Source: Candidatus Woesearchaeota archaeon
Lineage (GTDB): Archaea; Nanobdellota; Nanobdellia; Woesearchaeales; GW2011-AR4
Reading direction: 5' to 3'
Assembly: GCA_018303185.1 (NCBI GenBank)
Contig: JAGVYR010000071.1
Span: 1 to 45,223, forward strand
DNA: 45,223 bases
Shown here: piece after piece, positions 1-45,223 of the stretch
Numbering within the stretch: the stretch's first letter is position 1
Layout of the letters: each line of letters starts with the position of its first letter
Program-made: the position numbers and the translations under genes
Notes under the pieces: model-generated
Databases searched by the model: none
What the model was told of the DNA's origin: nothing
What the model saw: only the letters and a program-made list of their open reading frames with translations

Positions 1-144
1 TGCGCCGCAGCTAACTTGTGAGGTGACAAGCTGCGGCATGGAGCTGCAAGCTCCATCTTGCGCGTCAACCGAGCATAACCGGTTGCGGGGCTTCAACGGC
101 ACTTTCAAAACAACGGCAATAGCCGAGCCTGATGCTAACCCGAG
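1..144. repeat. Hairpin-array interspersed repeat, copy 1 (5' end outside window)
   Basis: This stretch matches 40243-40386 without a gap over 144 bp, with only a few substitutions. It is a chain of short inverted repeats: GCCGCAGCT (4-12) pairs with AGCTGCGGC (29-37); ATGGAGCT (38-45) and AGCTCCAT (49-56) form an 8-bp stem with a 3-nt loop; AACCG/CGGTT and GTTG/CAAC follow. Similarity stops after TGCTAACCCGAG (133-144), before the stop codon of the minus-strand gene at 171. I see no open reading frame that explains it. Confidence 0.85.
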
Positions 145-170
145 CTGATGCGAGACTTTCCTGCAAAGCT

Positions 171-527
171 TCAAAGCTCAATAATCTTATTTTCAGAAAA
201 AGCCACAAGCCTGAATCCTATCCCTAGCTGCATAAGCGCAGACAGCAGGGCCGTATGCTCTTTTCCGTCGCCTGAAGAGATGTTCAGAGCCACTTCCAGC
301 CCGTTTATTTTGCCATCAAGCGCTTTTTTTATTTTTTCAATGCTGTTGCTGAGACTATCCCCAGCATCCAGCACAATCAGTTCAGCTTCCTTTACCGGCT
401 TATAATTCTGCCTGCCGAAATCATTTGTTACAAGAAATATCTTCCCCCATTCCTCAGCCCTTATGATGCTGTTCACTTCCATCCATGTGCCTTTTCCTGA
501 AGACAGGCAGGCGATAAGTTCTGTCAT
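171..527 (-). CDS. Conserved-looking small cytosolic protein, Rossmann/CARF-like
   Basis: A 118-residue protein starting at 527 (MTELIACLSSGKGTW). I chose this start because a TATA-like box (551-563, minus strand) lies about 27 nt upstream, giving a leaderless mRNA; the longer reading frame to 620 would run over that box and into msrA. The beta-rich N-terminus, the LSSGKGTW loop, a central LIVLDAG strand and a C-terminal NISSGDGKEHTALLSALM helix suggest a small alpha/beta fold resembling the ligand-binding domain of Csa3/CARF-type proteins. That is impression only. No enzyme motif is evident. It lies downstream of msrA (gap 83 nt) on the same strand. Confidence 0.6.
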   Translation of the reverse strand: MTELIACLSSGKGTWMEVNSIIRAEEWGKIFLVTNDFGRQNYKPVKEAELIVLDAGDSLSNSIEKIKKALDGKINGLEVALNISSGDGKEHTALLSALMQLGIGFRLVAFSENKIIEL

Positions 528-550
528 AGGTTTAAAGCAGAAGAGGTGAT

Positions 551-563
551 ATAAAAATATAAC
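551..563 (-). promoter_or_regulatory. TATA box for the 171-527 gene
   Basis: On the minus strand this reads TTATATTTTTAT, about 27 nt before the ATG at 527. It decides the start codon of that gene. Confidence 0.5.
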
Positions 564-610
564 CTTTGTGGCTTTGCAGAAAAGCCTCGCTCTGCTCGGG
601 TTATTGCGCC

Positions 611-1072
611 TCAATGGCATACAAACCCTTTATTCTTTAGAAAATATTTTTGGTGGTATTCTTCCGCCGGGTAGAATGCTGAGGCTTTGGTTATCTCGGT
701 CACAATCTTTTCTTTGTGTTTTTTCTGCTCTTTTTTCCTTGAATCTATGGCTTTTTCCTTTTGTTCGGAATTGTGGTAAAATATTGCGCTCCTGTACTGG
801 CTGCCCACGTCAGGCCCCTGCCTGTTTGCTGTCGTTGGATTGTGCGATTTCCAGAATACATCAAGAAGCCCTTCATACTTCACAAGCTTAGGGTCAAATT
901 CAACCTCGACAGCCTCGGCATGCCCTGTTTCGTCAGAGCAGACATCTTTGTAGGTTGGATTTTTTGTATGCCCTCCTGTATAGCCGACAGTTGTCTTGAC
1001 AACACCCTTTAGGTTATAGAAATTATATTCCACTCCCCAGAAGCACCCAGCGGCGAATGTGGCTTTTTCCAT
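611..1072 (-). CDS. msrA: Peptide-methionine (S)-S-oxide reductase
   Basis: Reduces methionine-S-sulfoxide in oxidised proteins and free methionine in the cytosol. The 153-residue protein has the family's usual length and carries the catalytic GCFWG motif at residues 9-13 (Cys10 nucleophile), the [11 protein letters not shown] segment, [16 protein letters not shown], and [16 protein letters not shown]. Cys45 and a C-terminal Cys152 (GFVCH) could act as resolving cysteines. A TATA-like box (1088-1100, minus) lies close to the ATG, so the mRNA is probably leaderless. It appears to be a stand-alone gene; no msrB is seen in the window. Confidence 0.95.
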
Positions 1073-1137
1073 GAATTTTCTTTGTTTGGAATATATATTA
1101 ATGTTTGGTTTTAGGAGAAAAACTGGCGTTTAATTGG

Positions 1138-2733
1138 CTATGCTGCCTTTCTTATCACATTTTTGAAATAAACTTCCCTTAGGAGACTTTCATTTGCGGT
1201 TTCATATTTCATCCCCAAAAGCATAAGCAAGGTTTTAGCCACAAGCTTAGGCCCATCAGCATAAGTCTTAATGTTATACTTTCTTGAAGTAACCCTTTGG
1301 CTAAACTCACCATGGCCCTCCCTTTCGTGTCTGTCCCTCAATGCTGCATAATTGAGATAATAAGCTATTTCCCTCCTTGATTTTTCTTTTCCCAGCTCCT
1401 TCAAAACTTTCGGGATTATTGTGCCTACTGCCCTTTCATACAGCTTATTGCTTGCAATCCTGACATCAATCATCAGGTTTCCCCATGTCTTTCCTGCAAG
1501 GACATAAGCCTCGGTTGAGACAGCATTAAGCATCCATTTTACCATTGCTTTTTGGTAGATTTCAAGCGAATGCATGTTCCCGGGCCTGAAATAAGGGATT
1601 TTCAGCTGATTGTATCCATCTGCATCGCTTTTATCTTCTGTTAACAGCGATATGACAGTGCCGCTTTCCTTTAACGCACCTTCTTTTGGCATATCCGCAA
1701 AATACTCAATGCCTATCTGGTATTTTTCCCTGAACTTTTTGCTGATTTTTTTTAGCTGAAGTGCTGTTGCAATCGAATTCCAGCCGTCCTTAGCATAAGC
1801 CCTCCATTCTTCGAATCTTGCTCCGAAAGTCGGTGACATTTCTGCCGCATCCAAAACTGCAAAAGGCGCAAGAAGCCCGTCTGCCATGATACTGACAGGT
1901 TTTCCGTCAAGCAATGACTTTGAAGCCTTTTCAGCAAGTTCTGCAAGCGTGCTTTTTTGCTCCAAAACTGCATTAAAGGCATATTTGTAGTTTGAAATCA
2001 TATCCATTACAATGTCCTTGTTACTCATTTCAAGATATGAGCTACCTTCAAAATGTTTTCCTGACTTTATCCCTGCAATGGTAATAGCCATATCAAGAAT
2101 CATCTGGGTTGCGGAGCCTGCTTTGAGCCTTGTGGAGCCCTGTATTGCCTCAGGCCCAAGGACGGGGTTTACGACAAGGTCGTTTTCTCCGAATGTAGAT
2201 GCCATCTCGGCAATGTGTTCTGCATTTGCGCCGTTGAATGTCAGCAAAACCCTGTCTGCATCAATGCCGTTGTTTATTATGTATTCCAGCGGCTCCTGCA
2301 CGCATTTTGCTTTCCCCGATGCGCTGATACCTATATAGAGGATGCCCTTTGCGCCCCCAGCCGCCCTTAAGAAGTCCCTTACGCCTCCTTTTCCGTCATC
2401 TTCCGAGCCTTCCTTTGACTTCACAAGAGCGGAATAGCCTCCTGCAATTATGCCTTCAAAGATATCTGTCTTAAAAAACTCATTGTAATAATTTGCAAGA
2501 AAGACAGCGAACCTGCCGCTGGTGCCTGCGCCGTGGATGACTATTTTGCTGCCGTTTTCCATGGCATCTTTTATTTTGTCTGCAAGCGAAGAAACTTGGC
2601 TTACTGCAGCATCAGTTGAAAGCGCATCAAATATCTCGCTTTCAGCATCAAAGAAGCGTTCAATGCCCTCATACGCAGAAAGCGTGTCTATACCTATGGT
2701 TTTCTGGTTTATGGATTCAGTAACAATAGCCAT
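1138..2733 (-). CDS. SIS-domain sugar-phosphate protein of the MurQ/GCKR family
   Basis: A 531-residue cytosolic protein. Residues ~60-260 form a SIS domain with HGAGTSGRF, a phosphosugar-binding signature of MurQ (N-acetylmuramate-6-phosphate etherase), and the family signature GPEAIQGSTRLKAGSA. The C-terminal half contains the MurQ-type segment AGKTWGNLMIDVRIASNKL near residue 415 plus a second SIS-like region, giving about twice the ~300-residue length of MurQ and closer to the two-SIS layout of glucokinase regulatory protein. Archaea lack murein, so MurNAc etherase activity is unlikely to be the role; a sugar-phosphate isomerase, lyase or sensor is more plausible. A TATA-like TTTTAAAA at 2755-2764 (minus) fits a leaderless start. 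Confidence 0.8.
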   Translation of the reverse strand: MAIVTESINQKTIGIDTLSAYEGIERFFDAESEIFDALSTDAAVSQVSSLADKIKDAMENGSKIVIHGAGTSGRFAVFLANYYNEFFKTDIFEGIIAGGYSALVKSKEGSEDDGKGGVRDFLRAAGGAKGILYIGISASGKAKCVQEPLEYIINNGIDADRVLLTFNGANAEHIAEMASTFGENDLVVNPVLGPEAIQGSTRLKAGSATQMILDMAITIAGIKSGKHFEGSSYLEMSNKDIVMDMISNYKYAFNAVLEQKSTLAELAEKASKSLLDGKPVSIMADGLLAPFAVLDAAEMSPTFGARFEEWRAYAKDGWNSIATALQLKKISKKFREKYQIGIEYFADMPKEGALKESGTVISLLTEDKSDADGYNQLKIPYFRPGNMHSLEIYQKAMVKWMLNAVSTEAYVLAGKTWGNLMIDVRIASNKLYERAVGTIIPKVLKELGKEKSRREIAYYLNYAALRDRHEREGHGEFSQRVTSRKYNIKTYADGPKLVAKTLLMLLGMKYETANESLLREVYFKNVIRKAA

Positions 2734-2817
2734 TATGGCAGATATATGGGATTTGTTTTAAAATGTTACTATTTAATGGGAATTAAAATGACAAATCATG
2801 CCCGTTAAAACGGCAAT

Positions 2818-3360
2818 TCACCCAAACTCCCACATCTCAATGGCCCTGTCGACAAGCGCATCAAAGAAGCTTTTCCTGTAGGTTATGAGCAGCTTGGCAA
2901 TCTCTTCCTTATTGGCGGAAACTTCATAGAAAGTCTTCCTGCCCCCCTTAACAGGCGCAATCATGCCCTCTTCTTCAAGCTTTTTTAGGTGCCATGAGGC
3001 TGTGGACGGCGACAGTTTAACATGCGCGGCAATCTGCTCATGGCTGCAGCCCTCATGGGTAATAATAAAAAGGATTATCCTCATCAGGCTCTTCTGCCTC
3101 AATACGCCCATCAGTTTTTTGTTGCCGGAATTAAACTCCTTTGGAAAATACCTCAGGTTGTTGCCGTCTTTCTCGCATGCTATGAGCCCCTTTCTTGACA
3201 TGTAATCGAGATGGTGCTTAACGAGCCCTGTGGAAAGGCCGCTTCTCCGCTCAATCTCCCTGAAATGGCATCCTGCAAATTCCCTGACAATATTGTATAT
3301 GCCTCTTCGCGATTCAAGCTCAAGCATCTTTTTTTCCTTTTCATCAAGAAATTCAGGCAT
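2818..3360 (-). CDS. Tandem winged-helix transcriptional regulator
   Basis: A 180-residue protein with two winged helix-turn-helix units. The first (~residues 15-70) has HFREIERRSGLSTGLVKHH, the second (~90-155) has SHEQIAAHVKLSPSTASWHL followed by a wing KGGRKTFYEV. This two-wHTH layout is common among archaeal ArsR/MarR-like regulators. It follows the small membrane protein at 3370-3726 after 9 nt, so the two are probably co-transcribed; pairing of a wHTH regulator with a small membrane protein suggests membrane or envelope sensing, but the ligand is unknown. Confidence 0.85.
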   Translation of the reverse strand: MPEFLDEKEKKMLELESRRGIYNIVREFAGCHFREIERRSGLSTGLVKHHLDYMSRKGLIACEKDGNNLRYFPKEFNSGNKKLMGVLRQKSLMRIILFIITHEGCSHEQIAAHVKLSPSTASWHLKKLEEEGMIAPVKGGRKTFYEVSANKEEIAKLLITYRKSFFDALVDRAIEMWEFG

Positions 3361-3369
3361 TTGGCAGCC

Positions 3370-3726
3370 TCACTTTCTCATTATCCCGAAAAAGAAGCTC
3401 AGCAGTATTGCGAAATTAAGCAGGCTCGCGGCAGGATCTATCCATGGGACATCCAGCCCGAAAAGCTCTATTGACGTCAAAAAGCCCTTTAAAGAAAAAA
3501 TCAGGAAGGCAGCGCCGACATAAAGCAGCCTCTTGTTCTTTTTCTTCCTGTAGGCTGCAGCAGTAACTGCAAAAAGGCCTGCGGCAAGAAAGCCGCTTCC
3601 GAGATTGAGCAGCTTTTCTATCTCAAGCCCGAAAACTGCAGGGTCGTCATTTTCCTGCGCAAAGGCAGGGGAAGAAAGCTGCACCAGCATAACAGCAAAA
3701 ATCGCAAAAAACATTATTTTTTTCAT
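3370..3726 (-). CDS. Small membrane protein with signal peptide, paired with a wHTH regulator
   Basis: A 118-residue protein with an N-terminal signal sequence ending near SSPAFAQ, then hydrophobic segments at about residues 44-60, 69-86 and 97-114 separated by a basic YRKKKNKR loop. It heads a two-gene operon with the wHTH protein. A GGAGG sequence lies about 8 nt upstream of the ATG (minus strand) and a TTTAAATA box lies at 3763-3773, so unlike many neighbours it has a short leader with a ribosome-binding site. No enzymatic motif is visible; the function is unknown. Confidence 0.7.
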   Translation of the reverse strand: MKKIMFFAIFAVMLVQLSSPAFAQENDDPAVFGLEIEKLLNLGSGFLAAGLFAVTAAAYRKKKNKRLLYVGAAFLIFSLKGFLTSIELFGLDVPWIDPAASLLNFAILLSFFFGIMRK

Positions 3727-3803
3727 ATTTATGCCTCCATGCCTTGATTAATGGACCAATGTATTTAAATTAATTATGGAACAAAAATAAAAACAAATAA
3801 GAA

Positions 3804-4808
3804 TCACCTCTCAGTACCGAGAACTGCTCCAGTATCTAGGTCTATTATCACATCCACCTCGCCATCCCCGTCATCAATCTCCACTACATAAGTGGCTTTG
3901 CCGAACTTTTTCTCTATGTCTATGTCTGTAACCCTGCCGCCAGCTGTTTTCAGTGCAATCTCTTTGGCTTCCTGCTCCGTAATATCCCTTTTTAGGTATT
4001 CCGCGGGCTTCTTAGCCTCAGCTTGCTTCTCATAGGAATCCTTTTCAATGCTTACCAATTGAGACGATTCTTTATCTTCAATGCCGGCCTCATAAACCAG
4101 CCCTTGCGCTTCAGGGCAGTAGTACTTGTATTCTTCGTCTTCGGGCTCAAGCGGATTCCAGTCTTTTGTCTGTAGGCATCCAGAGAACGAGCCATGCTTC
4201 ACCTTTATCTTAACCCCCAGCGCAACAACCTGCCCCATGTCCTCAGCTTGCCCGGGATAGTACTCCTGCCTGTACACGTCTCCGGCTTGCGGATTCGCTT
4301 TCATCACTATTCCCGGCTTTGCGCCATAAAATCCCGCAACCCATGAGCCTTTCGTGCTCACTACCTTTCCATCCACTAGGTCTTTTGAATCCTCGCCGAA
4401 ATACCACACATTGCCGTATTCGTCCTGCGCATACCAGTCTTTTGTATCCTCTATTAAATCGCCTTCAAGAAAGACCCTGTCACTTACCTCGACTACTTCG
4501 ACTCCCATGACCATTCTCCTGTTGTTTGTAATGTAGACTTCAGTCCTTTCGATTCCTTTCTCGGTCTTGCCTTCATATATGTGCTTGGTCCCTGGAATTA
4601 AAGTGAGGTACTTATTGTCTATCTTTGTCGTGAAATCAGCAGAGTTTATCTGAGGATTGTAAGTTTCAATGCTTTCCTGTGTGCCCTTTGCCTCCTGGTT
4701 TCCCTCTTGTGCTGAAAGCCCCATAAGGACAGCGCCCGCAACAGCGATAATTGCAGCCAAAAACGCTAAAACTGCGATTAAAATTTTTTTTGTTCCCATC
4801 TTGGTCAT
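3804..4808 (-). CDS. Membrane-anchored extracellular protein with C-terminal PepSY-like domain
   Basis: A 334-residue protein. Residues ~6-33 form an uncleaved or cleaved signal/anchor helix, followed by a polar linker and a beta-rich body (~60-265) containing two Cys residues (GCLQTK and YYCPEA) that could form a disulfide. The final ~65 residues (ITEQEAKEIALKTAGG, then VVEIDDGDGEVDVIID and TGAVLG) fit a PepSY domain, found in extracytoplasmic proteins and protease inhibitors. A TATA-like GTATTTAATA at about 4826-4838 (minus) sits ~25 nt from the ATG at 4808; MGTKK at 4799 is an alternative start. Exact role unknown. Confidence 0.75.
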   Translation of the reverse strand: MTKMGTKKILIAVLAFLAAIIAVAGAVLMGLSAQEGNQEAKGTQESIETYNPQINSADFTTKIDNKYLTLIPGTKHIYEGKTEKGIERTEVYITNNRRMVMGVEVVEVSDRVFLEGDLIEDTKDWYAQDEYGNVWYFGEDSKDLVDGKVVSTKGSWVAGFYGAKPGIVMKANPQAGDVYRQEYYPGQAEDMGQVVALGVKIKVKHGSFSGCLQTKDWNPLEPEDEEYKYYCPEAQGLVYEAGIEDKESSQLVSIEKDSYEKQAEAKKPAEYLKRDITEQEAKEIALKTAGGRVTDIDIEKKFGKATYVVEIDDGDGEVDVIIDLDTGAVLGTER

Positions 4809-4887
4809 TTATGGAAAAACGTTCATTATTAAATACATTATAGTTCAATGATAGAACAATAGGGCGGGCATCTGGCAATGCATAAGC

Positions 4888-5520
4888 CTATATCCTTCCA
4901 GTCCTCAAGTATTCTTCCATGTCCTCCTTGTCCATATGGGACTTTGAGGAAAATTTCCTGTCAAACGTCTTTTTCTTTTCTTTCAGCATCATCCCATAGC
5001 CAAGGCCGCAGGCCATTCCTGCAAGGTGCGCAATATTTCCCGTGCCTGAAGGGAAAAACACTCCGAAGCTGTCCAGGGCAGCCCACAGTATCCCTGCAAC
5101 CCAAAGCGGCATAGGTACTATGAAAAAGAACAGCAGCTGCAGGTCGGGCATCAGGATTATAAGCGCGCCAAGCATCCCCATGACTGCCCCGGATGCTCCC
5201 AGTGCAGAATTGTAAAAGAAGCTTGAAATTATATTAGCAATCAGCCCCGAGCCAAGATAGACAATAAAAAACCTTCTTGCGCCGATACGGCTCTCAAGCA
5301 GCGGCCCGAAGATAAGCAGCGCATACATGTTGAAGAAAAGGTGCATCGGGCTTCCATGCAGGAACATTGCTGTAACAAGCCGCCATTGCTCAGAAAACAC
5401 TGAGCCTTTTGTCAGCAAAAATGCTCCAGTAAAGGAGCTTCCAAAAATGGCCTGCAGCATGAAAACAAGAATGGTTATTATGATGAGGGGCATTACGGCA
5501 TTTCTTACGTTGATTTTCAT
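4888..5520 (-). CDS. Rhomboid-family intramembrane serine protease
   Basis: A 210-residue polytopic membrane protease that cleaves transmembrane substrates within the bilayer. The active site is intact: GASGAVMG gives catalytic Ser110, and NIAHLAGMACG gives His165; the HGSPMHLFFNMYAL segment (~55-68) is the characteristic family motif. I place the start at ATG 5520 because a TTTAAA box at 5541-5550 (minus) is ~25 nt away; an in-frame GTG at 5532 would add four residues. The C-terminal tail is charged and cytosolic in look. Confidence 0.92.
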   Translation of the reverse strand: MKINVRNAVMPLIIITILVFMLQAIFGSSFTGAFLLTKGSVFSEQWRLVTAMFLHGSPMHLFFNMYALLIFGPLLESRIGARRFFIVYLGSGLIANIISSFFYNSALGASGAVMGMLGALIILMPDLQLLFFFIVPMPLWVAGILWAALDSFGVFFPSGTGNIAHLAGMACGLGYGMMLKEKKKTFDRKFSSKSHMDKEDMEEYLRTGRI

Positions 5521-5543
5521 GGACAAGCGCACCTTATGCTCTT

Positions 5544-6272
5544 TTAAATTTTCTTCCCTTTAATCCTTATCTCATAAAACTTCCCAATAACCTTCTTCAG
5601 CATGGAGCATCCTTCCCTGAATGGATTAACATTCGACTCTTCGCCGGGCCTGTCCCTCTGCGTGACGGGATACTCTTTTATATTGAGCCCCTTCATTCTG
5701 GAATAAAGCAAAACTTCTGTCTGGAAAAATCCGTCATTTGATTTTATGGCATCAAGGAAGCCAACCTTTTCTCTCCTGAAAGCAAGCAGGCCTTGGGTGT
5801 CTTTTATGCCGAGCCCAAACATGATATTGATAAGCATTGCATAAGCATTTGAGAACAATTTCCTTTTGAGTGACTTTATCTCTTTCCCGCCCTTGGCCCT
5901 TCTGGAGCCGAGAGCGACATCAACGCCATCTTCAGCTATCCCGTGCAGCATCCATCCGACAGTCTCAAGGCTGTAGGTGAGGTCTATTGGATAAAAAAGC
6001 ACAACTTCCTTTGAAGCCGCATTTATTGCATGCCTGAGCCCCTCTCCAATGCCTCTCTTTTCAGCCTTTTCATATCTTATTGCAGGGATTTCCATGGAAA
6101 GCCTCTTTACTATTTCAGGCGTGCTGTCTGTGCTGTAATCGCCCACAATGATTTCATAGCCAGAGACAGAGTCCAGCCTTGATATAAAGCCATTTATCTT
6201 CTTCAGATTCCCTTTGACAATCTTCTCCTCATTCCTTGTAGGCACAACAACCGAGAGGCTTATTTTTCCCAT
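5544..6272 (-). CDS. Glycosyltransferase family 2, polyprenyl-phosphate-sugar type
   Basis: A 242-residue GT-A enzyme expected to transfer a sugar from a nucleotide donor, probably to dolichyl phosphate. The N-terminus has SVVVPTRNEE and the donor region VLFYPIDLTY. The usual DDGSTDGT motif is changed to GDYSTDST, which is atypical though the following Asp is kept. FGLGIKDTQGLLAF resembles the DPM1-like acceptor region. There are no C-terminal membrane helices. It is divergent from the epimerase at 6341 across a 68-nt two-way promoter, and its 3' end overlaps the promoter of the rhomboid gene. Confidence 0.85.
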   Translation of the reverse strand: MGKISLSVVVPTRNEEKIVKGNLKKINGFISRLDSVSGYEIIVGDYSTDSTPEIVKRLSMEIPAIRYEKAEKRGIGEGLRHAINAASKEVVLFYPIDLTYSLETVGWMLHGIAEDGVDVALGSRRAKGGKEIKSLKRKLFSNAYAMLINIMFGLGIKDTQGLLAFRREKVGFLDAIKSNDGFFQTEVLLYSRMKGLNIKEYPVTQRDRPGEESNVNPFREGCSMLKKVIGKFYEIRIKGKKI

Positions 6273-6340
6273 TAATCTGGATATTCTAAAATAATTTAAA
6301 AAGGTTAGCTTTTTATACTATTATATTTCCATCTTCCAAA
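6273..6340. promoter_or_regulatory. Divergent promoter between GT2 and epimerase genes
   Basis: On the minus strand CTTTTTAAATTAT (6291-6303) is a TATA box ~22-27 nt before the GT2 ATG at 6272. On the plus strand CTTTTTATAC (6309-6318) is ~25 nt before the ATG at 6341. Both transcripts would be leaderless or nearly so. Confidence 0.6.
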
Positions 6341-7345
6341 ATGGCATCACAGCTATCTGAGTTTTTTAAGGGCAGGAAAGTTTTGGTTACCGGCGGGGCA
6401 GGGTTTGTAGGCAGCCATGTTGTGGACAGGCTGGTTGAATTAGGTGCAATAGTTACTGTGCCTATCAGGAAGGTTACGCAGCTCAATAATCTCAAGGATT
6501 CTAGGGAAAAGATTAGCCTGATAGAAGCGAATCTTTTTGACAGGAAGAGCACGGACGCCGTCATGAAAGGCCAGGAATATGTTGTTCATCTCGCTTCAGC
6601 CAAGCTGGGAGGCATAGGATACAGCATGCTGCACCATGGGAGCATTTTCCGCGACAATATGCTCTCATGCATAAATGTTCTTGACTCAGCAAGATGCGAA
6701 AACGTCAAGCGGTTCATATTTGTCAGCTCAGCATGCGTCTATCCAAGGAATTCAAAGGTTCCAATCCGGGAAGAGGAAGCCTACAAAGATATGCCCGAAC
6801 CCACTAATGCCGGCTTTGGCTGGTCAAAGCTGATGCAGGAGTACATGACGCTCGCTTTCGCTGAGGAATACGGCATGAATGTCGGCATTGTACGCCCCTT
6901 TAACATGTACGGGCCGCGCGACAATTTCTTCAGCAAAGACAATCACGTCATACCTGCACTCGTGATGAGACTGCTGGACGGCGAGAACCCCCTCAGAGTT
7001 TGGGGCACTGGCAATCAGACTAGGTCTTTTATGTTTGTGACAGACTGTGTAGGGGGCATATTGCAGATGTGCGCCCATCCGGGCATTAAGGGTCCTCTTA
7101 ATCTAGGTAGTGATGAGGAGATAACAATCAAGGAGCTTGCTGAACTGATAGTCGAGCTGAGCGGAATAAAAGTGCAGATAGATTTTGACTCCACAAAGCC
7201 TGATGGCCAGCCAAGAAGATTAGGCGACAGCAGCAAGGCGAAGAAGCTGCTCGGGTTTAAGGCGACTGTCCAGTTCCGCGAGGGTATGAATAAGACTTTG
7301 GACTGGGTTAAAAAAGAAAGGCAGATTAGGGGTATAAGCGGATGA
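6341..7345 (+). CDS. NAD-dependent sugar-nucleotide epimerase/dehydratase (extended SDR)
   Basis: A 334-residue extended short-chain dehydrogenase/reductase acting on a nucleotide sugar. The N-terminus has the NAD-binding VTGGAGFVGSHVVDRL; FVSSACVYP gives the catalytic Ser region; RPFNMYGPRDNF and RSFMFVTDCV are substrate-side motifs. The YxxxK motif is changed: residues 159-163 are FGWSK, so the catalytic Tyr is Phe (codon TTT at 6815-6817) while Lys163 is kept. It is first in a + strand run and overlaps the following GT2 by 4 nt (ATGA), so they are translationally coupled. Substrate is unknown; GDP-mannose 3,5-epimerase/GDP-fucose synthase-like enzymes are the nearest recognisable relatives. 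Confidence 0.88.
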   Translation: MASQLSEFFKGRKVLVTGGAGFVGSHVVDRLVELGAIVTVPIRKVTQLNNLKDSREKISLIEANLFDRKSTDAVMKGQEYVVHLASAKLGGIGYSMLHHGSIFRDNMLSCINVLDSARCENVKRFIFVSSACVYPRNSKVPIREEEAYKDMPEPTNAGFGWSKLMQEYMTLAFAEEYGMNVGIVRPFNMYGPRDNFFSKDNHVIPALVMRLLDGENPLRVWGTGNQTRSFMFVTDCVGGILQMCAHPGIKGPLNLGSDEEITIKELAELIVELSGIKVQIDFDSTKPDGQPRRLGDSSKAKKLLGFKATVQFREGMNKTLDWVKKERQIRGISG

Positions 7346-8064
7346 AGCGCATGAAAATGACCCTTATCGGGGCCACTCTGAACGAGATTGATGCGGCTAA
7401 GGTGATAGTAAAGCAGATTGACCGGAAATTTTTTGACGAGATAATTATTGTTGACGGTGGCTCCACTGATGGCACTCCGGAATTCTTAAGAAAAAACGGA
7501 ATTTTTGTACTAAAGCAGAAGAGCAAAGGCTATGGTGCTGCTTACAAGGAAGCATTGAAAATCGCAAAGGGAGATATAATAATTGAATTCACAGCGGATG
7601 GAAGCGTTATTTTTGACAGGGTTCCTGAACTTGTAAAAAAGCTGGAATCAGGATACGACCTCGTGATAGTATCGCGCTATGCTGGCGGCGCAAAAAGCTA
7701 CGATGATACATTGATTACCGCCATGGGCAACCACATATTTACTTTTATTATAAATATGCTTTTCGGCACAGCCTATACTGACACGCTTGTTGGGTTCAGA
7801 GGCTACAGGAGAAAGTCTTACGAGAAGATACGCCATAAAGTCTATTCCAACGGGCTGAGCTGGCCGATGCAGAACGCAATACAGTTTGCAGCCAACGGCT
7901 TCAAGGTCGGTGAAATTCCCGGAGACGAGCCAAAGCGCATAGGCGGCAAGAGGAAGATGAGGATTTTCGGGACAGGCTGGGAGCTTCTTCGTTTGATAAT
8001 CCGCGACTATATGGGCATTAGGCGTGAAAGGAAGCGCAATAAGAAGAGACTGGCCGGGCACTGA
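7342..8064 (+). CDS. Glycosyltransferase family 2
   Basis: A 240-residue cytosolic GT-A glycosyltransferase. It has the family N-terminus (GATLNEIDAAKVI), the nucleotide-sugar motif VDGGSTDGTPEFL and a donor-site FTADGS in place of DADxQ. NMLFGTAYTDTLVGFRGYRR matches the acceptor-side region of polyprenyl-phosphate sugar transferases. The start overlaps the stop of the epimerase by 4 nt, so both are likely one transcript and act on the same glycan precursor. MKRM or the second Met (MKMTLIG) could be the start. Confidence 0.88.
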   Translation: MKRMKMTLIGATLNEIDAAKVIVKQIDRKFFDEIIIVDGGSTDGTPEFLRKNGIFVLKQKSKGYGAAYKEALKIAKGDIIIEFTADGSVIFDRVPELVKKLESGYDLVIVSRYAGGAKSYDDTLITAMGNHIFTFIINMLFGTAYTDTLVGFRGYRRKSYEKIRHKVYSNGLSWPMQNAIQFAANGFKVGEIPGDEPKRIGGKRKMRIFGTGWELLRLIIRDYMGIRRERKRNKKRLAGH

Positions 8065-8098
8065 TGCCAATTGGATTCTTCTGGGAGTAAAGAGCAAG

Positions 8099-8117
8099 AT
8101 TTTTAAACATATATTTA
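8099..8117 (+). promoter_or_regulatory. TATA region for the C-methyltransferase gene
   Basis: ATTTTTAAACATATATTTAA contains two overlapping TATA-like cores 15-30 nt before the ATG at 8132, indicating that the methyltransferase starts at 8132 rather than at the earlier in-frame ATG at 8024 inside the preceding gene. Confidence 0.55.
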
Positions 8118-8131
8118 ACCCAAATGCAAAA

Positions 8132-9376
8132 ATGGAAGAATGCCATAAAGTGAAAGTATGCCGCATGTGCAAAAGCAGCAAAATAGAAAAATTTCTCGAT
8201 CTGGGGTTCACTCCCCCGTCTGACGGCTTCCTGGCAGCAGAGCAGCTTGAAAGGCCAGAAACGCATTACCCTCTTGATGTGTGCATCTGCCATGATTGCG
8301 GGCTGGTGCAGTTGGGCTATGTGGTTTCTCCTGAAATACTTTTCCGGACAGACTATCCTTATGAATCCTCAACTACCCGCTCCGGCAGAGAGCATTTCCT
8401 GGATATGAGCCGGTATATATGCAAAAGGTTCGGGCTCAGGCCCAATTCGCTTGTTATTGACGTCGGAAGCAATGTCGGAGTTTTGCTGTTGGGGTTTAAG
8501 GAGCAGGGCATGTCAGTCTTGGGGATTGACCCTGCAACCAACATAGCGGAAATTGCAAACAGGAAAGGAATAGAGACGTGGCCTGAATTTTTTAACACAG
8601 AAATAGCGGAAAAAGTTGTAAAGAAGAAGGGAAAGGCAAGTGTCATTACCGGCACCAATGTATTTGCACACATACACGATCTCCATGATGTGGCTAGGGC
8701 AGTTGATATGATCCTCAGGGATGATGGCATTTTTGTCATTGAAGCCCCCTATCTCGTGGATACACTGAACAATCTGGAGTATGACACAATTTATCATGAG
8801 CACTTAAGCTATATCTCAGTGAGGCCTTTGGTCAGTTTTTTCAAAAAATTCAATATGGATGTGTTTGATGTGTTGAGGGTGAAGATCCATGGCGGCTCAA
8901 TAAGGGTTTTCGTGTGCAGGAAAGGCAGGCAGAAGATATCTGAAAACGTGGACGCTCTTCTGAAGCTTGAAGAGGCTGAAAGAGTGTACTTTATGGAGCG
9001 GCTGAAAAAATTCGCGCATGATGTTAAAAGGCAGAAGGAAGAGCTTCTATGCCTCCTTGTAAACCTGAAAAAAGAAGGGAAAAGAATTGTGGGCGTGAGC
9101 GCCCCCGCCAAGGGAAATACCCTGCTTAATTACTGCAAGATTGATGCAGTGACGCTTGATTACTTGACGGAAAAGGCTGAAGTCAAAATCGGGCGCTTCT
9201 CTCCGGGAATGCATATTCCGGTAGTGCCGGACAAGAAGCTGCTTGAGGACAAGCCAGATTATGCCCTGCTACTGGCATGGAATTTTGCCGATGAAATAAT
9301 AAGGAATCTGGATGAATACAGAAAAGCAGGAGGGAAATTTATTATTCCCATCCCTAGTCCTAGAATAGTCCAATGA
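8132..9376 (+). CDS. Sugar C-methyltransferase (TylC3/NovU-like, three-domain)
   Basis: A 414-residue SAM-dependent methyltransferase predicted to C-methylate an NDP-keto-sugar. The N-terminal domain has paired cysteines (CRMC near residue 10 and CICHDC near 50) for zinc. The central Rossmann domain has VIDVGSNVGVLL and GIDPA for SAM binding and NVFAHIHDLHDV downstream. The C-terminal domain has GVSAPAKGNTLLNYCKID, a hallmark of this three-domain family. Such enzymes build branched deoxysugars, which fits the adjoining epimerase, aminotransferase and oxidoreductase genes. It precedes the methyltransferase at 9420 by 43 nt. Confidence 0.92.
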   Translation: MEECHKVKVCRMCKSSKIEKFLDLGFTPPSDGFLAAEQLERPETHYPLDVCICHDCGLVQLGYVVSPEILFRTDYPYESSTTRSGREHFLDMSRYICKRFGLRPNSLVIDVGSNVGVLLLGFKEQGMSVLGIDPATNIAEIANRKGIETWPEFFNTEIAEKVVKKKGKASVITGTNVFAHIHDLHDVARAVDMILRDDGIFVIEAPYLVDTLNNLEYDTIYHEHLSYISVRPLVSFFKKFNMDVFDVLRVKIHGGSIRVFVCRKGRQKISENVDALLKLEEAERVYFMERLKKFAHDVKRQKEELLCLLVNLKKEGKRIVGVSAPAKGNTLLNYCKIDAVTLDYLTEKAEVKIGRFSPGMHIPVVPDKKLLEDKPDYALLLAWNFADEIIRNLDEYRKAGGKFIIPIPSPRIVQ

Positions 9377-9419
9377 TTGTTTTTCGGGCATTTGGCAAAA
9401 ACAGGCTTAGTGATGAACT

Positions 9420-10088
9420 ATGAAAGAAAAATGGAGCAAAGAAAAGGCTGTCGATAAGTGGGACAGGTATTATGACGAGAAGAATTGGTTTGCACGTATG
9501 GCAGACCTCGTTATCGAGCTGTATTTCTCCAAAGTGTTTGAGAATGATTTAAAGCGCATAACTAATGCAAGGAAAGGAAAGATAATTGAGATAGGCTGCG
9601 GTGGTGGTGTTATGTCATCCAGGCTGGCAAAGCAGGGCTACCAGGTCAGCGTCCTTGACATCAGCCGGAATGCGCTCGATGTCACCAGGAAAAATTTCGG
9701 CAAGATAGGTGCAGAAGGAAAGTTCATCAGGGCGGACCTTTTTGACATGAAATTAAAGAAGGAGAGATATGACATAGTGTGGAACCAGGGCGTGATTGAG
9801 CATTTTGACGATATCAATGGGGCAATAAAATCAATGGACGGCCTTGTGAAAAAGCAGGGCTATCTTGTCATTTTTGTTCCGGCGTATAATTCCCCTCTTC
9901 ATTTTTTTTACAGGATACTGTCTTTCTTAAGGCTCAAATCTTTGTGGCCCGTCGATGACCAGATATTTTTCAGGAAGAATCAGCTGCTCGGCGCTATGAA
10001 ATCTGCCGGCGCGTTTAATCCAAAGGTGCGCAGGGTCAAAGGCTCGCTTTTTTTCTCACTGGTTGGCTATTCAAGAAAACAAATCTGA
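9420..10088 (+). CDS. Class I SAM-dependent methyltransferase
   Basis: A 222-residue methyltransferase. The SAM site is visible as KIIEIGCGGGVMSSRLAKQG (about residues 56-75), followed by VLDISRNALD, ADLFDMKLK and WNQGVIEHFDD. It lies 43 nt after the sugar C-methyltransferase with no convincing TATA box between, so co-transcription is likely. Substrate cannot be told from the sequence; O- or N-methylation of a glycan or its lipid carrier would fit the surroundings. Confidence 0.88.
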   Translation: MKEKWSKEKAVDKWDRYYDEKNWFARMADLVIELYFSKVFENDLKRITNARKGKIIEIGCGGGVMSSRLAKQGYQVSVLDISRNALDVTRKNFGKIGAEGKFIRADLFDMKLKKERYDIVWNQGVIEHFDDINGAIKSMDGLVKKQGYLVIFVPAYNSPLHFFYRILSFLRLKSLWPVDDQIFFRKNQLLGAMKSAGAFNPKVRRVKGSLFFSLVGYSRKQI

Positions 10089-10117
10089 TTCCTGTCGGAT
10101 AATAAGAATCCGCCGGC

Positions 10118-11944
10118 TTAAGAATCTGCAATCCATTGAAGAACGGGATTTATTCCTGATTTCCTGAGCTTCATGCTCGGAGATGGGATGAAATTGGCCT
10201 GCCCGCCCTCATTTTGAACCCACTTCCCCTCAACCTTATAAACGGGCCAGCTTCCCGCTATGTAATCTGTCGGCTCGAAATTCTTCAGCCAGCCGTAGCA
10301 TCCCGCTCTTTGAAAATTTAAGTCATTGGGGGACATAGAAACAATCCCATTTTCTACAAAGCAGTTCGGGAACAGCGCGACAGATGGATTTTTATTTTTG
10401 TATTCTATGGCACGGTAGTATTCCTCATGATAGCTGATTTCCGATTCCCTGAAGTAAAGATAGCCGTCATTGCCGACAAATTGGTTGAAATATGGTATGA
10501 AAAAAGGGTATGCAAAAAGATAGGTTATGATATGCAATGCCAGCAGAGAATAAAAAAGCAATTTTAATTTCATATTCTTTAAGTTGGCCAGCCATGAAAT
10601 TGAAATGAAAATAAGCGGGAATATCATTGACAGGTGCCGCGGCCCGGACACCAGTTTGGTGGTTATTGCAGTGAAGAGAAATATGGAATATGCCGCGAAT
10701 AATAAATAAATGAGCGAAATATTCATTTTTGACCATATCATGTCGGATGACATGAAGCTGAGAATAAGAAAGATATGCAACAGGAGGAAAAGGGCCAATA
10801 CAGGCAGGGTTGCCTTCGTTATCAGGGAGACGGGATAGTATGATTTTGGAGCATCCCCTGTGTAAATATTTCCCATGTAGTACAGGTATGTGCCCTGGCT
10901 CCCTTCTGTCCAGGCCTTGCCGTAATCCACTCCCAGGAGATAGTATGGCGAGACGGGCAGCGGGAGGTCTCCTGTAAACGAGCCTTGAAGCGTTTTGAAT
11001 ATGGCGCTTTGGAATCTAGGCTCTCCCTCACTATAATCCGACAATTTTGTGAAAACTCCCTTGAAAAGGTACAGAGAATTGACAGTCAAAAGGGTTACTG
11101 CAAAGATGACTATAAATATAAGGATTAGGTTTCTCATAGGTTTTTGATTCTTTGTTTTGAAGAATTGGGATATGCCTGATTTGAACTCATCCCTTGCATA
11201 GAATGCAAAAAGCAGCAGCGCCATTATAATTGCGGGATAATATGCAGTGGAGACCTTCGCGGATAGCATCGCCCCCATTGATATTGATGCAAAAATAAGC
11301 ATCTTTTTGGACGGATTCATTATAAATTTCCAGAAGAGGTAAAATGTTAAAACTGTAAAAAGCCTGACGCTGTTGTCCGAGTGCAGGCTGTGGGTAATGG
11401 AAGTCATGAAGGGGCTGAAGGCATAAAAGGACATTGCAAACAGCCCGCTGTTTTTTCCAAAAGCCTCTTTTGCCCATAAGTAAATTATCCAGGCAGTAAT
11501 CACAGAGAGCAGGCTTTCAATGAAATAGCTCAGCCTTAGTATTTTTTTTAGATTGCTGTCATCAACACCCTCAATGCCGCTGTAAAATTCCTGGTTTAGC
11601 TCATTCCTGTCAAGCGCCCCATACAATGCAAGCAATCCTTTGCCATTCCCTGCCTTTAATTTTGTAAATCCGACCTCATCAGAGAACGGGCCCAATCCAA
11701 GAATGATGGGAGCAATCCCGAAAATATGCCCCTGGGAGGTTGTTGAAGTCGGGCTGACCCAGCCTTCCTTAAAATACTTGTATCCAGCCCCCATGTTCTG
11801 CGCGAAGTCAACCGGAACAGAAAGGTTCCATGCACTCGAGTAGGCTAAAATAAAATGGATTATCAATATGGCTATAACCAGAATATTATAATTCAGCTTG
11901 AACCTGCCTTCTTTTTCCATATTGCCCTTCTTGCCCTTATTCAT
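10118..11944 (-). CDS. Polytopic membrane protein, GT-C/PMT-like glycosyltransferase candidate
   Basis: A 608-residue membrane protein with a first helix at ~18-38 (YNILVIAILIIHFILAYSSA), a large acidic loop containing NMGAGYKYFKEGW, and about ten further hydrophobic segments to ~residue 500, ending in a soluble tail of ~110 residues. The architecture resembles GT39/GT-C enzymes that use dolichyl-phosphate sugars on the outer face of the membrane. No definitive metal motif is evident. It overlaps the flippase-like gene by 8 nt and is last in the operon DegT-Gfo/Idh-flippase-GT-C. Confidence 0.7.
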   Translation of the reverse strand: MNKGKKGNMEKEGRFKLNYNILVIAILIIHFILAYSSAWNLSVPVDFAQNMGAGYKYFKEGWVSPTSTTSQGHIFGIAPIILGLGPFSDEVGFTKLKAGNGKGLLALYGALDRNELNQEFYSGIEGVDDSNLKKILRLSYFIESLLSVITAWIIYLWAKEAFGKNSGLFAMSFYAFSPFMTSITHSLHSDNSVRLFTVLTFYLFWKFIMNPSKKMLIFASISMGAMLSAKVSTAYYPAIIMALLLFAFYARDEFKSGISQFFKTKNQKPMRNLILIFIVIFAVTLLTVNSLYLFKGVFTKLSDYSEGEPRFQSAIFKTLQGSFTGDLPLPVSPYYLLGVDYGKAWTEGSQGTYLYYMGNIYTGDAPKSYYPVSLITKATLPVLALFLLLHIFLILSFMSSDMIWSKMNISLIYLLFAAYSIFLFTAITTKLVSGPRHLSMIFPLIFISISWLANLKNMKLKLLFYSLLALHIITYLFAYPFFIPYFNQFVGNDGYLYFRESEISYHEEYYRAIEYKNKNPSVALFPNCFVENGIVSMSPNDLNFQRAGCYGWLKNFEPTDYIAGSWPVYKVEGKWVQNEGGQANFIPSPSMKLRKSGINPVLQWIADS

Positions 11945-12878
11945 TGGCTAAATAAACTATGTACCCAAGCAGGATATGGCTCCAAAAAGCCACAATCCTG
12001 AAAAGAAGCATTGTTGAGAATGCAAGCGCGCTTTCAATGCCTGCAAGCGCAAATATCCCCAGTATGCCTGCTTCCACAGCCCCGACTCCTGCAGGCGTTA
12101 TTGGAACGGCCGTAAGCAGCGATGATGCAAAGGTCACAAAGACTATGAGCCAGAAATCCATCCTTACTCCCAATGATAGCAGCACGAAATAAAGGCTAAT
12201 CACCTCAAGGAACCAGTTCAGCATGCTGTATGATGTTACCGGAAGCAGCAGATGGGCAGGCAGCCTCAGTGCATCTTTGAAATGCCCGATAAAGCCAAGC
12301 ATTTTTTTTGGGATGAATCCAAGCCTCCTGAAATCGAAGTTTTTTATTATTATGGCTGCAATGATGCCGCAGGCTATTATCGCAAGCCCGAAGATTGCAG
12401 AATAGCTGACAATCCTAGGCACATCTTTTGAGAAGAAAAGCCACCCGGAAAAAAAAGCAAGCAGCACGAGCACAAGCAAATCAAAAATGCGCTCTATGAA
12501 TATTATCCCGAGGCTCTTTGATATTTCAATCCCGTATCTTTTCTTTGCCCCGTACGCCCTGTACAGCTCCCCGAGCTTTGCAGGAAGTATGCTGTTGAAG
12601 AACTGCGTCAGGAAGATTATCAGTGTAAGCTCCTTAAGGCTGCCTTTGAATTTTATTGCCTTCATCAGGCAGTTCCATCTTAAGGCCCTTATGGGAATTG
12701 TGGCATAGTGCATTATCAATGCCGCCAGCAGCAGAGGGATGCTCGCTCCCGAGAGCACCTCCCATGTCTTCTGGAAGTCCATCTTTGAGAAAACGATGTA
12801 AAGCGCAAGCGCGGCAGCAAGGATGGACACTGCAATCTTGGCTTTCGGCAGCTTTTTCGGAAGAAATTCTTTTGCCAT
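11937..12878 (-). CDS. Lysylphosphatidylglycerol synthase TM-like / UPF0104 membrane protein (flippase-like)
   Basis: A 313-residue integral membrane protein with about eight helices. The family signature is seen in FFNSILPAKLGELYRAYGAKK and FIERIFDLL, and in TAVPITPAGVGAVEAG near the C-terminus. Homologues such as archaeal AglD/UPF0104 proteins are linked to lipid-linked glycan assembly; a role in moving or modifying lipid-linked sugars is an inference. I place the start at ATG 12878, 1 nt after the upstream stop codon; the longer frame to 12908 would add ten basic residues. Confidence 0.85.
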   Translation of the reverse strand: MAKEFLPKKLPKAKIAVSILAAALALYIVFSKMDFQKTWEVLSGASIPLLLAALIMHYATIPIRALRWNCLMKAIKFKGSLKELTLIIFLTQFFNSILPAKLGELYRAYGAKKRYGIEISKSLGIIFIERIFDLLVLVLLAFFSGWLFFSKDVPRIVSYSAIFGLAIIACGIIAAIIIKNFDFRRLGFIPKKMLGFIGHFKDALRLPAHLLLPVTSYSMLNWFLEVISLYFVLLSLGVRMDFWLIVFVTFASSLLTAVPITPAGVGAVEAGILGIFALAGIESALAFSTMLLFRIVAFWSHILLGYIVYLANE

Positions 12879-12879
12879 T

Positions 12880-13830
12880 CTATATCTGGACGGCTTTTTT
12901 GTTTTCAATCGATTCCTTTGTGAGCTTCAGCATCCTTAAATTTTCTTTCCCAACATTCCCTGAAGCCTTATTCTCTTTCTCATCTCCGCTGCACAGCCCA
13001 AGAAAATACTTAAGCTCTGTCCCTATGGTGTTGTTCCCTTCTACTTCGATATCTCTTGTCTTTCCGCGCTCAAAGCACTGTACTTTCTGCCCGGCACAGT
13101 CAACGAAAAGTGATTTTTTGTCGCCTATTATCGTTAAAGCCCTTGTTTTTGGCGGAGTTATCCAGCTAATCTCAACTTTTATTATCGCATTGCCTAGTTT
13201 TCCTACAGCGGCCATGTTCTCAACCTTATCCTTTATCCTGTAGCTTCCGCCCGCGCAGGCTATGTAATCTGGGCTCTTTCCGAAAATGTAGTGCAGTATG
13301 TCAAATGCGTGCACTCCTAAATCTGTTATGACATCCCTGTCCCCGACCCTCTTGTCAAAATCCGGCTGGAAGCTGTATTCATCATTTATCCATTGTATTT
13401 TTGCCTCTATGACGTTTCCAAGCTCTCCACTTTCCATCATCTCTTTAGCCTTGTCAACAGCATTATTGAACCTGTAGATGTGCCCTGTCATAAGGATAAG
13501 GCCCTTTTTCTTTGCGGTCTCTATGAGCTCCTGCGCCTGCTCTTCTGTCTCAGAAATCGGCTTTTCAACGAGCACATTCTTTCCTGCAAGAAGGCACTCT
13601 TTCGCTATGGGAAAATGAAGCCTGTTCGGGACGCATATCGTAACCGTGCTTATATCCTTATTTTTTATTATATCCTTGTAGTCCTTTGTTGCCTTAACAT
13701 TATCATACTTTGAGAATTCGTCAAAATTGCTCCCTAAAGAATCAGCAGCTATCACTTCAATGCCTAATTCCTTGAATTCGAAGACGTGCTTCCTTCCCCA
13801 ATATCCGGTGCCTATGACTCCGACTTTCAT
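12880..13830 (-). CDS. Gfo/Idh/MocA-family oxidoreductase
   Basis: A 316-residue NAD(P)-dependent sugar dehydrogenase. MKVGVIGTGYWGRKHVFEF is the N-terminal dinucleotide-binding motif and fixes the start at 13830; CVPNRLHFPIAKECL and VLVEKPISETEEQA carry the EKP signature, and DLGVHAFDILHYIFG the catalytic Asp/His region. In surface-glycan operons such enzymes oxidise the 3-position of NDP-sugars ahead of transamination; the aminotransferase immediately upstream (overlap of a few nt at 13830-13833) fits a 3-amino-sugar route such as the one to UDP-diNAcMan or dTDP-3-amino sugars. Confidence 0.92.
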   Translation of the reverse strand: MKVGVIGTGYWGRKHVFEFKELGIEVIAADSLGSNFDEFSKYDNVKATKDYKDIIKNKDISTVTICVPNRLHFPIAKECLLAGKNVLVEKPISETEEQAQELIETAKKKGLILMTGHIYRFNNAVDKAKEMMESGELGNVIEAKIQWINDEYSFQPDFDKRVGDRDVITDLGVHAFDILHYIFGKSPDYIACAGGSYRIKDKVENMAAVGKLGNAIIKVEISWITPPKTRALTIIGDKKSLFVDCAGQKVQCFERGKTRDIEVEGNNTIGTELKYFLGLCSGDEKENKASGNVGKENLRMLKLTKESIENKKAVQI

Positions 13831-13832
13831 TC

Positions 13833-14912
13833 TTATTGATTTATGGCTTCGTTGACTTTTTCGCAAATTAACTTTATCTGCTCGTCCTTTATTCCTACAA
13901 AAAGAGGCAGCGACAGTATCTCTTTGCTGAATTTTTCAGATACAGGATATCTGCCCTCTTTGTATCCGTATCTTTCCCTGTATATTGGCTGCAAATGCAT
14001 CGGAATGGGGAAATAAACGCCCGTCATTATGCCTTCTTTCTCAAGGTGTGCAGCTGCCATGTCTCTCTGTTTTTCATCCTTCAATCTGATTGTGTATGTA
14101 TAATAGGCGCAGCCTTCTTTGTATTGGAGCTGTATCTCTTTCGGAAGGTTTTTCGAATATGCCGCAGCCGCCCCCCTTCTCGCTTTATTCCACTCTTCAA
14201 GCCTCTTAAGCTGCACAATTCCAATAGCGGCATTGATTGTATTGAGCCTTGCCGTGTATCCAAGGACATCATGCTCGTACTTTGTCTTCCTTCCGCAGTC
14301 GGTCAGCTTCCTCAATTTTTTTGCAGTCTCTTCATTATCTGCTGTCATCATGCCGCCGTCCCCGCCGACTGTCATGTTTTTTGTCGAATAGAATGAAAAG
14401 CAGCCTATGTCGCCAAAGCTGCCTGCTTTTTTCCCTTTGTAAATTGCGCCGTGAGCTTCGGCAGCATCTTCAATGATAGCAACATTGTTTTTTCTTTTGT
14501 ATTCGGCCAGTGCATCCATGTCGCACATATTCCCGTAAAGATGGACTGGAATTATTGCCTTCTCGCCTTTATGCTTAACTTTCGCCATGTCTATGTTCCC
14601 GTCCCTGCTGCTGATGTCAAAGAAAACAGGCTCTGCGCCATTGTGAAGTATGGAATTTGCAGTCGCTATGAACGACAGGGCAGGGCACGAGACTTTATCG
14701 CCTTTTTTCACTCCAAGCGCGATCTGCGCAAGCATCAGCGCCATTGTCCCGGAATTCGTGGAGACGGCATATTTCGTGCCTGTATACTCTGCAAAAGCCT
14801 CTTCAAACCTGAAGACACTTTCACCGAGCACCATCTTTTCATTCTGCAGCGCATTGAGGGCAGCGGCCTTCATCTCCTCATCCACAACGGGCATCATTAT
14901 GGGTATTTTCAT
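13833..14912 (-). CDS. DegT/DnrJ/EryC1/StrS-family PLP sugar aminotransferase
   Basis: A 359-residue aminotransferase that converts a keto nucleotide-sugar to an amino sugar. TNSGTMALMLAQIALG binds the PLP phosphate, EDAAEAHGA contains Asp149 that pairs with the pyridine nitrogen, and FYSTKNMTVGGDGGM holds the Schiff-base Lys178. Length and order match the family. It is the first gene of the minus-strand operon; CTTTATAACC (14936-14945) is a TATA box about 25 nt upstream of the ATG. Confidence 0.95.
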   Translation of the reverse strand: MKIPIMMPVVDEEMKAAALNALQNEKMVLGESVFRFEEAFAEYTGTKYAVSTNSGTMALMLAQIALGVKKGDKVSCPALSFIATANSILHNGAEPVFFDISSRDGNIDMAKVKHKGEKAIIPVHLYGNMCDMDALAEYKRKNNVAIIEDAAEAHGAIYKGKKAGSFGDIGCFSFYSTKNMTVGGDGGMMTADNEETAKKLRKLTDCGRKTKYEHDVLGYTARLNTINAAIGIVQLKRLEEWNKARRGAAAAYSKNLPKEIQLQYKEGCAYYTYTIRLKDEKQRDMAAAHLEKEGIMTGVYFPIPMHLQPIYRERYGYKEGRYPVSEKFSKEILSLPLFVGIKDEQIKLICEKVNEAINQ

Positions 14913-14935
14913 GGGCTGGAGTTGTTGGATAAAGG

Positions 14936-14945
14936 GTTATAAAGT
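14936..14945 (-). promoter_or_regulatory. TATA box of the aminotransferase operon
   Basis: Minus-strand CTTTATAACC about 25-30 nt before the ATG at 14912; the mRNA would be leaderless. Confidence 0.5.
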
Positions 14946-14964
14946 TTTCTATCAGGAAATATAA

Positions 14965-15333
14965 TCACTTCTTCCTATACCCAAATACTCTGTCATACTC
15001 TCCGTGGTCCATATATTCAAGAATAAACGCAATAATCCTTGCCTCGCTGCCTATTAAAGTGTACAGCATCCTCCAAAATCCAACCAATTCAACGCGAAAA
15101 ATCTTATCAGTGCCATATTTATTGATAGTAGCTTTGGAAATAAGGCGGCGCGGGATGAGATCTCCATAGTATGGGTTTGATTTAATATTCCTGATGGCAG
15201 TGTTGATTGAAGAAAGCAGCTGCTCATATGTTGGCATTTTCCTCGCTTTCTTGCCTTGAGCTACAAAATCCTGCAATTCCATATATTCATGATAGGCTTC
15301 TATGTCAAATTGCACAACAACTTCCTTATTCAC
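14965..15333 (-). CDS. RelE/ParE-superfamily toxin-like protein
   Basis: A 122-residue protein. The C-terminal half KIFRVELVGFWRMLYTLIG followed by IIAFILEYMDHGEYDRVFGY has the beta-strand pattern of RelE-fold mRNA interferases (R..L....RvvY.i......i..i..i..H..Y). The N-terminal ~60 residues are a helical extension. The start overlaps the stop codon of the upstream winged-helix gene by 4 nt, the arrangement of an antitoxin-toxin operon. Catalytic residues cannot be assigned with confidence. Confidence 0.75.
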   Translation of the reverse strand: MNKEVVVQFDIEAYHEYMELQDFVAQGKKARKMPTYEQLLSSINTAIRNIKSNPYYGDLIPRRLISKATINKYGTDKIFRVELVGFWRMLYTLIGSEARIIAFILEYMDHGEYDRVFGYRKK

Positions 15334-15599
15334 AAAACAGTCACTCCCCTCTTGAGCTTCTCCTTCAGACTGCTGCTGGCGTCTTCATAGTATATCCAGA
15401 TAACACCTTCTTTCAAAGAAGCTATTTTGCCGCTGTTTTCAAGGTATTCAAGAATTATGTTGAGTGTCGGTCTCATAATCTGCTTCTTCAGCCTTCTGTC
15501 TATTTCATTTTTTGATATTGGCTCTTTTGCCGTTTTGATTACTTTTTCCACATTTAAAATTGTATCTAGCCTTGGATAGTGCAATGGCTGGCTTTGCAT
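15330..15599 (-). CDS. Small winged-helix protein, likely antitoxin of the RelE-like partner
   Basis: An 89-residue protein with a winged-helix pattern: VEKVIKTAKEPISKNEIDRR, then KQIMRPTLNIILEYLENSGK as the recognition helix and a wing (SLKEGVIWIYY). It is the first gene of a two-gene operon with the RelE-like protein and overlaps it by 4 nt. A perfect 14-bp palindrome, TATACTATAGTATA, lies 22 nt upstream of the ATG inside an AT-rich promoter, consistent with autoregulation. The RelE-with-wHTH pairing is inferred from position. Confidence 0.7.
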   Translation of the reverse strand: MQSQPLHYPRLDTILNVEKVIKTAKEPISKNEIDRRLKKQIMRPTLNIILEYLENSGKIASLKEGVIWIYYEDASSSLKEKLKRGVTVL

Positions 15600-15620
15600 T
15601 TTTATCAGCTCCTATATACT

Positions 15621-15634
15621 TATACTATAGTATA
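15621..15634. promoter_or_regulatory. Palindromic operator candidate of the wHTH/RelE-like operon
   Basis: TATACTATAGTATA is a perfect 14-bp palindrome placed where the TATA box/initiation region of the minus-strand operon should be. Binding by the winged-helix protein would block transcription. The surrounding sequence to 15652 is almost purely AT. Confidence 0.55.
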
Positions 15635-15704
15635 TATCTATATAATATATAAATTTTTCTGTTTTTATCCAAGAAATGAAACTAATCGGGCTCTTTTGGA
15701 AAAA

Positions 15705-15714
15705 GCTTAAATAC
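15705..15714 (+). promoter_or_regulatory. TATA box for the ferredoxin-DUF4346 gene
   Basis: GCTTAAATAC lies ~26 nt upstream of ATG 15736 and so selects that start over the earlier in-frame ATG at 15676. Confidence 0.6.
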
Positions 15715-15735
15715 GATACCAGCAACCAAAACCCA

Positions 15736-16320
15736 ATGAAAACCCTCAAAATCACCTTCAATAAGGAAGTGTGCATCGGAAATGCCAGCTGTGCAGCCCT
15801 TTCCCCTGATAACTTTGAGATGCACGGCTCAAAATCAAGCCTTATCGGTTCAAAGGAAACTGCAAAGCATATTTTTGTGAAAGAAATAAAAACTAATGAT
15901 AAAAAATACAATGAAATCATTGAAGCTGCAAAGGCATGCCCTGTCAACGCAATAGTTGTTGAGGACAGGGATTCGGGAAAAATCATGGTCGGAAACAGGG
16001 TAGAAAAATCAGGCGCAAAGGAGATAACGGCAGAATACGACGATTCAAAGGAATTCACGATAGACAAAGAAGGCTATTTTCTCATAAGGATAGACGGGGG
16101 CAAAAAGCTGATAGAAGCGGCTTTCTGCACAGGAAAGAACAGGATAAAGTTCATTGTAAGGGGGAGGAAGCCCATAGATATCTACCATACAATACTTGCG
16201 AAGGAAAAGCTGAAAATAAGGCCGGAGCACGCAGCCTATCTTGGCAGGGAGCTTGAAAGGGCGTACATAGCACTCCATAACAACTTGGCATACACGCAGG
16301 ACGAAGAATTGAAGTTTTAA
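15736..16320 (+). CDS. Ferredoxin fused to a DUF4346-like domain
   Basis: A 194-residue protein. Residues 1-80 are a single-cluster ferredoxin with CIGNASC (Cys13, Cys19) and ACPVNAI (Cys68). The second ligand position is Asn16 rather than Cys, so the cluster could be [3Fe-4S] or a site-differentiated [4Fe-4S] as known where Asp replaces this Cys. Residues ~115-194 (FTIDKEGYFLIRID, IRPEHAAYLGRELERAYIAL, YTQDEEL) match the DUF4346 pattern, otherwise seen beside methanopterin/pterin-related proteins. The combination suggests a small electron carrier docked to a one-carbon or thiolation enzyme; the partner is not in the window. Confidence 0.8.
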   Translation: MKTLKITFNKEVCIGNASCAALSPDNFEMHGSKSSLIGSKETAKHIFVKEIKTNDKKYNEIIEAAKACPVNAIVVEDRDSGKIMVGNRVEKSGAKEITAEYDDSKEFTIDKEGYFLIRIDGGKKLIEAAFCTGKNRIKFIVRGRKPIDIYHTILAKEKLKIRPEHAAYLGRELERAYIALHNNLAYTQDEELKF

Positions 16321-16370
16321 TGGTATGTAAAGTTCTTCTTGCCGAAAATCCATTTTTCCGTCAAAGAAAC

Positions 16371-16380
16371 ATTTATATAC
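16371..16380 (+). promoter_or_regulatory. TATA box for the HEPN-MNT operon
   Basis: ATTTATATAC lies ~35 nt before the TTG proposed as the HEPN start at 16413. It shows that translation cannot begin at the upstream in-frame ATG at 16320, which lies before the promoter. Confidence 0.5.
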
Positions 16381-16412
16381 TCGAAAATATCTTGAAATAT
16401 GGGCGATTTGTT

Positions 16413-16796
16413 TTGGATGAAGAAACGAAAAAATGGCTGAACAAAGCTGACAGCGATTTAAAGCATGCTGGAAATGCCTTAGGAGACAATGATCTTGACT
16501 GGGCAGAACTCGCATCCCAGCAATCAGCTGAAAAGGCTTTAAAGGCAGTGTGCATCCAAAATGGATTCGGCCTCATAAAAACACACGACCTTACAATCCT
16601 GGCAAGGAAGGTGAAAGCTCCTCTGGACATAGTGCAAAAAGGAGGATTGTTGAACCCATTTTATACTTCAGCAAGATATCCCGATGTTGAGGAACTGATG
16701 GATGCGGAGGCAAATAAGGAAGCTGCAAAAGACGCTGTCAAGGCAGCAAAGGCTATCTTACAATGGTGCAAAAAACAGCTCAAATTAAAAACCTAG
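16413..16796 (+). CDS. HEPN-domain protein
   Basis: A 127-residue all-helical protein, toxin-like half of a HEPN-MNT pair. Family features: DEETKKWLNKADSDLKHA at the N-terminus, WAELASQQSAEKALKAV, the KTHDL turn and FYTSARYPD near the C-terminus. The RNase-type Rx4-6H motif is not evident, so this may be the non-nuclease branch. I infer a TTG start at 16413 from the TATA box and family N-terminus. The 3' end overlaps the MNT gene by 34 nt. Confidence 0.85.
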   Translation: MDEETKKWLNKADSDLKHAGNALGDNDLDWAELASQQSAEKALKAVCIQNGFGLIKTHDLTILARKVKAPLDIVQKGGLLNPFYTSARYPDVEELMDAEANKEAAKDAVKAAKAILQWCKKQLKLKT

Positions 16797-17089
16797 AATT
16801 AGCCACTAAATTCAAGAAAAAAATAGGCAAAAGCATTGATTTAGATAGGTTTATCTTATTTGGCAGCAGGGCAGGGAGCGGATTCAGGCAAGACAGTGAT
16901 TTTGACCTCTTGATCATATCAAAGGATTTCGAAAAGATTCCTTGGTATAAGCGGGCAGGAAGGTTTTACCTGATGTGGGACGAGGATTACCCATTGGAAA
17001 TTCTATGCTATACTCCAGAAGAAATAGAAAGGAGGAAGGGAAAAGTAGGCATTATTTCCGAAGCCATGCAGAAGGGCGTTGAGATATAG
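16763..17089 (+). CDS. MNT-type minimal nucleotidyltransferase (antitoxin-like)
   Basis: A 108-residue nucleotidyltransferase with FGSRAGSGFRQDSDFDLLI, the GSx10DxD metal-binding motif of the MNT/Pol beta superfamily. Partner of the overlapping HEPN gene; in characterised pairs MNT proteins AMPylate the HEPN toxin. The overlap (34 nt) implies coupled translation. Confidence 0.9.
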   Translation: MVQKTAQIKNLELATKFKKKIGKSIDLDRFILFGSRAGSGFRQDSDFDLLIISKDFEKIPWYKRAGRFYLMWDEDYPLEILCYTPEEIERRKGKVGIISEAMQKGVEI

Positions 17090-17114
17090 CAGGATTACCT
17101 TTTTTCTACCTACT

Positions 17115-17276
17115 GCCATTATGACGGCTTCACAACTTCGGCGGTTTTTTATCTATCATTTTTTGGCACAATGAATTTTTTATTGAGAAAAAACCATCCC
17201 ATCCAAATCAGAACTCATAACCTGCCTCAGCTTCGAATAAAAGGCGGCCTTGCCTTAACCCGAATTGAATAATGGC
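17115..17276 (+). repeat. Family A paired-end intergenic element, copy A1
   Basis: Ends are an 8-bp inverted repeat GCCATTAT (17115-17122) / ATAATGGC (17269-17276). The inside has the family core GGCGGTTTTTT (17140-17150) and GAGAAAAAACC, which pair over 8 bp, then AATCAGAAC, AACCTGCCTCAGC and AAAAGGCGGCC. It fills the space between the MNT gene (+) and a GT2 gene (-). Compare A2 (22526), A3 (29830) and A4 (40633). Confidence 0.8.
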
Positions 17277-17284
17277 GGCAAAGC

Positions 17285-17980
17285 CTAATCAATGAACCTG
17301 TACTTCACAAGGTAATAAACAGCCTTTATCCCGTCCCGCCATGTTATCTTCTTTCCCTCGTCGAACTTCCTGCCGTGGAAGCTTATGGGGACTTCCTTTA
17401 TCCTGTGCCCTTTCTTCAGTATCTTGGCTGTGATCTCGGGCTCGAAATCAAACCTTCTTGCGCGAAGCTTCATTCCCTTTATCACATCCCTTTTAAATGC
17501 TTTATAGCAGGTCTCCATGTCAGTTATCTTGGAGCCGTAGAGGATATTTGTTACCAAAGTAAGGAAAACATTCCCAAGGTAGTGCAGCTTGTACATCTTG
17601 TCCAGGTTCTTTTTTATGACATCTATCCTTGAGCCATAGACAACGTCCGCTTTTCCGTCAATTATTGGCTTCAGCACGTTCCTGTAGTCTTCAGGGTCAT
17701 ACTCAAGGTCGGCATCCTGCACTATTATCAGATCTCCGGTAGCCTCCCCCAGCGCCGTCCTTATTGCAGCGCCCTTTCCTTTATTGATTTCATGATAGAA
17801 AACTCTTACCCTTTTGTCATTTATCTTCCCGAGAATTTCTCTTGTATTGTCCCCTGAGCAGTCATCCACTATAACTATCTCTTTCTCAATTCCGGGGAGG
17901 CTGACATCAAGCACCCTCCTGAGGATCTGCCTTATTGTCTTCTCCTCATTGTAAACGGGCATCAGTATTGAAAGCTTCAT
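17285..17980 (-). CDS. Glycosyltransferase family 2, DPM1-like
   Basis: A 231-residue cytosolic GT2 predicted to make a polyprenyl-phosphate sugar. Motifs in order: MKLSILMPVYNEEKTI, IVDDCSGDNTREIL, QDADLEYDPEDY (intact DxD-like donor motif), GSKITDMETCYKAF and RARRFDFEPEITAKIL. This matches the soluble dolichol-phosphate-mannose synthase class, with the C-terminal HGRKFDEGKKI. The start at 17980 is set by a TTTTTAAATAAG box (18003-18012, minus) ~25 nt upstream. It is transcribed alone, separated from the heptose genes by a palindrome-rich spacer. Confidence 0.92.
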   Translation of the reverse strand: MKLSILMPVYNEEKTIRQILRRVLDVSLPGIEKEIVIVDDCSGDNTREILGKINDKRVRVFYHEINKGKGAAIRTALGEATGDLIIVQDADLEYDPEDYRNVLKPIIDGKADVVYGSRIDVIKKNLDKMYKLHYLGNVFLTLVTNILYGSKITDMETCYKAFKRDVIKGMKLRARRFDFEPEITAKILKKGHRIKEVPISFHGRKFDEGKKITWRDGIKAVYYLVKYRFID

Positions 17981-18045
17981 AGGAAATGGCAAAAACGCGG
18001 CTTATTTAAAAATTTGCGCTATTTTAAGGTTGTCCGAAATCTCGC

Positions 18046-18226
18046 TTTACCTGAACGCGAGCCTGCTCGAACTTGCAGCAAAGGCGAGCGTTCTCGCAGG
18101 CAAATCTCGGGTTAGCAGCTTTCGCCCAATTAATGTTTAACATGATATATCGGTTATCCCCGTATGGGGCAACCCCCTGCCCTCATTTACTGGAAAAATA
18201 AAATAGGCTCACCTTTGCTGCTAACC
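18046..18226. repeat. Palindrome-rich spacer related to the hairpin-array repeat
   Basis: The spacer 17993-18249 holds no gene. GCCTGC..AAC (18061-18072) pairs with GTT..GCAGGC (18090-18101), 9 of 12 bp. GCAGCAAAGGCGAGC (18075-18089) is inverted at 18207-18221 with one G:U-type change, and GGTTAGCAGC (18110-18119) is inverted perfectly at 18217-18226. CTCGGGTTAGCA (18106-18117) is the exact reverse complement of 133-144 and 40375-40386 in the hairpin-array family. Confidence 0.65.
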
Positions 18227-18249
18227 TTCATTTCTGACAAAGAAATATT

Positions 18250-18732
18250 TTACCTATATGCTTCAATAATCCTGTTAATCAGCTTAGTCGTTGCATATCC
18301 TTCAATTTCCGGCACCAAGACAACCTTTCCGCCGTTCCTCTCAACCGCTTCCTTCTCTATTATCTGGCTCAGTTTATAGTCGCCGCCCTTCACATGCACA
18401 TCCGGCTTCAGCACTTCAAGGAAATCTACAGGAGTGTCCTCTTCAAAGACAAAAACGAAATCAACGCATTCCAGCGCAGCAAGCGCTTCTGCCCTGTCCA
18501 GCTCCTTGTTCAGCGGCCTCTTCTCGCCTTTCAGCCTTTTTGTTGAGGCATCTGAGTTTATGCCGACAATAAGCGCATCCCCCATGCCTTTTGCCTTCTC
18601 AAGATACTTTATGTGCCCTATATGCAGGATGTCAAAAACGCCGTTTGTAGTTACAACTTTCTTTTTTGCATTCTTTAGGTTGGAAACAATTCCCTCCAGT
18701 TCATTGAGTGTTTTTATTTTTTCCTTTGCCAT
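18250..18732 (-). CDS. hldC: Heptose-1-phosphate adenylyltransferase (RfaE domain II type)
   Basis: A 160-residue nucleotidyltransferase that would transfer AMP from ATP to D-glycero-D-manno-heptose-1-phosphate. TNGVFDILHIGHIKYLEKAK has the HxGH signature, and GINSDASTKRLKGEKRP and KPDVHVKGGDY are typical of RfaE-II/HldE C-terminal domains. It is a separate gene here rather than the kinase-adenylyltransferase fusion of Escherichia coli. It follows gmhB after 61 nt on the same strand and is last in the heptose gene set. Confidence 0.92.
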   Translation of the reverse strand: MAKEKIKTLNELEGIVSNLKNAKKKVVTTNGVFDILHIGHIKYLEKAKGMGDALIVGINSDASTKRLKGEKRPLNKELDRAEALAALECVDFVFVFEEDTPVDFLEVLKPDVHVKGGDYKLSQIIEKEAVERNGGKVVLVPEIEGYATTKLINRIIEAYR

Positions 18733-18793
18733 TTTATTTTTGCATCAATTCTTTTTTGAATTTTTATTATTGTGCATCTTTAGCCATTGAATA

Positions 18794-19345
18794 TTAAATG
18801 TTTTTCAAAATTGTTTCCGCAGCCTCAAAAATATCCTTGCAGACGAAATCGGGCTTTGCGCTCCTTTCCTTCAGTTCAGCACTATGCGTTTCTCCATGCC
18901 CCGTCAACAGATAAATTGACCTGCATCCTGCATTGTTGCCCATCTTAACGTCAGATGGATGGTCGCCTATGGCCCATGATTTCTTAAGGTCAATATTATA
19001 TTCCTTGGCAGCCTCCCTTGCGAACTTGGCGCTTGGCTTCCTGCATTCGCAGTCCTCATTAGGGGCATGTGGGCATATGTGTATTTTTTCTATCTTTATC
19101 CCGTTCTTTTTGAATTCCTTAAGCATTTTATTGTTGAACTTATGGACGTCCCCTATAGTGAAAAGTCCCCTCCCGACACCGGACTGGTTTGTTACAATAA
19201 AAAAAACATAATCTTTCTGCAAAAGCTTCAATGCTTCTATTGCCCCCTCAATCAATTTAAAATCTTCTGTCCTGTAGGTATACCCATCATCGTGGTTTAA
19301 AGTGCCGTCGCGGTCCAAAAAAATCGCTTTTTTCCTGTTAGCCAT
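18794..19345 (-). CDS. gmhB: D,D-heptose 1,7-bisphosphate phosphatase
   Basis: A 183-residue HAD-family histidinol-phosphatase-like enzyme. AIFLDRDGTLN carries the two nucleophile/acid aspartates, IVTNQSGVGRG is the second motif with substrate-loop residues, CPHAPNEDCECRKP is the GmhB zinc loop, and AIGDHPSDVKMG supplies the last Asp. It removes the 7-phosphate between kinase and adenylyltransferase steps of ADP-heptose synthesis. It overlaps hldA by 8 nt at start 19345 (MANRKK); MKMA at 19351 is an alternative. Confidence 0.92.
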   Translation of the reverse strand: MANRKKAIFLDRDGTLNHDDGYTYRTEDFKLIEGAIEALKLLQKDYVFFIVTNQSGVGRGLFTIGDVHKFNNKMLKEFKKNGIKIEKIHICPHAPNEDCECRKPSAKFAREAAKEYNIDLKKSWAIGDHPSDVKMGNNAGCRSIYLLTGHGETHSAELKERSAKPDFVCKDIFEAAETILKNI

Positions 19346-20321
19346 CTTCAATGCTCTTTTTCAGCTCATCAATGCTTGCAGTTGCAGTTCCTATCTTCGC
19401 CACTACAATCCCTGCTGCATAGTTTGCTATCATAGCCGCTTCCCTGAAAGAGGCTCCTGCGGCAAGCGCCAGAGTCAGCGTGGCAACTGAAGTGTCTCCC
19501 GCGCCTACAATGTCATAGACTTCCTTCGCAAATGTAGGGATATGCGTTACCTTCCCGTTTTTCTCAAAAAGCGACATTCCCTTCTCCCCTCTTGTAATCA
19601 GGACATTGCTTCCAAGATATTCCATGAGCTTTTTGCCCATGCCTTCAATTTCCTCATTGTTGTTGTTTTCCTCGAAAAAATTCGCCATCTGGTGCGCCTC
19701 TGTATGGTTTGGCGTTATCAGCGTGGCGCCCCTGTAAAAATCTCTGTGCTGCGGCTTTGGGTCAATCACGATTATCTTTCCTTTGCTGTTGCATAGTTCT
19801 ATAAGGTTCTCCATAAGGCCCTTTGTGACTGTGCCTTTTGCATAATCCGAGACAATGACTGCATCTATCTCATCTATTCTGCTCTCTATGAACGCAAATA
19901 TCTGGTCTTCAATATGCGCATCAAGATAGCCTTTCTTCTCATAGTCAAACCTGAGCAGCTGCTGGCTCCTTCCGATAACGCGCACTTTCTGGATTGTCGG
20001 TCTTTCCCTGTCTACAAACATCCCGCTTACATCAACTTTTTTCTTCTCAAGCTCCATCACAAGCTCGTCCTTTGCATTGTCATTGCCTACAATCCCCGTC
20101 ATTACAGCCCCTGCCCCGAGTGAAGCGATGTTATTGGAGACGTTTGCAGCCCCTCCCGGGACAAAGTTTTCCTTTGTAACGGCAACTACCTGCACAGGCG
20201 CTTCAGGGCTAATCCTGTTGACTTCCCCCCAGATGAACTTGTCGAGCATTATGTCCCCCAAAACCATGATTTTCTTTCCTCTGAATTTGCCCAGTATCTT
20301 CAGTAAGTTTTCATTTGCCAT
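19338..20321 (-). CDS. hldA: D-glycero-beta-D-manno-heptose-7-phosphate kinase (RfaE domain I type)
   Basis: A 327-residue PfkB/ribokinase-fold kinase. VLGDIMLDKFIWGEVNRISP and VPGGAANVSNNIASLGA are characteristic of RfaE-I/HldE N-terminal domains, and YDIVGAGDTSVATLTLALAA is the PfkB signature with the GAGD anion hole and catalytic Asp. It phosphorylates heptose-7-phosphate at C1. It overlaps hldD by 11 nt and gmhB at its 3' end, so the three are one operon. Confidence 0.94.
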   Translation of the reverse strand: MANENLLKILGKFRGKKIMVLGDIMLDKFIWGEVNRISPEAPVQVVAVTKENFVPGGAANVSNNIASLGAGAVMTGIVGNDNAKDELVMELEKKKVDVSGMFVDRERPTIQKVRVIGRSQQLLRFDYEKKGYLDAHIEDQIFAFIESRIDEIDAVIVSDYAKGTVTKGLMENLIELCNSKGKIIVIDPKPQHRDFYRGATLITPNHTEAHQMANFFEENNNNEEIEGMGKKLMEYLGSNVLITRGEKGMSLFEKNGKVTHIPTFAKEVYDIVGAGDTSVATLTLALAAGASFREAAMIANYAAGIVVAKIGTATASIDELKKSIEDG

Positions 20322-21207
20322 AAAGCTCCCCCATGTAGTCTTTTACCGCGTCCCTGAAATTCCATTTTGCCTTCCAGCCCATCATCTTTCCGCACTTTGA
20401 AGTATCAGCCTGCGTCCAGTTCTGGTAATTATTGCCGTAAGGATTGTCAAAATATTCAGGCTCAAGAGAAGTTCCAAGAGCCTCATTCAGCGCTTCAACA
20501 ACCTCATTGAATGCTGTTCCAATGCCAGTGCCTATATTGACAACGCAACTCTGATTCGCATACTGGGCATTTATAGTCGCATCAACCGCATCCTTCACAT
20601 AGATATGGTCCCTCTTTTGCTGCCCCATCTTAAATATTCTTGGGCGCTTTCCTGCCTTCATCTGCTGCGAAAGATGGTATATCATGGATGCAGGCCTTCC
20701 CTTGCCCTGCTCATGCGGCCCGAAAACATTGAAATATCTTAAACCGAAAATATGCATCTTATTAAACAACGATTCAGCAATCCTGTCCATCTCCAGTTTT
20801 GATTTTGCATATGCGCTCAGTATGTCTTTCTCCTGCTCTTCCCTTTGCGGAGCAGGCCCATTCCCGTACATTGATGCAGAAGATGCATAGATAAGCTTCG
20901 CATTGTTCTTCCGGGCAAGCCTTACCATATTTTTGAAACCACTTACATTTTTGCTGTAGGTCTCTTCATCATTCGGGTATCTTGGGTCTGTTATCGCAGC
21001 CTGATGGTGTATAATGCTTATTTTTTCCTTAAAATCAAAAGGCTGTGAAACATCCGCTTCAATGATTTTTCCCTTAAATCCCTTTAAATTCTCCCTGTGC
21101 CCTGTAAAGAAATTATCCATTACAATGACTTCATTCCCTTGCCTTTCTAGTTCCAGTGCAAGATTGCTTCCAATGAAGCCTGCCCCTCCCGTCACTAGGA
21201 TTTTCAT
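20311..21207 (-). CDS. hldD: ADP-heptose 6-epimerase-like NAD-dependent epimerase
   Basis: A 298-residue extended SDR. MKILVTGGAGFIGSNLAL is the NAD site, YASSASMYGNG and AYAKSKLEMD give the Ser and YxxxK triad, and RYFNVFGPHEQGKGRPAS with NYQNWTQADTS closely follow the HldD pattern (YFNVYGP.E.HKG.MAS; QADL). It would interconvert D- and L-glycero forms of ADP-manno-heptose. Context with hldA, gmhB and hldC supports this over other NDP-sugar epimerases, but the pathway could stop at another stereoisomer. Confidence 0.85.
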   Translation of the reverse strand: MKILVTGGAGFIGSNLALELERQGNEVIVMDNFFTGHRENLKGFKGKIIEADVSQPFDFKEKISIIHHQAAITDPRYPNDEETYSKNVSGFKNMVRLARKNNAKLIYASSASMYGNGPAPQREEQEKDILSAYAKSKLEMDRIAESLFNKMHIFGLRYFNVFGPHEQGKGRPASMIYHLSQQMKAGKRPRIFKMGQQKRDHIYVKDAVDATINAQYANQSCVVNIGTGIGTAFNEVVEALNEALGTSLEPEYFDNPYGNNYQNWTQADTSKCGKMMGWKAKWNFRDAVKDYMGELYGK

Positions 21208-21560
21208 TCTAATTCCAAAGCCTCCAAATCAGCTTTTCCGGAAACTTCATCCCTGTAAGAATCCGAATCCTCATGGTGCGTGGAAAATTCCACAATCTCA
21301 GAATCTTCAAGCCCAGTGAACCTGTGCTTCTGCCCCGGCTTTATGAGCATTGAATCTCCAGGATTCATGACGTGCTTTTTCATTCCTATTTCCAGCAGAA
21401 CCTTTCCTTTCAAGATGTAAAAAGTCTCGTCCTTCAGCTTGTGATGGTGCATCGAGCACCTGTAACCCTTGTTCAGGACAAGTATCTTGCCGCAGTAATC
21501 CCTATTCACGATCCATACCTCCTTTCCCCACACTTTATCAACTTCCTTGCGTTTTGTCAT
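21204..21560 (-). CDS. Cupin, phosphomannose-isomerase-like
   Basis: A 118-residue single-domain cupin. Both cupin motifs are intact: GYRCSMHHHKLKDETFYILK (two metal His plus Glu) and PGDSMLIKPGQKHRF (third metal His). Similar domains form the C-terminus of type II phosphomannose isomerases. It is first in the heptose operon and overlaps hldD by 4 nt. As no GmhA-type isomerase is seen here, a sugar-phosphate isomerase role in heptose synthesis is an inference. Start 21560 follows a TATA box at 21585-21594 (minus). Confidence 0.85.
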   Translation of the reverse strand: MTKRKEVDKVWGKEVWIVNRDYCGKILVLNKGYRCSMHHHKLKDETFYILKGKVLLEIGMKKHVMNPGDSMLIKPGQKHRFTGLEDSEIVEFSTHHEDSDSYRDEVSGKADLEALELE

Positions 21561-21562
21561 AG

Positions 21563-21594
21563 AGTATGAACTATTCATACCTAGACTATATAAG
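21563..21594 (-). promoter_or_regulatory. TATA box and operator for the cupin-heptose operon
   Basis: Minus-strand GCTTATATAG (TATA, about 21585-21594) is followed at 21563-21579 by the inverted repeat GTATGAA-cta-TTCATAC, placed between the TATA box and the ATG at 21560. The same AGTATGAACT half recurs in the opposite promoter at 21650-21659. Confidence 0.65.
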
Positions 21595-21639
21595 CTTTTC
21601 GGTAGAAATATTGCCTGAAGCATATACTTTAGCATAGAA

Positions 21640-21669
21640 AAGTATATAAAGTATGAACTTTCAATACTT
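21640..21669 (+). promoter_or_regulatory. TATA box and operator for the EamA transporter
   Basis: AAGTATATAAAG (about 21640-21651) is the TATA box, ~30 nt before ATG 21679. AGTATGAACT (21650-21659) followed by AATACT gives an imperfect palindrome at the expected transcription start, matching the site on the heptose-operon side. Confidence 0.6.
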
Positions 21670-21678
21670 TGTAATACT

Positions 21679-22563
21679 ATGAAAGAATCCCTTAAAGGAG
21701 CACTGTACATTGTATCTGCAATGCTTATCTTTGCTTTCTTCGGGATATTCCTCAGATTTCTTAACCTTCCTTCACTGGTTGTCGTGTTTTTTTACTTCAT
21801 GCTGACAGGAGTTTTTATGTTCATTTTTTTCTTTTTTAAAAATAAGTCAATAATAATTGTAAAATCCCATTGGCACCTCATCATCCTCCTTGCTTTATTT
21901 AACATAGGCAACAATTTCTTTTACTTCCAGTCTTTTTCAAGAACAACTATAAGCAACGCCGTGGTCACGCATTATACCGCGCCAATATTCGTTGCAATTC
22001 TTGCGCCTTTCCTTCTGAAAGAGAAGATGGACAGGGCCACATTATACGCTCTTGGAATCTCAATCATTGGATTGCTGTTTATAACTTACAATGACCTGTC
22101 TTTTGGCTCAAGTCATATAGCTGGAATTGCATACGGCATTGCCTCCGGATTGATGTACGGGCTCGTCATAATAATCGTAAAGCACCTTTCGGGAAAGCTC
22201 AGCTCTTTTTCCATCATAACCTATATGTGCCTTCTTGGAGGGTTTATCCTGTCGCCTTTCGCTTTTGCGGCTGATGTGAATTATGGCCCAAGGCTCATCT
22301 TCATGCTTGCCCTCTTTGCAGTATTGTTCGGCGTAATTGCAACCTCATTTCATTTTGCAGGCATAAAGCGCGTGAAATCACAGCACGCAGGAATCCTGGC
22401 ATACGCAGAGCTTGTGGCAGCACCTATATACGGGCTCATATTTTTCAATGAAATCCCGGCATTAAGCACGATAATCGGAGGCATCATGATATTCATTGCA
22501 GGTTACCTGATAATGAAGGACCCAGTCAACTTAAGGCGCCATTTTGCTCGGCGGTTTTTTTGA
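21679..22563 (+). CDS. EamA/DMT-family membrane transporter
   Basis: A 294-residue protein with ten predicted membrane helices in two EamA repeats; each half ends with the family-type pattern (THYTAPIFVAILAPFLLKEK and AYAELVAAPIYGLIFFNEIP). DMT transporters export or exchange metabolites, including nucleotide sugars. It is divergent from the cupin-heptose operon and shares an operator motif with it, suggesting joint control. The last ten or so codons (from ~22531) lie inside repeat element A2, so the basic C-terminal tail is encoded by the element. Confidence 0.88.
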   Translation: MKESLKGALYIVSAMLIFAFFGIFLRFLNLPSLVVVFFYFMLTGVFMFIFFFFKNKSIIIVKSHWHLIILLALFNIGNNFFYFQSFSRTTISNAVVTHYTAPIFVAILAPFLLKEKMDRATLYALGISIIGLLFITYNDLSFGSSHIAGIAYGIASGLMYGLVIIIVKHLSGKLSSFSIITYMCLLGGFILSPFAFAADVNYGPRLIFMLALFAVLFGVIATSFHFAGIKRVKSQHAGILAYAELVAAPIYGLIFFNEIPALSTIIGGIMIFIAGYLIMKDPVNLRRHFARRFF

Positions 22564-22678
22564 TATTTTATTTTTTTTGAAATATCGGAGTTAATTTACT
22601 GAGAAAAAACCGTCCCTTGCCTTAATCAGAACAGGTAACCTGCCTCGCAAAAAACAATGAGGCGGCCTTAAGCTGGCC
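22526..22678 (+). repeat. Family A paired-end intergenic element, copy A2
   Basis: The left end TCAACTTAAGGCGCC (22526-22540) pairs with GGCGGCCTTAAGCTGG at the right end (22661-22676). Inside, CGGTTTTTTT (22550-22559) pairs with AAAAAACCG, a 9-bp stem with an AT-rich loop; then AATCAGAACAGGTAACC and GCCTC-loop-GAGGC. The stop codon of the EamA gene is within the element. Confidence 0.85.
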
Positions 22679-22699
22679 TTGCTTACCAAGGAGGGAAAA

Positions 22700-23449
22700 A
22701 TGACAAAGCCAAAAATAGCCATAAGTCTTGACAAGCCCCTGCTGGACTTGATAGACAGCAAGGTAGATGGAAATGTAATCAGGTCAAGGTCGCAGGCGAT
22801 GGAATATTTCCTGAGAAAAGGCCTGAGGGAGCAGTCAGTCAACACTGCAGTCATCTTGCTGTCAGGAGAGCATCAAAAGACTTCATTGAAGCAGCTAAAA
22901 GGGAAGACACTGATACGTAACCAGCTTGATTTTTTTAAAAATAATAGTATCTCCAATGTTTTTATTGTAACACAGCATACTAAGGATATAAAATCCCTGC
23001 TGAACGAAATTGCCGATTCCTCCCTGAATGTGGAAGTGATTGAAAAAGAGGCGAAGGGAAACGCAAAAGCCCTTGAATCAATAAGGGAAAAGATAAAGGG
23101 CAATTTCATCGTAATGTCCGGAGACACATACAACGATTTTGACCTCATAAAGATGGCATCAAAGCACCTTGAAATGGACAAGATGGCAACAATGGGATTA
23201 ATGACGAGGGAAAAGACTGCAGGATACGGCACCGCAATCCTTGACGGGGACTTCATAATAGACTTTGAGGAAAAGCCACGGCATTCTTCAACGCAGATTG
23301 TCAATGCAGGAATCTATATCTTCAAGCCGGAAATATTTGAGCTGTTTGATAATGTCAACAGCCTTGAGAAGGGCCTTTTCCCGAAGCTGGCAAGGATGAA
23401 ACAGCTCATAGGATTCTTTACTTACGGGGAATATTTGCATATGGAATAA
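22700..23449 (+). CDS. Ribbon-helix-helix domain fused to a degenerate sugar nucleotidyltransferase
   Basis: A 249-residue protein. Residues 1-46 (KIAISLDKPLLDLIDSKV, then RSRSQAMEYFLRKGLREQ) form a CopG-like ribbon-helix-helix DNA-binding domain. Residues 47-249 have the fold of glucose-1-phosphate-type nucleotidyltransferases: AVILLSG at the start, VMSGDTYNDFDL and NAGIYIFKPEIFELF. The nucleotide-binding GxGTRxxPxTxxxPK signature is replaced by SGEHQKTSLKQLKGK, so catalysis may be lost. A GGAGGG ribosome-binding site is 7-8 nt before ATG 22700. A nucleotide-sugar-sensing regulator is my inference; an active but divergent transferase is the alternative. Confidence 0.8.
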   Translation: MTKPKIAISLDKPLLDLIDSKVDGNVIRSRSQAMEYFLRKGLREQSVNTAVILLSGEHQKTSLKQLKGKTLIRNQLDFFKNNSISNVFIVTQHTKDIKSLLNEIADSSLNVEVIEKEAKGNAKALESIREKIKGNFIVMSGDTYNDFDLIKMASKHLEMDKMATMGLMTREKTAGYGTAILDGDFIIDFEEKPRHSSTQIVNAGIYIFKPEIFELFDNVNSLEKGLFPKLARMKQLIGFFTYGEYLHME

Positions 23450-23483
23450 AAAGATTTTTAAGTTAGGGCACCATTTTGGATTT

Positions 23484-23630
23484 ATGGAAACTGCCAATGT
23501 CTCTTTGATGCCCACTCAAGCCCTAGATAATGCTAAAAACATAGCCGAAAAAATAAGGTTAATTGGCCGCAACTATCTGGAGGGCCGAAGAGAGGGCATG
23601 CATTTTAGCGATTTAATCCGAGAAGAGTGA
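23484..23630 (+). CDS. Small protein (48 aa), unknown
   Basis: An ATG-initiated 48-residue frame beginning METANVSLMPTQALDNAKNI and ending FSDLIREE. A TATA-like GATTTTTAAG at 23453-23462 is ~26 nt upstream, the usual spacing for leaderless genes here. It is predicted largely helical and amphipathic. It is followed 7 nt later by another small frame, forming a two-gene mini-operon. No family recognised. Confidence 0.5.
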   Translation: METANVSLMPTQALDNAKNIAEKIRLIGRNYLEGRREGMHFSDLIREE

Positions 23631-23637
23631 GATTTCA

Positions 23638-23808
23638 GTGCATCCAGCCGTAAAGTCCGGTTACAGGAGAGCTAAGGGCTACCTTGGAACCGTAAAGAAA
23701 CCTGATGCAGGCACCCTTATTCAGTATGCTTATCATGCATACGTTGCTGCGCGAATTATGGAAGAATGTTATACTCCAAAAACAGAAGAGCCTTTAATTA
23801 AATCCTAA
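23638..23808 (+). CDS. Small protein (56 aa), unknown, GTG start
   Basis: A 56-residue frame starting at GTG 23638 (HPAVKSGYRRAKGYLGTVKK...) with a basic N-terminus and a helix containing YAYHAYVAARIMEECY. It follows the 48-residue frame after 7 nt and its stop overlaps the 3' end of the opposite-strand GT9 gene by 4 nt. Codon content looks protein-like. Function unknown; a small regulatory or toxin-antitoxin-like pair with the preceding frame is conceivable. Confidence 0.45.
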   Translation: MHPAVKSGYRRAKGYLGTVKKPDAGTLIQYAYHAYVAARIMEECYTPKTEEPLIKS

Positions 23809-24932
23809 ACAATTTTAATGACATCCTCAACCTCAATATTCTTCATGCACTTCTGGTAATCCTCAGACTTCTTAGGATAAAGGCAGTCAGGAACCTGCCC
23901 CTTGTGGACATTTACGCAGGGCGAATATTTGCAAATCTGCCCTTTATACACAGCCTTGTTCCCCTTCCCCAAAGGCCCGAACCTTACAGGAATATTTGGG
24001 CCAAATAATCCTATTGTCTTCACGCCCTGTGCAGCGGCAATGTGCATCGGCCCGGAGTCATTCCCTATAAACAAGTCAAGCTTTTCAGCAAGGCAAAAAA
24101 GCTCCCTCAGTGAAAACATGCCTGTTGAATTCATTACTCTGCCCTTATTGCTTATCCCGACAAGCAATCTCCTGTTCAGTTCCTCCTCTGAAGCCCCTCC
24201 TATGAGCACTATCTTAGCATTCTTTTTTTTCTTCATGAGGAGGTTGCACAGCTTCACATACCTTTCAGCCGGCCACATCCTGCTCTTTGCGGATTCAGCC
24301 GCGCCTGCAGCTATCCCGATAAGAAAATCCCCTTCTTTTATCCCATTGAGCTTAAGGTAATCGCCAACTATCTGCCTGTCCCTTCCTGTATAATGCAGCT
24401 TGGCAAGCCCGTTCACGGCAGCATTTACTCCGATTTTCCTTGCAAGGCCCATGAACGTCTCTGCAGCATGCTGCCTGTCATTATACTCAGCGTGCAGGTC
24501 GTAAAGCTTTGCCCTTGCGCCATGTGAATACCCAAGTGAATATTTGCCAACAAAAAAAGAAATGATGGAAGATACGCTCAGGTATTCTTCCATATCGATT
24601 ACAAGATCGAATTTATTTATATTATTCAGCATGAACCCTGCTACTGAAAATGGGTCCATTGAAAGCACGATAACATCGCTTATATCCCTGTTTCCATAGA
24701 AGACATCGGCATTCCTTGAGGTTGCAAGCACTTCAACCATTGCATTTTTATGGCTCCTGCAAATCTCATTTATAGCGGGCAGCGCCAGTATTGTCTCTCC
24801 GATTCCCCAGAGCTGAACTATAAGTATGCGGTTGTAAGAGCCGAGCTTTTTCTTTCCCTTGAAAAGCGCAAGAAAATTGACCAAAACACTGCCAATATAC
24901 CTGTCAGCTGTCTTTATCAGGCTTACCGCCAA
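23805..24932 (-). CDS. Glycosyltransferase family 9 (ADP-heptosyltransferase-like)
   Basis: A 375-residue GT-B enzyme of the WaaC/WaaF/RfaF family. The N-terminal domain begins with ILIVQLWGIGETILALPAIN (family: ILxxxxxGIGDxxxxxPxl), and the C-terminal domain carries IGIAAGAAESAKSRMWPAERY and the signature FIGNDSGPMHIAAAQG. A Cys-rich tail (CKYSPCVNVHKGQVPDCLYP, CM) follows, unlike most bacterial relatives of minimal length. With the hld genes 3 kb away it is the obvious user of ADP-heptose. It is the last gene of the operon GT2-DUF2304-GT9. Confidence 0.92.
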   Translation of the reverse strand: MAVSLIKTADRYIGSVLVNFLALFKGKKKLGSYNRILIVQLWGIGETILALPAINEICRSHKNAMVEVLATSRNADVFYGNRDISDVIVLSMDPFSVAGFMLNNINKFDLVIDMEEYLSVSSIISFFVGKYSLGYSHGARAKLYDLHAEYNDRQHAAETFMGLARKIGVNAAVNGLAKLHYTGRDRQIVGDYLKLNGIKEGDFLIGIAAGAAESAKSRMWPAERYVKLCNLLMKKKKNAKIVLIGGASEEELNRRLLVGISNKGRVMNSTGMFSLRELFCLAEKLDLFIGNDSGPMHIAAAQGVKTIGLFGPNIPVRFGPLGKGNKAVYKGQICKYSPCVNVHKGQVPDCLYPKKSEDYQKCMKNIEVEDVIKIV

Positions 24933-24941
24933 ATTGGCACC

Positions 24942-25277
24942 TCATTTTTTCCTGTCTATAGCTATTTTCCTGACAACGTCCTCAAGCTTTCTCTGGTTTT
25001 TCCGCACGATTGTGTAGGTATAAAATGAAACGAATATCAGGAAAAGGAAGCCTGCGATTATGAAAAAGTCAAGCGCTCTTCCTATGCTCAGTGTTGAAAG
25101 TATGGGATCGAGTATCTGAGGCATTAAAGTAACTGCAAGGAATGCAGCCCAAAAAGCCAGCCAGAACCCGTATTCTTTGGCAGTAAATTCTTTCCTCTTG
25201 TGCTGCAGAAAAGTGTAGTATATCATGAAAAACCCGAAAATCATCCCAAGAATCTGCACTCCGAGTATTTTTGCCAT
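24942..25277 (-). CDS. DUF2304-family small membrane protein
   Basis: A 111-residue protein with three membrane helices (~5-23, ~37-55 and ~68-90), the last followed by a basic cytosolic helix (TIVRKNQRKLEDVVRKI). This fits DUF2304, commonly placed next to GT2 genes in archaeal and bacterial surface-polysaccharide clusters. The gaps to neighbours are 6 and 9 nt. It may anchor or assist the GT2 enzyme; that is inference from context. Confidence 0.85.
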   Translation of the reverse strand: MAKILGVQILGMIFGFFMIYYTFLQHKRKEFTAKEYGFWLAFWAAFLAVTLMPQILDPILSTLSIGRALDFFIIAGFLFLIFVSFYTYTIVRKNQRKLEDVVRKIAIDRKK

Positions 25278-25283
25278 TTTCCC

Positions 25284-25940
25284 TCATATATTGTTAAGCT
25301 TCCACATCAGCAGGTTGAACACTATTTTCACTCCGTCAAGCACTGTAGTCCCCTTGTACCTGTCCGCATAAAGCGTCCCAATCTGCACTTCCCCGTACTT
25401 GAGCCTGTGCTTTCCGATTTTTGTAATCATCTCGCTCTCCATGCTGTAGTCATTGGACTTCCACTTTATCATTTTGTACGCTTCTGCGGTAAAAGCCCTG
25501 AACCCGCACTGGCTGTCCCTGACTTCTATGCCGTATAAAAACCTTATTGTTTTGTTTATGAGCCGGTTGCCGAACTTTAAAATAAGGGGCATGTTCCTGT
25601 CAAGTTTCCTGTATCCTAAAGCAATGTCGTTCCCTTTGAGAGCCTCTAAAAATCTAGGTATGTCAGACGGGTTGTGCTGTGAGTCGGCATCCATGAGCAC
25701 TATTGCCTCAAAGCCTTCCGTAAGGGCATATTCGCATCCCGTCTTTGCAGCAGAGCCTTTTCCAAGGTTCGTTATATGCTGCAGCAGCACTGCCTTCTCC
25801 TTTAAGGCAATCTCCCCTGTCGTATCGCTGCTGCCGTCATCTACGACAATTACTTCATCAGCGAATTTTTTTGCTTCTCTGCACACTTCTCCGACATTCT
25901 CAGCTTCATTGTATGCGGGAATTATCACAGCGGTTTTCAT
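25284..25940 (-). CDS. Glycosyltransferase family 2, dolichyl-phosphate sugar synthase type
   Basis: A 218-residue GT2. KTAVIIPAYNEAENVGEV, VVDDGSSDTTGEIA and LMDADSQHNPSDI (intact DxD) are the donor-site motifs; FLYGIEVRDSQCGFRAF and NDYSMESEMITKIG are the acceptor-side motifs. It heads the GT2-DUF2304-GT9 operon, with CTTTAAAACC (25963-25972, minus) as TATA box ~25 nt from the ATG; this rules out the earlier in-frame Met at 26012. Confidence 0.93.
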   Translation of the reverse strand: MKTAVIIPAYNEAENVGEVCREAKKFADEVIVVDDGSSDTTGEIALKEKAVLLQHITNLGKGSAAKTGCEYALTEGFEAIVLMDADSQHNPSDIPRFLEALKGNDIALGYRKLDRNMPLILKFGNRLINKTIRFLYGIEVRDSQCGFRAFTAEAYKMIKWKSNDYSMESEMITKIGKHRLKYGEVQIGTLYADRYKGTTVLDGVKIVFNLLMWKLNNI

Positions 25941-26015
25941 AGAAACAGGCAAGGAACTATAGGTTTTAAAGGTTATGGTCTTGCAAAGTAAAGTCCTTAA
26001 TGCACAAAGCACCGG

Positions 26016-26171
26016 CTATGGCGGTGCGACGGTTTTCCGCTTCGCTCCAAACCTACTCGGCATTCCTTTGGAATTCCTAAGCCTGCTGCTATAGTAAACA
26101 GAAAACACTGAAAATAGGGCAAGAGTAGCCAATATGAGAAGCAGCAAGAACAGATTGACGTTCTTTTTCAT
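26016..26171 (-). CDS. Small single-span membrane protein (51 aa)
   Basis: A short frame, MKKNVNLFLLLLILATLALF followed by a basic tail with RNSKGMPSRFGAKRK. One N-terminal membrane helix or signal anchor. A TTTAAA box (26195-26206, minus) lies at the standard distance from ATG 26171 and the GT2 gene starts downstream at 25940. The tail region contains short inverted repeats (GCACCG/CGGTGC at 26008-26026 region), so part of it may be intergenic sequence read through. Function unknown. Confidence 0.5.
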   Translation of the reverse strand: MKKNVNLFLLLLILATLALFSVFSVYYSSRLRNSKGMPSRFGAKRKTVAPP

Positions 26172-26208
26172 ATCTAATCAATATTTTAATAGAAAATTTA
26201 AACTTTTC

Positions 26209-29200
26209 TTAAGCAGCAGTAGAATTCCCTTCCTCAATCCCATCCCAATCCACTTTCCACACTATTATCCTGCCGCCGAAAATAGTCCTTTCATCGCTGA
26301 ACTTCTCAAAATGCTTCAATCCTATTCCTTCCTGGTAGAACATCCTCGTGAACATTGAGCCAGTAAGATCAGCATCCATCTGCACGGCAGTAAATCCCTC
26401 TCCATTGTCCACCAAAGCCATGCCCAGATTCCTTCCGTTTGTCAGCACAATCGGCGCTTCTTCAAAGCTTTTTAGAGTATAATTGCCGCCTATATGGAAG
26501 CCAGCCTTTGCCGGATGAAGAATGCCCTGCCCGGAATCTGCGAAGGAATCCATTGCCGTCAAATTAAATTCTACATTTCCGCATACTATGGAATCATTCC
26601 CTTTCTGGCTGCACCCGGCAGTGCCCGCATACCCGGGCCACGGCGCAATCCAGTTGTTGGCACCTGTGCTGTCAGTTATAGATTGCACTTCAAAGAATAT
26701 TTTCTCAGCTTCATCCTTGCTGTATCCAAACCTTTCCTGCAGGAATTGCGCGCTCTTTTCAATGTCATTTCTGTAAGCATCACTCTTCAGGTAATTGTAA
26801 ATCAATGCCCTGTTGAAGTCCCAGCTGCCAAAGTGCGCCCACACTCCGCTCTTCGCAACCATGTCCTCGGAAGTTATGAAAAAATTCTCAGGCGGGCTGC
26901 AGTGTGTGTATTCCAGCATCTGCTCTACCTCTTCATCCTCAAGATACCTTTCATACACTTTTCTGGCGCCTTCCCTGTCCAGCACCATTGCCTCATTCAG
27001 CACATCAACAGCCTCCGGCTGGTCCCGCGTATGGTTATCAATCATCCCAAAAGCTTTCGAGCCGCCCCTGAAAACCCCGCCGCTGCAGTCAAGCGTCCTC
27101 AGTATTCCGACAGCCATGTCCTCATCTTCGGTGAGCAGCACTTTCCCGATCCAGTGCGCCTGCGCCGTATTTTGGGATGTCCCGTCAAAAGTCACAGCCC
27201 TGTCAGCCCAGTACTTGAACCAGTGCCCGTAATCCCACCACGAATTCACTATGGCATCCTCTTTTGAGTTATCTCGGATTTTCTCCAAGGATATTCTCCA
27301 GTTGTCATTGAACAGCGGAATTTCGTTTCTTGCGGTGTTTGCCGCCGCCCTGTAGGGCCCGATAAGGAGAGCTAAAAGGAGTGCCACCACGATGAATCTG
27401 GAAAGTGACTGGTTGATGTGTATGGATCCTGAAATATATTTATGCGAAAATTCATAAATTCTCCCGAAGGCAGCTCCAAATCCTATTCCGAAAGCCGGCA
27501 CAAGAAGCAGCAGGAACCTGACGCCTTTTGTGCTGGCATAGATGGTGACAAGGAACCATATGGCAAGAAAGATTGAGTACTTTATGTCGATGCCTTTGTC
27601 CGCCTCTATCATGGCAAGCATTATCCTTGCAGCAATCGGTATGCTTGCCAAAAGAAGGAACAGGTTAAGGTTCTGCACATTCAGTGCAAACACGGCGGCA
27701 TACCATGCTATGCTTGCAGGCACGAACCATTTTTTTCTGCCCTTGCCGTCTGAAAGGGTTAATGTGACGCCTGCTAAAGCTAGAAGGAGAAACGGCGCTG
27801 TCCCAAAGCCTATCTGGCTTATCACTGACCCGAGTGATGCGGGGTTCTGCTCGGCAACTGTCGTGAAGACATTTGGCCAGACGGTTGCAATGCCTCCTGT
27901 TGTTATGCCGACTTCCTTCAGCCTTGCAAATCCCATCGGGCTGCTGTAGAACTGCTGGAATCTTCCCAATCCCAAGGTTGCCGAGATAATAATTCCCGAG
28001 AGAATGAAAAATAAGGCAATGAACAGCATGCTGTTCTTTATGGCCCAGCTGTCCAAGAATTCCCTCAGGCTGCTGAAAAGCTCCTTCCTGTGCACGACAG
28101 CAAAGTACCCTATGTACATGGCAGCCGAAGCGAGCACGAAATCAAATATATACCACCAGCCGCCTCCCCACGCGAAGCAGTAAAGCGCTATCAGTATGCT
28201 GTTGATTGCGGCTAGGGCAGCTGTCTTCCTGAGGCTCTTCGAGTCAAGCGCCTCGATGAACACCCAGGCAATTAATAAAGGAAAAAGAACATTGTATGCG
28301 TCTGTATCCGAAAAGCCCGCCGCAGTCCTCGTGAGGAAGGAAGGATGTATGGCGACAACAAAGGCAGCAATAAAACCGCCAAAATTTCCCCCGATTTTCC
28401 TTGCTATGAAAAACGCGGGTATGACTGCAAGGGCGGAAAGGAGCACTGGCATGTAAAAGAAGATTGCCATCGGGCTTGCATCGGGGTTCAATGCCCTGAC
28501 AGCCGGGATTAGGTAGGAGCTTAAATATGCATGAAACCTGTCGTATGGAACAGGCCTTCCGCCCGGGGCATACATGCGGTTATCCCATTCAATGCCGTTC
28601 CTTAACTCATCGCCCGGATGCCCGCTTTCCATTATGTTTTCAGTGTACCTCAGCCAGAAATACGGGTCTATCTCGAGAAGGTAAGTCTGCCCGCTGTCGT
28701 CTTTCATCTTCGATTTGAAGTAATCGGAAGTCGCCCTTACCTGCTCGTCTATCTGGGCTTTGTTCTGCTCTATGAAGCCCTGCATCTGGTTATTCACGAG
28801 AATATCGCGGTTCTGCTGCGGCAAATTTGGATACTGCTGGTTTACCTGGGATGAAATCTGGCCCTGTATGCTGCTGATAACAGAGCTTGCCGCCCAGTCG
28901 TCCGTTATAGGGAGATAAGCCGGCTGCATCCTGAGGAATACCGAGAAAAATAACGGGATAAGGATGAGAAGCAGCACTTTATGCCTTAATATGAATTCCC
29001 ATCCTTTTCTGAAATCAACCTGAACCTCATCTTCATGGCTTTCTCTTTTTTCATCATCGCTTTTTTTGAAGATATTCTTTATGTTCTTTAATTTTGAAAA
29101 GTCAATGCCTACCTCATCATCGTCTTCTTTCGGGCTTTCGGCTTTTTGCGCTTTTTCACTTTCCCTGCCTTCACTTTTTGATGAAAATATGCCCTTTATT

Positions 29201-29778
29201 CTTGAAAAGTCGATGTTTATTTCATCATCATCGCCTTCTGCCTTATCATTTGTTTCTGATTTACCCTCTTTCTTTGGATCCTCTTTGCCCTTGGCTCCTG
29301 AAAAAAACCCCTTTATCTTTGAAAAATCAATGCGTATTTCGTCGTCATTGTCGTCTTCTGCTTTATGTTCAGCGCTCTTTGGCTTTTCTTCTTTCCCCGC
29401 GCCGCCTTTGCCTTTAGCCTTTGAAAAAAACCCCTTTATCTTCCCAAAATCTATATTGATCTCATCATCATTTTCTTCCTGCGCCTCTTTTATCCTTTCC
29501 CTTTCTTTCTCAAGCTCCTTTTCAGAAGGCTCGTCAACAATCTTTAGGCCCCCCAGCTTTCCTTTCTCCTGCGCCTCTTCTTTCAGGCGGCTTATTCCCT
29601 TTTCTGCATTTTTATCTTCTTTTGTTTCAATGCTTTCCTTTGCATTGCTGCCGCTTTTTGGGCCCGTATCCGCTGCCTTTTCCGGCTCTGCACCTGCCTT
29701 TTTCTTCCTCTTAAAGAAATTAGTGAGCCTGCTGAGGTCTATTTCTATGGCATCGTCATCTTCTTTTTTCTCTTCCAT
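26209..29778 (-). CDS. aglB: STT3/AglB oligosaccharyltransferase with repetitive acidic N-terminal tail
   Basis: A 1189-residue membrane enzyme that moves a lipid-linked glycan to Asn in N-x-S/T sequons outside the cell. From ~residue 268 it is a GT66 enzyme: TDDWAAS and EIDPYFWLRYTENI hold acidic metal ligands, AAGFSDTDAYNVLFPLLIAW is the GFxDTDA loop, then many helices, and SWWDYGHWFKYWADRAVTFD (~residue 842) is the sequon-binding WWDYG motif. Residues 1-267 are an extra cytosolic tail with six copies of a DDExxIDFSKIKGFF-like motif (about 7-23, 104-119, 145-160, 183-198, 219-238, 249-264) separated by Lys/Glu linkers. A CTTTTAAAAC box (29801-29811, minus) supports ATG 29778. Confidence 0.95.
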   Translation of the reverse strand: MEEKKEDDDAIEIDLSRLTNFFKRKKKAGAEPEKAADTGPKSGSNAKESIETKEDKNAEKGISRLKEEAQEKGKLGGLKIVDEPSEKELEKERERIKEAQEENDDEINIDFGKIKGFFSKAKGKGGAGKEEKPKSAEHKAEDDNDDEIRIDFSKIKGFFSGAKGKEDPKKEGKSETNDKAEGDDDEINIDFSRIKGIFSSKSEGRESEKAQKAESPKEDDDEVGIDFSKLKNIKNIFKKSDDEKRESHEDEVQVDFRKGWEFILRHKVLLLILIPLFFSVFLRMQPAYLPITDDWAASSVISSIQGQISSQVNQQYPNLPQQNRDILVNNQMQGFIEQNKAQIDEQVRATSDYFKSKMKDDSGQTYLLEIDPYFWLRYTENIMESGHPGDELRNGIEWDNRMYAPGGRPVPYDRFHAYLSSYLIPAVRALNPDASPMAIFFYMPVLLSALAVIPAFFIARKIGGNFGGFIAAFVVAIHPSFLTRTAAGFSDTDAYNVLFPLLIAWVFIEALDSKSLRKTAALAAINSILIALYCFAWGGGWWYIFDFVLASAAMYIGYFAVVHRKELFSSLREFLDSWAIKNSMLFIALFFILSGIIISATLGLGRFQQFYSSPMGFARLKEVGITTGGIATVWPNVFTTVAEQNPASLGSVISQIGFGTAPFLLLALAGVTLTLSDGKGRKKWFVPASIAWYAAVFALNVQNLNLFLLLASIPIAARIMLAMIEADKGIDIKYSIFLAIWFLVTIYASTKGVRFLLLLVPAFGIGFGAAFGRIYEFSHKYISGSIHINQSLSRFIVVALLLALLIGPYRAAANTARNEIPLFNDNWRISLEKIRDNSKEDAIVNSWWDYGHWFKYWADRAVTFDGTSQNTAQAHWIGKVLLTEDEDMAVGILRTLDCSGGVFRGGSKAFGMIDNHTRDQPEAVDVLNEAMVLDREGARKVYERYLEDEEVEQMLEYTHCSPPENFFITSEDMVAKSGVWAHFGSWDFNRALIYNYLKSDAYRNDIEKSAQFLQERFGYSKDEAEKIFFEVQSITDSTGANNWIAPWPGYAGTAGCSQKGNDSIVCGNVEFNLTAMDSFADSGQGILHPAKAGFHIGGNYTLKSFEEAPIVLTNGRNLGMALVDNGEGFTAVQMDADLTGSMFTRMFYQEGIGLKHFEKFSDERTIFGGRIIVWKVDWDGIEEGNSTAA

Positions 29779-29829
29779 CCCTGTCCGCGGAACAGATGGC
29801 GTTTTAAAAGCTTTTTGATTGATAGGTAT

Positions 29830-29980
29830 GCCAAGTCAAGCCCGCCTTTTGTTTGAGGCTGAGGCAGGTCACGCGTTCTGATTTCAAAAGGAACGGTTTT
29901 TCAATAATAATAAAATCCAATATTTCCATCAAATAAAACAAATAAAAAACCGCCGAAGCCTCAGGCGGCTTAGACTTGGC
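29830..29980 (-). repeat. Family A paired-end intergenic element, copy A3
   Basis: Ends GCCAAGTCAAGCCCGCCT (29830-29847) and AGGCGGCTTAGACTTGGC (29963-29980) are an 18-bp near-perfect inverted repeat. Read on the minus strand the element begins at the base after the stop codon of the reductase gene, then has GCCGCC-loop-GGCGGTTTTTT, which looks like an intrinsic-terminator hairpin, and the family core TTGAAAAACCG, AATCAGAAC and GACCTGCCTCAGC. Confidence 0.87.
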
Positions 29981-31072
29981 TCAAAGCGCAAACCTCACAT
30001 ACTTCAGGAACCTCGGCTCCTTCATAATCAGATTCAGCACCAAAGGTATCGGCGTGTCCCTGTCATATTTGTCAAGAACATTTTTTACTTTCTCGGAATC
30101 CATAAGCCCCAGAAGGTAGTCATAATCGCTGTCAGTAAACCTGTTCAGCATCTTCCTTATCTTAAGGTGCAGCCTTAATTCTTTGCCGGACTGGAGCATG
30201 AATGCCTTTTGGTAGTCTTTTTTCCGCACTATGCAGTCAGCTAATGTATACCCTGCCTTTATAGACGGGATTATCCCGCCGCCCGTAGTTGCCTTGACAT
30301 GCGATGCGGCATCTCCGATAAGGTAGACATTGCCTTTTTGGATAACCTGCTTGGGATTGTGTATCGGAAAAATTCCGGATTCCCAGCACAGCACTTCCTC
30401 TTTTCCTGTCCTTTTTTTAATGAGCCTGTAAAACAGCTCCTTGGCATTCGCCCTTGCCCCCAGCCCAAGCCTCGCAATTTTTTCAGATTCAGGCACAGCC
30501 CACCCGAAAAATTCCGGAAAGTCCTTATTCGAGAAGTAAGTTTCAAACTCGTTCATGTCCATGCTCAATCTTACTTTTGCCTGCATTCCTATATAGAAAT
30601 CAAACTTCCTCCCAATGCCTGCTGCCTTTCCCACAGCTGAAGAGGGCCCGTCAGCGCCCACAATGTCGCCGGCAGCAATTTCTTTTGTTTTATTATTTTT
30701 TTTATCCTTGATTTTTATCTTATTTTTTCCATCGAATCCAAAGAATTGGTGGTTGAGAAAAAGCTTTGCCCCTGCATCCACAGCCCGCTCAGCCATAAAT
30801 CTGTCAAACAAATTGCGCCACATCACGATTTCGCTGACACGGGCGTCAATCCTTTTGTTTTTGCTTACAACAACAACCCTGCCGCATTTATTGGCAATCA
30901 CTTTCTGAGGCAGCTTTACAAACCTATCAATGGAATGGGTGATGATTCCTGTACACTGGACCGGACTCCCGACTTCACTGTGCTCTTCAAACACAGCAAC
31001 TTCCTTGCCCGCTTTTGCAAGAAGGTAGGCAAGATTCGTTCCCGCGGGCCCTGCACCTATTATTGCTATCAT
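29981..31072 (-). CDS. Geranylgeranyl reductase-family FAD oxidoreductase
   Basis: A 363-residue flavoprotein that would saturate isoprenoid chains of archaeal lipids or polyprenol carriers. MIAIIGAGPAGTNLAYLLAK is the FAD-binding Rossmann motif, SPVQCTGIITHSID the Cys-containing GGR signature, DIVGADGPSSAVGKAAGI and VYLIGDAASHVKATTGGGII complete the PHBH-fold FAD site. It is divergent from the lipoprotein gene at 31190; a TATAAAAT-type box (31085-31102, minus) lies just upstream. Dolichol-phosphate reduction would tie it to AglB, but phospholipid reduction is equally possible. Confidence 0.9.
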   Translation of the reverse strand: MIAIIGAGPAGTNLAYLLAKAGKEVAVFEEHSEVGSPVQCTGIITHSIDRFVKLPQKVIANKCGRVVVVSKNKRIDARVSEIVMWRNLFDRFMAERAVDAGAKLFLNHQFFGFDGKNKIKIKDKKNNKTKEIAAGDIVGADGPSSAVGKAAGIGRKFDFYIGMQAKVRLSMDMNEFETYFSNKDFPEFFGWAVPESEKIARLGLGARANAKELFYRLIKKRTGKEEVLCWESGIFPIHNPKQVIQKGNVYLIGDAASHVKATTGGGIIPSIKAGYTLADCIVRKKDYQKAFMLQSGKELRLHLKIRKMLNRFTDSDYDYLLGLMDSEKVKNVLDKYDRDTPIPLVLNLIMKEPRFLKYVRFAL

Positions 31073-31160
31073 GGCTCAAGGCCTTTTTTAATATTTTATA
31101 ATTCTATCTTTTTTATTGCAGTATCTTCTCCTGATGCCTGTACTCTCCAATGTTGGGCAA

Positions 31161-31171
31161 CATTTAAAAAA
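31161..31171 (+). promoter_or_regulatory. TATA box for the lipoprotein gene
   Basis: CATTTAAAAAA at 31161-31171 lies ~25 nt before ATG 31190/31193 and shows that the open frame upstream of it is not translated. Confidence 0.55.
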
Positions 31172-31189
31172 CAATGGCAACAACATAGC

Positions 31190-32446
31190 ATGATGGCATC
31201 AAAATTTTATTCAATAGCTTTCCTCATGATTTCCTTAATCCTTGCTTCATGCAATAGCGGCATTGAAGCCGTTGAAAAAATAAATGAAAGCAATAAAGCC
31301 ACGGAAACCTTTGAAAGAGGCTTCACAGGCATTGATGAGATAACCATAGAAAAAATCAATCAAACTCTGATGCTCGCAGGACAATACTTTCTCAATATCC
31401 AAAATCCCGATGGCAGCCTGCAGTACCTCTATTTCCCTCAGGCACAGCAATTCTCAAGTGCAAACAACATGATAAGGCAGTGGATGTCCACAATCGCCCT
31501 GGCTGAGATGCGCGATTATACCAGAGATGAAAAATACGGCAGGGCATTTGAAAAAAACATGGAATTCAACTTCAGGAATTACTATGCAGAGGATGGGGCT
31601 CTTGGGCATATACCCTATGGAAACGAGTCAAAGCTGGGGGCGGCGGCATTTGCATTAACTTCGGCAATAAAAGATGATGGCAATAAGTATTCAGGCCAGC
31701 AAAGGAAATTAACAAACCTTATATTATACCTACACAACCCTTCCGACGGCAGCTTCCGCACCTTTTATTTCCCGAAAGAAAGAAATGACAACCAGAACTT
31801 CTATCCCGGAGAGGCAATGCTTGCCCTTATGATTTTATATGAAGAGGCCGGAAATGAAACTTACCTTGGCGCAGTGAGGCAGTCATTTGATTATTACTCC
31901 GCTTACCACAGAAAAAACCCGAATCCTGCCTTTGTGCCGTGGCATACAATGGCTTTGTACAGGCTTTACCAAATAGGGCAGGATGCAAGGTATTCAGACT
32001 TTATCTTTGACATGAATGATTTTTTAATCACAATCCAGAATAAAAGCTGCTCCAGCCCCGGGAATTTAGGAAGGTTTTACGATCCAAAAAGGGGCTATTA
32101 TGGCCCTCCGCACGCTTCCTCGGATGCGGTTTATGTTGAAGGCCTCACTTATGCATACAGGCTTGCAAAAGAGCTTGGCCGCGAGGACAAGGCAGAGAGC
32201 TACAAGGAAGCCATAATCCTCGGAACGCGCTCATTGGTTGAGCTTCAATATAAGGAAGCTGAAGCAGAAAACCGCACAGACGCCTATATATTATTGGGCG
32301 GCATCCGCACCTCAACAGAAAGGCCGGAGATAAGGATAGACAACAGCCAGCACACTATAATGGCGCTGCTGCAGGTTCTTCATACATTCTCTGACGATGA
32401 TTTAAGGGAATTCATAGAAAAGAATCCGCAGTACGTTTGCCCGTGA
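31190..32446 (+). CDS. Secreted lipoprotein with alpha/alpha-toroid-like domain
   Basis: A 418-residue protein. The signal MMASKFYSIAFLMISLILASC ends in an LASC lipobox (Cys21), so it is probably lipid-anchored outside the cell. The body is a series of paired helices with recurring loops: NPDGSLQYLYFP, EDGALGHIPYGNESK, NPSDGSFRTFYF, HRKNPNPAFVPWHTMALYRL and GGIRTSTERPEIRIDNSQHT. This is the pattern of (alpha/alpha)6-7 barrels found in glycoside hydrolases, lyases and prenyl/terpene cyclases. The conserved DNSQHT and PGEAMLAL segments could line a groove. A surface glycan-acting enzyme is plausible; the family is not identified. Confidence 0.75.
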   Translation: MMASKFYSIAFLMISLILASCNSGIEAVEKINESNKATETFERGFTGIDEITIEKINQTLMLAGQYFLNIQNPDGSLQYLYFPQAQQFSSANNMIRQWMSTIALAEMRDYTRDEKYGRAFEKNMEFNFRNYYAEDGALGHIPYGNESKLGAAAFALTSAIKDDGNKYSGQQRKLTNLILYLHNPSDGSFRTFYFPKERNDNQNFYPGEAMLALMILYEEAGNETYLGAVRQSFDYYSAYHRKNPNPAFVPWHTMALYRLYQIGQDARYSDFIFDMNDFLITIQNKSCSSPGNLGRFYDPKRGYYGPPHASSDAVYVEGLTYAYRLAKELGREDKAESYKEAIILGTRSLVELQYKEAEAENRTDAYILLGGIRTSTERPEIRIDNSQHTIMALLQVLHTFSDDDLREFIEKNPQYVCP

Positions 32447-32748
32447 TTTTATTGCTTTATTTTTTATTATTTTTTTGTTTTTATTGATTATTTCTTTTTG
32501 ATTGTTTTTATTGAAATTCCTCTTTTCATTGTTAAAATTTTCATTGGGTGTAAAACACGGTGCTTTAGTGCGATTTTTTCATTTTTTTGAAGTTTCTTTG
32601 CTTATTGGTTTTTTGTTTTCCATTTATTTTTATTGAAATTTCTTTGTTGGCTTTTCGCTTATTGAATTTTTTTGGATTTGTCCTTCCCTGTTTTGCTGAA
32701 TCTCAGTTTCATTGAAGTTTTATTGCCTAAAATCCGCCTATGCCTATA
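32447..32748 (+). other. T-rich untranslated tract without a gene
   Basis: About 300 bp dominated by T runs on the plus strand, with TTTTTATTGAAATT occurring twice (about 32499 and 32628) and many ATTG words. Repeated T runs of five or more downstream of the lipoprotein stop codon would act as archaeal terminators. No frame with coding character is seen. Confidence 0.6.
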
Positions 32749-32796
32749 ATTATAGTACAGCCCCATTATAGTACAGCCCCATTATAGTACAGCCCC
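32749..32796. repeat. Perfect 16-bp tandem repeat, three units
   Basis: ATTATAGTACAGCCCC occurs three times head to tail. It lies ~50 bp upstream of the TATA box of the secreted-protein gene, so it may be an upstream control element or only a slippage product. Confidence 0.9.
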
Positions 32797-32842
32797 TCCG
32801 AACCAATACGTTATCATTCCAGAATGGTTACAATTTAGAAAG

Positions 32843-32850
32843 GTTTAAAT
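32843..32850 (+). promoter_or_regulatory. TATA box for the secreted unknown protein
   Basis: TTTAAATA at 32844-32851 within GGTTTAAATATTC. Transcription would start near 32870, just where the in-frame signal-peptide-like codons begin. Confidence 0.55.
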
Positions 32851-32984
32851 ATTCTAGCGGTTTTGCAGTAAAAAGTTGTGGGGTTCTAGGTACATACTTA
32901 GTAGCAGGCCCTTCTGTTCCGATTGCGCAGGCGCAGCCAAAGCCTGCCCAAGTAAAGCCTAAGAAAGGTCAAAATGTCCATTAT

Positions 32985-34088
32985 ATGCCGATTACACAAG
33001 GCAAAGATCTGAAACTTGATAGCATTGTTTCGCTTGGAAATTATAAGCTTACAGCACCAGATGATAGTTACCTCCAAGGATTTCTTTCAGATGGCATACT
33101 GACTTCATTAGAGAGAAGGCAAGCTGTAGCAAAGGCAAGGGTAAACCACAAAAGAAATTTTGCTGTAGTTGAGGCTGCTTCTAGTGATGGCAAAGAAAAA
33201 TTAACAATAAGGGTCTATGAAAATTCAGTTGAAATTTTAAGTGCATCTACAAGTACAGTTTCTGCTCAAGCAAAGCCAGCAGGGCTTGAGGGGAGATTAT
33301 CTCCCGGAACTGTAACTACGGACAGCAAAGGTCAGCCAAAGATATTCGCTCAATTGCCAGTAGAACATTACAGGCTTGATACAGGGGGAGATGTCATGAG
33401 GGCTTTGAAAGACCTGAAGGAAGGCAAAAACCCAGGCAAGATTGAAGCGGCTGTCACGGACTACGCACAGCGAAATTACGATTTGCCGGTCGCTTTAAGC
33501 ACTCTCTTTTTTGACAAAGGCGGAACAAGAGCATCAGCCCAGGTTGGCTATAATGATTGCGACCCGTTCGGCATGGCTGCCAAGAATACGGTCAAGTTTG
33601 GTGATTTGGTCAAGTCAAAAATACTTACCACAGAGCAGATACTCAGCATGATGTATAAGGCAGGAGATTCTATAGTGGTGCTAAGCTGCTCAGATTACAA
33701 GACAATAGAGAAGGAAAAGAAGAGATTCAGGATGCATGGGGAAACAAGCGATGGCAAAGATAATAAATACAATTGGAGGTATAAATGGAACTTAGAAGGC
33801 GATAAACTGGCAGGTAAGGTTGTTTCTATTACTCGTGAGCAGGGCTACAGGATTATTGAACAGTTCTTTGGTGGAGTGTATGACGGGAAGACAATCGATC
33901 AAATCAGAAGGAGAATAGACGGGCACCATGCGCCGTACTGGAGCAGCAATTTCAACGGCCAGCTTGCAGGCTCAAATAAGGTGACAGTAGCGCCCGCCCC
34001 TAGAGATAATTCTGGGCAAATACAGAATGATTTCGTCTTGCCAAGAGGGCATAAGTTCTACCTTCCAAGAAGCAACTTGCGGAATTAA
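32985..34088 (+). CDS. Secreted protein of unknown function; N-terminal signal lies upstream without a normal start codon
   Basis: From the first ATG the protein has 367 residues, starting MPITQGKDLKLDSIVSLGNY. In the same frame, codons from about 32871 read KSCGVLGTYLVAGPSVPIAQ and continue to this ATG with no stop, an evident signal peptide with an A-Q-A cleavage area. No ATG, GTG or TTG precedes it in frame; the codon where Met is expected is GTA (32868). So either a start codon was lost or an unusual start is used. The mature part is polar, with CDPFGMAAKNTVKFGD and RRIDGHHAPYWSSNFNGQ as distinctive segments. No known family. The next gene starts 12 nt downstream, so the two are probably one transcript. 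Confidence 0.7.
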   Translation: MPITQGKDLKLDSIVSLGNYKLTAPDDSYLQGFLSDGILTSLERRQAVAKARVNHKRNFAVVEAASSDGKEKLTIRVYENSVEILSASTSTVSAQAKPAGLEGRLSPGTVTTDSKGQPKIFAQLPVEHYRLDTGGDVMRALKDLKEGKNPGKIEAAVTDYAQRNYDLPVALSTLFFDKGGTRASAQVGYNDCDPFGMAAKNTVKFGDLVKSKILTTEQILSMMYKAGDSIVVLSCSDYKTIEKEKKRFRMHGETSDGKDNKYNWRYKWNLEGDKLAGKVVSITREQGYRIIEQFFGGVYDGKTIDQIRRRIDGHHAPYWSSNFNGQLAGSNKVTVAPAPRDNSGQIQNDFVLPRGHKFYLPRSNLRN

Positions 34089-34100
34089 TAGGTGAATGAT

Positions 34101-36677
34101 ATGAAAAGCGACATGACAAAAAAAGCCCTGATTGCAATCGTCATACTTGTAATGATATTTTCTATACTGTCTGTCTCAGTCCTTGCAGAAGGGGGAGATG
34201 GCGACGGTGACGGAGATGGAGATGGCGACGGTGACGGAGATGGCGACGGTGACGGAGATGGCGACGGTGACGGAGGAATAATAATAGCAAACACAGCACC
34301 GGTGCTTAATGCAATAGGCAGCAAGTCAATAAGCGAAAACCAGCTGCTCCAGTTCTCAGTATCAGCATCTGATCCGGAAGGAAATCCTTTAACATTCTCA
34401 GCAGGCAATCTCCCATCCGGAGCAAGCTTCTCAGGCACAACCTTTTCATGGACCCCATCATTTTCACAGTCAGGCACATACTCAGTGGCTTTCTCTGTAA
34501 CAGACGGGGAATTCACAGACTCTGAAACAATCACAATAACGGTTAACGATGCAAACAGGGCGCCTTCAATAACATCCAGCCCGGTAACAGCAGGGCGTGA
34601 AGGATATGCTTACAGCTATGATGTTAATGCTGCCGACCCTGACGGCGATTCAATTTCATTTTCATTGGCAGCTGCTCCAAGCGGAATGTCAATCAACTCA
34701 GCTTCAGGATTAATCAGCTGGACACCATCCTCAGCGCAGGTTGGCAATAACGCAGTCACAGTACAGGCTTCTGACGGAAAGGGCGGCGTCGCTTCACAGT
34801 CATTTACAGTCAGCGTATCAGTAAACAACGCTCCTGTAGTTGACATAACCCATCCTGACAACACTCACAATGACTTTGTAGCAGGATTCCCTGTAAGGAT
34901 AATTGCAAGGGCAACAGATGCAGACAATGACCCGCTATCATACACACTGACTTATGGCGACGGCCAGTCAGCTGCAGGAAATGTTGTTTCAAATACAATA
35001 AGCCAGATACACACTTACGCTGCTGCAGGCACTTACACGATAACAGCAACTGCTTCCGACGGAGCAAAAACAGGCTCAGACGCGCAGTCAGTGTTAATAT
35101 GGCCTTACGGCTTCAACATAACGAACCTTAACTCTTACAACGACTCGAATTTCGTCCAGCAGGACAATACATTCTACAGGAACGAGCCAATGTATATTAA
35201 ATTCAACGTTATACAGAAGGACAAGGGCTTCATGGTTGCTAACAACATAAACCATGTATACATATTCAACAGGGATAAGCCCTCAAATATATATGACCTC
35301 TCAGCTTTCAGCGGAAATGCAAATGGCGTAAATGTAGTGAACGGCCAGCCTTCAGTTCCGGATGGAAGATACTATTATAACATCCCAAGCCTTCCTTTGT
35401 CTGACGACATACTTGGATGGAACATAGTGTTTGTCTTCAGCCGCAACCAGACACACGCAGGGCAGGCAGAGTTGCAGATTCAGGTATTGAACAACCCTCT
35501 CCAATTGGCTCAGTTCCCTGATGTCACGCTCAATCAAATCTCAGGAAATATGATATATGCAGACGTGGCCCTTGATCCATTGGTCTTTGATGTAGAGACG
35601 CCAGACAGCGAAATAACCTGGTCATTCTCAGGCATGGTCAATGTGGCTGTGCAGATACTTGCAGGGCGAATAGCAAGATTTTCAGCAGCCTTGGGATTCC
35701 AAGGCAATGAGCAGTTGACCGCAACTGCTAATGACAATGACGGCAGCTCAGCCTCTTCAATATTCAGGGTATTCAGCGGAAATCCGATAATCACATTGAC
35801 AGCTCCAAACGGCGGCGAGTCCATATTCGGCACAACTTTAATAACATGGGCAGCATCCGACCCTCAGGGAGATGCTTTGACAATAGCCCTTGAATACAGC
35901 GCAAATGCAGGGCTTTCATGGTCCACAATAGCTACAGGCCTTGCCAACACAGGCTCTTACAGCTGGAACACGCTTGGACTGCCTCAGGGCACCCAATACC
36001 TTGTAAGAGTTACTGCAACGGACTCAAACGGCCTTTCCAGCAATGACGTTTCAAACGCAGTCTTCACAATACTTTCAGGCCCGGATTCAGTCCCGGCAGT
36101 AAAGATAAAGGCGGATAAGACAATGGGAGAGCCTCCACTGACAGTTTCATTCGACGCTGAAGTGACAGGAGGAAACGCCCCATTCACTTATGCGTGGGAT
36201 TTCAACGGCGACAATGTAGCGGATTCAACGGCAAAATCACCCTCAGCGCTTTTCACAGAAGAGGACAAATTCACGGTAAAAGTGACCGTAACTGATTTCG
36301 ACGGAGACACCGCAACAGATACAATAGTCATTGATACCAGCGACCAGCCTTCTATTAACCCAAGGGAAAAGCTCCATATAGGGGAGATAAGGTTCCCAGA
36401 AATAGTTTATCCGGGAGAGAGCGTTGAAGTGCTTGTTAACGTCGAGAACAAAAATTCGCTTGATACCAGCGAGCTTTCAATCAAGGCAGTAGTTCCCGAT
36501 CTTTCATTGAGGATGAAGGAAGGCAGCGAGCAGATTGGCGAGGGAGAAAGCCTGTCAAGAAGGCTTATCCTTGAAATTCCAAAAGGCACAAAGCCGGGAA
36601 CCTATGACCTTCTCGTCGAAGTCAATGACCACGACACAAACAGGAGGCGCTGGAGGCAGTTCAGGGTAATCGAATAA
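34101..36677 (+). CDS. Surface adhesin-like protein with Gly-Asp repeat, cadherin/PKD-type domains
   Basis: An 858-residue secreted protein. A signal helix (KKALIAIVILVMIFSILSVS, cleaved near VLAEGG) is followed by 13 consecutive Gly-Asp pairs, then two He_PIG/cadherin-like Ig domains (NTAPVLNAIGSKSISENQLL and NRAPSITSSPVTA), a PKD-like domain (YGDGQSAAGN), a beta-rich middle, an Ig domain with LTAPNGGESIFGTTLITW, a canonical PKD domain (FTYAWDFNGDNVADSTAKS) and a final Ig-like domain (GEIRFPEIVYPGESVEVLVN). No C-terminal anchor is evident, so it may bind S-layer or glycan. An AGGTGA ribosome-binding site stands 5-8 nt before ATG 34101; GTG 34092 is an alternative. Confidence 0.88.
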   Translation: MKSDMTKKALIAIVILVMIFSILSVSVLAEGGDGDGDGDGDGDGDGDGDGDGDGDGDGGIIIANTAPVLNAIGSKSISENQLLQFSVSASDPEGNPLTFSAGNLPSGASFSGTTFSWTPSFSQSGTYSVAFSVTDGEFTDSETITITVNDANRAPSITSSPVTAGREGYAYSYDVNAADPDGDSISFSLAAAPSGMSINSASGLISWTPSSAQVGNNAVTVQASDGKGGVASQSFTVSVSVNNAPVVDITHPDNTHNDFVAGFPVRIIARATDADNDPLSYTLTYGDGQSAAGNVVSNTISQIHTYAAAGTYTITATASDGAKTGSDAQSVLIWPYGFNITNLNSYNDSNFVQQDNTFYRNEPMYIKFNVIQKDKGFMVANNINHVYIFNRDKPSNIYDLSAFSGNANGVNVVNGQPSVPDGRYYYNIPSLPLSDDILGWNIVFVFSRNQTHAGQAELQIQVLNNPLQLAQFPDVTLNQISGNMIYADVALDPLVFDVETPDSEITWSFSGMVNVAVQILAGRIARFSAALGFQGNEQLTATANDNDGSSASSIFRVFSGNPIITLTAPNGGESIFGTTLITWAASDPQGDALTIALEYSANAGLSWSTIATGLANTGSYSWNTLGLPQGTQYLVRVTATDSNGLSSNDVSNAVFTILSGPDSVPAVKIKADKTMGEPPLTVSFDAEVTGGNAPFTYAWDFNGDNVADSTAKSPSALFTEEDKFTVKVTVTDFDGDTATDTIVIDTSDQPSINPREKLHIGEIRFPEIVYPGESVEVLVNVENKNSLDTSELSIKAVVPDLSLRMKEGSEQIGEGESLSRRLILEIPKGTKPGTYDLLVEVNDHDTNRRRWRQFRVIE
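34194..34271 (+). repeat. 18-bp tandem coding repeat for (Gly-Asp)13
   Basis: GGAGATGGCGACGGTGAC is repeated four times, with one unit lengthened by GGAGAT. It encodes an uninterrupted Gly-Asp tract directly after the signal peptide. Confidence 0.92.
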
Positions 36678-36786
36678 AAGTATATTTCCGATTACAATAA
36701 TAAACCAAAACGTTTATATATAAGTTATTATTACTCGACAATGATTAATATATGTTTTCACTGGCATATGCTAACGAAATCAAAAA

Positions 36787-36796
36787 GTTTAAATAC
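36787..36796 (+). promoter_or_regulatory. TATA box for the S-layer-like protein gene
   Basis: GTTTAAATAC at 36787-36796 precedes ATG 36863 by ~70 nt, giving a leader of ~40 nt that ends in GCGGGGGTAAG, an anti-Shine-Dalgarno match 8-12 nt before the start. A second TATA-like CGTTTATATATAAG (36711-36724) may be an additional promoter. Confidence 0.6.
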
Positions 36797-36862
36797 AAGG
36801 TATATTTAAGCTTTTAATACTCATGTATTGGTAAAAAACAAAAACATGCGGGGGTAAGTCAA

Positions 36863-38125
36863 ATGAAGATGTTTAAAATTTTAAGTGTTTTGGCTTTGCT
36901 TTTGGTCAGCGTACTGGCTATGAGCAATGTCGCAAGTGCCGTATCGGCAACAATCGACGAGGTTAAGCTTGACGGCGATACTCTGTCTCCTTCTTCAAAC
37001 AACGCCGTTCTTGACGTAGACAGGGATCAGGAGCTTGAAGTAAGGGTAAGGTTCACAGCAACAGCTAACCAGGACAATGTCCAGGTTGAAGCTGCTATAA
37101 GGGGCTACGACCACGGCGATCTTATTGAAGATATAACTGACGCTTTTGATGTAAAGACAGGAAACAGCTACATCAAGAAGCTTACACTTCCTTTGAGAGA
37201 AAGGATGGATCAGGGTAAGTATCTTTTGAGGGTCAGGATTGAAGACAGGGCAGGTGCGACTGTAACACAGACTTACACCCTTGACGTGGACACAGAAAGG
37301 CACAATCTTCAGGTTTACGACGTCGTTCTTTCACCGGGAGAGACCGTGAATGCAGGCAGGGCGTTGCTCGCTGCAGTAAGGGTCAGGAACAGGGGCGAGA
37401 AGGACGAGAAGAACGTTAAGGTAACAGTTTCCATACCTGAGCTTGGCGTTTCCGCTTCCGATTTCATAGATGAGATAGAGAAGAGCGAAGATGATGATGA
37501 TGAGACAACTTCAGAGGAGCTTTACTTAAGGATTCCTGACGATGCTGAAACAGGCGATTATACACTTGTAACAGAGCTACAGTATGATCTTGGCGATGAG
37601 TACGAGACACAGGAGCAGGTTATAAGGGTAGTTGGCTCTGAAAAGGCAATGGAAGAGAAGAAGGAAAAGACAATACTTACAGTAGCTGCTGACGCTCAGA
37701 GTTTGCAGGCAGGAGGCGCAGAAGTTGCCTACCCGATAACACTGACAAACGCTGGCTCAACCTCAAAGGTCTACACAGTCACAGCTGATGGCGCATCATG
37801 GGCAACCATGAGAGTAAGCCCGGGCAACGTAGTTGTTGTAGGTGCCGGAGAGAGCAAGGCAGTGACAGTATATGTCGCAGCAGCCAAGAATGCGCCCGCA
37901 GGCGAGCAGAGCTTCACAGTAACAATAATGAGTGATGACAAGGTATTGAAGCAGCTTGCATTGAAGGCAAACGTCTCAGCTGAAAGCGCAGCTTCCAAGC
38001 TTAAGCGCGGCCTAGAAGTCGGCCTTGTTGTCTTGGTTGTTTTGCTTGTAATCGTCGGCCTGATAATCGGCTTCAACAAGCTGAAGGGCGGCGAGGAAGG
38101 CGGCGACGAGGAAACTTATTATTAA
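36863..38125 (+). CDS. Putative S-layer-like surface protein with C-terminal membrane anchor
   Basis: A 420-residue protein. Signal peptide FKILSVLALLLVSVLAMSNV ending near ASA; three beta-sandwich domains (~30-145, ~145-275, ~280-380), the second with NVKVTVSIPELGVSASDF typical of CARDB-like domains, the third NEW3-like (AYPITLTNAGSTSKVYTVTA); a C-terminal helix VGLVVLVVLLVIVGLIIGFN and a short acidic cytosolic tail. The strong promoter with a ribosome-binding site and codon pattern rich in GG/GC suggest high expression. Proteins of this layout are commonly called putative S-layer proteins in DPANN genomes; that label is context-based. Confidence 0.8.
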   Translation: MKMFKILSVLALLLVSVLAMSNVASAVSATIDEVKLDGDTLSPSSNNAVLDVDRDQELEVRVRFTATANQDNVQVEAAIRGYDHGDLIEDITDAFDVKTGNSYIKKLTLPLRERMDQGKYLLRVRIEDRAGATVTQTYTLDVDTERHNLQVYDVVLSPGETVNAGRALLAAVRVRNRGEKDEKNVKVTVSIPELGVSASDFIDEIEKSEDDDDETTSEELYLRIPDDAETGDYTLVTELQYDLGDEYETQEQVIRVVGSEKAMEEKKEKTILTVAADAQSLQAGGAEVAYPITLTNAGSTSKVYTVTADGASWATMRVSPGNVVVVGAGESKAVTVYVAAAKNAPAGEQSFTVTIMSDDKVLKQLALKANVSAESAASKLKRGLEVGLVVLVVLLVIVGLIIGFNKLKGGEEGGDEETYY

Positions 38126-38165
38126 GTTTCTTTTTTTTCTCTTTTTTCTTTTATAATTTTTCTTG
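38126..38165 (+). terminator. T-rich terminator after the S-layer-like gene
   Basis: The stop codon is followed by TTTCTTTTTTTTCTC and TTTTTTCTTTTATAATTTTTC, a series of U-runs as expected for archaeal termination. Confidence 0.6.
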
Positions 38166-38202
38166 AATTTTCTGTTAATCCCGCTAGGGGGGATATCGAA
38201 AA

Positions 38203-40113
38203 ATGAAAGCAGCCAAGCTGAGTTTAATGGTTTTGATTTTGGCTCTTGCTGTAAGCTTGGCAGGTGCCCAGTCAGATTTTAAGCTCTCTTCAGGCACTGA
38301 AGTAAGCCTTTGCCCATGCTCAAACCAGGAGTACAATGTCCTTCTCCAGAACCTAAATCCTGTTCAGCAGTCATACGACATAAGAACTAGCGGAGCAGCA
38401 GCCGGTTGGGTTACAATAGAGCCCGCTGTCCTGACTCTTGAGGCAAATACAGCAGCTTACATTAAAGTCACAGTAAACAGCCCTTGCAACATTGAAGGCC
38501 CTTCAGATTTGAATATCTTTGCAGTAGCCTCTACAGGCGAATACCAATATCTTACACAAAGCCTGGATTTCCTTGCATGCTATGATTATTCATTGTCTTT
38601 GGGAAAGCCTCAAGAAATAACAGGAGCCGCTGTTGAATTTGAAGAAAGTCCGGGCACTTCATTTGACGTATGCGAAGGTTCCTCAATAATTATCCCAATC
38701 CTTGTTGAAAACAGGGAAAATTTTGGAAATTCCTACACTTCTTCATTAAGCGAAAGCAAGGGCATGGCTTCATTAAGCCCGGAAAAATTTGACCTTGCAG
38801 CCAATTCAAGGGGGCTTATGGTTTTGAAGGCTGATGCACTTTCAAGAGGAAACTATCCTATGTCGGTAAGGCTTGTGTCTGGGCTTGGGCAGGTTATAAG
38901 GCAGTCAAACCTCACTCTGAATGTCCAGAATTGCTACGACTTTTCTCTTGAAACGGACAAGAGCAGCCTTGAGATGTGCGGCGGCGACAAAGAGCAGGTC
39001 TCTGTGGCAGTAAAAAACAATGGGGACATTGCCCAGAATATTGTTTTGAGCGCGCAAAACGCTGATTTCGTGTCATTTGGCAACATTTCAAGCTTCACAA
39101 TTGCAGCAAGTTCGGAGAGAAAAATTAATCTTGCTGTCTCCCCAAAGCCTGAAGATTCGGGCCAGTTTAAGGCTGTCCTTCTTGCGTCGAATGAAAACAT
39201 AAACTCGTCAGCGCCGTTAAGCATTCAGGTAACGGGCAGGAATGCCTGCTACAGCTCAGAAGTTGATTTTTACAGCTCCTTGGCTAATCATTATACTCAT
39301 GAAGTTTATCCCGTAACCATAAAAAACAACGGAATAGCAAAATCCGGTTACAATCTGAGCGTACAGGGCCCTGAATGGGTTTCAGTCTCTCCCGGCAGCA
39401 TTGAAGTTAACATGGGCAAAGAGGGCATATTCAACCTTCTGATAAGCCCTCCCGAAGATGCAGAGCAGAAAACCTATGAAATCACGATAAATGCAAAAAC
39501 CCACGGAGAGACATACTCAAAATCATTTTCCCTTGAGCTTAAGCAGGAAAACCCCATCCTGAAGCGCATAAAATCGGCGCTGAATTACTACCAGTACTAT
39601 ATATACGCAGCCGTTGCCATGCTGTTCCTAATAGCTGTGCTGTGGATGCCCGCCAAGCGCAGAATTCAGAAGGCAAAAGAGCAGTATGCGCTATACAAGG
39701 AAAGAGCGGAAAGGCAAAGGCAGCGCGAAGAAGAGAGAAGGGCAAGGGAAGAGCAGAGAAGGATTGAAAGGGAAGAAGCCCGAAGAAAAAGGGAAGAGGA
39801 AAAAAGGAAGAAGGCAGAGCAGAAAGCAAAAGAGCAGGAAAGAAAAAAAGCAAGGCTCGAGAAAAAAGCCGAGAAAAGGCTGAAGAAATTCTCGGCTAAA
39901 GACCACTTCATAGCCGCCGGAATACTGGTGCTTATTGCAGCCTTCGCCCTGCTGTTTTCATACGGGAAAGGCATCGTAAGCTACGCAAAGAATTTCATTC
40001 TCCTCTACCAGCTGTACTTTGTAGCGGGCATTGTCATACTGGCATTGCTCCTTATAGTGATAAGGTTCGGAAAGCCGTTCCTTGATTTTCTTATGGAAGA
40101 CGACAGGAAATAA
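38203..40113 (+). CDS. Secreted/membrane protein with Ig-like ectodomain and long charged helix between membrane spans
   Basis: A 636-residue protein. A signal peptide (LMVLILALAVSLAGAQ) leads to a Cys-containing ectodomain of about four beta-sandwich (NEW3-like) units; each ends with patterns such as FLACYDYSL, NVQNCYDFSL and GRNACYSSEV, giving regularly spaced Cys. A membrane helix (~460-478) is followed by ~80 residues made almost only of Lys, Arg, Glu and Gln, a predicted single alpha-helix or coiled coil, and two more membrane helices at the end. AGGGGGG is 9-15 nt before ATG 38203. It may link the surface layer to the cytosol; function unknown. Confidence 0.82.
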   Translation: MKAAKLSLMVLILALAVSLAGAQSDFKLSSGTEVSLCPCSNQEYNVLLQNLNPVQQSYDIRTSGAAAGWVTIEPAVLTLEANTAAYIKVTVNSPCNIEGPSDLNIFAVASTGEYQYLTQSLDFLACYDYSLSLGKPQEITGAAVEFEESPGTSFDVCEGSSIIIPILVENRENFGNSYTSSLSESKGMASLSPEKFDLAANSRGLMVLKADALSRGNYPMSVRLVSGLGQVIRQSNLTLNVQNCYDFSLETDKSSLEMCGGDKEQVSVAVKNNGDIAQNIVLSAQNADFVSFGNISSFTIAASSERKINLAVSPKPEDSGQFKAVLLASNENINSSAPLSIQVTGRNACYSSEVDFYSSLANHYTHEVYPVTIKNNGIAKSGYNLSVQGPEWVSVSPGSIEVNMGKEGIFNLLISPPEDAEQKTYEITINAKTHGETYSKSFSLELKQENPILKRIKSALNYYQYYIYAAVAMLFLIAVLWMPAKRRIQKAKEQYALYKERAERQRQREEERRAREEQRRIEREEARRKREEEKRKKAEQKAKEQERKKARLEKKAEKRLKKFSAKDHFIAAGILVLIAAFALLFSYGKGIVSYAKNFILLYQLYFVAGIVILALLLIVIRFGKPFLDFLMEDDRK

Positions 40114-40115
40114 GG

Positions 40116-40411
40116 GTTTGTTATAAGGGGAGGTTAGCATCATTATTGCGAGGCTCTTTTATAACAGCATCCAATGAGTTGAGGGGGATGCCCCACAAGG
40201 TTTTAGGAAAACCTTGGCCAAAACAGGTATGGCTTGCAGCCATGCGCCGCAGCTAACTTGTGAGGTGACAAGCTGCGGCATGGAGCTGCAAGCTCCATCT
40301 TACGCGTCAACCGAGCATAACCGGTTGCGGGGCTTCAACGATACTTTTAAGACAATGGCAATAGCCGAGCCTGATGCTAACCCGAGCGCCAGCGAGCCTT
40401 ATAACAAAGCC
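40116..40411. repeat. Hairpin-array interspersed repeat, copy 2 (complete, with terminal inverted repeats)
   Basis: Begins 3 nt after a stop codon. TTTGTTATAAGG (40117-40128) and GGTTAGCATCA (40132-40142) are perfectly inverted at 40397-40408 and 40372-40382. Inside are hairpins with 3-nt loops: GGGG-atg-CCCC (40184-40194), AAGGTTTT-agg-AAAACCTT (40197-40215), ATGGCT-tgc-AGCCAT (40229-40243), then GCCGCAGCT/AGCTGCGGC (40246-40279) and ATGGAGCT-gca-AGCTCCAT (40280-40298). Bases 40243-40386 match window copy 1 (1-144). No transposase or other gene inside. Confidence 0.87.
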
Positions 40412-40459
40412 GAAATAGGTATATTTTTTAAAGAGATTTTATTTTCTTACTGCATTTAT

Positions 40460-40577
40460 GGGGATGTAGTATAACCTGGCCAGAATGCGGGCCTCCAGCC
40501 ATTGGAGCGATGAGCCGGAAGGCGATGATTTCAATGAAAGAAAGCCTGAGATCGGGGTTCAAATCCCTGCATCCCCA
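40460..40577 (+). tRNA. tRNA-Trp (CCA) with 44-nt intron at 37/38
   Basis: Exon 1 is 40460-40498, intron 40499-40542, exon 2 40543-40577. The acceptor stem GGGGATG/CATCCCC is perfect; A14, G18, G19 and A21 are in place; the anticodon stem CGGGC pairs with GCCTG across the intron; anticodon CCA is at 40495-40497; the T arm is CGGGG-TTCAAAT-CCCTG; discriminator A, no encoded CCA. An intron helix CATTG/CAATG and 7-nt strands on both sides give the spacing of a bulge-helix-bulge site, with cuts at AG/C and AA/A; the central 4-bp helix is weak (two pairs). A T run follows the gene. Confidence 0.92.
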
Positions 40578-40632
40578 CTTATTTTTTGCCATTTTTAATA
40601 AAATCATAATAAATTAAAACCATAGCCCGATA

Positions 40633-40900
40633 GGCAAGGTTAACTTAAGGGGGCGCCTCCTTGTTTCTGCCGAGGCAGCGCAATTTTTCTGGGCGCAAAA
40701 GGCACGGTTTTTCTTCAATAATATTTTTCTTCAATAATATAATAGGGGCTGTTAATTTTTAATATCAATTAGCTCCTATTATGCTCGAAAGACCTAACAA
40801 ATGCTATTAAAAGCTTAGGTCTTTCGTTATAGCATGCAATTGTTTCAAAAAAATAAAAAATCAAAAAACCGCTGAGGCAGATGGCGTCCTTAAGTTGGCC
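40633..40900 (-). repeat. Family A paired-end intergenic element, copy A4, with internal insertion
   Basis: Ends GGCAAGGTTAACTTAAGG (40633-40650) and CCTTAAGTTGGCC (40888-40900) are inverted. On the minus strand the order is GCCTCAGCGGTTTTTTG, a long loop, AGAAAAACCG, then TGCGCTGCCTCGGC and GGAGGCGCC. The loop is longer than in A1-A3 because it holds a second structure: GAAAGACCTAA...TTAGGTCTTTC (11 bp) nested beside AATAGGGGCT/AGCTCCTATT, and a 16-bp direct duplication TTTTTCTTCAATAATA. Confidence 0.83.
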
Positions 40901-40929
40901 CTCTCCCCTGATATGCAATATACAGAAAA

Positions 40930-40961
40930 CTTTAAATAGTACTTAAGTACATAAGTACTTA
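40930..40961 (+). promoter_or_regulatory. TATA box and three-unit operator of vapBC
   Basis: CTTTAAATA (40930-40938) is the TATA box. It is followed without a gap by AGTACTTA-AGTACATA-AGTACTTA (40938-40961), three 8-bp units whose last base is the A of the ATG at 40961. Overlapping palindromes (GTACTTAAGTAC) are formed. The site would be covered by a ribbon-helix-helix antitoxin. Confidence 0.75.
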
Positions 40962-41194
40962 TGGTATTGAAATTTGAGTTGGACAGGGAATTAGAAAATA
41001 GGTTTCGGGAAGCGGCTATGAGGAGATATGGCTATAGGAAAGGTGCCTTGCAAAAGGCGACAAAAGAGGCCTTAAGCAGCTGGGTTAATCAGCATTCCAG
41101 CAAGATTCCCGAAGTCAAAGACCCTTTTAAGCTGGTAAGGGGCATGTTAAGCGATTTGAAAGGCAAAACAACATCAGTGGAATTGCATTCATAG
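40961..41194 (+). CDS. vapB: VapB-like antitoxin
   Basis: A 77-residue protein with a short strand followed by two helices (LKFELDRELENRFREAAM, RKGALQKATKEALSSWV), the ribbon-helix-helix pattern, and a polar tail (KIPEVKDPFKLVRGML) that would wrap its toxin. It begins directly at the end of an iterated operator, so the mRNA is leaderless. It overlaps the PIN-domain frame that follows. Confidence 0.8.
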   Translation: MVLKFELDRELENRFREAAMRRYGYRKGALQKATKEALSSWVNQHSSKIPEVKDPFKLVRGMLSDLKGKTTSVELHS

Positions 41195-41580
41195 ATGCCA
41201 GCATTTTTCTTGAAGTTTTTTTTGATGATGCTAAAGCCGAGGAATGTGAAAAATTTCTGAAGTCTCTGGGCGCAGACGAAAAAATCGGATACACCAGTGA
41301 TTTTTTGATTTATGCCTGCATCATCGCAATAGAAAACAGGTTCAAGGGCCCCAAAAAGCTGGAAAATGCGCTAATATTTTTTAAAAACTGCCCCAATCTA
41401 ACTGTGTTAAGGCCCAGGTGGGATGAACTGCATTATGCAATTCAGGTGATAAAATCAGAGAAGCTGGATTTTGACGACAGCCTGGTTGTTGCGTGCATGA
41501 AAAGCAATGGCATAACCAAGCTTGCCTCTTTGGACAGGCATTTTGACAAGGTCAGGGGCATAGAAAGGGTTTTGAAGTGA
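41182..41580 (+). CDS. vapC: VapC-like PIN-domain ribonuclease toxin, non-canonical start
   Basis: About 132 residues. FIDASIFLEVFFDD at the N-terminus holds the first catalytic Asp of PIN domains; CIIAIENRFKG the Glu helix; LDFDDSLVVACMKSNG the central Asp pair and LASLDRHFDKVRGIERVL the last Asp and C-terminal motif. No ATG, GTG or TTG occurs in frame upstream of FIDAS; ATT 41182 (or ATC 41173) inside the end of vapB are the nearest possible starts. The first canonical start, TTG 41305, would remove the first catalytic Asp. Confidence 0.8.
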   Translation: MAFIDASIFLEVFFDDAKAEECEKFLKSLGADEKIGYTSDFLIYACIIAIENRFKGPKKLENALIFFKNCPNLTVLRPRWDELHYAIQVIKSEKLDFDDSLVVACMKSNGITKLASLDRHFDKVRGIERVLK

Positions 41581-41604
41581 TGTTTCCGCTTCTTTTTTCC
41601 CCAG

Positions 41605-41940
41605 CTAAAATCCTATTTTATCTCCCACATTTGTTTTTGACCTCTTTACAAAACCTGCAGGAACTTCGATAACATACATAGCTTTTTTCTTCGGGTTATA
41701 GAAAGTAAACGGCCTGAAGCTTTCCTTTATTTCCGCAACTTTTTTATTTTTATCAAGGAAAATCACGTCTATCGGAAAGAACACAAAAAGCATGTGCAGC
41801 GGCACAATTCTCTCATTTTCAAAGGAAAAAACAAGCGATTTCCGCTTGGAAAGCATAAGCCCTCTCGCCTTGCCGAAAATCCCCTTGATTATTGTTTTCT
41901 CGCCGGAAATAATTGTATTTTTTGTAATGTTCCTTATCAT
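41605..41940 (-). CDS. DUF192-family protein
   Basis: A 111-residue beta-barrel-like protein of the DUF192 family: GKARGLMLSKRK (family KTRGLMfR), PLHMLFVFFPIDVIFLDKNK (family HMWNTFFPLDVVFLDxx) and MYVIEVPAGFVKRSKTNVGD. The usual Trp of xxHMWN is replaced by Leu. Role unknown in most organisms; extracellular in many bacteria but no signal peptide here. It is convergent with vapC with a gap of 24 nt. Confidence 0.88.
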   Translation of the reverse strand: MIRNITKNTIISGEKTIIKGIFGKARGLMLSKRKSLVFSFENERIVPLHMLFVFFPIDVIFLDKNKKVAEIKESFRPFTFYNPKKKAMYVIEVPAGFVKRSKTNVGDKIGF

Positions 41941-41997
41941 TCCCTATTAAGTTGTCACTCTATAATATTAATCTTTTGCATGATTCCAAAAAGAAAA

Positions 41998-42007
41998 GTT
42001 TAAATAC
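41998..42007 (+). promoter_or_regulatory. TATA box and structured leader of the giant surface-protein gene
   Basis: AGTTTAAATA precedes ATG 42075 by ~70 nt. The leader includes GCAG (42041-42044) paired with CTGC (42058-42061) around the palindrome GAAATTTC, then AGAGG as a ribosome-binding site 4-9 nt from the start. Confidence 0.55.
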
Positions 42008-42074
42008 CTATCCTATAAGTCATATCTATTCGTGGGGTGTGCAGCCGAAATTTCCGACTGCAAAAAGAGGCTAA

Positions 42075-45000
42075 ATGGTTAAGGTAAAAAAACAGAATAT
42101 TTTGTTTGCTTTATTCGCATCATTGCTTCTTATAGTGCTCTATGCGGTGTTTGTTTCGAGTTATGTTCAGACCACTATCCACCCTCCTTATACCAATGAT
42201 ATCATCTATAACCTTACTGTCCAAAGCCTCCAGTTCAACTGCAGCGGAAACATGACCACAGACTTTGCTGCCGACCTGAACGTAAGTAATGTTTCCCTGT
42301 ACGGCAACTGGAGCGGATCTTACATAGAGGAGAATTCCACAGCGAACCTAAACGGCACCAGTTACAATGGGACTATAGTGTCTTTCAATGAGACAAACAT
42401 CCCAGAAGGGGGTCCTTATGTCTGGAGTTGCGCTTTTTTCGTTAATTCTTCGACAGCCGACAATAATGTGACAAACTCCACACAAAACAGGACGTTTACA
42501 ATAGACACAACCGTTCCAAGCTTTAACTCAACAGCATCATCAAACTCTGCACCCTCTACAGGACAGTCAATCAATATTACTATAAAAGCAAACGGCGGCA
42601 CAAGCGGCATCAAGAACGCAAGCCTGCTGTTGAACGGCACATTCAACAAATCTGTAAGAATACAGCAGGATGTTCCGTATAACTTCTCAGTCAATATCTC
42701 ATCTGTAGAGCTTGGCAAGGTCTATAACTTCTCTTTCAGGGTTTCAGATTATGCGGGCAATACAAACACAAGCCTGGGCTCTCTTGTTATAGTTGCATCT
42801 GACGGAACCGTGCCGGAAATCGCCTTAAGCAACCCGGTAAACCTCTTCAACAATTCCAACGGGACAGTATTCCTCCACTTCACTCCGACTGACAACAACG
42901 CTTCTGATGTAATGACCTGCGCAATCAACGTATCGCAGAATGGCGTATCATTGGAAGGCGTTGCATCGAATGGAGTAAGCAATGGGTCTATAGTTGGCAT
43001 TGACATTACAAGCGGCTCACTTTACACAAATTCAACCGCTTTGAACAACGGAACATACAAATGGAATGTAACGTGCCTTGACGGCGCTGACAATGAGAAC
43101 ACTTCTTTGACAAGGACTTTCACTGTGGATACTGCAGTCCCTCTTTTCAGGAACGTTTCATTATTGAGCACGACCGCATCTCCCTCATTTGAGATGTCTA
43201 TGACAGCAGTCTGGAACGGAACCTATACAACAATTCAGAAAGTATACCTTCTTGTCAACATTTCAGGCAATACCAATAGGGTAGTAAATTCCACTGCTGT
43301 CCTGACTGATAACAACAGGGTCAACCTTAGCTTCGTAATAAACTCCAGTTTAAGCTCCCAAGTCCTTTCATTCAGGATGCTTGGAAATGACAGCGCAGGA
43401 AACACGAACACAACACCACTCAATAGCTCGTTCATAGTCACAGTGGATGACGTGGCTGCGCCGACAATTACCCACATTTACCCTGTAAACAGGTCCAATA
43501 TATCTATCAGCAGCCCATCATTGAACTTCTCGGCATCAGACGTTTCAAATTTAGTTTGTGATGTTAACTTAAATGAAGTGCTTAATGTCACAGGAATCGA
43601 CCTTAATGCGAGCAGTGGAACGTACAGGAATACTACGGCTTTTGCAGGCCTTGCTGATGGAAGATATAATTATAGCATCAATTGCTCAGACACTTCCGGA
43701 AATATTGGGATATCAGGTAACGTATCATTCACTGTTGATACCGCAGTTCCAAGTTTCAACGCAACAAATAACGCAGTTTCAAACTCTGCTCCTGCTACTG
43801 GAGCAACAATCAACATCACTGTAAGGGCTACTGATGGTGTAAGTGGTGTCAAGAACGCAAGCCTGCTGGTGAACGGCATTTTAAACAAGTCAGTAAGAAT
43901 ACAGCAGGGCGTAGCATATAACTTTTCAGTTAACATTTCCTCTGCAGATCTTGGCAAGGTCTACAACTTCTCCTTCAGGGTTTCAGATTATGCGGGCAAT
44001 ACAAACACAAGCTTGGGCTCTCTTGTTACAATCGCATCTGACGCAACCGCGCCGGAAATCACTTTGAACAACCCAATCAACCTTTTCAACAATTCCAACG
44101 GGACAGTATTCCTCCACTTCACTCCGACTGACAACAATGCTTCCGAGGTAATGACCTGCGCAATTAACATATCATTGAACGGCATTTCATTGAATGGCGT
44201 AGTATCAAACGGAACAATCAACGGATCAATAACAGGCATTGACATTACAAGCGGCTCACTTTACACAAATTCAACCGCTTTGAACAACGGAACATACAAA
44301 TGGAATGTCACATGCCTTGACAGCGCTGACAATGAGAACACTTCTTTGACAAGGACTTTCACTGTGGATAATGCAGTTCCTTCTTTCAAGAATCTTTCCA
44401 TATCGGACACGACTGCTTCGCCGGCGCAGGTTATTGTGCTTACTGTAGTATGGAATGGTACATACACTTCAATGAAGAACGTAAGCCTACTTGTCAACAT
44501 ATCCGGTCAGACAAATCGTATTGTAAATTCATCTAATGGCACTGTTCCACAAAAAATAAACTTAAGCTTTGCAGTAAATTCCAGCTTAAGCTCTCAAGTG
44601 CTAAGCTTCAGGATGCTTGGATATGATCATGCAGGAAACTCAAATAGCACGCCACTTACAAGCGCGTTTATTGTTACTGTAGCTGACGTAACTGCACCGA
44701 CAATAACAATAGTTTATCCAACAAATAGATCCAACATTACGGCAGGAAGCCCGTCAATCAACTTTACGGTTTCGGATGTTTCCAGCGTGGATTGTGAAAT
44801 CTACCTGAATGACACAGTTAATGTCACAGGAATCGACCTTAATGCAAGCAGTGGAACGTACAGGAATACTACGGCTTTTGCAGGGCTTTTGGACCAAAAA
44901 TACAATTACAGCATAAATTGCACGGATACTTCAGGAAATACAGCAAGGACAGGCAATATAACATTTACAATAGACAGGGGCTCCCCGTCAATTGCTCTCA

Positions 45001-45223
45001 CAGCTCCTGCCAATAATTCCAACGTAAGCCTTGCCGGCACGATAACGATAACAGTCGCCGATGATACGACTGCTGTAAAGACAAGGACTTATGCAACGAG
45101 TTGCGGCACTTCCGGCTCATTCACTTCAGGAACTGCATTCACGCCTTTTAACGATTCAGGCACAACATGCTCAAGCAAGAATAACACAAGGACAATTAAC
45201 ATCACTGCAATAGACCATGTCGG
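42075..45223 (+). CDS. Giant sequon-rich surface protein (3' end outside window)
   Basis: A frame of at least 1049 codons with no stop to the window edge. N-terminus: MVKVKKQNILFALFASLLLI, a signal anchor. After it come tandem Ig/Big-like beta domains with recurring DTTVPSFNSTAS, VSDYAGNTNTSLGSL, NNGTYKWNVTCLD and NRSNISISSPS. Asn-x-Ser/Thr sequons are very dense: I count 14 within about residues 40-150. Cys occur in repeated pairs (MTCAINVS, VTCLDGADN). Near-identical 1.24-kb DNA units lie at 42506-43736 and 43737-44970. Expected to be exported, anchored at the N-terminus and heavily N-glycosylated by AglB. Likely an S-layer or adhesin component. Confidence 0.85.
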   Translation, partial: MVKVKKQNILFALFASLLLIVLYAVFVSSYVQTTIHPPYTNDIIYNLTVQSLQFNCSGNMTTDFAADLNVSNVSLYGNWSGSYIEENSTANLNGTSYNGTIVSFNETNIPEGGPYVWSCAFFVNSSTADNNVTNSTQNRTFTIDTTVPSFNSTASSNSAPSTGQSINITIKANGGTSGIKNASLLLNGTFNKSVRIQQDVPYNFSVNISSVELGKVYNFSFRVSDYAGNTNTSLGSLVIVASDGTVPEIALSNPVNLFNNSNGTVFLHFTPTDNNASDVMTCAINVSQNGVSLEGVASNGVSNGSIVGIDITSGSLYTNSTALNNGTYKWNVTCLDGADNENTSLTRTFTVDTAVPLFRNVSLLSTTASPSFEMSMTAVWNGTYTTIQKVYLLVNISGNTNRVVNSTAVLTDNNRVNLSFVINSSLSSQVLSFRMLGNDSAGNTNTTPLNSSFIVTVDDVAAPTITHIYPVNRSNISISSPSLNFSASDVSNLVCDVNLNEVLNVTGIDLNASSGTYRNTTAFAGLADGRYNYSINCSDTSGNIGISGNVSFTVDTAVPSFNATNNAVSNSAPATGATINITVRATDGVSGVKNASLLVNGILNKSVRIQQGVAYNFSVNISSADLGKVYNFSFRVSDYAGNTNTSLGSLVTIASDATAPEITLNNPINLFNNSNGTVFLHFTPTDNNASEVMTCAINISLNGISLNGVVSNGTINGSITGIDITSGSLYTNSTALNNGTYKWNVTCLDSADNENTSLTRTFTVDNAVPSFKNLSISDTTASPAQVIVLTVVWNGTYTSMKNVSLLVNISGQTNRIVNSSNGTVPQKINLSFAVNSSLSSQVLSFRMLGYDHAGNSNSTPLTSAFIVTVADVTAPTITIVYPTNRSNITAGSPSINFTVSDVSSVDCEIYLNDTVNVTGIDLNASSGTYRNTTAFAGLLDQKYNYSINCTDTSGNTARTGNITFTIDRGSPSIALTAPANNSNVSLAGTITITVADDTTAVKTRTYATSCGTSGSFTSGTAFTPFNDSGTTCSSKNNTRTINITAIDHV
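42506..44970 (+). repeat. Two tandem ~1.24-kb coding repeats
   Basis: Matching blocks recur at offset 1231-1240 bp: GATTATGCGGGCAATACAAA (42747 and 43986), ATTCCTCCACTTCACTCCGA, AGCGGCTCACTTTACACAAA and ACAGGAATCGACCTTAATG. Reading frame is kept throughout. Some blocks are identical over 50 bp or more while others have drifted, which indicates a fairly recent duplication or ongoing conversion. Confidence 0.85.

Follow-up and report, generated by a model that had tools for sequence, protein, structure and literature searches.

The repeats shared by four loci of the window, the whole 45,223-nucleotide stretch analysed here, are very probably members of a family, at least 59 strong, of palindromic, non-autonomous transposable elements (MITEs) in its uncultured Woesearchaeota host, a reading that rests on target-site duplications and on larger intergenic gaps where the element is present. 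The MITE family is new and has long palindromic ends, and the archaeal group to which its host belongs is poorly sampled. The first-pass annotation had offered a new 3'-UTR RNA or a structured mobile element, the latter of which proved the better option. It had also held that pairing kept between differing sequences argues against a transposon, which the duplications and enlarged gaps contradict, even though the family does covary. A plain MITE had been envisaged as the outcome if duplications occurred without covariation; duplications were found, but covariation is present as well.

A single contig of a Woesearchaeota MAG (G000; 1.62 Mb, 76 contigs, completeness 91%) makes up the window, whose STT3 protein has homologues chiefly in Woesearchaeota MAGs, with a top identity of 54-56%. 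A BLAST search with copy 1 retrieved 38 places in this genome, and a covariance model built from 20 copies (R1) gave 59 matches, spread over many contigs. A second carrier, G001, from the same family as the host, harboured 11 copies according to R1 and 12 according to its own model (R2), which was built from the G001 copies only; R2 in turn recovered 44 copies of the window genome, down to an E-value of 1.8e-19, and re-found window copies 1-3. The proposed covariance-model search thus yielded further copies both in the genome itself and in a relative, and a chance family, as would have followed from a lack of other copies, is ruled out by the BLAST places, the R1 matches and the R2 recovery of copies 1-3. 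The remaining genomes among the 353 of the order gave no match under the stricter filters applied there, and the STT3 loci of relatives held zero copies (best E-value 0.76). Plasmid and phage records gave no match to the element, and a second pattern searched against viral contigs returned zero matches. A viral carrier was rejected, as the sole viral-contig match (L204) was a chance one, lying within the genes of a T4-like-looking phage contig and having no model match.

Intact copies are about 150 bp in length, gene-less, as had been claimed, and consist of a single long imperfect hairpin. Their ends comprise a weakly conserved outermost hexamer followed by a stem of the GYCAASTTAAGG type. 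Inward of the outer stem, which spans roughly 10-16 bp, lie a GCC:GGC step, a variable middle stem, CGG:GCC, CGG.TTTTTT:AAAAACCG and an AT-rich loop, and on the right side there are a conserved block without pairing (TTCC-N8-CAGAAC-N2-GTAACCT) and a bulge of 1-4 nt. Outer and inner stems pair across the element as terminal inverted repeats, and T-runs occur on both strands. The shared core described in the first-pass annotation was seen, with the left CGG..TTTTTT, its partner AAAAACCG and the block CAGAAC / AACCTGCCTC / AGGCGG. The outer arms differ by subfamily, forming the pairs GGTTAAGGC/GCCTTAACC, GTCAACTTAAGG/CCTTAAGTTGAC, GGTTAGGATAAGG/CCTTATCCTAACC and GCCAAGCCAAGC/GCTTGGCTTGGC, as do the middle stems (TTTTGC/GCAAAA, AGAGGCT/AGCCTC, CTGCC/GGCAG, TTGGAGT/ACTCCAA and GCATCT/AGATGC).

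The stems covary. In an alignment of 74 matches, which was fitted to the model and whose counts are biased towards structure, 89.7% of cells were paired and two-sided changes were found in 18 of the 23 pairs, with a covariation score of 0.369 versus 0.150 for shuffled and at most 0.098 for slid alignments. When the outer 10-mers were aligned without the model, 13 left words were found among 25 copies, all of them pre-selected for no more than two mismatches in eight positions; the arms were identical in 16 of these copies and differed at 1-2 positions in the others. The outer stem was paired in 668 of 687 ungapped cells (~97%), in copies chosen for a good stem.

A second small hairpin repeat, GAGATTTGCCTGCGAGAACGCTTCGCCTTTGCTGCAAGTTCGAGCAGGCTCGCGTTCAAATCTC, replaces the tip of the left-arm middle stem in about 10 copies (L009, L019, L029-L032, L068, L168), and a related hairpin likewise replaces the middle-stem tip in the G001 copy L082. 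Other hairpin repeats, in or beside copies (the loop of the window copy at 40639-40899, and L010, L021/L050 and L166), are probably further small mobile elements; they include GAAAGACCTAA..TTAGGTCTTTC with TAATAGGGGCTGTTAATTTTTAATATCAATTAGCCCCTATTATA, and ACGAGCGGACTTTAATATCC..

Within the window, all four copies were found where the first-pass annotation had placed them. Copy 1 (17115..17276, plus strand; limits as first annotated; R1 score 105.3 bits) is decayed or chimeric, in that its right arm terminates in CCTTAACC (type A), its left outer arm is absent and its outer-stem score is 2, versus 14-34 for intact copies. Because the left counterpart of the family outer stem is missing and the right arm is of the CCTTAACC type, the outer GCCATTAT/ATAATGGC pair of this copy is not homologous to the outer stems of the others. 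The assertion that the outermost ends pair in every copy with different sequences holds for differing yet pairing arms across the family, but not for copy 1, whose pair is not the family stem. Directly before this copy, at 16320-17089, lie adjacent small genes resembling, by eye, a HEPN/MNT nucleotidyltransferase pair. Copy 2 (palindrome 22525..22677, plus strand; 145.7 bits) is an intact type B element with the ends GTCAACTTAAGG...CCTTAAGCTGGC, and its flanks, ATGAAGGA and ACCAAGGA, are identical at 6 of 8 positions and represent a probable target duplication. The gene of an EamA-family transporter (21679-22563, plus strand; ORF list and Pfam EamA) has its 3' end (22525..22563, plus strand) read from this copy, with 12 element-encoded codons (VNLRRHFARRFF) and a stop.

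Copy 3 (palindrome 29830..29980, minus strand; 143 bits) is intact, with the ends GCCAAGTCTAAGC...GCTTGACTTGGC, and directly adjoins the minus-strand gene 29981-31072 at its stop codon; no target duplication was recognisable in its flanks. Copy 4 (palindrome 40639..40899, minus strand; type B; left part 34.5 bits, right part 15.5 bits), with the ends GCCAACTTAAGG...CCTTAAGTTAAC, measures 261 bp because its loop holds another hairpin-rich sequence of ~100 bp; its flanks, TATCAGGG and TATCGGGC, are identical at 6 of 8 positions at the family offsets. The statement that three copies come directly after a stop codon holds loosely, in that copy 3 abuts one, but copy 1 lies 25 nt downstream and the EamA gene enters copy 2. 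A tRNA gene with a probable intron is located at 40460-40577 (Rfam match over 118 bp; ARAGORN made no call).

Left and right flanks were compared in 25 copies with scorable ends, which revealed direct repeats of ~8-9 bp, the identity being highest some 5-6 nt beyond the left end and 6 nt beyond the right one. The best fit, at a length of 9 bp (left offset 5, right offset 6), gave an identity of 0.49 versus 0.27 in mismatched pairs (z 6.8; 0.49-0.50 and z 6.6-6.8 over 8-9 bp), and at a length of 10 bp none of 500 permutations reached the observed excess. With offsets of 6 and 6 and a length of 8 bp, 7-8 of 8 positions matched in 5 of the 25 copies, versus none of 600 mismatched pairs. Recognisable duplications have been kept by only some copies, including L071, with TTAGAAAT on either side, L072, with the direct repeat CCGATTCGA, and window copy 4, with TATCAGGG/TATCGGGC.

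Orthologous gaps are shorter in most relatives that do not carry the element, the relatives compared being of other genera. The gap between a pilin-like gene and the L34e gene measures 425 bp in G000 and 289 bp in G001, both with an element, and five of the eight relatives that lack one have 99-155 bp; since the other three element-less relatives also have wide gaps (221, 291 and 383 bp), gap size alone falls short of proof. The DHS-panB gap is 192 and 203 bp with the element and 49 bp in the element-less G006, though wider in two others. Two G001 copies share these gaps with G000 copies, in the same orientation for DHS-panB and in opposite orientation for pilin-L34e. As each shared-gap copy resembles the subfamily of its own genome, independent insertion is the preferred explanation, and a conserved function at orthologous sites was rejected. 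Copies were also found nested, inserted within each other's AT-rich loop to give composites of the order L-L-R-R, which share one orientation with one exception.

Other prokaryotic MITEs (Correia, ERIC and Sulfolobus SM) are likewise shorter than 500 bp, gene-less, AT-rich and intergenic, with inverted ends, direct repeats that fade with age, nested copies and stem-loop potential (PMC10969869). Unlike these, the present family has long arms that vary by subfamily yet remain paired, resides in a Woesearchaeota host and has no parent IS found. A target duplication of 8-9 bp is shared with IS256/Mutator-, IS6- and IS1-type transposons, but their transposases were not detected in either carrier genome. 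To the eye, some ends of these types (GATAAAGTC, GGCACTG and GCCAACTTA) resemble those of the element. Searches of G000 and G001 for the IS6 (PF13610), IS1595 (PF12762), IS1 (PF03400) and IS256 (PF00872) transposases revealed none, and no autonomous partner emerged among the five transposase families tested.

We infer that a transposase acting in trans, probably of the DDE type, would recognise the paired ends, and that insertion would duplicate ~8-9 bp of the target. Each subfamily would derive from a progenitor with two matching arms. That the arms remain matched afterwards may reflect a requirement for matched ends in any further move, or hairpin-mediated template switching that copies one arm onto the other. 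Transcription may also end, incidentally, at the T-runs present on both strands. Counting against a MITE is the weakly conserved outermost hexamer, which is unusual for a transposase-bound end. One doubtful proposal is that the ends are recognised mainly by shape, through the one-sided-bulge hairpin and asymmetric inner block, and moved by a candidate archaeal transposase with an 8-9 bp duplication; if true, shape recognition would explain end sequences that drift whilst pairing is kept.

Two other origins were weighed against a MITE. It is very improbable that the family is of the REPIN or IS200-IS605 type, moved as single-stranded DNA by a hairpin-reading Y1 transposase. The Y1 single-strand mechanism is not known to make a target duplication, and duplications were found here; two Y1 transposase (Y1_Tnp) genes are indeed present in G000, but no copy lies within their loci. 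The near-uniform orientation of the composites would agree with such an element, as would a mobile hairpin with compensatory changes on both sides, a feature shared with REPINs (PMC3116915). However, REPINs have two conserved REP ends, a Y1 (RAYT) transposase and no target duplication (PMC3116915), whereas the present copies show duplications and no linked transposase.

It is also unlikely that the family is a structured RNA or mRNA 3'-UTR element, maintained through selection for RNA folding (perhaps serving termination or mRNA stability), its mobility lying in the past. The strong covariation, the ~97% pairing of outer-stem cells despite largely decayed target duplications, the T-runs on both strands and the many copies that lie no more than 25 nt from the stop of a gene, in most cases one read into the right end, would all suit such an element. 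Nonetheless, the host's own copies, which are intergenic, have gene contexts that are mixed (-- 19, +- 14, ++ 12, -+ 12, with ORFs called by a simple rule) and include divergent gaps with no upstream gene. Among the 41 copies whose outer stem is clear, neither strand displayed a wobble excess (12 G-U versus 18 A-C, p 0.36), in a count that omitted two columns whose pairs are fixed or doubtful (U-G in 25 and 35 cases); a looser outer-stem count leaned in the opposite direction, with 10 G-U and 23 A-C. Rfam has no matching family, the sole match of Rfam 15 at gathering score over the window being the intron-containing tRNA, and nearly all relatives are without the element. Gene context and wobble counts together speak against the transcribed 3'-UTR RNA for which the annotation had seen a candidate, which was rejected on these counts, and when the subfamilies of a palindromic transposon covary, this alone is no demonstration of RNA function. 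A promoter of the element's own, upstream of it, was set aside too; the TATA-like motifs that many flanks show on visual inspection appear to drive the neighbouring genes.

For a MITE family, the condition of the arms calls for explanation. Target duplications average about half identity whilst arms are ~97% paired, and the outer 10-mers agree at 9.5 of 10 positions in copies with poor duplications and at 9.7 of 10 in those with good ones. Neutral decay alone would lower both arm pairing and duplication identity, and since the arms remain paired whilst the duplications have largely decayed, something preserves or re-makes the palindrome; misplaced ends and small flank indels may explain part of the contrast. 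Selection on folding, a need for matched ends in transposition, or template-switch correction could each be the cause. The last of these, in which template switching at replication converts one arm to the complement of the other in otherwise dead MITE copies, would add to the MITE reading and is entertained only tentatively. It accords with the contrast between arms and duplications and with compensated changes that show no G-U excess, as is expected of a DNA-level process, and template-switch mutation at quasipalindromes has been documented in E. coli (PMC7202029). Repeated correction should, however, erase two features that are conserved, namely the right arm's one-sided bulge of 1-4 nt and the asymmetric block CAGAAC..GTAACC, and the words common to subfamilies indicate that part of the covariation is inheritance from progenitors.

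Among the papers searched in full text, none combined MITE, archaea and DPANN, and with the present family the DPANN archaea gain a well-sampled MITE family. It also offers a caution for RNA discovery, in that a palindromic mobile element can itself produce strong covariation among the repeats of one genome, and such covariation does not suffice for calling a structured RNA. Well-paired arms beside decayed target duplications provide a handle on how palindromes are maintained in genomes.

Follow-up and report, generated by a model that had tools for sequence, protein, structure and literature searches.

Positions 40114-40411 of the DNA analysed here (a stretch of 45,223 nucleotides, the window, which is contig C22 of the 76-contig, 1.62-Mb, 91% complete draft Woesearchaeota genome G000) form a chain of small hairpins enclosed by inverted repeats. 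The question they raise is whether such a segment is a selected RNA or a recently mobile non-autonomous element, the two readings between which the first-pass annotation had left the choice. We identify the segment as a non-autonomous transposable element (MITE) whose outer stem (S0) measures 15 bp and whose second stem (S1) measures 11 bp; further stems lie inside these, and the apex carries a hairpin cargo.

The inverted repeats had been noted as 12 + 11 bp bounding 40116-40411; they are real, the second being 11 nt as noted and the outer one 15 nt with one mismatch. On the plus strand, the left arm of S0, the terminal inverted repeat, is GGGTTTGTTATAAGG (40114-40128) and the right arm is CCTTATAACAAAGCC (40397-40411), and S1 consists of AGGTTAGCATCA (40131-40142, with the 11-nt repeat itself at 40132-40142) and TGATGCTAACC (40372-40382). 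The S2 region carries the motif GCGAGGCTC (40148-40156) on its left and ATAGCCGAGCC (40361-40371) on its right side, and S3 has a left arm with apex, GTTGAGGGGGATGCCCCA (40178-40195; compare the cargo-less copy C25:3631-3752), and a right arm, GCGGGGCTTCAAC (40327-40339). The apical cargo between the S3 arms, ~131 bp of hairpins on the same strand (40196-40326), is missing in short copies with the same frame and present within other frames. The consecutive small hairpins that had been described between the inverted repeats, several with 3-nt loops, were seen at 40196-40216, 40227-40245 and 40280-40298, and further hairpins inside the element are formed by GCCGCAGCT/AGCTGCGGC and AACCG..CGGTT. 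An interpretation of the S2 region as a K-turn or tandem G-A motif was dropped, because TTCAAAG-type copies pair fully there and the feature is hence not universal. Comparison of the folding energy with that of shuffled sequence, a check that had been proposed at the outset, shows that 40116-40411 folds far better on both strands (z = -5.57 and -4.74 for the two strands; 0 of 200 dinucleotide shuffles as good).

The element is flanked by a target-site duplication, GAAATAAGG on the left (40107-40115), which also covers the element's first two bases, and GAAATA(-)GG on the right (40412-40419). The match between GAAATAAGG and GAAATA-GG is imperfect and, given this, the duplication is aged. The left copy holds the TAA of the upstream ORF (40111-40113); this stop and the minus-strand TGA at 171-173, the two stop codons that both copies of the repeat indeed abut, fall within target duplications.

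The second copy had been given as a gap-free recurrence of the right 144 bp at 1-144 of the window; the recurrence is gap-free as described but longer, covering 158 nt with 93% identity. A second such element has its 3' part at positions 1-169 (plus strand) and its 5' part at C2:1-201 on the minus strand. The outer stems match, with S0 GGCTTTGCAGGAAAGT on both parts, and the right target duplication, TTCAAAGCT (170-178), agrees in 8 of 9 positions with its left copy on C2, GTCAAAGCT. Both the outer stem, GGCTTTGCAGGAAAGT, and the flank, (G/T)TCAAAGCT, agree on the two sides of the C2/C22 break, so that the contig end fell within the repeat. C2 (minus strand) and C22 are neighbours in the genome, parted by this assembly break in a repeat copy, and the family explains contig breaks in these genomes. 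A third family element lies at 18102-18233 (plus strand; covariance-model match of 85.9 bits, model positions 12-154; S1 GGTTAGCAGC). At 18041-18101 of the window we also observed an insert of ~57 bp (..CCTGAACGCGAGCCTG...GCGTTCTCGCAGGC..) that many copies share at a constant position between S0 and S1 (also L108, L110, L118, L120, L122, L123, L132 and L136); flanked by repeated AAATCTCG, it is a nested element within an element.

A genome-wide search for further copies, likewise proposed as a check, found the repeat to be abundant, not two-copy. In its own genome we identified 41 blastn matches and 89 covariance-model matches. A pattern for one generic end gave 94 matches vs. 17 for the reversed control. 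The copies are dispersed and non-coding, as those of a MITE would be, and measure ~150-330 bp without a transposase. Among the blastn matches, the frame (S0, S1, S2 and S3) also occurs without the central hairpins, as in C25:3631-3752, and the hairpin cargo also sits in frames with different ends (C64, C61, C39 and C60). One locus (L003, C13:8195-8476 of G000) has outer arms of two different S0 types, without a target duplication, and is probably a recombinant between two elements. The covariance model R1, built from 22 short elements, matches 22 of the 36 genomes of the host's family and at least 120 of the 353 genomes, and at least 85 of the 220 genera, of the host's order, where the count is a lower bound, at most 8 candidates having been scored per genome, and the E-values are rough. 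The simple form of ~163-166 bp is found nearly everywhere in the order. A scan of 84,980 genomes with GGTTRSCATCNNNNNNGCGAGSCT gave 54 matches, about the number due to chance, of which only those in two Woesearchaeota contigs are real. Further copies, and covariation in related genomes (see below), the lack of which would have counted against the original proposal, are both plentiful.

Evidence for transposition comes from the flanks. When 697 kb were searched for 15-bp inverted repeats of the form GG..CC, using no other feature of the family, many pairs were found with exact 9-bp direct repeats (TATTACTGA, TGGAAAAAC, GTTTAAATT, ATTTTTTCA, GCGTTTTCA, TTAACCCAC, TAAAAAATA and GCTGATTTC). Among 81 elements of the own genome and family, 36 have a target duplication in 8-9 of the 9 adjacent bases, compared to 0.11% for swapped flanks, and the duplication has a well-defined length (23 elements are perfect at 9 bp, only 2 at 10 bp). 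In the order-wide sample, the duplication is perfect in 31 of 64 elements and comprises at least 8 of 9 bases in 39 of 64. The element at G009 C12:65600 is flanked by CCTTTTATC twice and is absent at the orthologous locus in 10 congeners, whose intergenic region is otherwise collinear; this result is for one locus, and the empty sites are too diverged for a base-by-base reading of the single target copy. Terminal inverted repeats, a fixed 9-bp target duplication and an insertion polymorphism with empty sites, as characterise MITEs, are thus all present. Integron attC sites were set aside, as core sites of that kind were not recognised and fixed 9-bp duplications are present. Of the 27 target-duplicated copies in the own genome, 25 are intergenic, as would also suit a regulatory or terminator-like repeat retained for a host function. 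That account is, however, highly improbable, given that convergent, divergent and co-directional sites are used alike, with no orientation preference to genes among these copies, and that presence varies among congeners.

The likely source of the transposase is indicated by the ends. IS5-family elements of ~0.9 kb, encoding a transposase of 270-277 aa with transpos_IS5_2 as the best NCBIfam model, are present, together with relatives, in 77 of the 353 genomes of the order. Their ends (GGCTCAGTAGAAAATCT, GGCTCTGTTCAAAATCT, GGCTCTGTAGAAAATCT, GGCTCTGTCCTAAATCT, GGCTCTGTCCTGAATCT, GGGTTTGTCCCAAATCT, GGCTGCGTTGAAAATCT and GGCCGCGATGAAAATCT) belong to the end classes that are also found in the outer stems of the MITE, and exact 9-bp duplications were found in seven of the copies, so that the MITE has both ends and duplication length in common with autonomous IS5 elements. 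Within the same genome, MITE ends are identical to IS ends in G173 and G218 and one base off in G271; within genus g10, GGCACCGTTCAAAATCT is shared by an IS (in G022) and a MITE (in G032). The resemblance extends to IS903-like IS (NCBIfam transpos_IS5_2), which have GGCTNTGTNNNNAAATCT-type terminal inverted repeats and duplicate exactly 9 bp of the target; in IS903B, the ends are GGCTTTGTTGAATAAATC and the repeat is 9 bp long (PMC10569121). Unlike these IS, the element is without a transposase gene and has only the ends in common with them, and its interior is not that of a deleted IS.

No IS5 element with these ends was binned in the G000 draft, where the only intact IS5 relative (C33:23024-23842) has the ends TGCTTGTTTGCAAGTT and an 8-bp duplication, GCCTGCCA. 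Multi-copy IS are often missing from draft assemblies, so that the missing partner in the host genome is weak counter-evidence. The agreement between the ends strongly suggests that the MITE is mobilised in trans by IS5-family transposases; as no partner was found in the host genome, this mobilisation is an inference. Other candidate partners were rejected: IS1595-family transposases gave 0 matches in the 36 family genomes, the IS903-type Pfam model DDE_Tnp_1_5 gave one relative only and none in the own genome, and no end of the family was observed at either DDE_Tnp_1 fragment in the own genome (C48, which is IS1182-like, and C3). The IS5-related element in C33 (about 22900-23900) has a hairpin upstream of its gene.

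Comparison of stems between elements shows that pairing is kept while sequences change. In 130 elements, with 47 different S1 sequences, S1 is paired at 9 of 9 positions in 90%, vs. 9.6% with arms swapped, and S0 at 14 or more of 15 positions in 91%, vs. 6.7%; the set was partly chosen by S0 pairing and model-found elements were partly scored on S0 and S1 pairing, whereas the swapped-arm control and the model-free results for S2 and S3 are independent of such scoring. Of the same elements, 24.6% have an S2 run of 8 bp or more (1.2% with arms swapped) and 40% an S3 run of 7 bp or more (5.8% with arms swapped). In the 22 model elements, for which S0 pairing and flanking repeats were the main selection criteria, 99.5% of the S1 cells are paired, and both sides have changed in 7 of the 9 pairs. 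S0 and S1 types reassort, a single S0 being found with several S1 and vice versa. These per-element tests with swapped-arm controls were used instead of RNAalifold, which lost S1 by misalignment on the 44-sequence alignment A3. All four stems covary, which is unusual for a MITE.

Strong stem covariation, an order-wide conserved length and a very stable fold would suit a selected non-coding RNA, the fold being its function and its many copies the result of dispersal by transposition. A selected RNA is expected to tolerate G-U pairs on its strand, but no wobble excess was found on either strand (stem mismatches over all elements, GT 13 vs. AC 18, with no zone significantly biased), and covariation with G-U tolerated on a transcribed strand, as in structured RNAs, was thus not observed. 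In the 81 own and family elements, S1 is nearly free of such pairs (1 GT and 1 AC in 720 cells). The S1 mismatches of the order-wide sample lean to AC (11 vs. GT 2), which would be wobble on the minus strand and is the only hint for RNA. Folding as RNA favours neither strand (28/69), there is no orientation bias to genes, and no gathering-threshold Rfam match was obtained for the element in the window; the first-pass annotation had been unable to match it to a known RNA class. The absence of a G-U excess on either strand speaks for a process at the DNA level rather than an RNA gene, and we consider a selected RNA improbable. Of the two original readings, the mobile non-autonomous element is strongly supported, by the 9-bp duplications, the absent orthologous insertion and the IS5-family ends, and the selected RNA is not supported. 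The only match in the Rfam search of the window is a tRNA gene at 40460-40577 (plus strand), missed by ARAGORN; it apparently contains a long intron in which box C/D-like motifs (GATGA, CTGA) occur, reminiscent of archaeal intron-encoded guide RNAs.

For the covariation we favour a DNA-level cause, which could be copying between the arms or the use of folded DNA in transposition. Template switching is documented to homogenise the arms of inverted repeats (PMC8604942) and, like quasipalindrome correction, is a DNA-level process that equalises such arms; there it is a mutation mechanism in yeast genes, not a means of transposon upkeep, and it may act here. Pure arm-to-arm copying does not predict that S0 has more mismatches than S1, and the tighter pairing of S1 than of S0 in the family set suggests that the fold itself is additionally required. 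A transposition machinery that recognises a folded single strand or cruciform, with shape as the signal and sequence free, would fit the free variation of S0 and S1 sequences under perfect pairing, the lack of GU tolerance, and the slight preference of DNA folding for one strand (48/69). Nevertheless, the 9-bp duplication and the identity of S0 to IS5 ends fit duplex recognition by a DDE transposase, and no single-strand transposase has been linked to the family; recognition of shape in place of duplex ends is therefore unlikely.

As a whole, the observations are best explained, with a probability of about 0.87, by a MITE family with IS5 ends that is trans-mobilised and whose arms are kept complementary by a DNA-level process. 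IS5-type transposases would bind the S0 ends in trans and move the element mostly into intergenic DNA, where a staggered cut would give rise to the 9-bp duplication. How the arms are held complementary is the least certain step: mainly, template switching might operate, the palindrome folding back during replication and one arm being copied onto the other, and transposition would then amplify elements with matched ends. S1 may be kept strict since DNA that has snapped back into this fold would help to bring the ends together, and matched changes in the two arms of S0 would allow the element to track diverging IS5 transposases while the core persists. Against this explanation, S1-S3 covariation and a constant order-wide length of ~165 bp are not needed for ordinary trans-mobilisation, from which we infer an extra constraint, and the window copy's own duplication is imperfect. 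It is possible, though doubtful, that the family is a single shape-conserved lineage of DNA parasites across the order, in which the fold and not the sequence is kept, arm copying mirrors new ends and so permits switching between IS5 transposases, and the folded S1 acts in transposition.

Known prokaryotic MITEs (Correia, ERIC, Chunjie and QMITE, and those of Sulfolobus and Haloquadratum) are similarly short, gene-less, intergenic and high in copy number, with inverted-repeat ends, target duplications and a stable fold, according to the available text of a review (PMC10969869). Within a MITE family, the ends are normally conserved and belong to a single IS; the present family differs in combining more than 70 outer arms and 47 S1 arms that covary in one order-wide architecture, and the covariation spans several concentric levels while the ends follow several types of IS5 end. 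The same text of the review gives no DPANN example (PMC10969869), and no earlier MITE family of Woesearchaeota or DPANN archaea was found in the literature, which was partially covered; the present one appears to be the first described. It is a natural experiment in which a non-autonomous transposon keeps matched ends while the ends change. It also calls for caution, since strong stem covariation and conserved length, usually taken as proof of a structured RNA, here occur in a transposon without wobble pairs; the comparison of GT with AC mismatches is a cheap discriminator that could be used in other RNA-discovery scans.

The cargo hairpin CAAGGTTTTNNNAAAACCTTGACCAAAA was also found outside the frame in other genomes (L031/L034, G049 C136:5661-5778; L033, G027), in one case, in another family, as a tandem pair beside a tRNA gene. 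In 697 kb of own-genome contigs, we counted 67 perfect hairpins with 3-nt loops and stems of at least 8 bp, vs. 10 in shuffled sequence; very often the stem is exactly 8 bp and the loop GAA or GTA, and the stems vary. These hairpins, which are present inside MITE apices (window 40227-40245 and 40280-40298), perhaps form a second mobile hairpin module.
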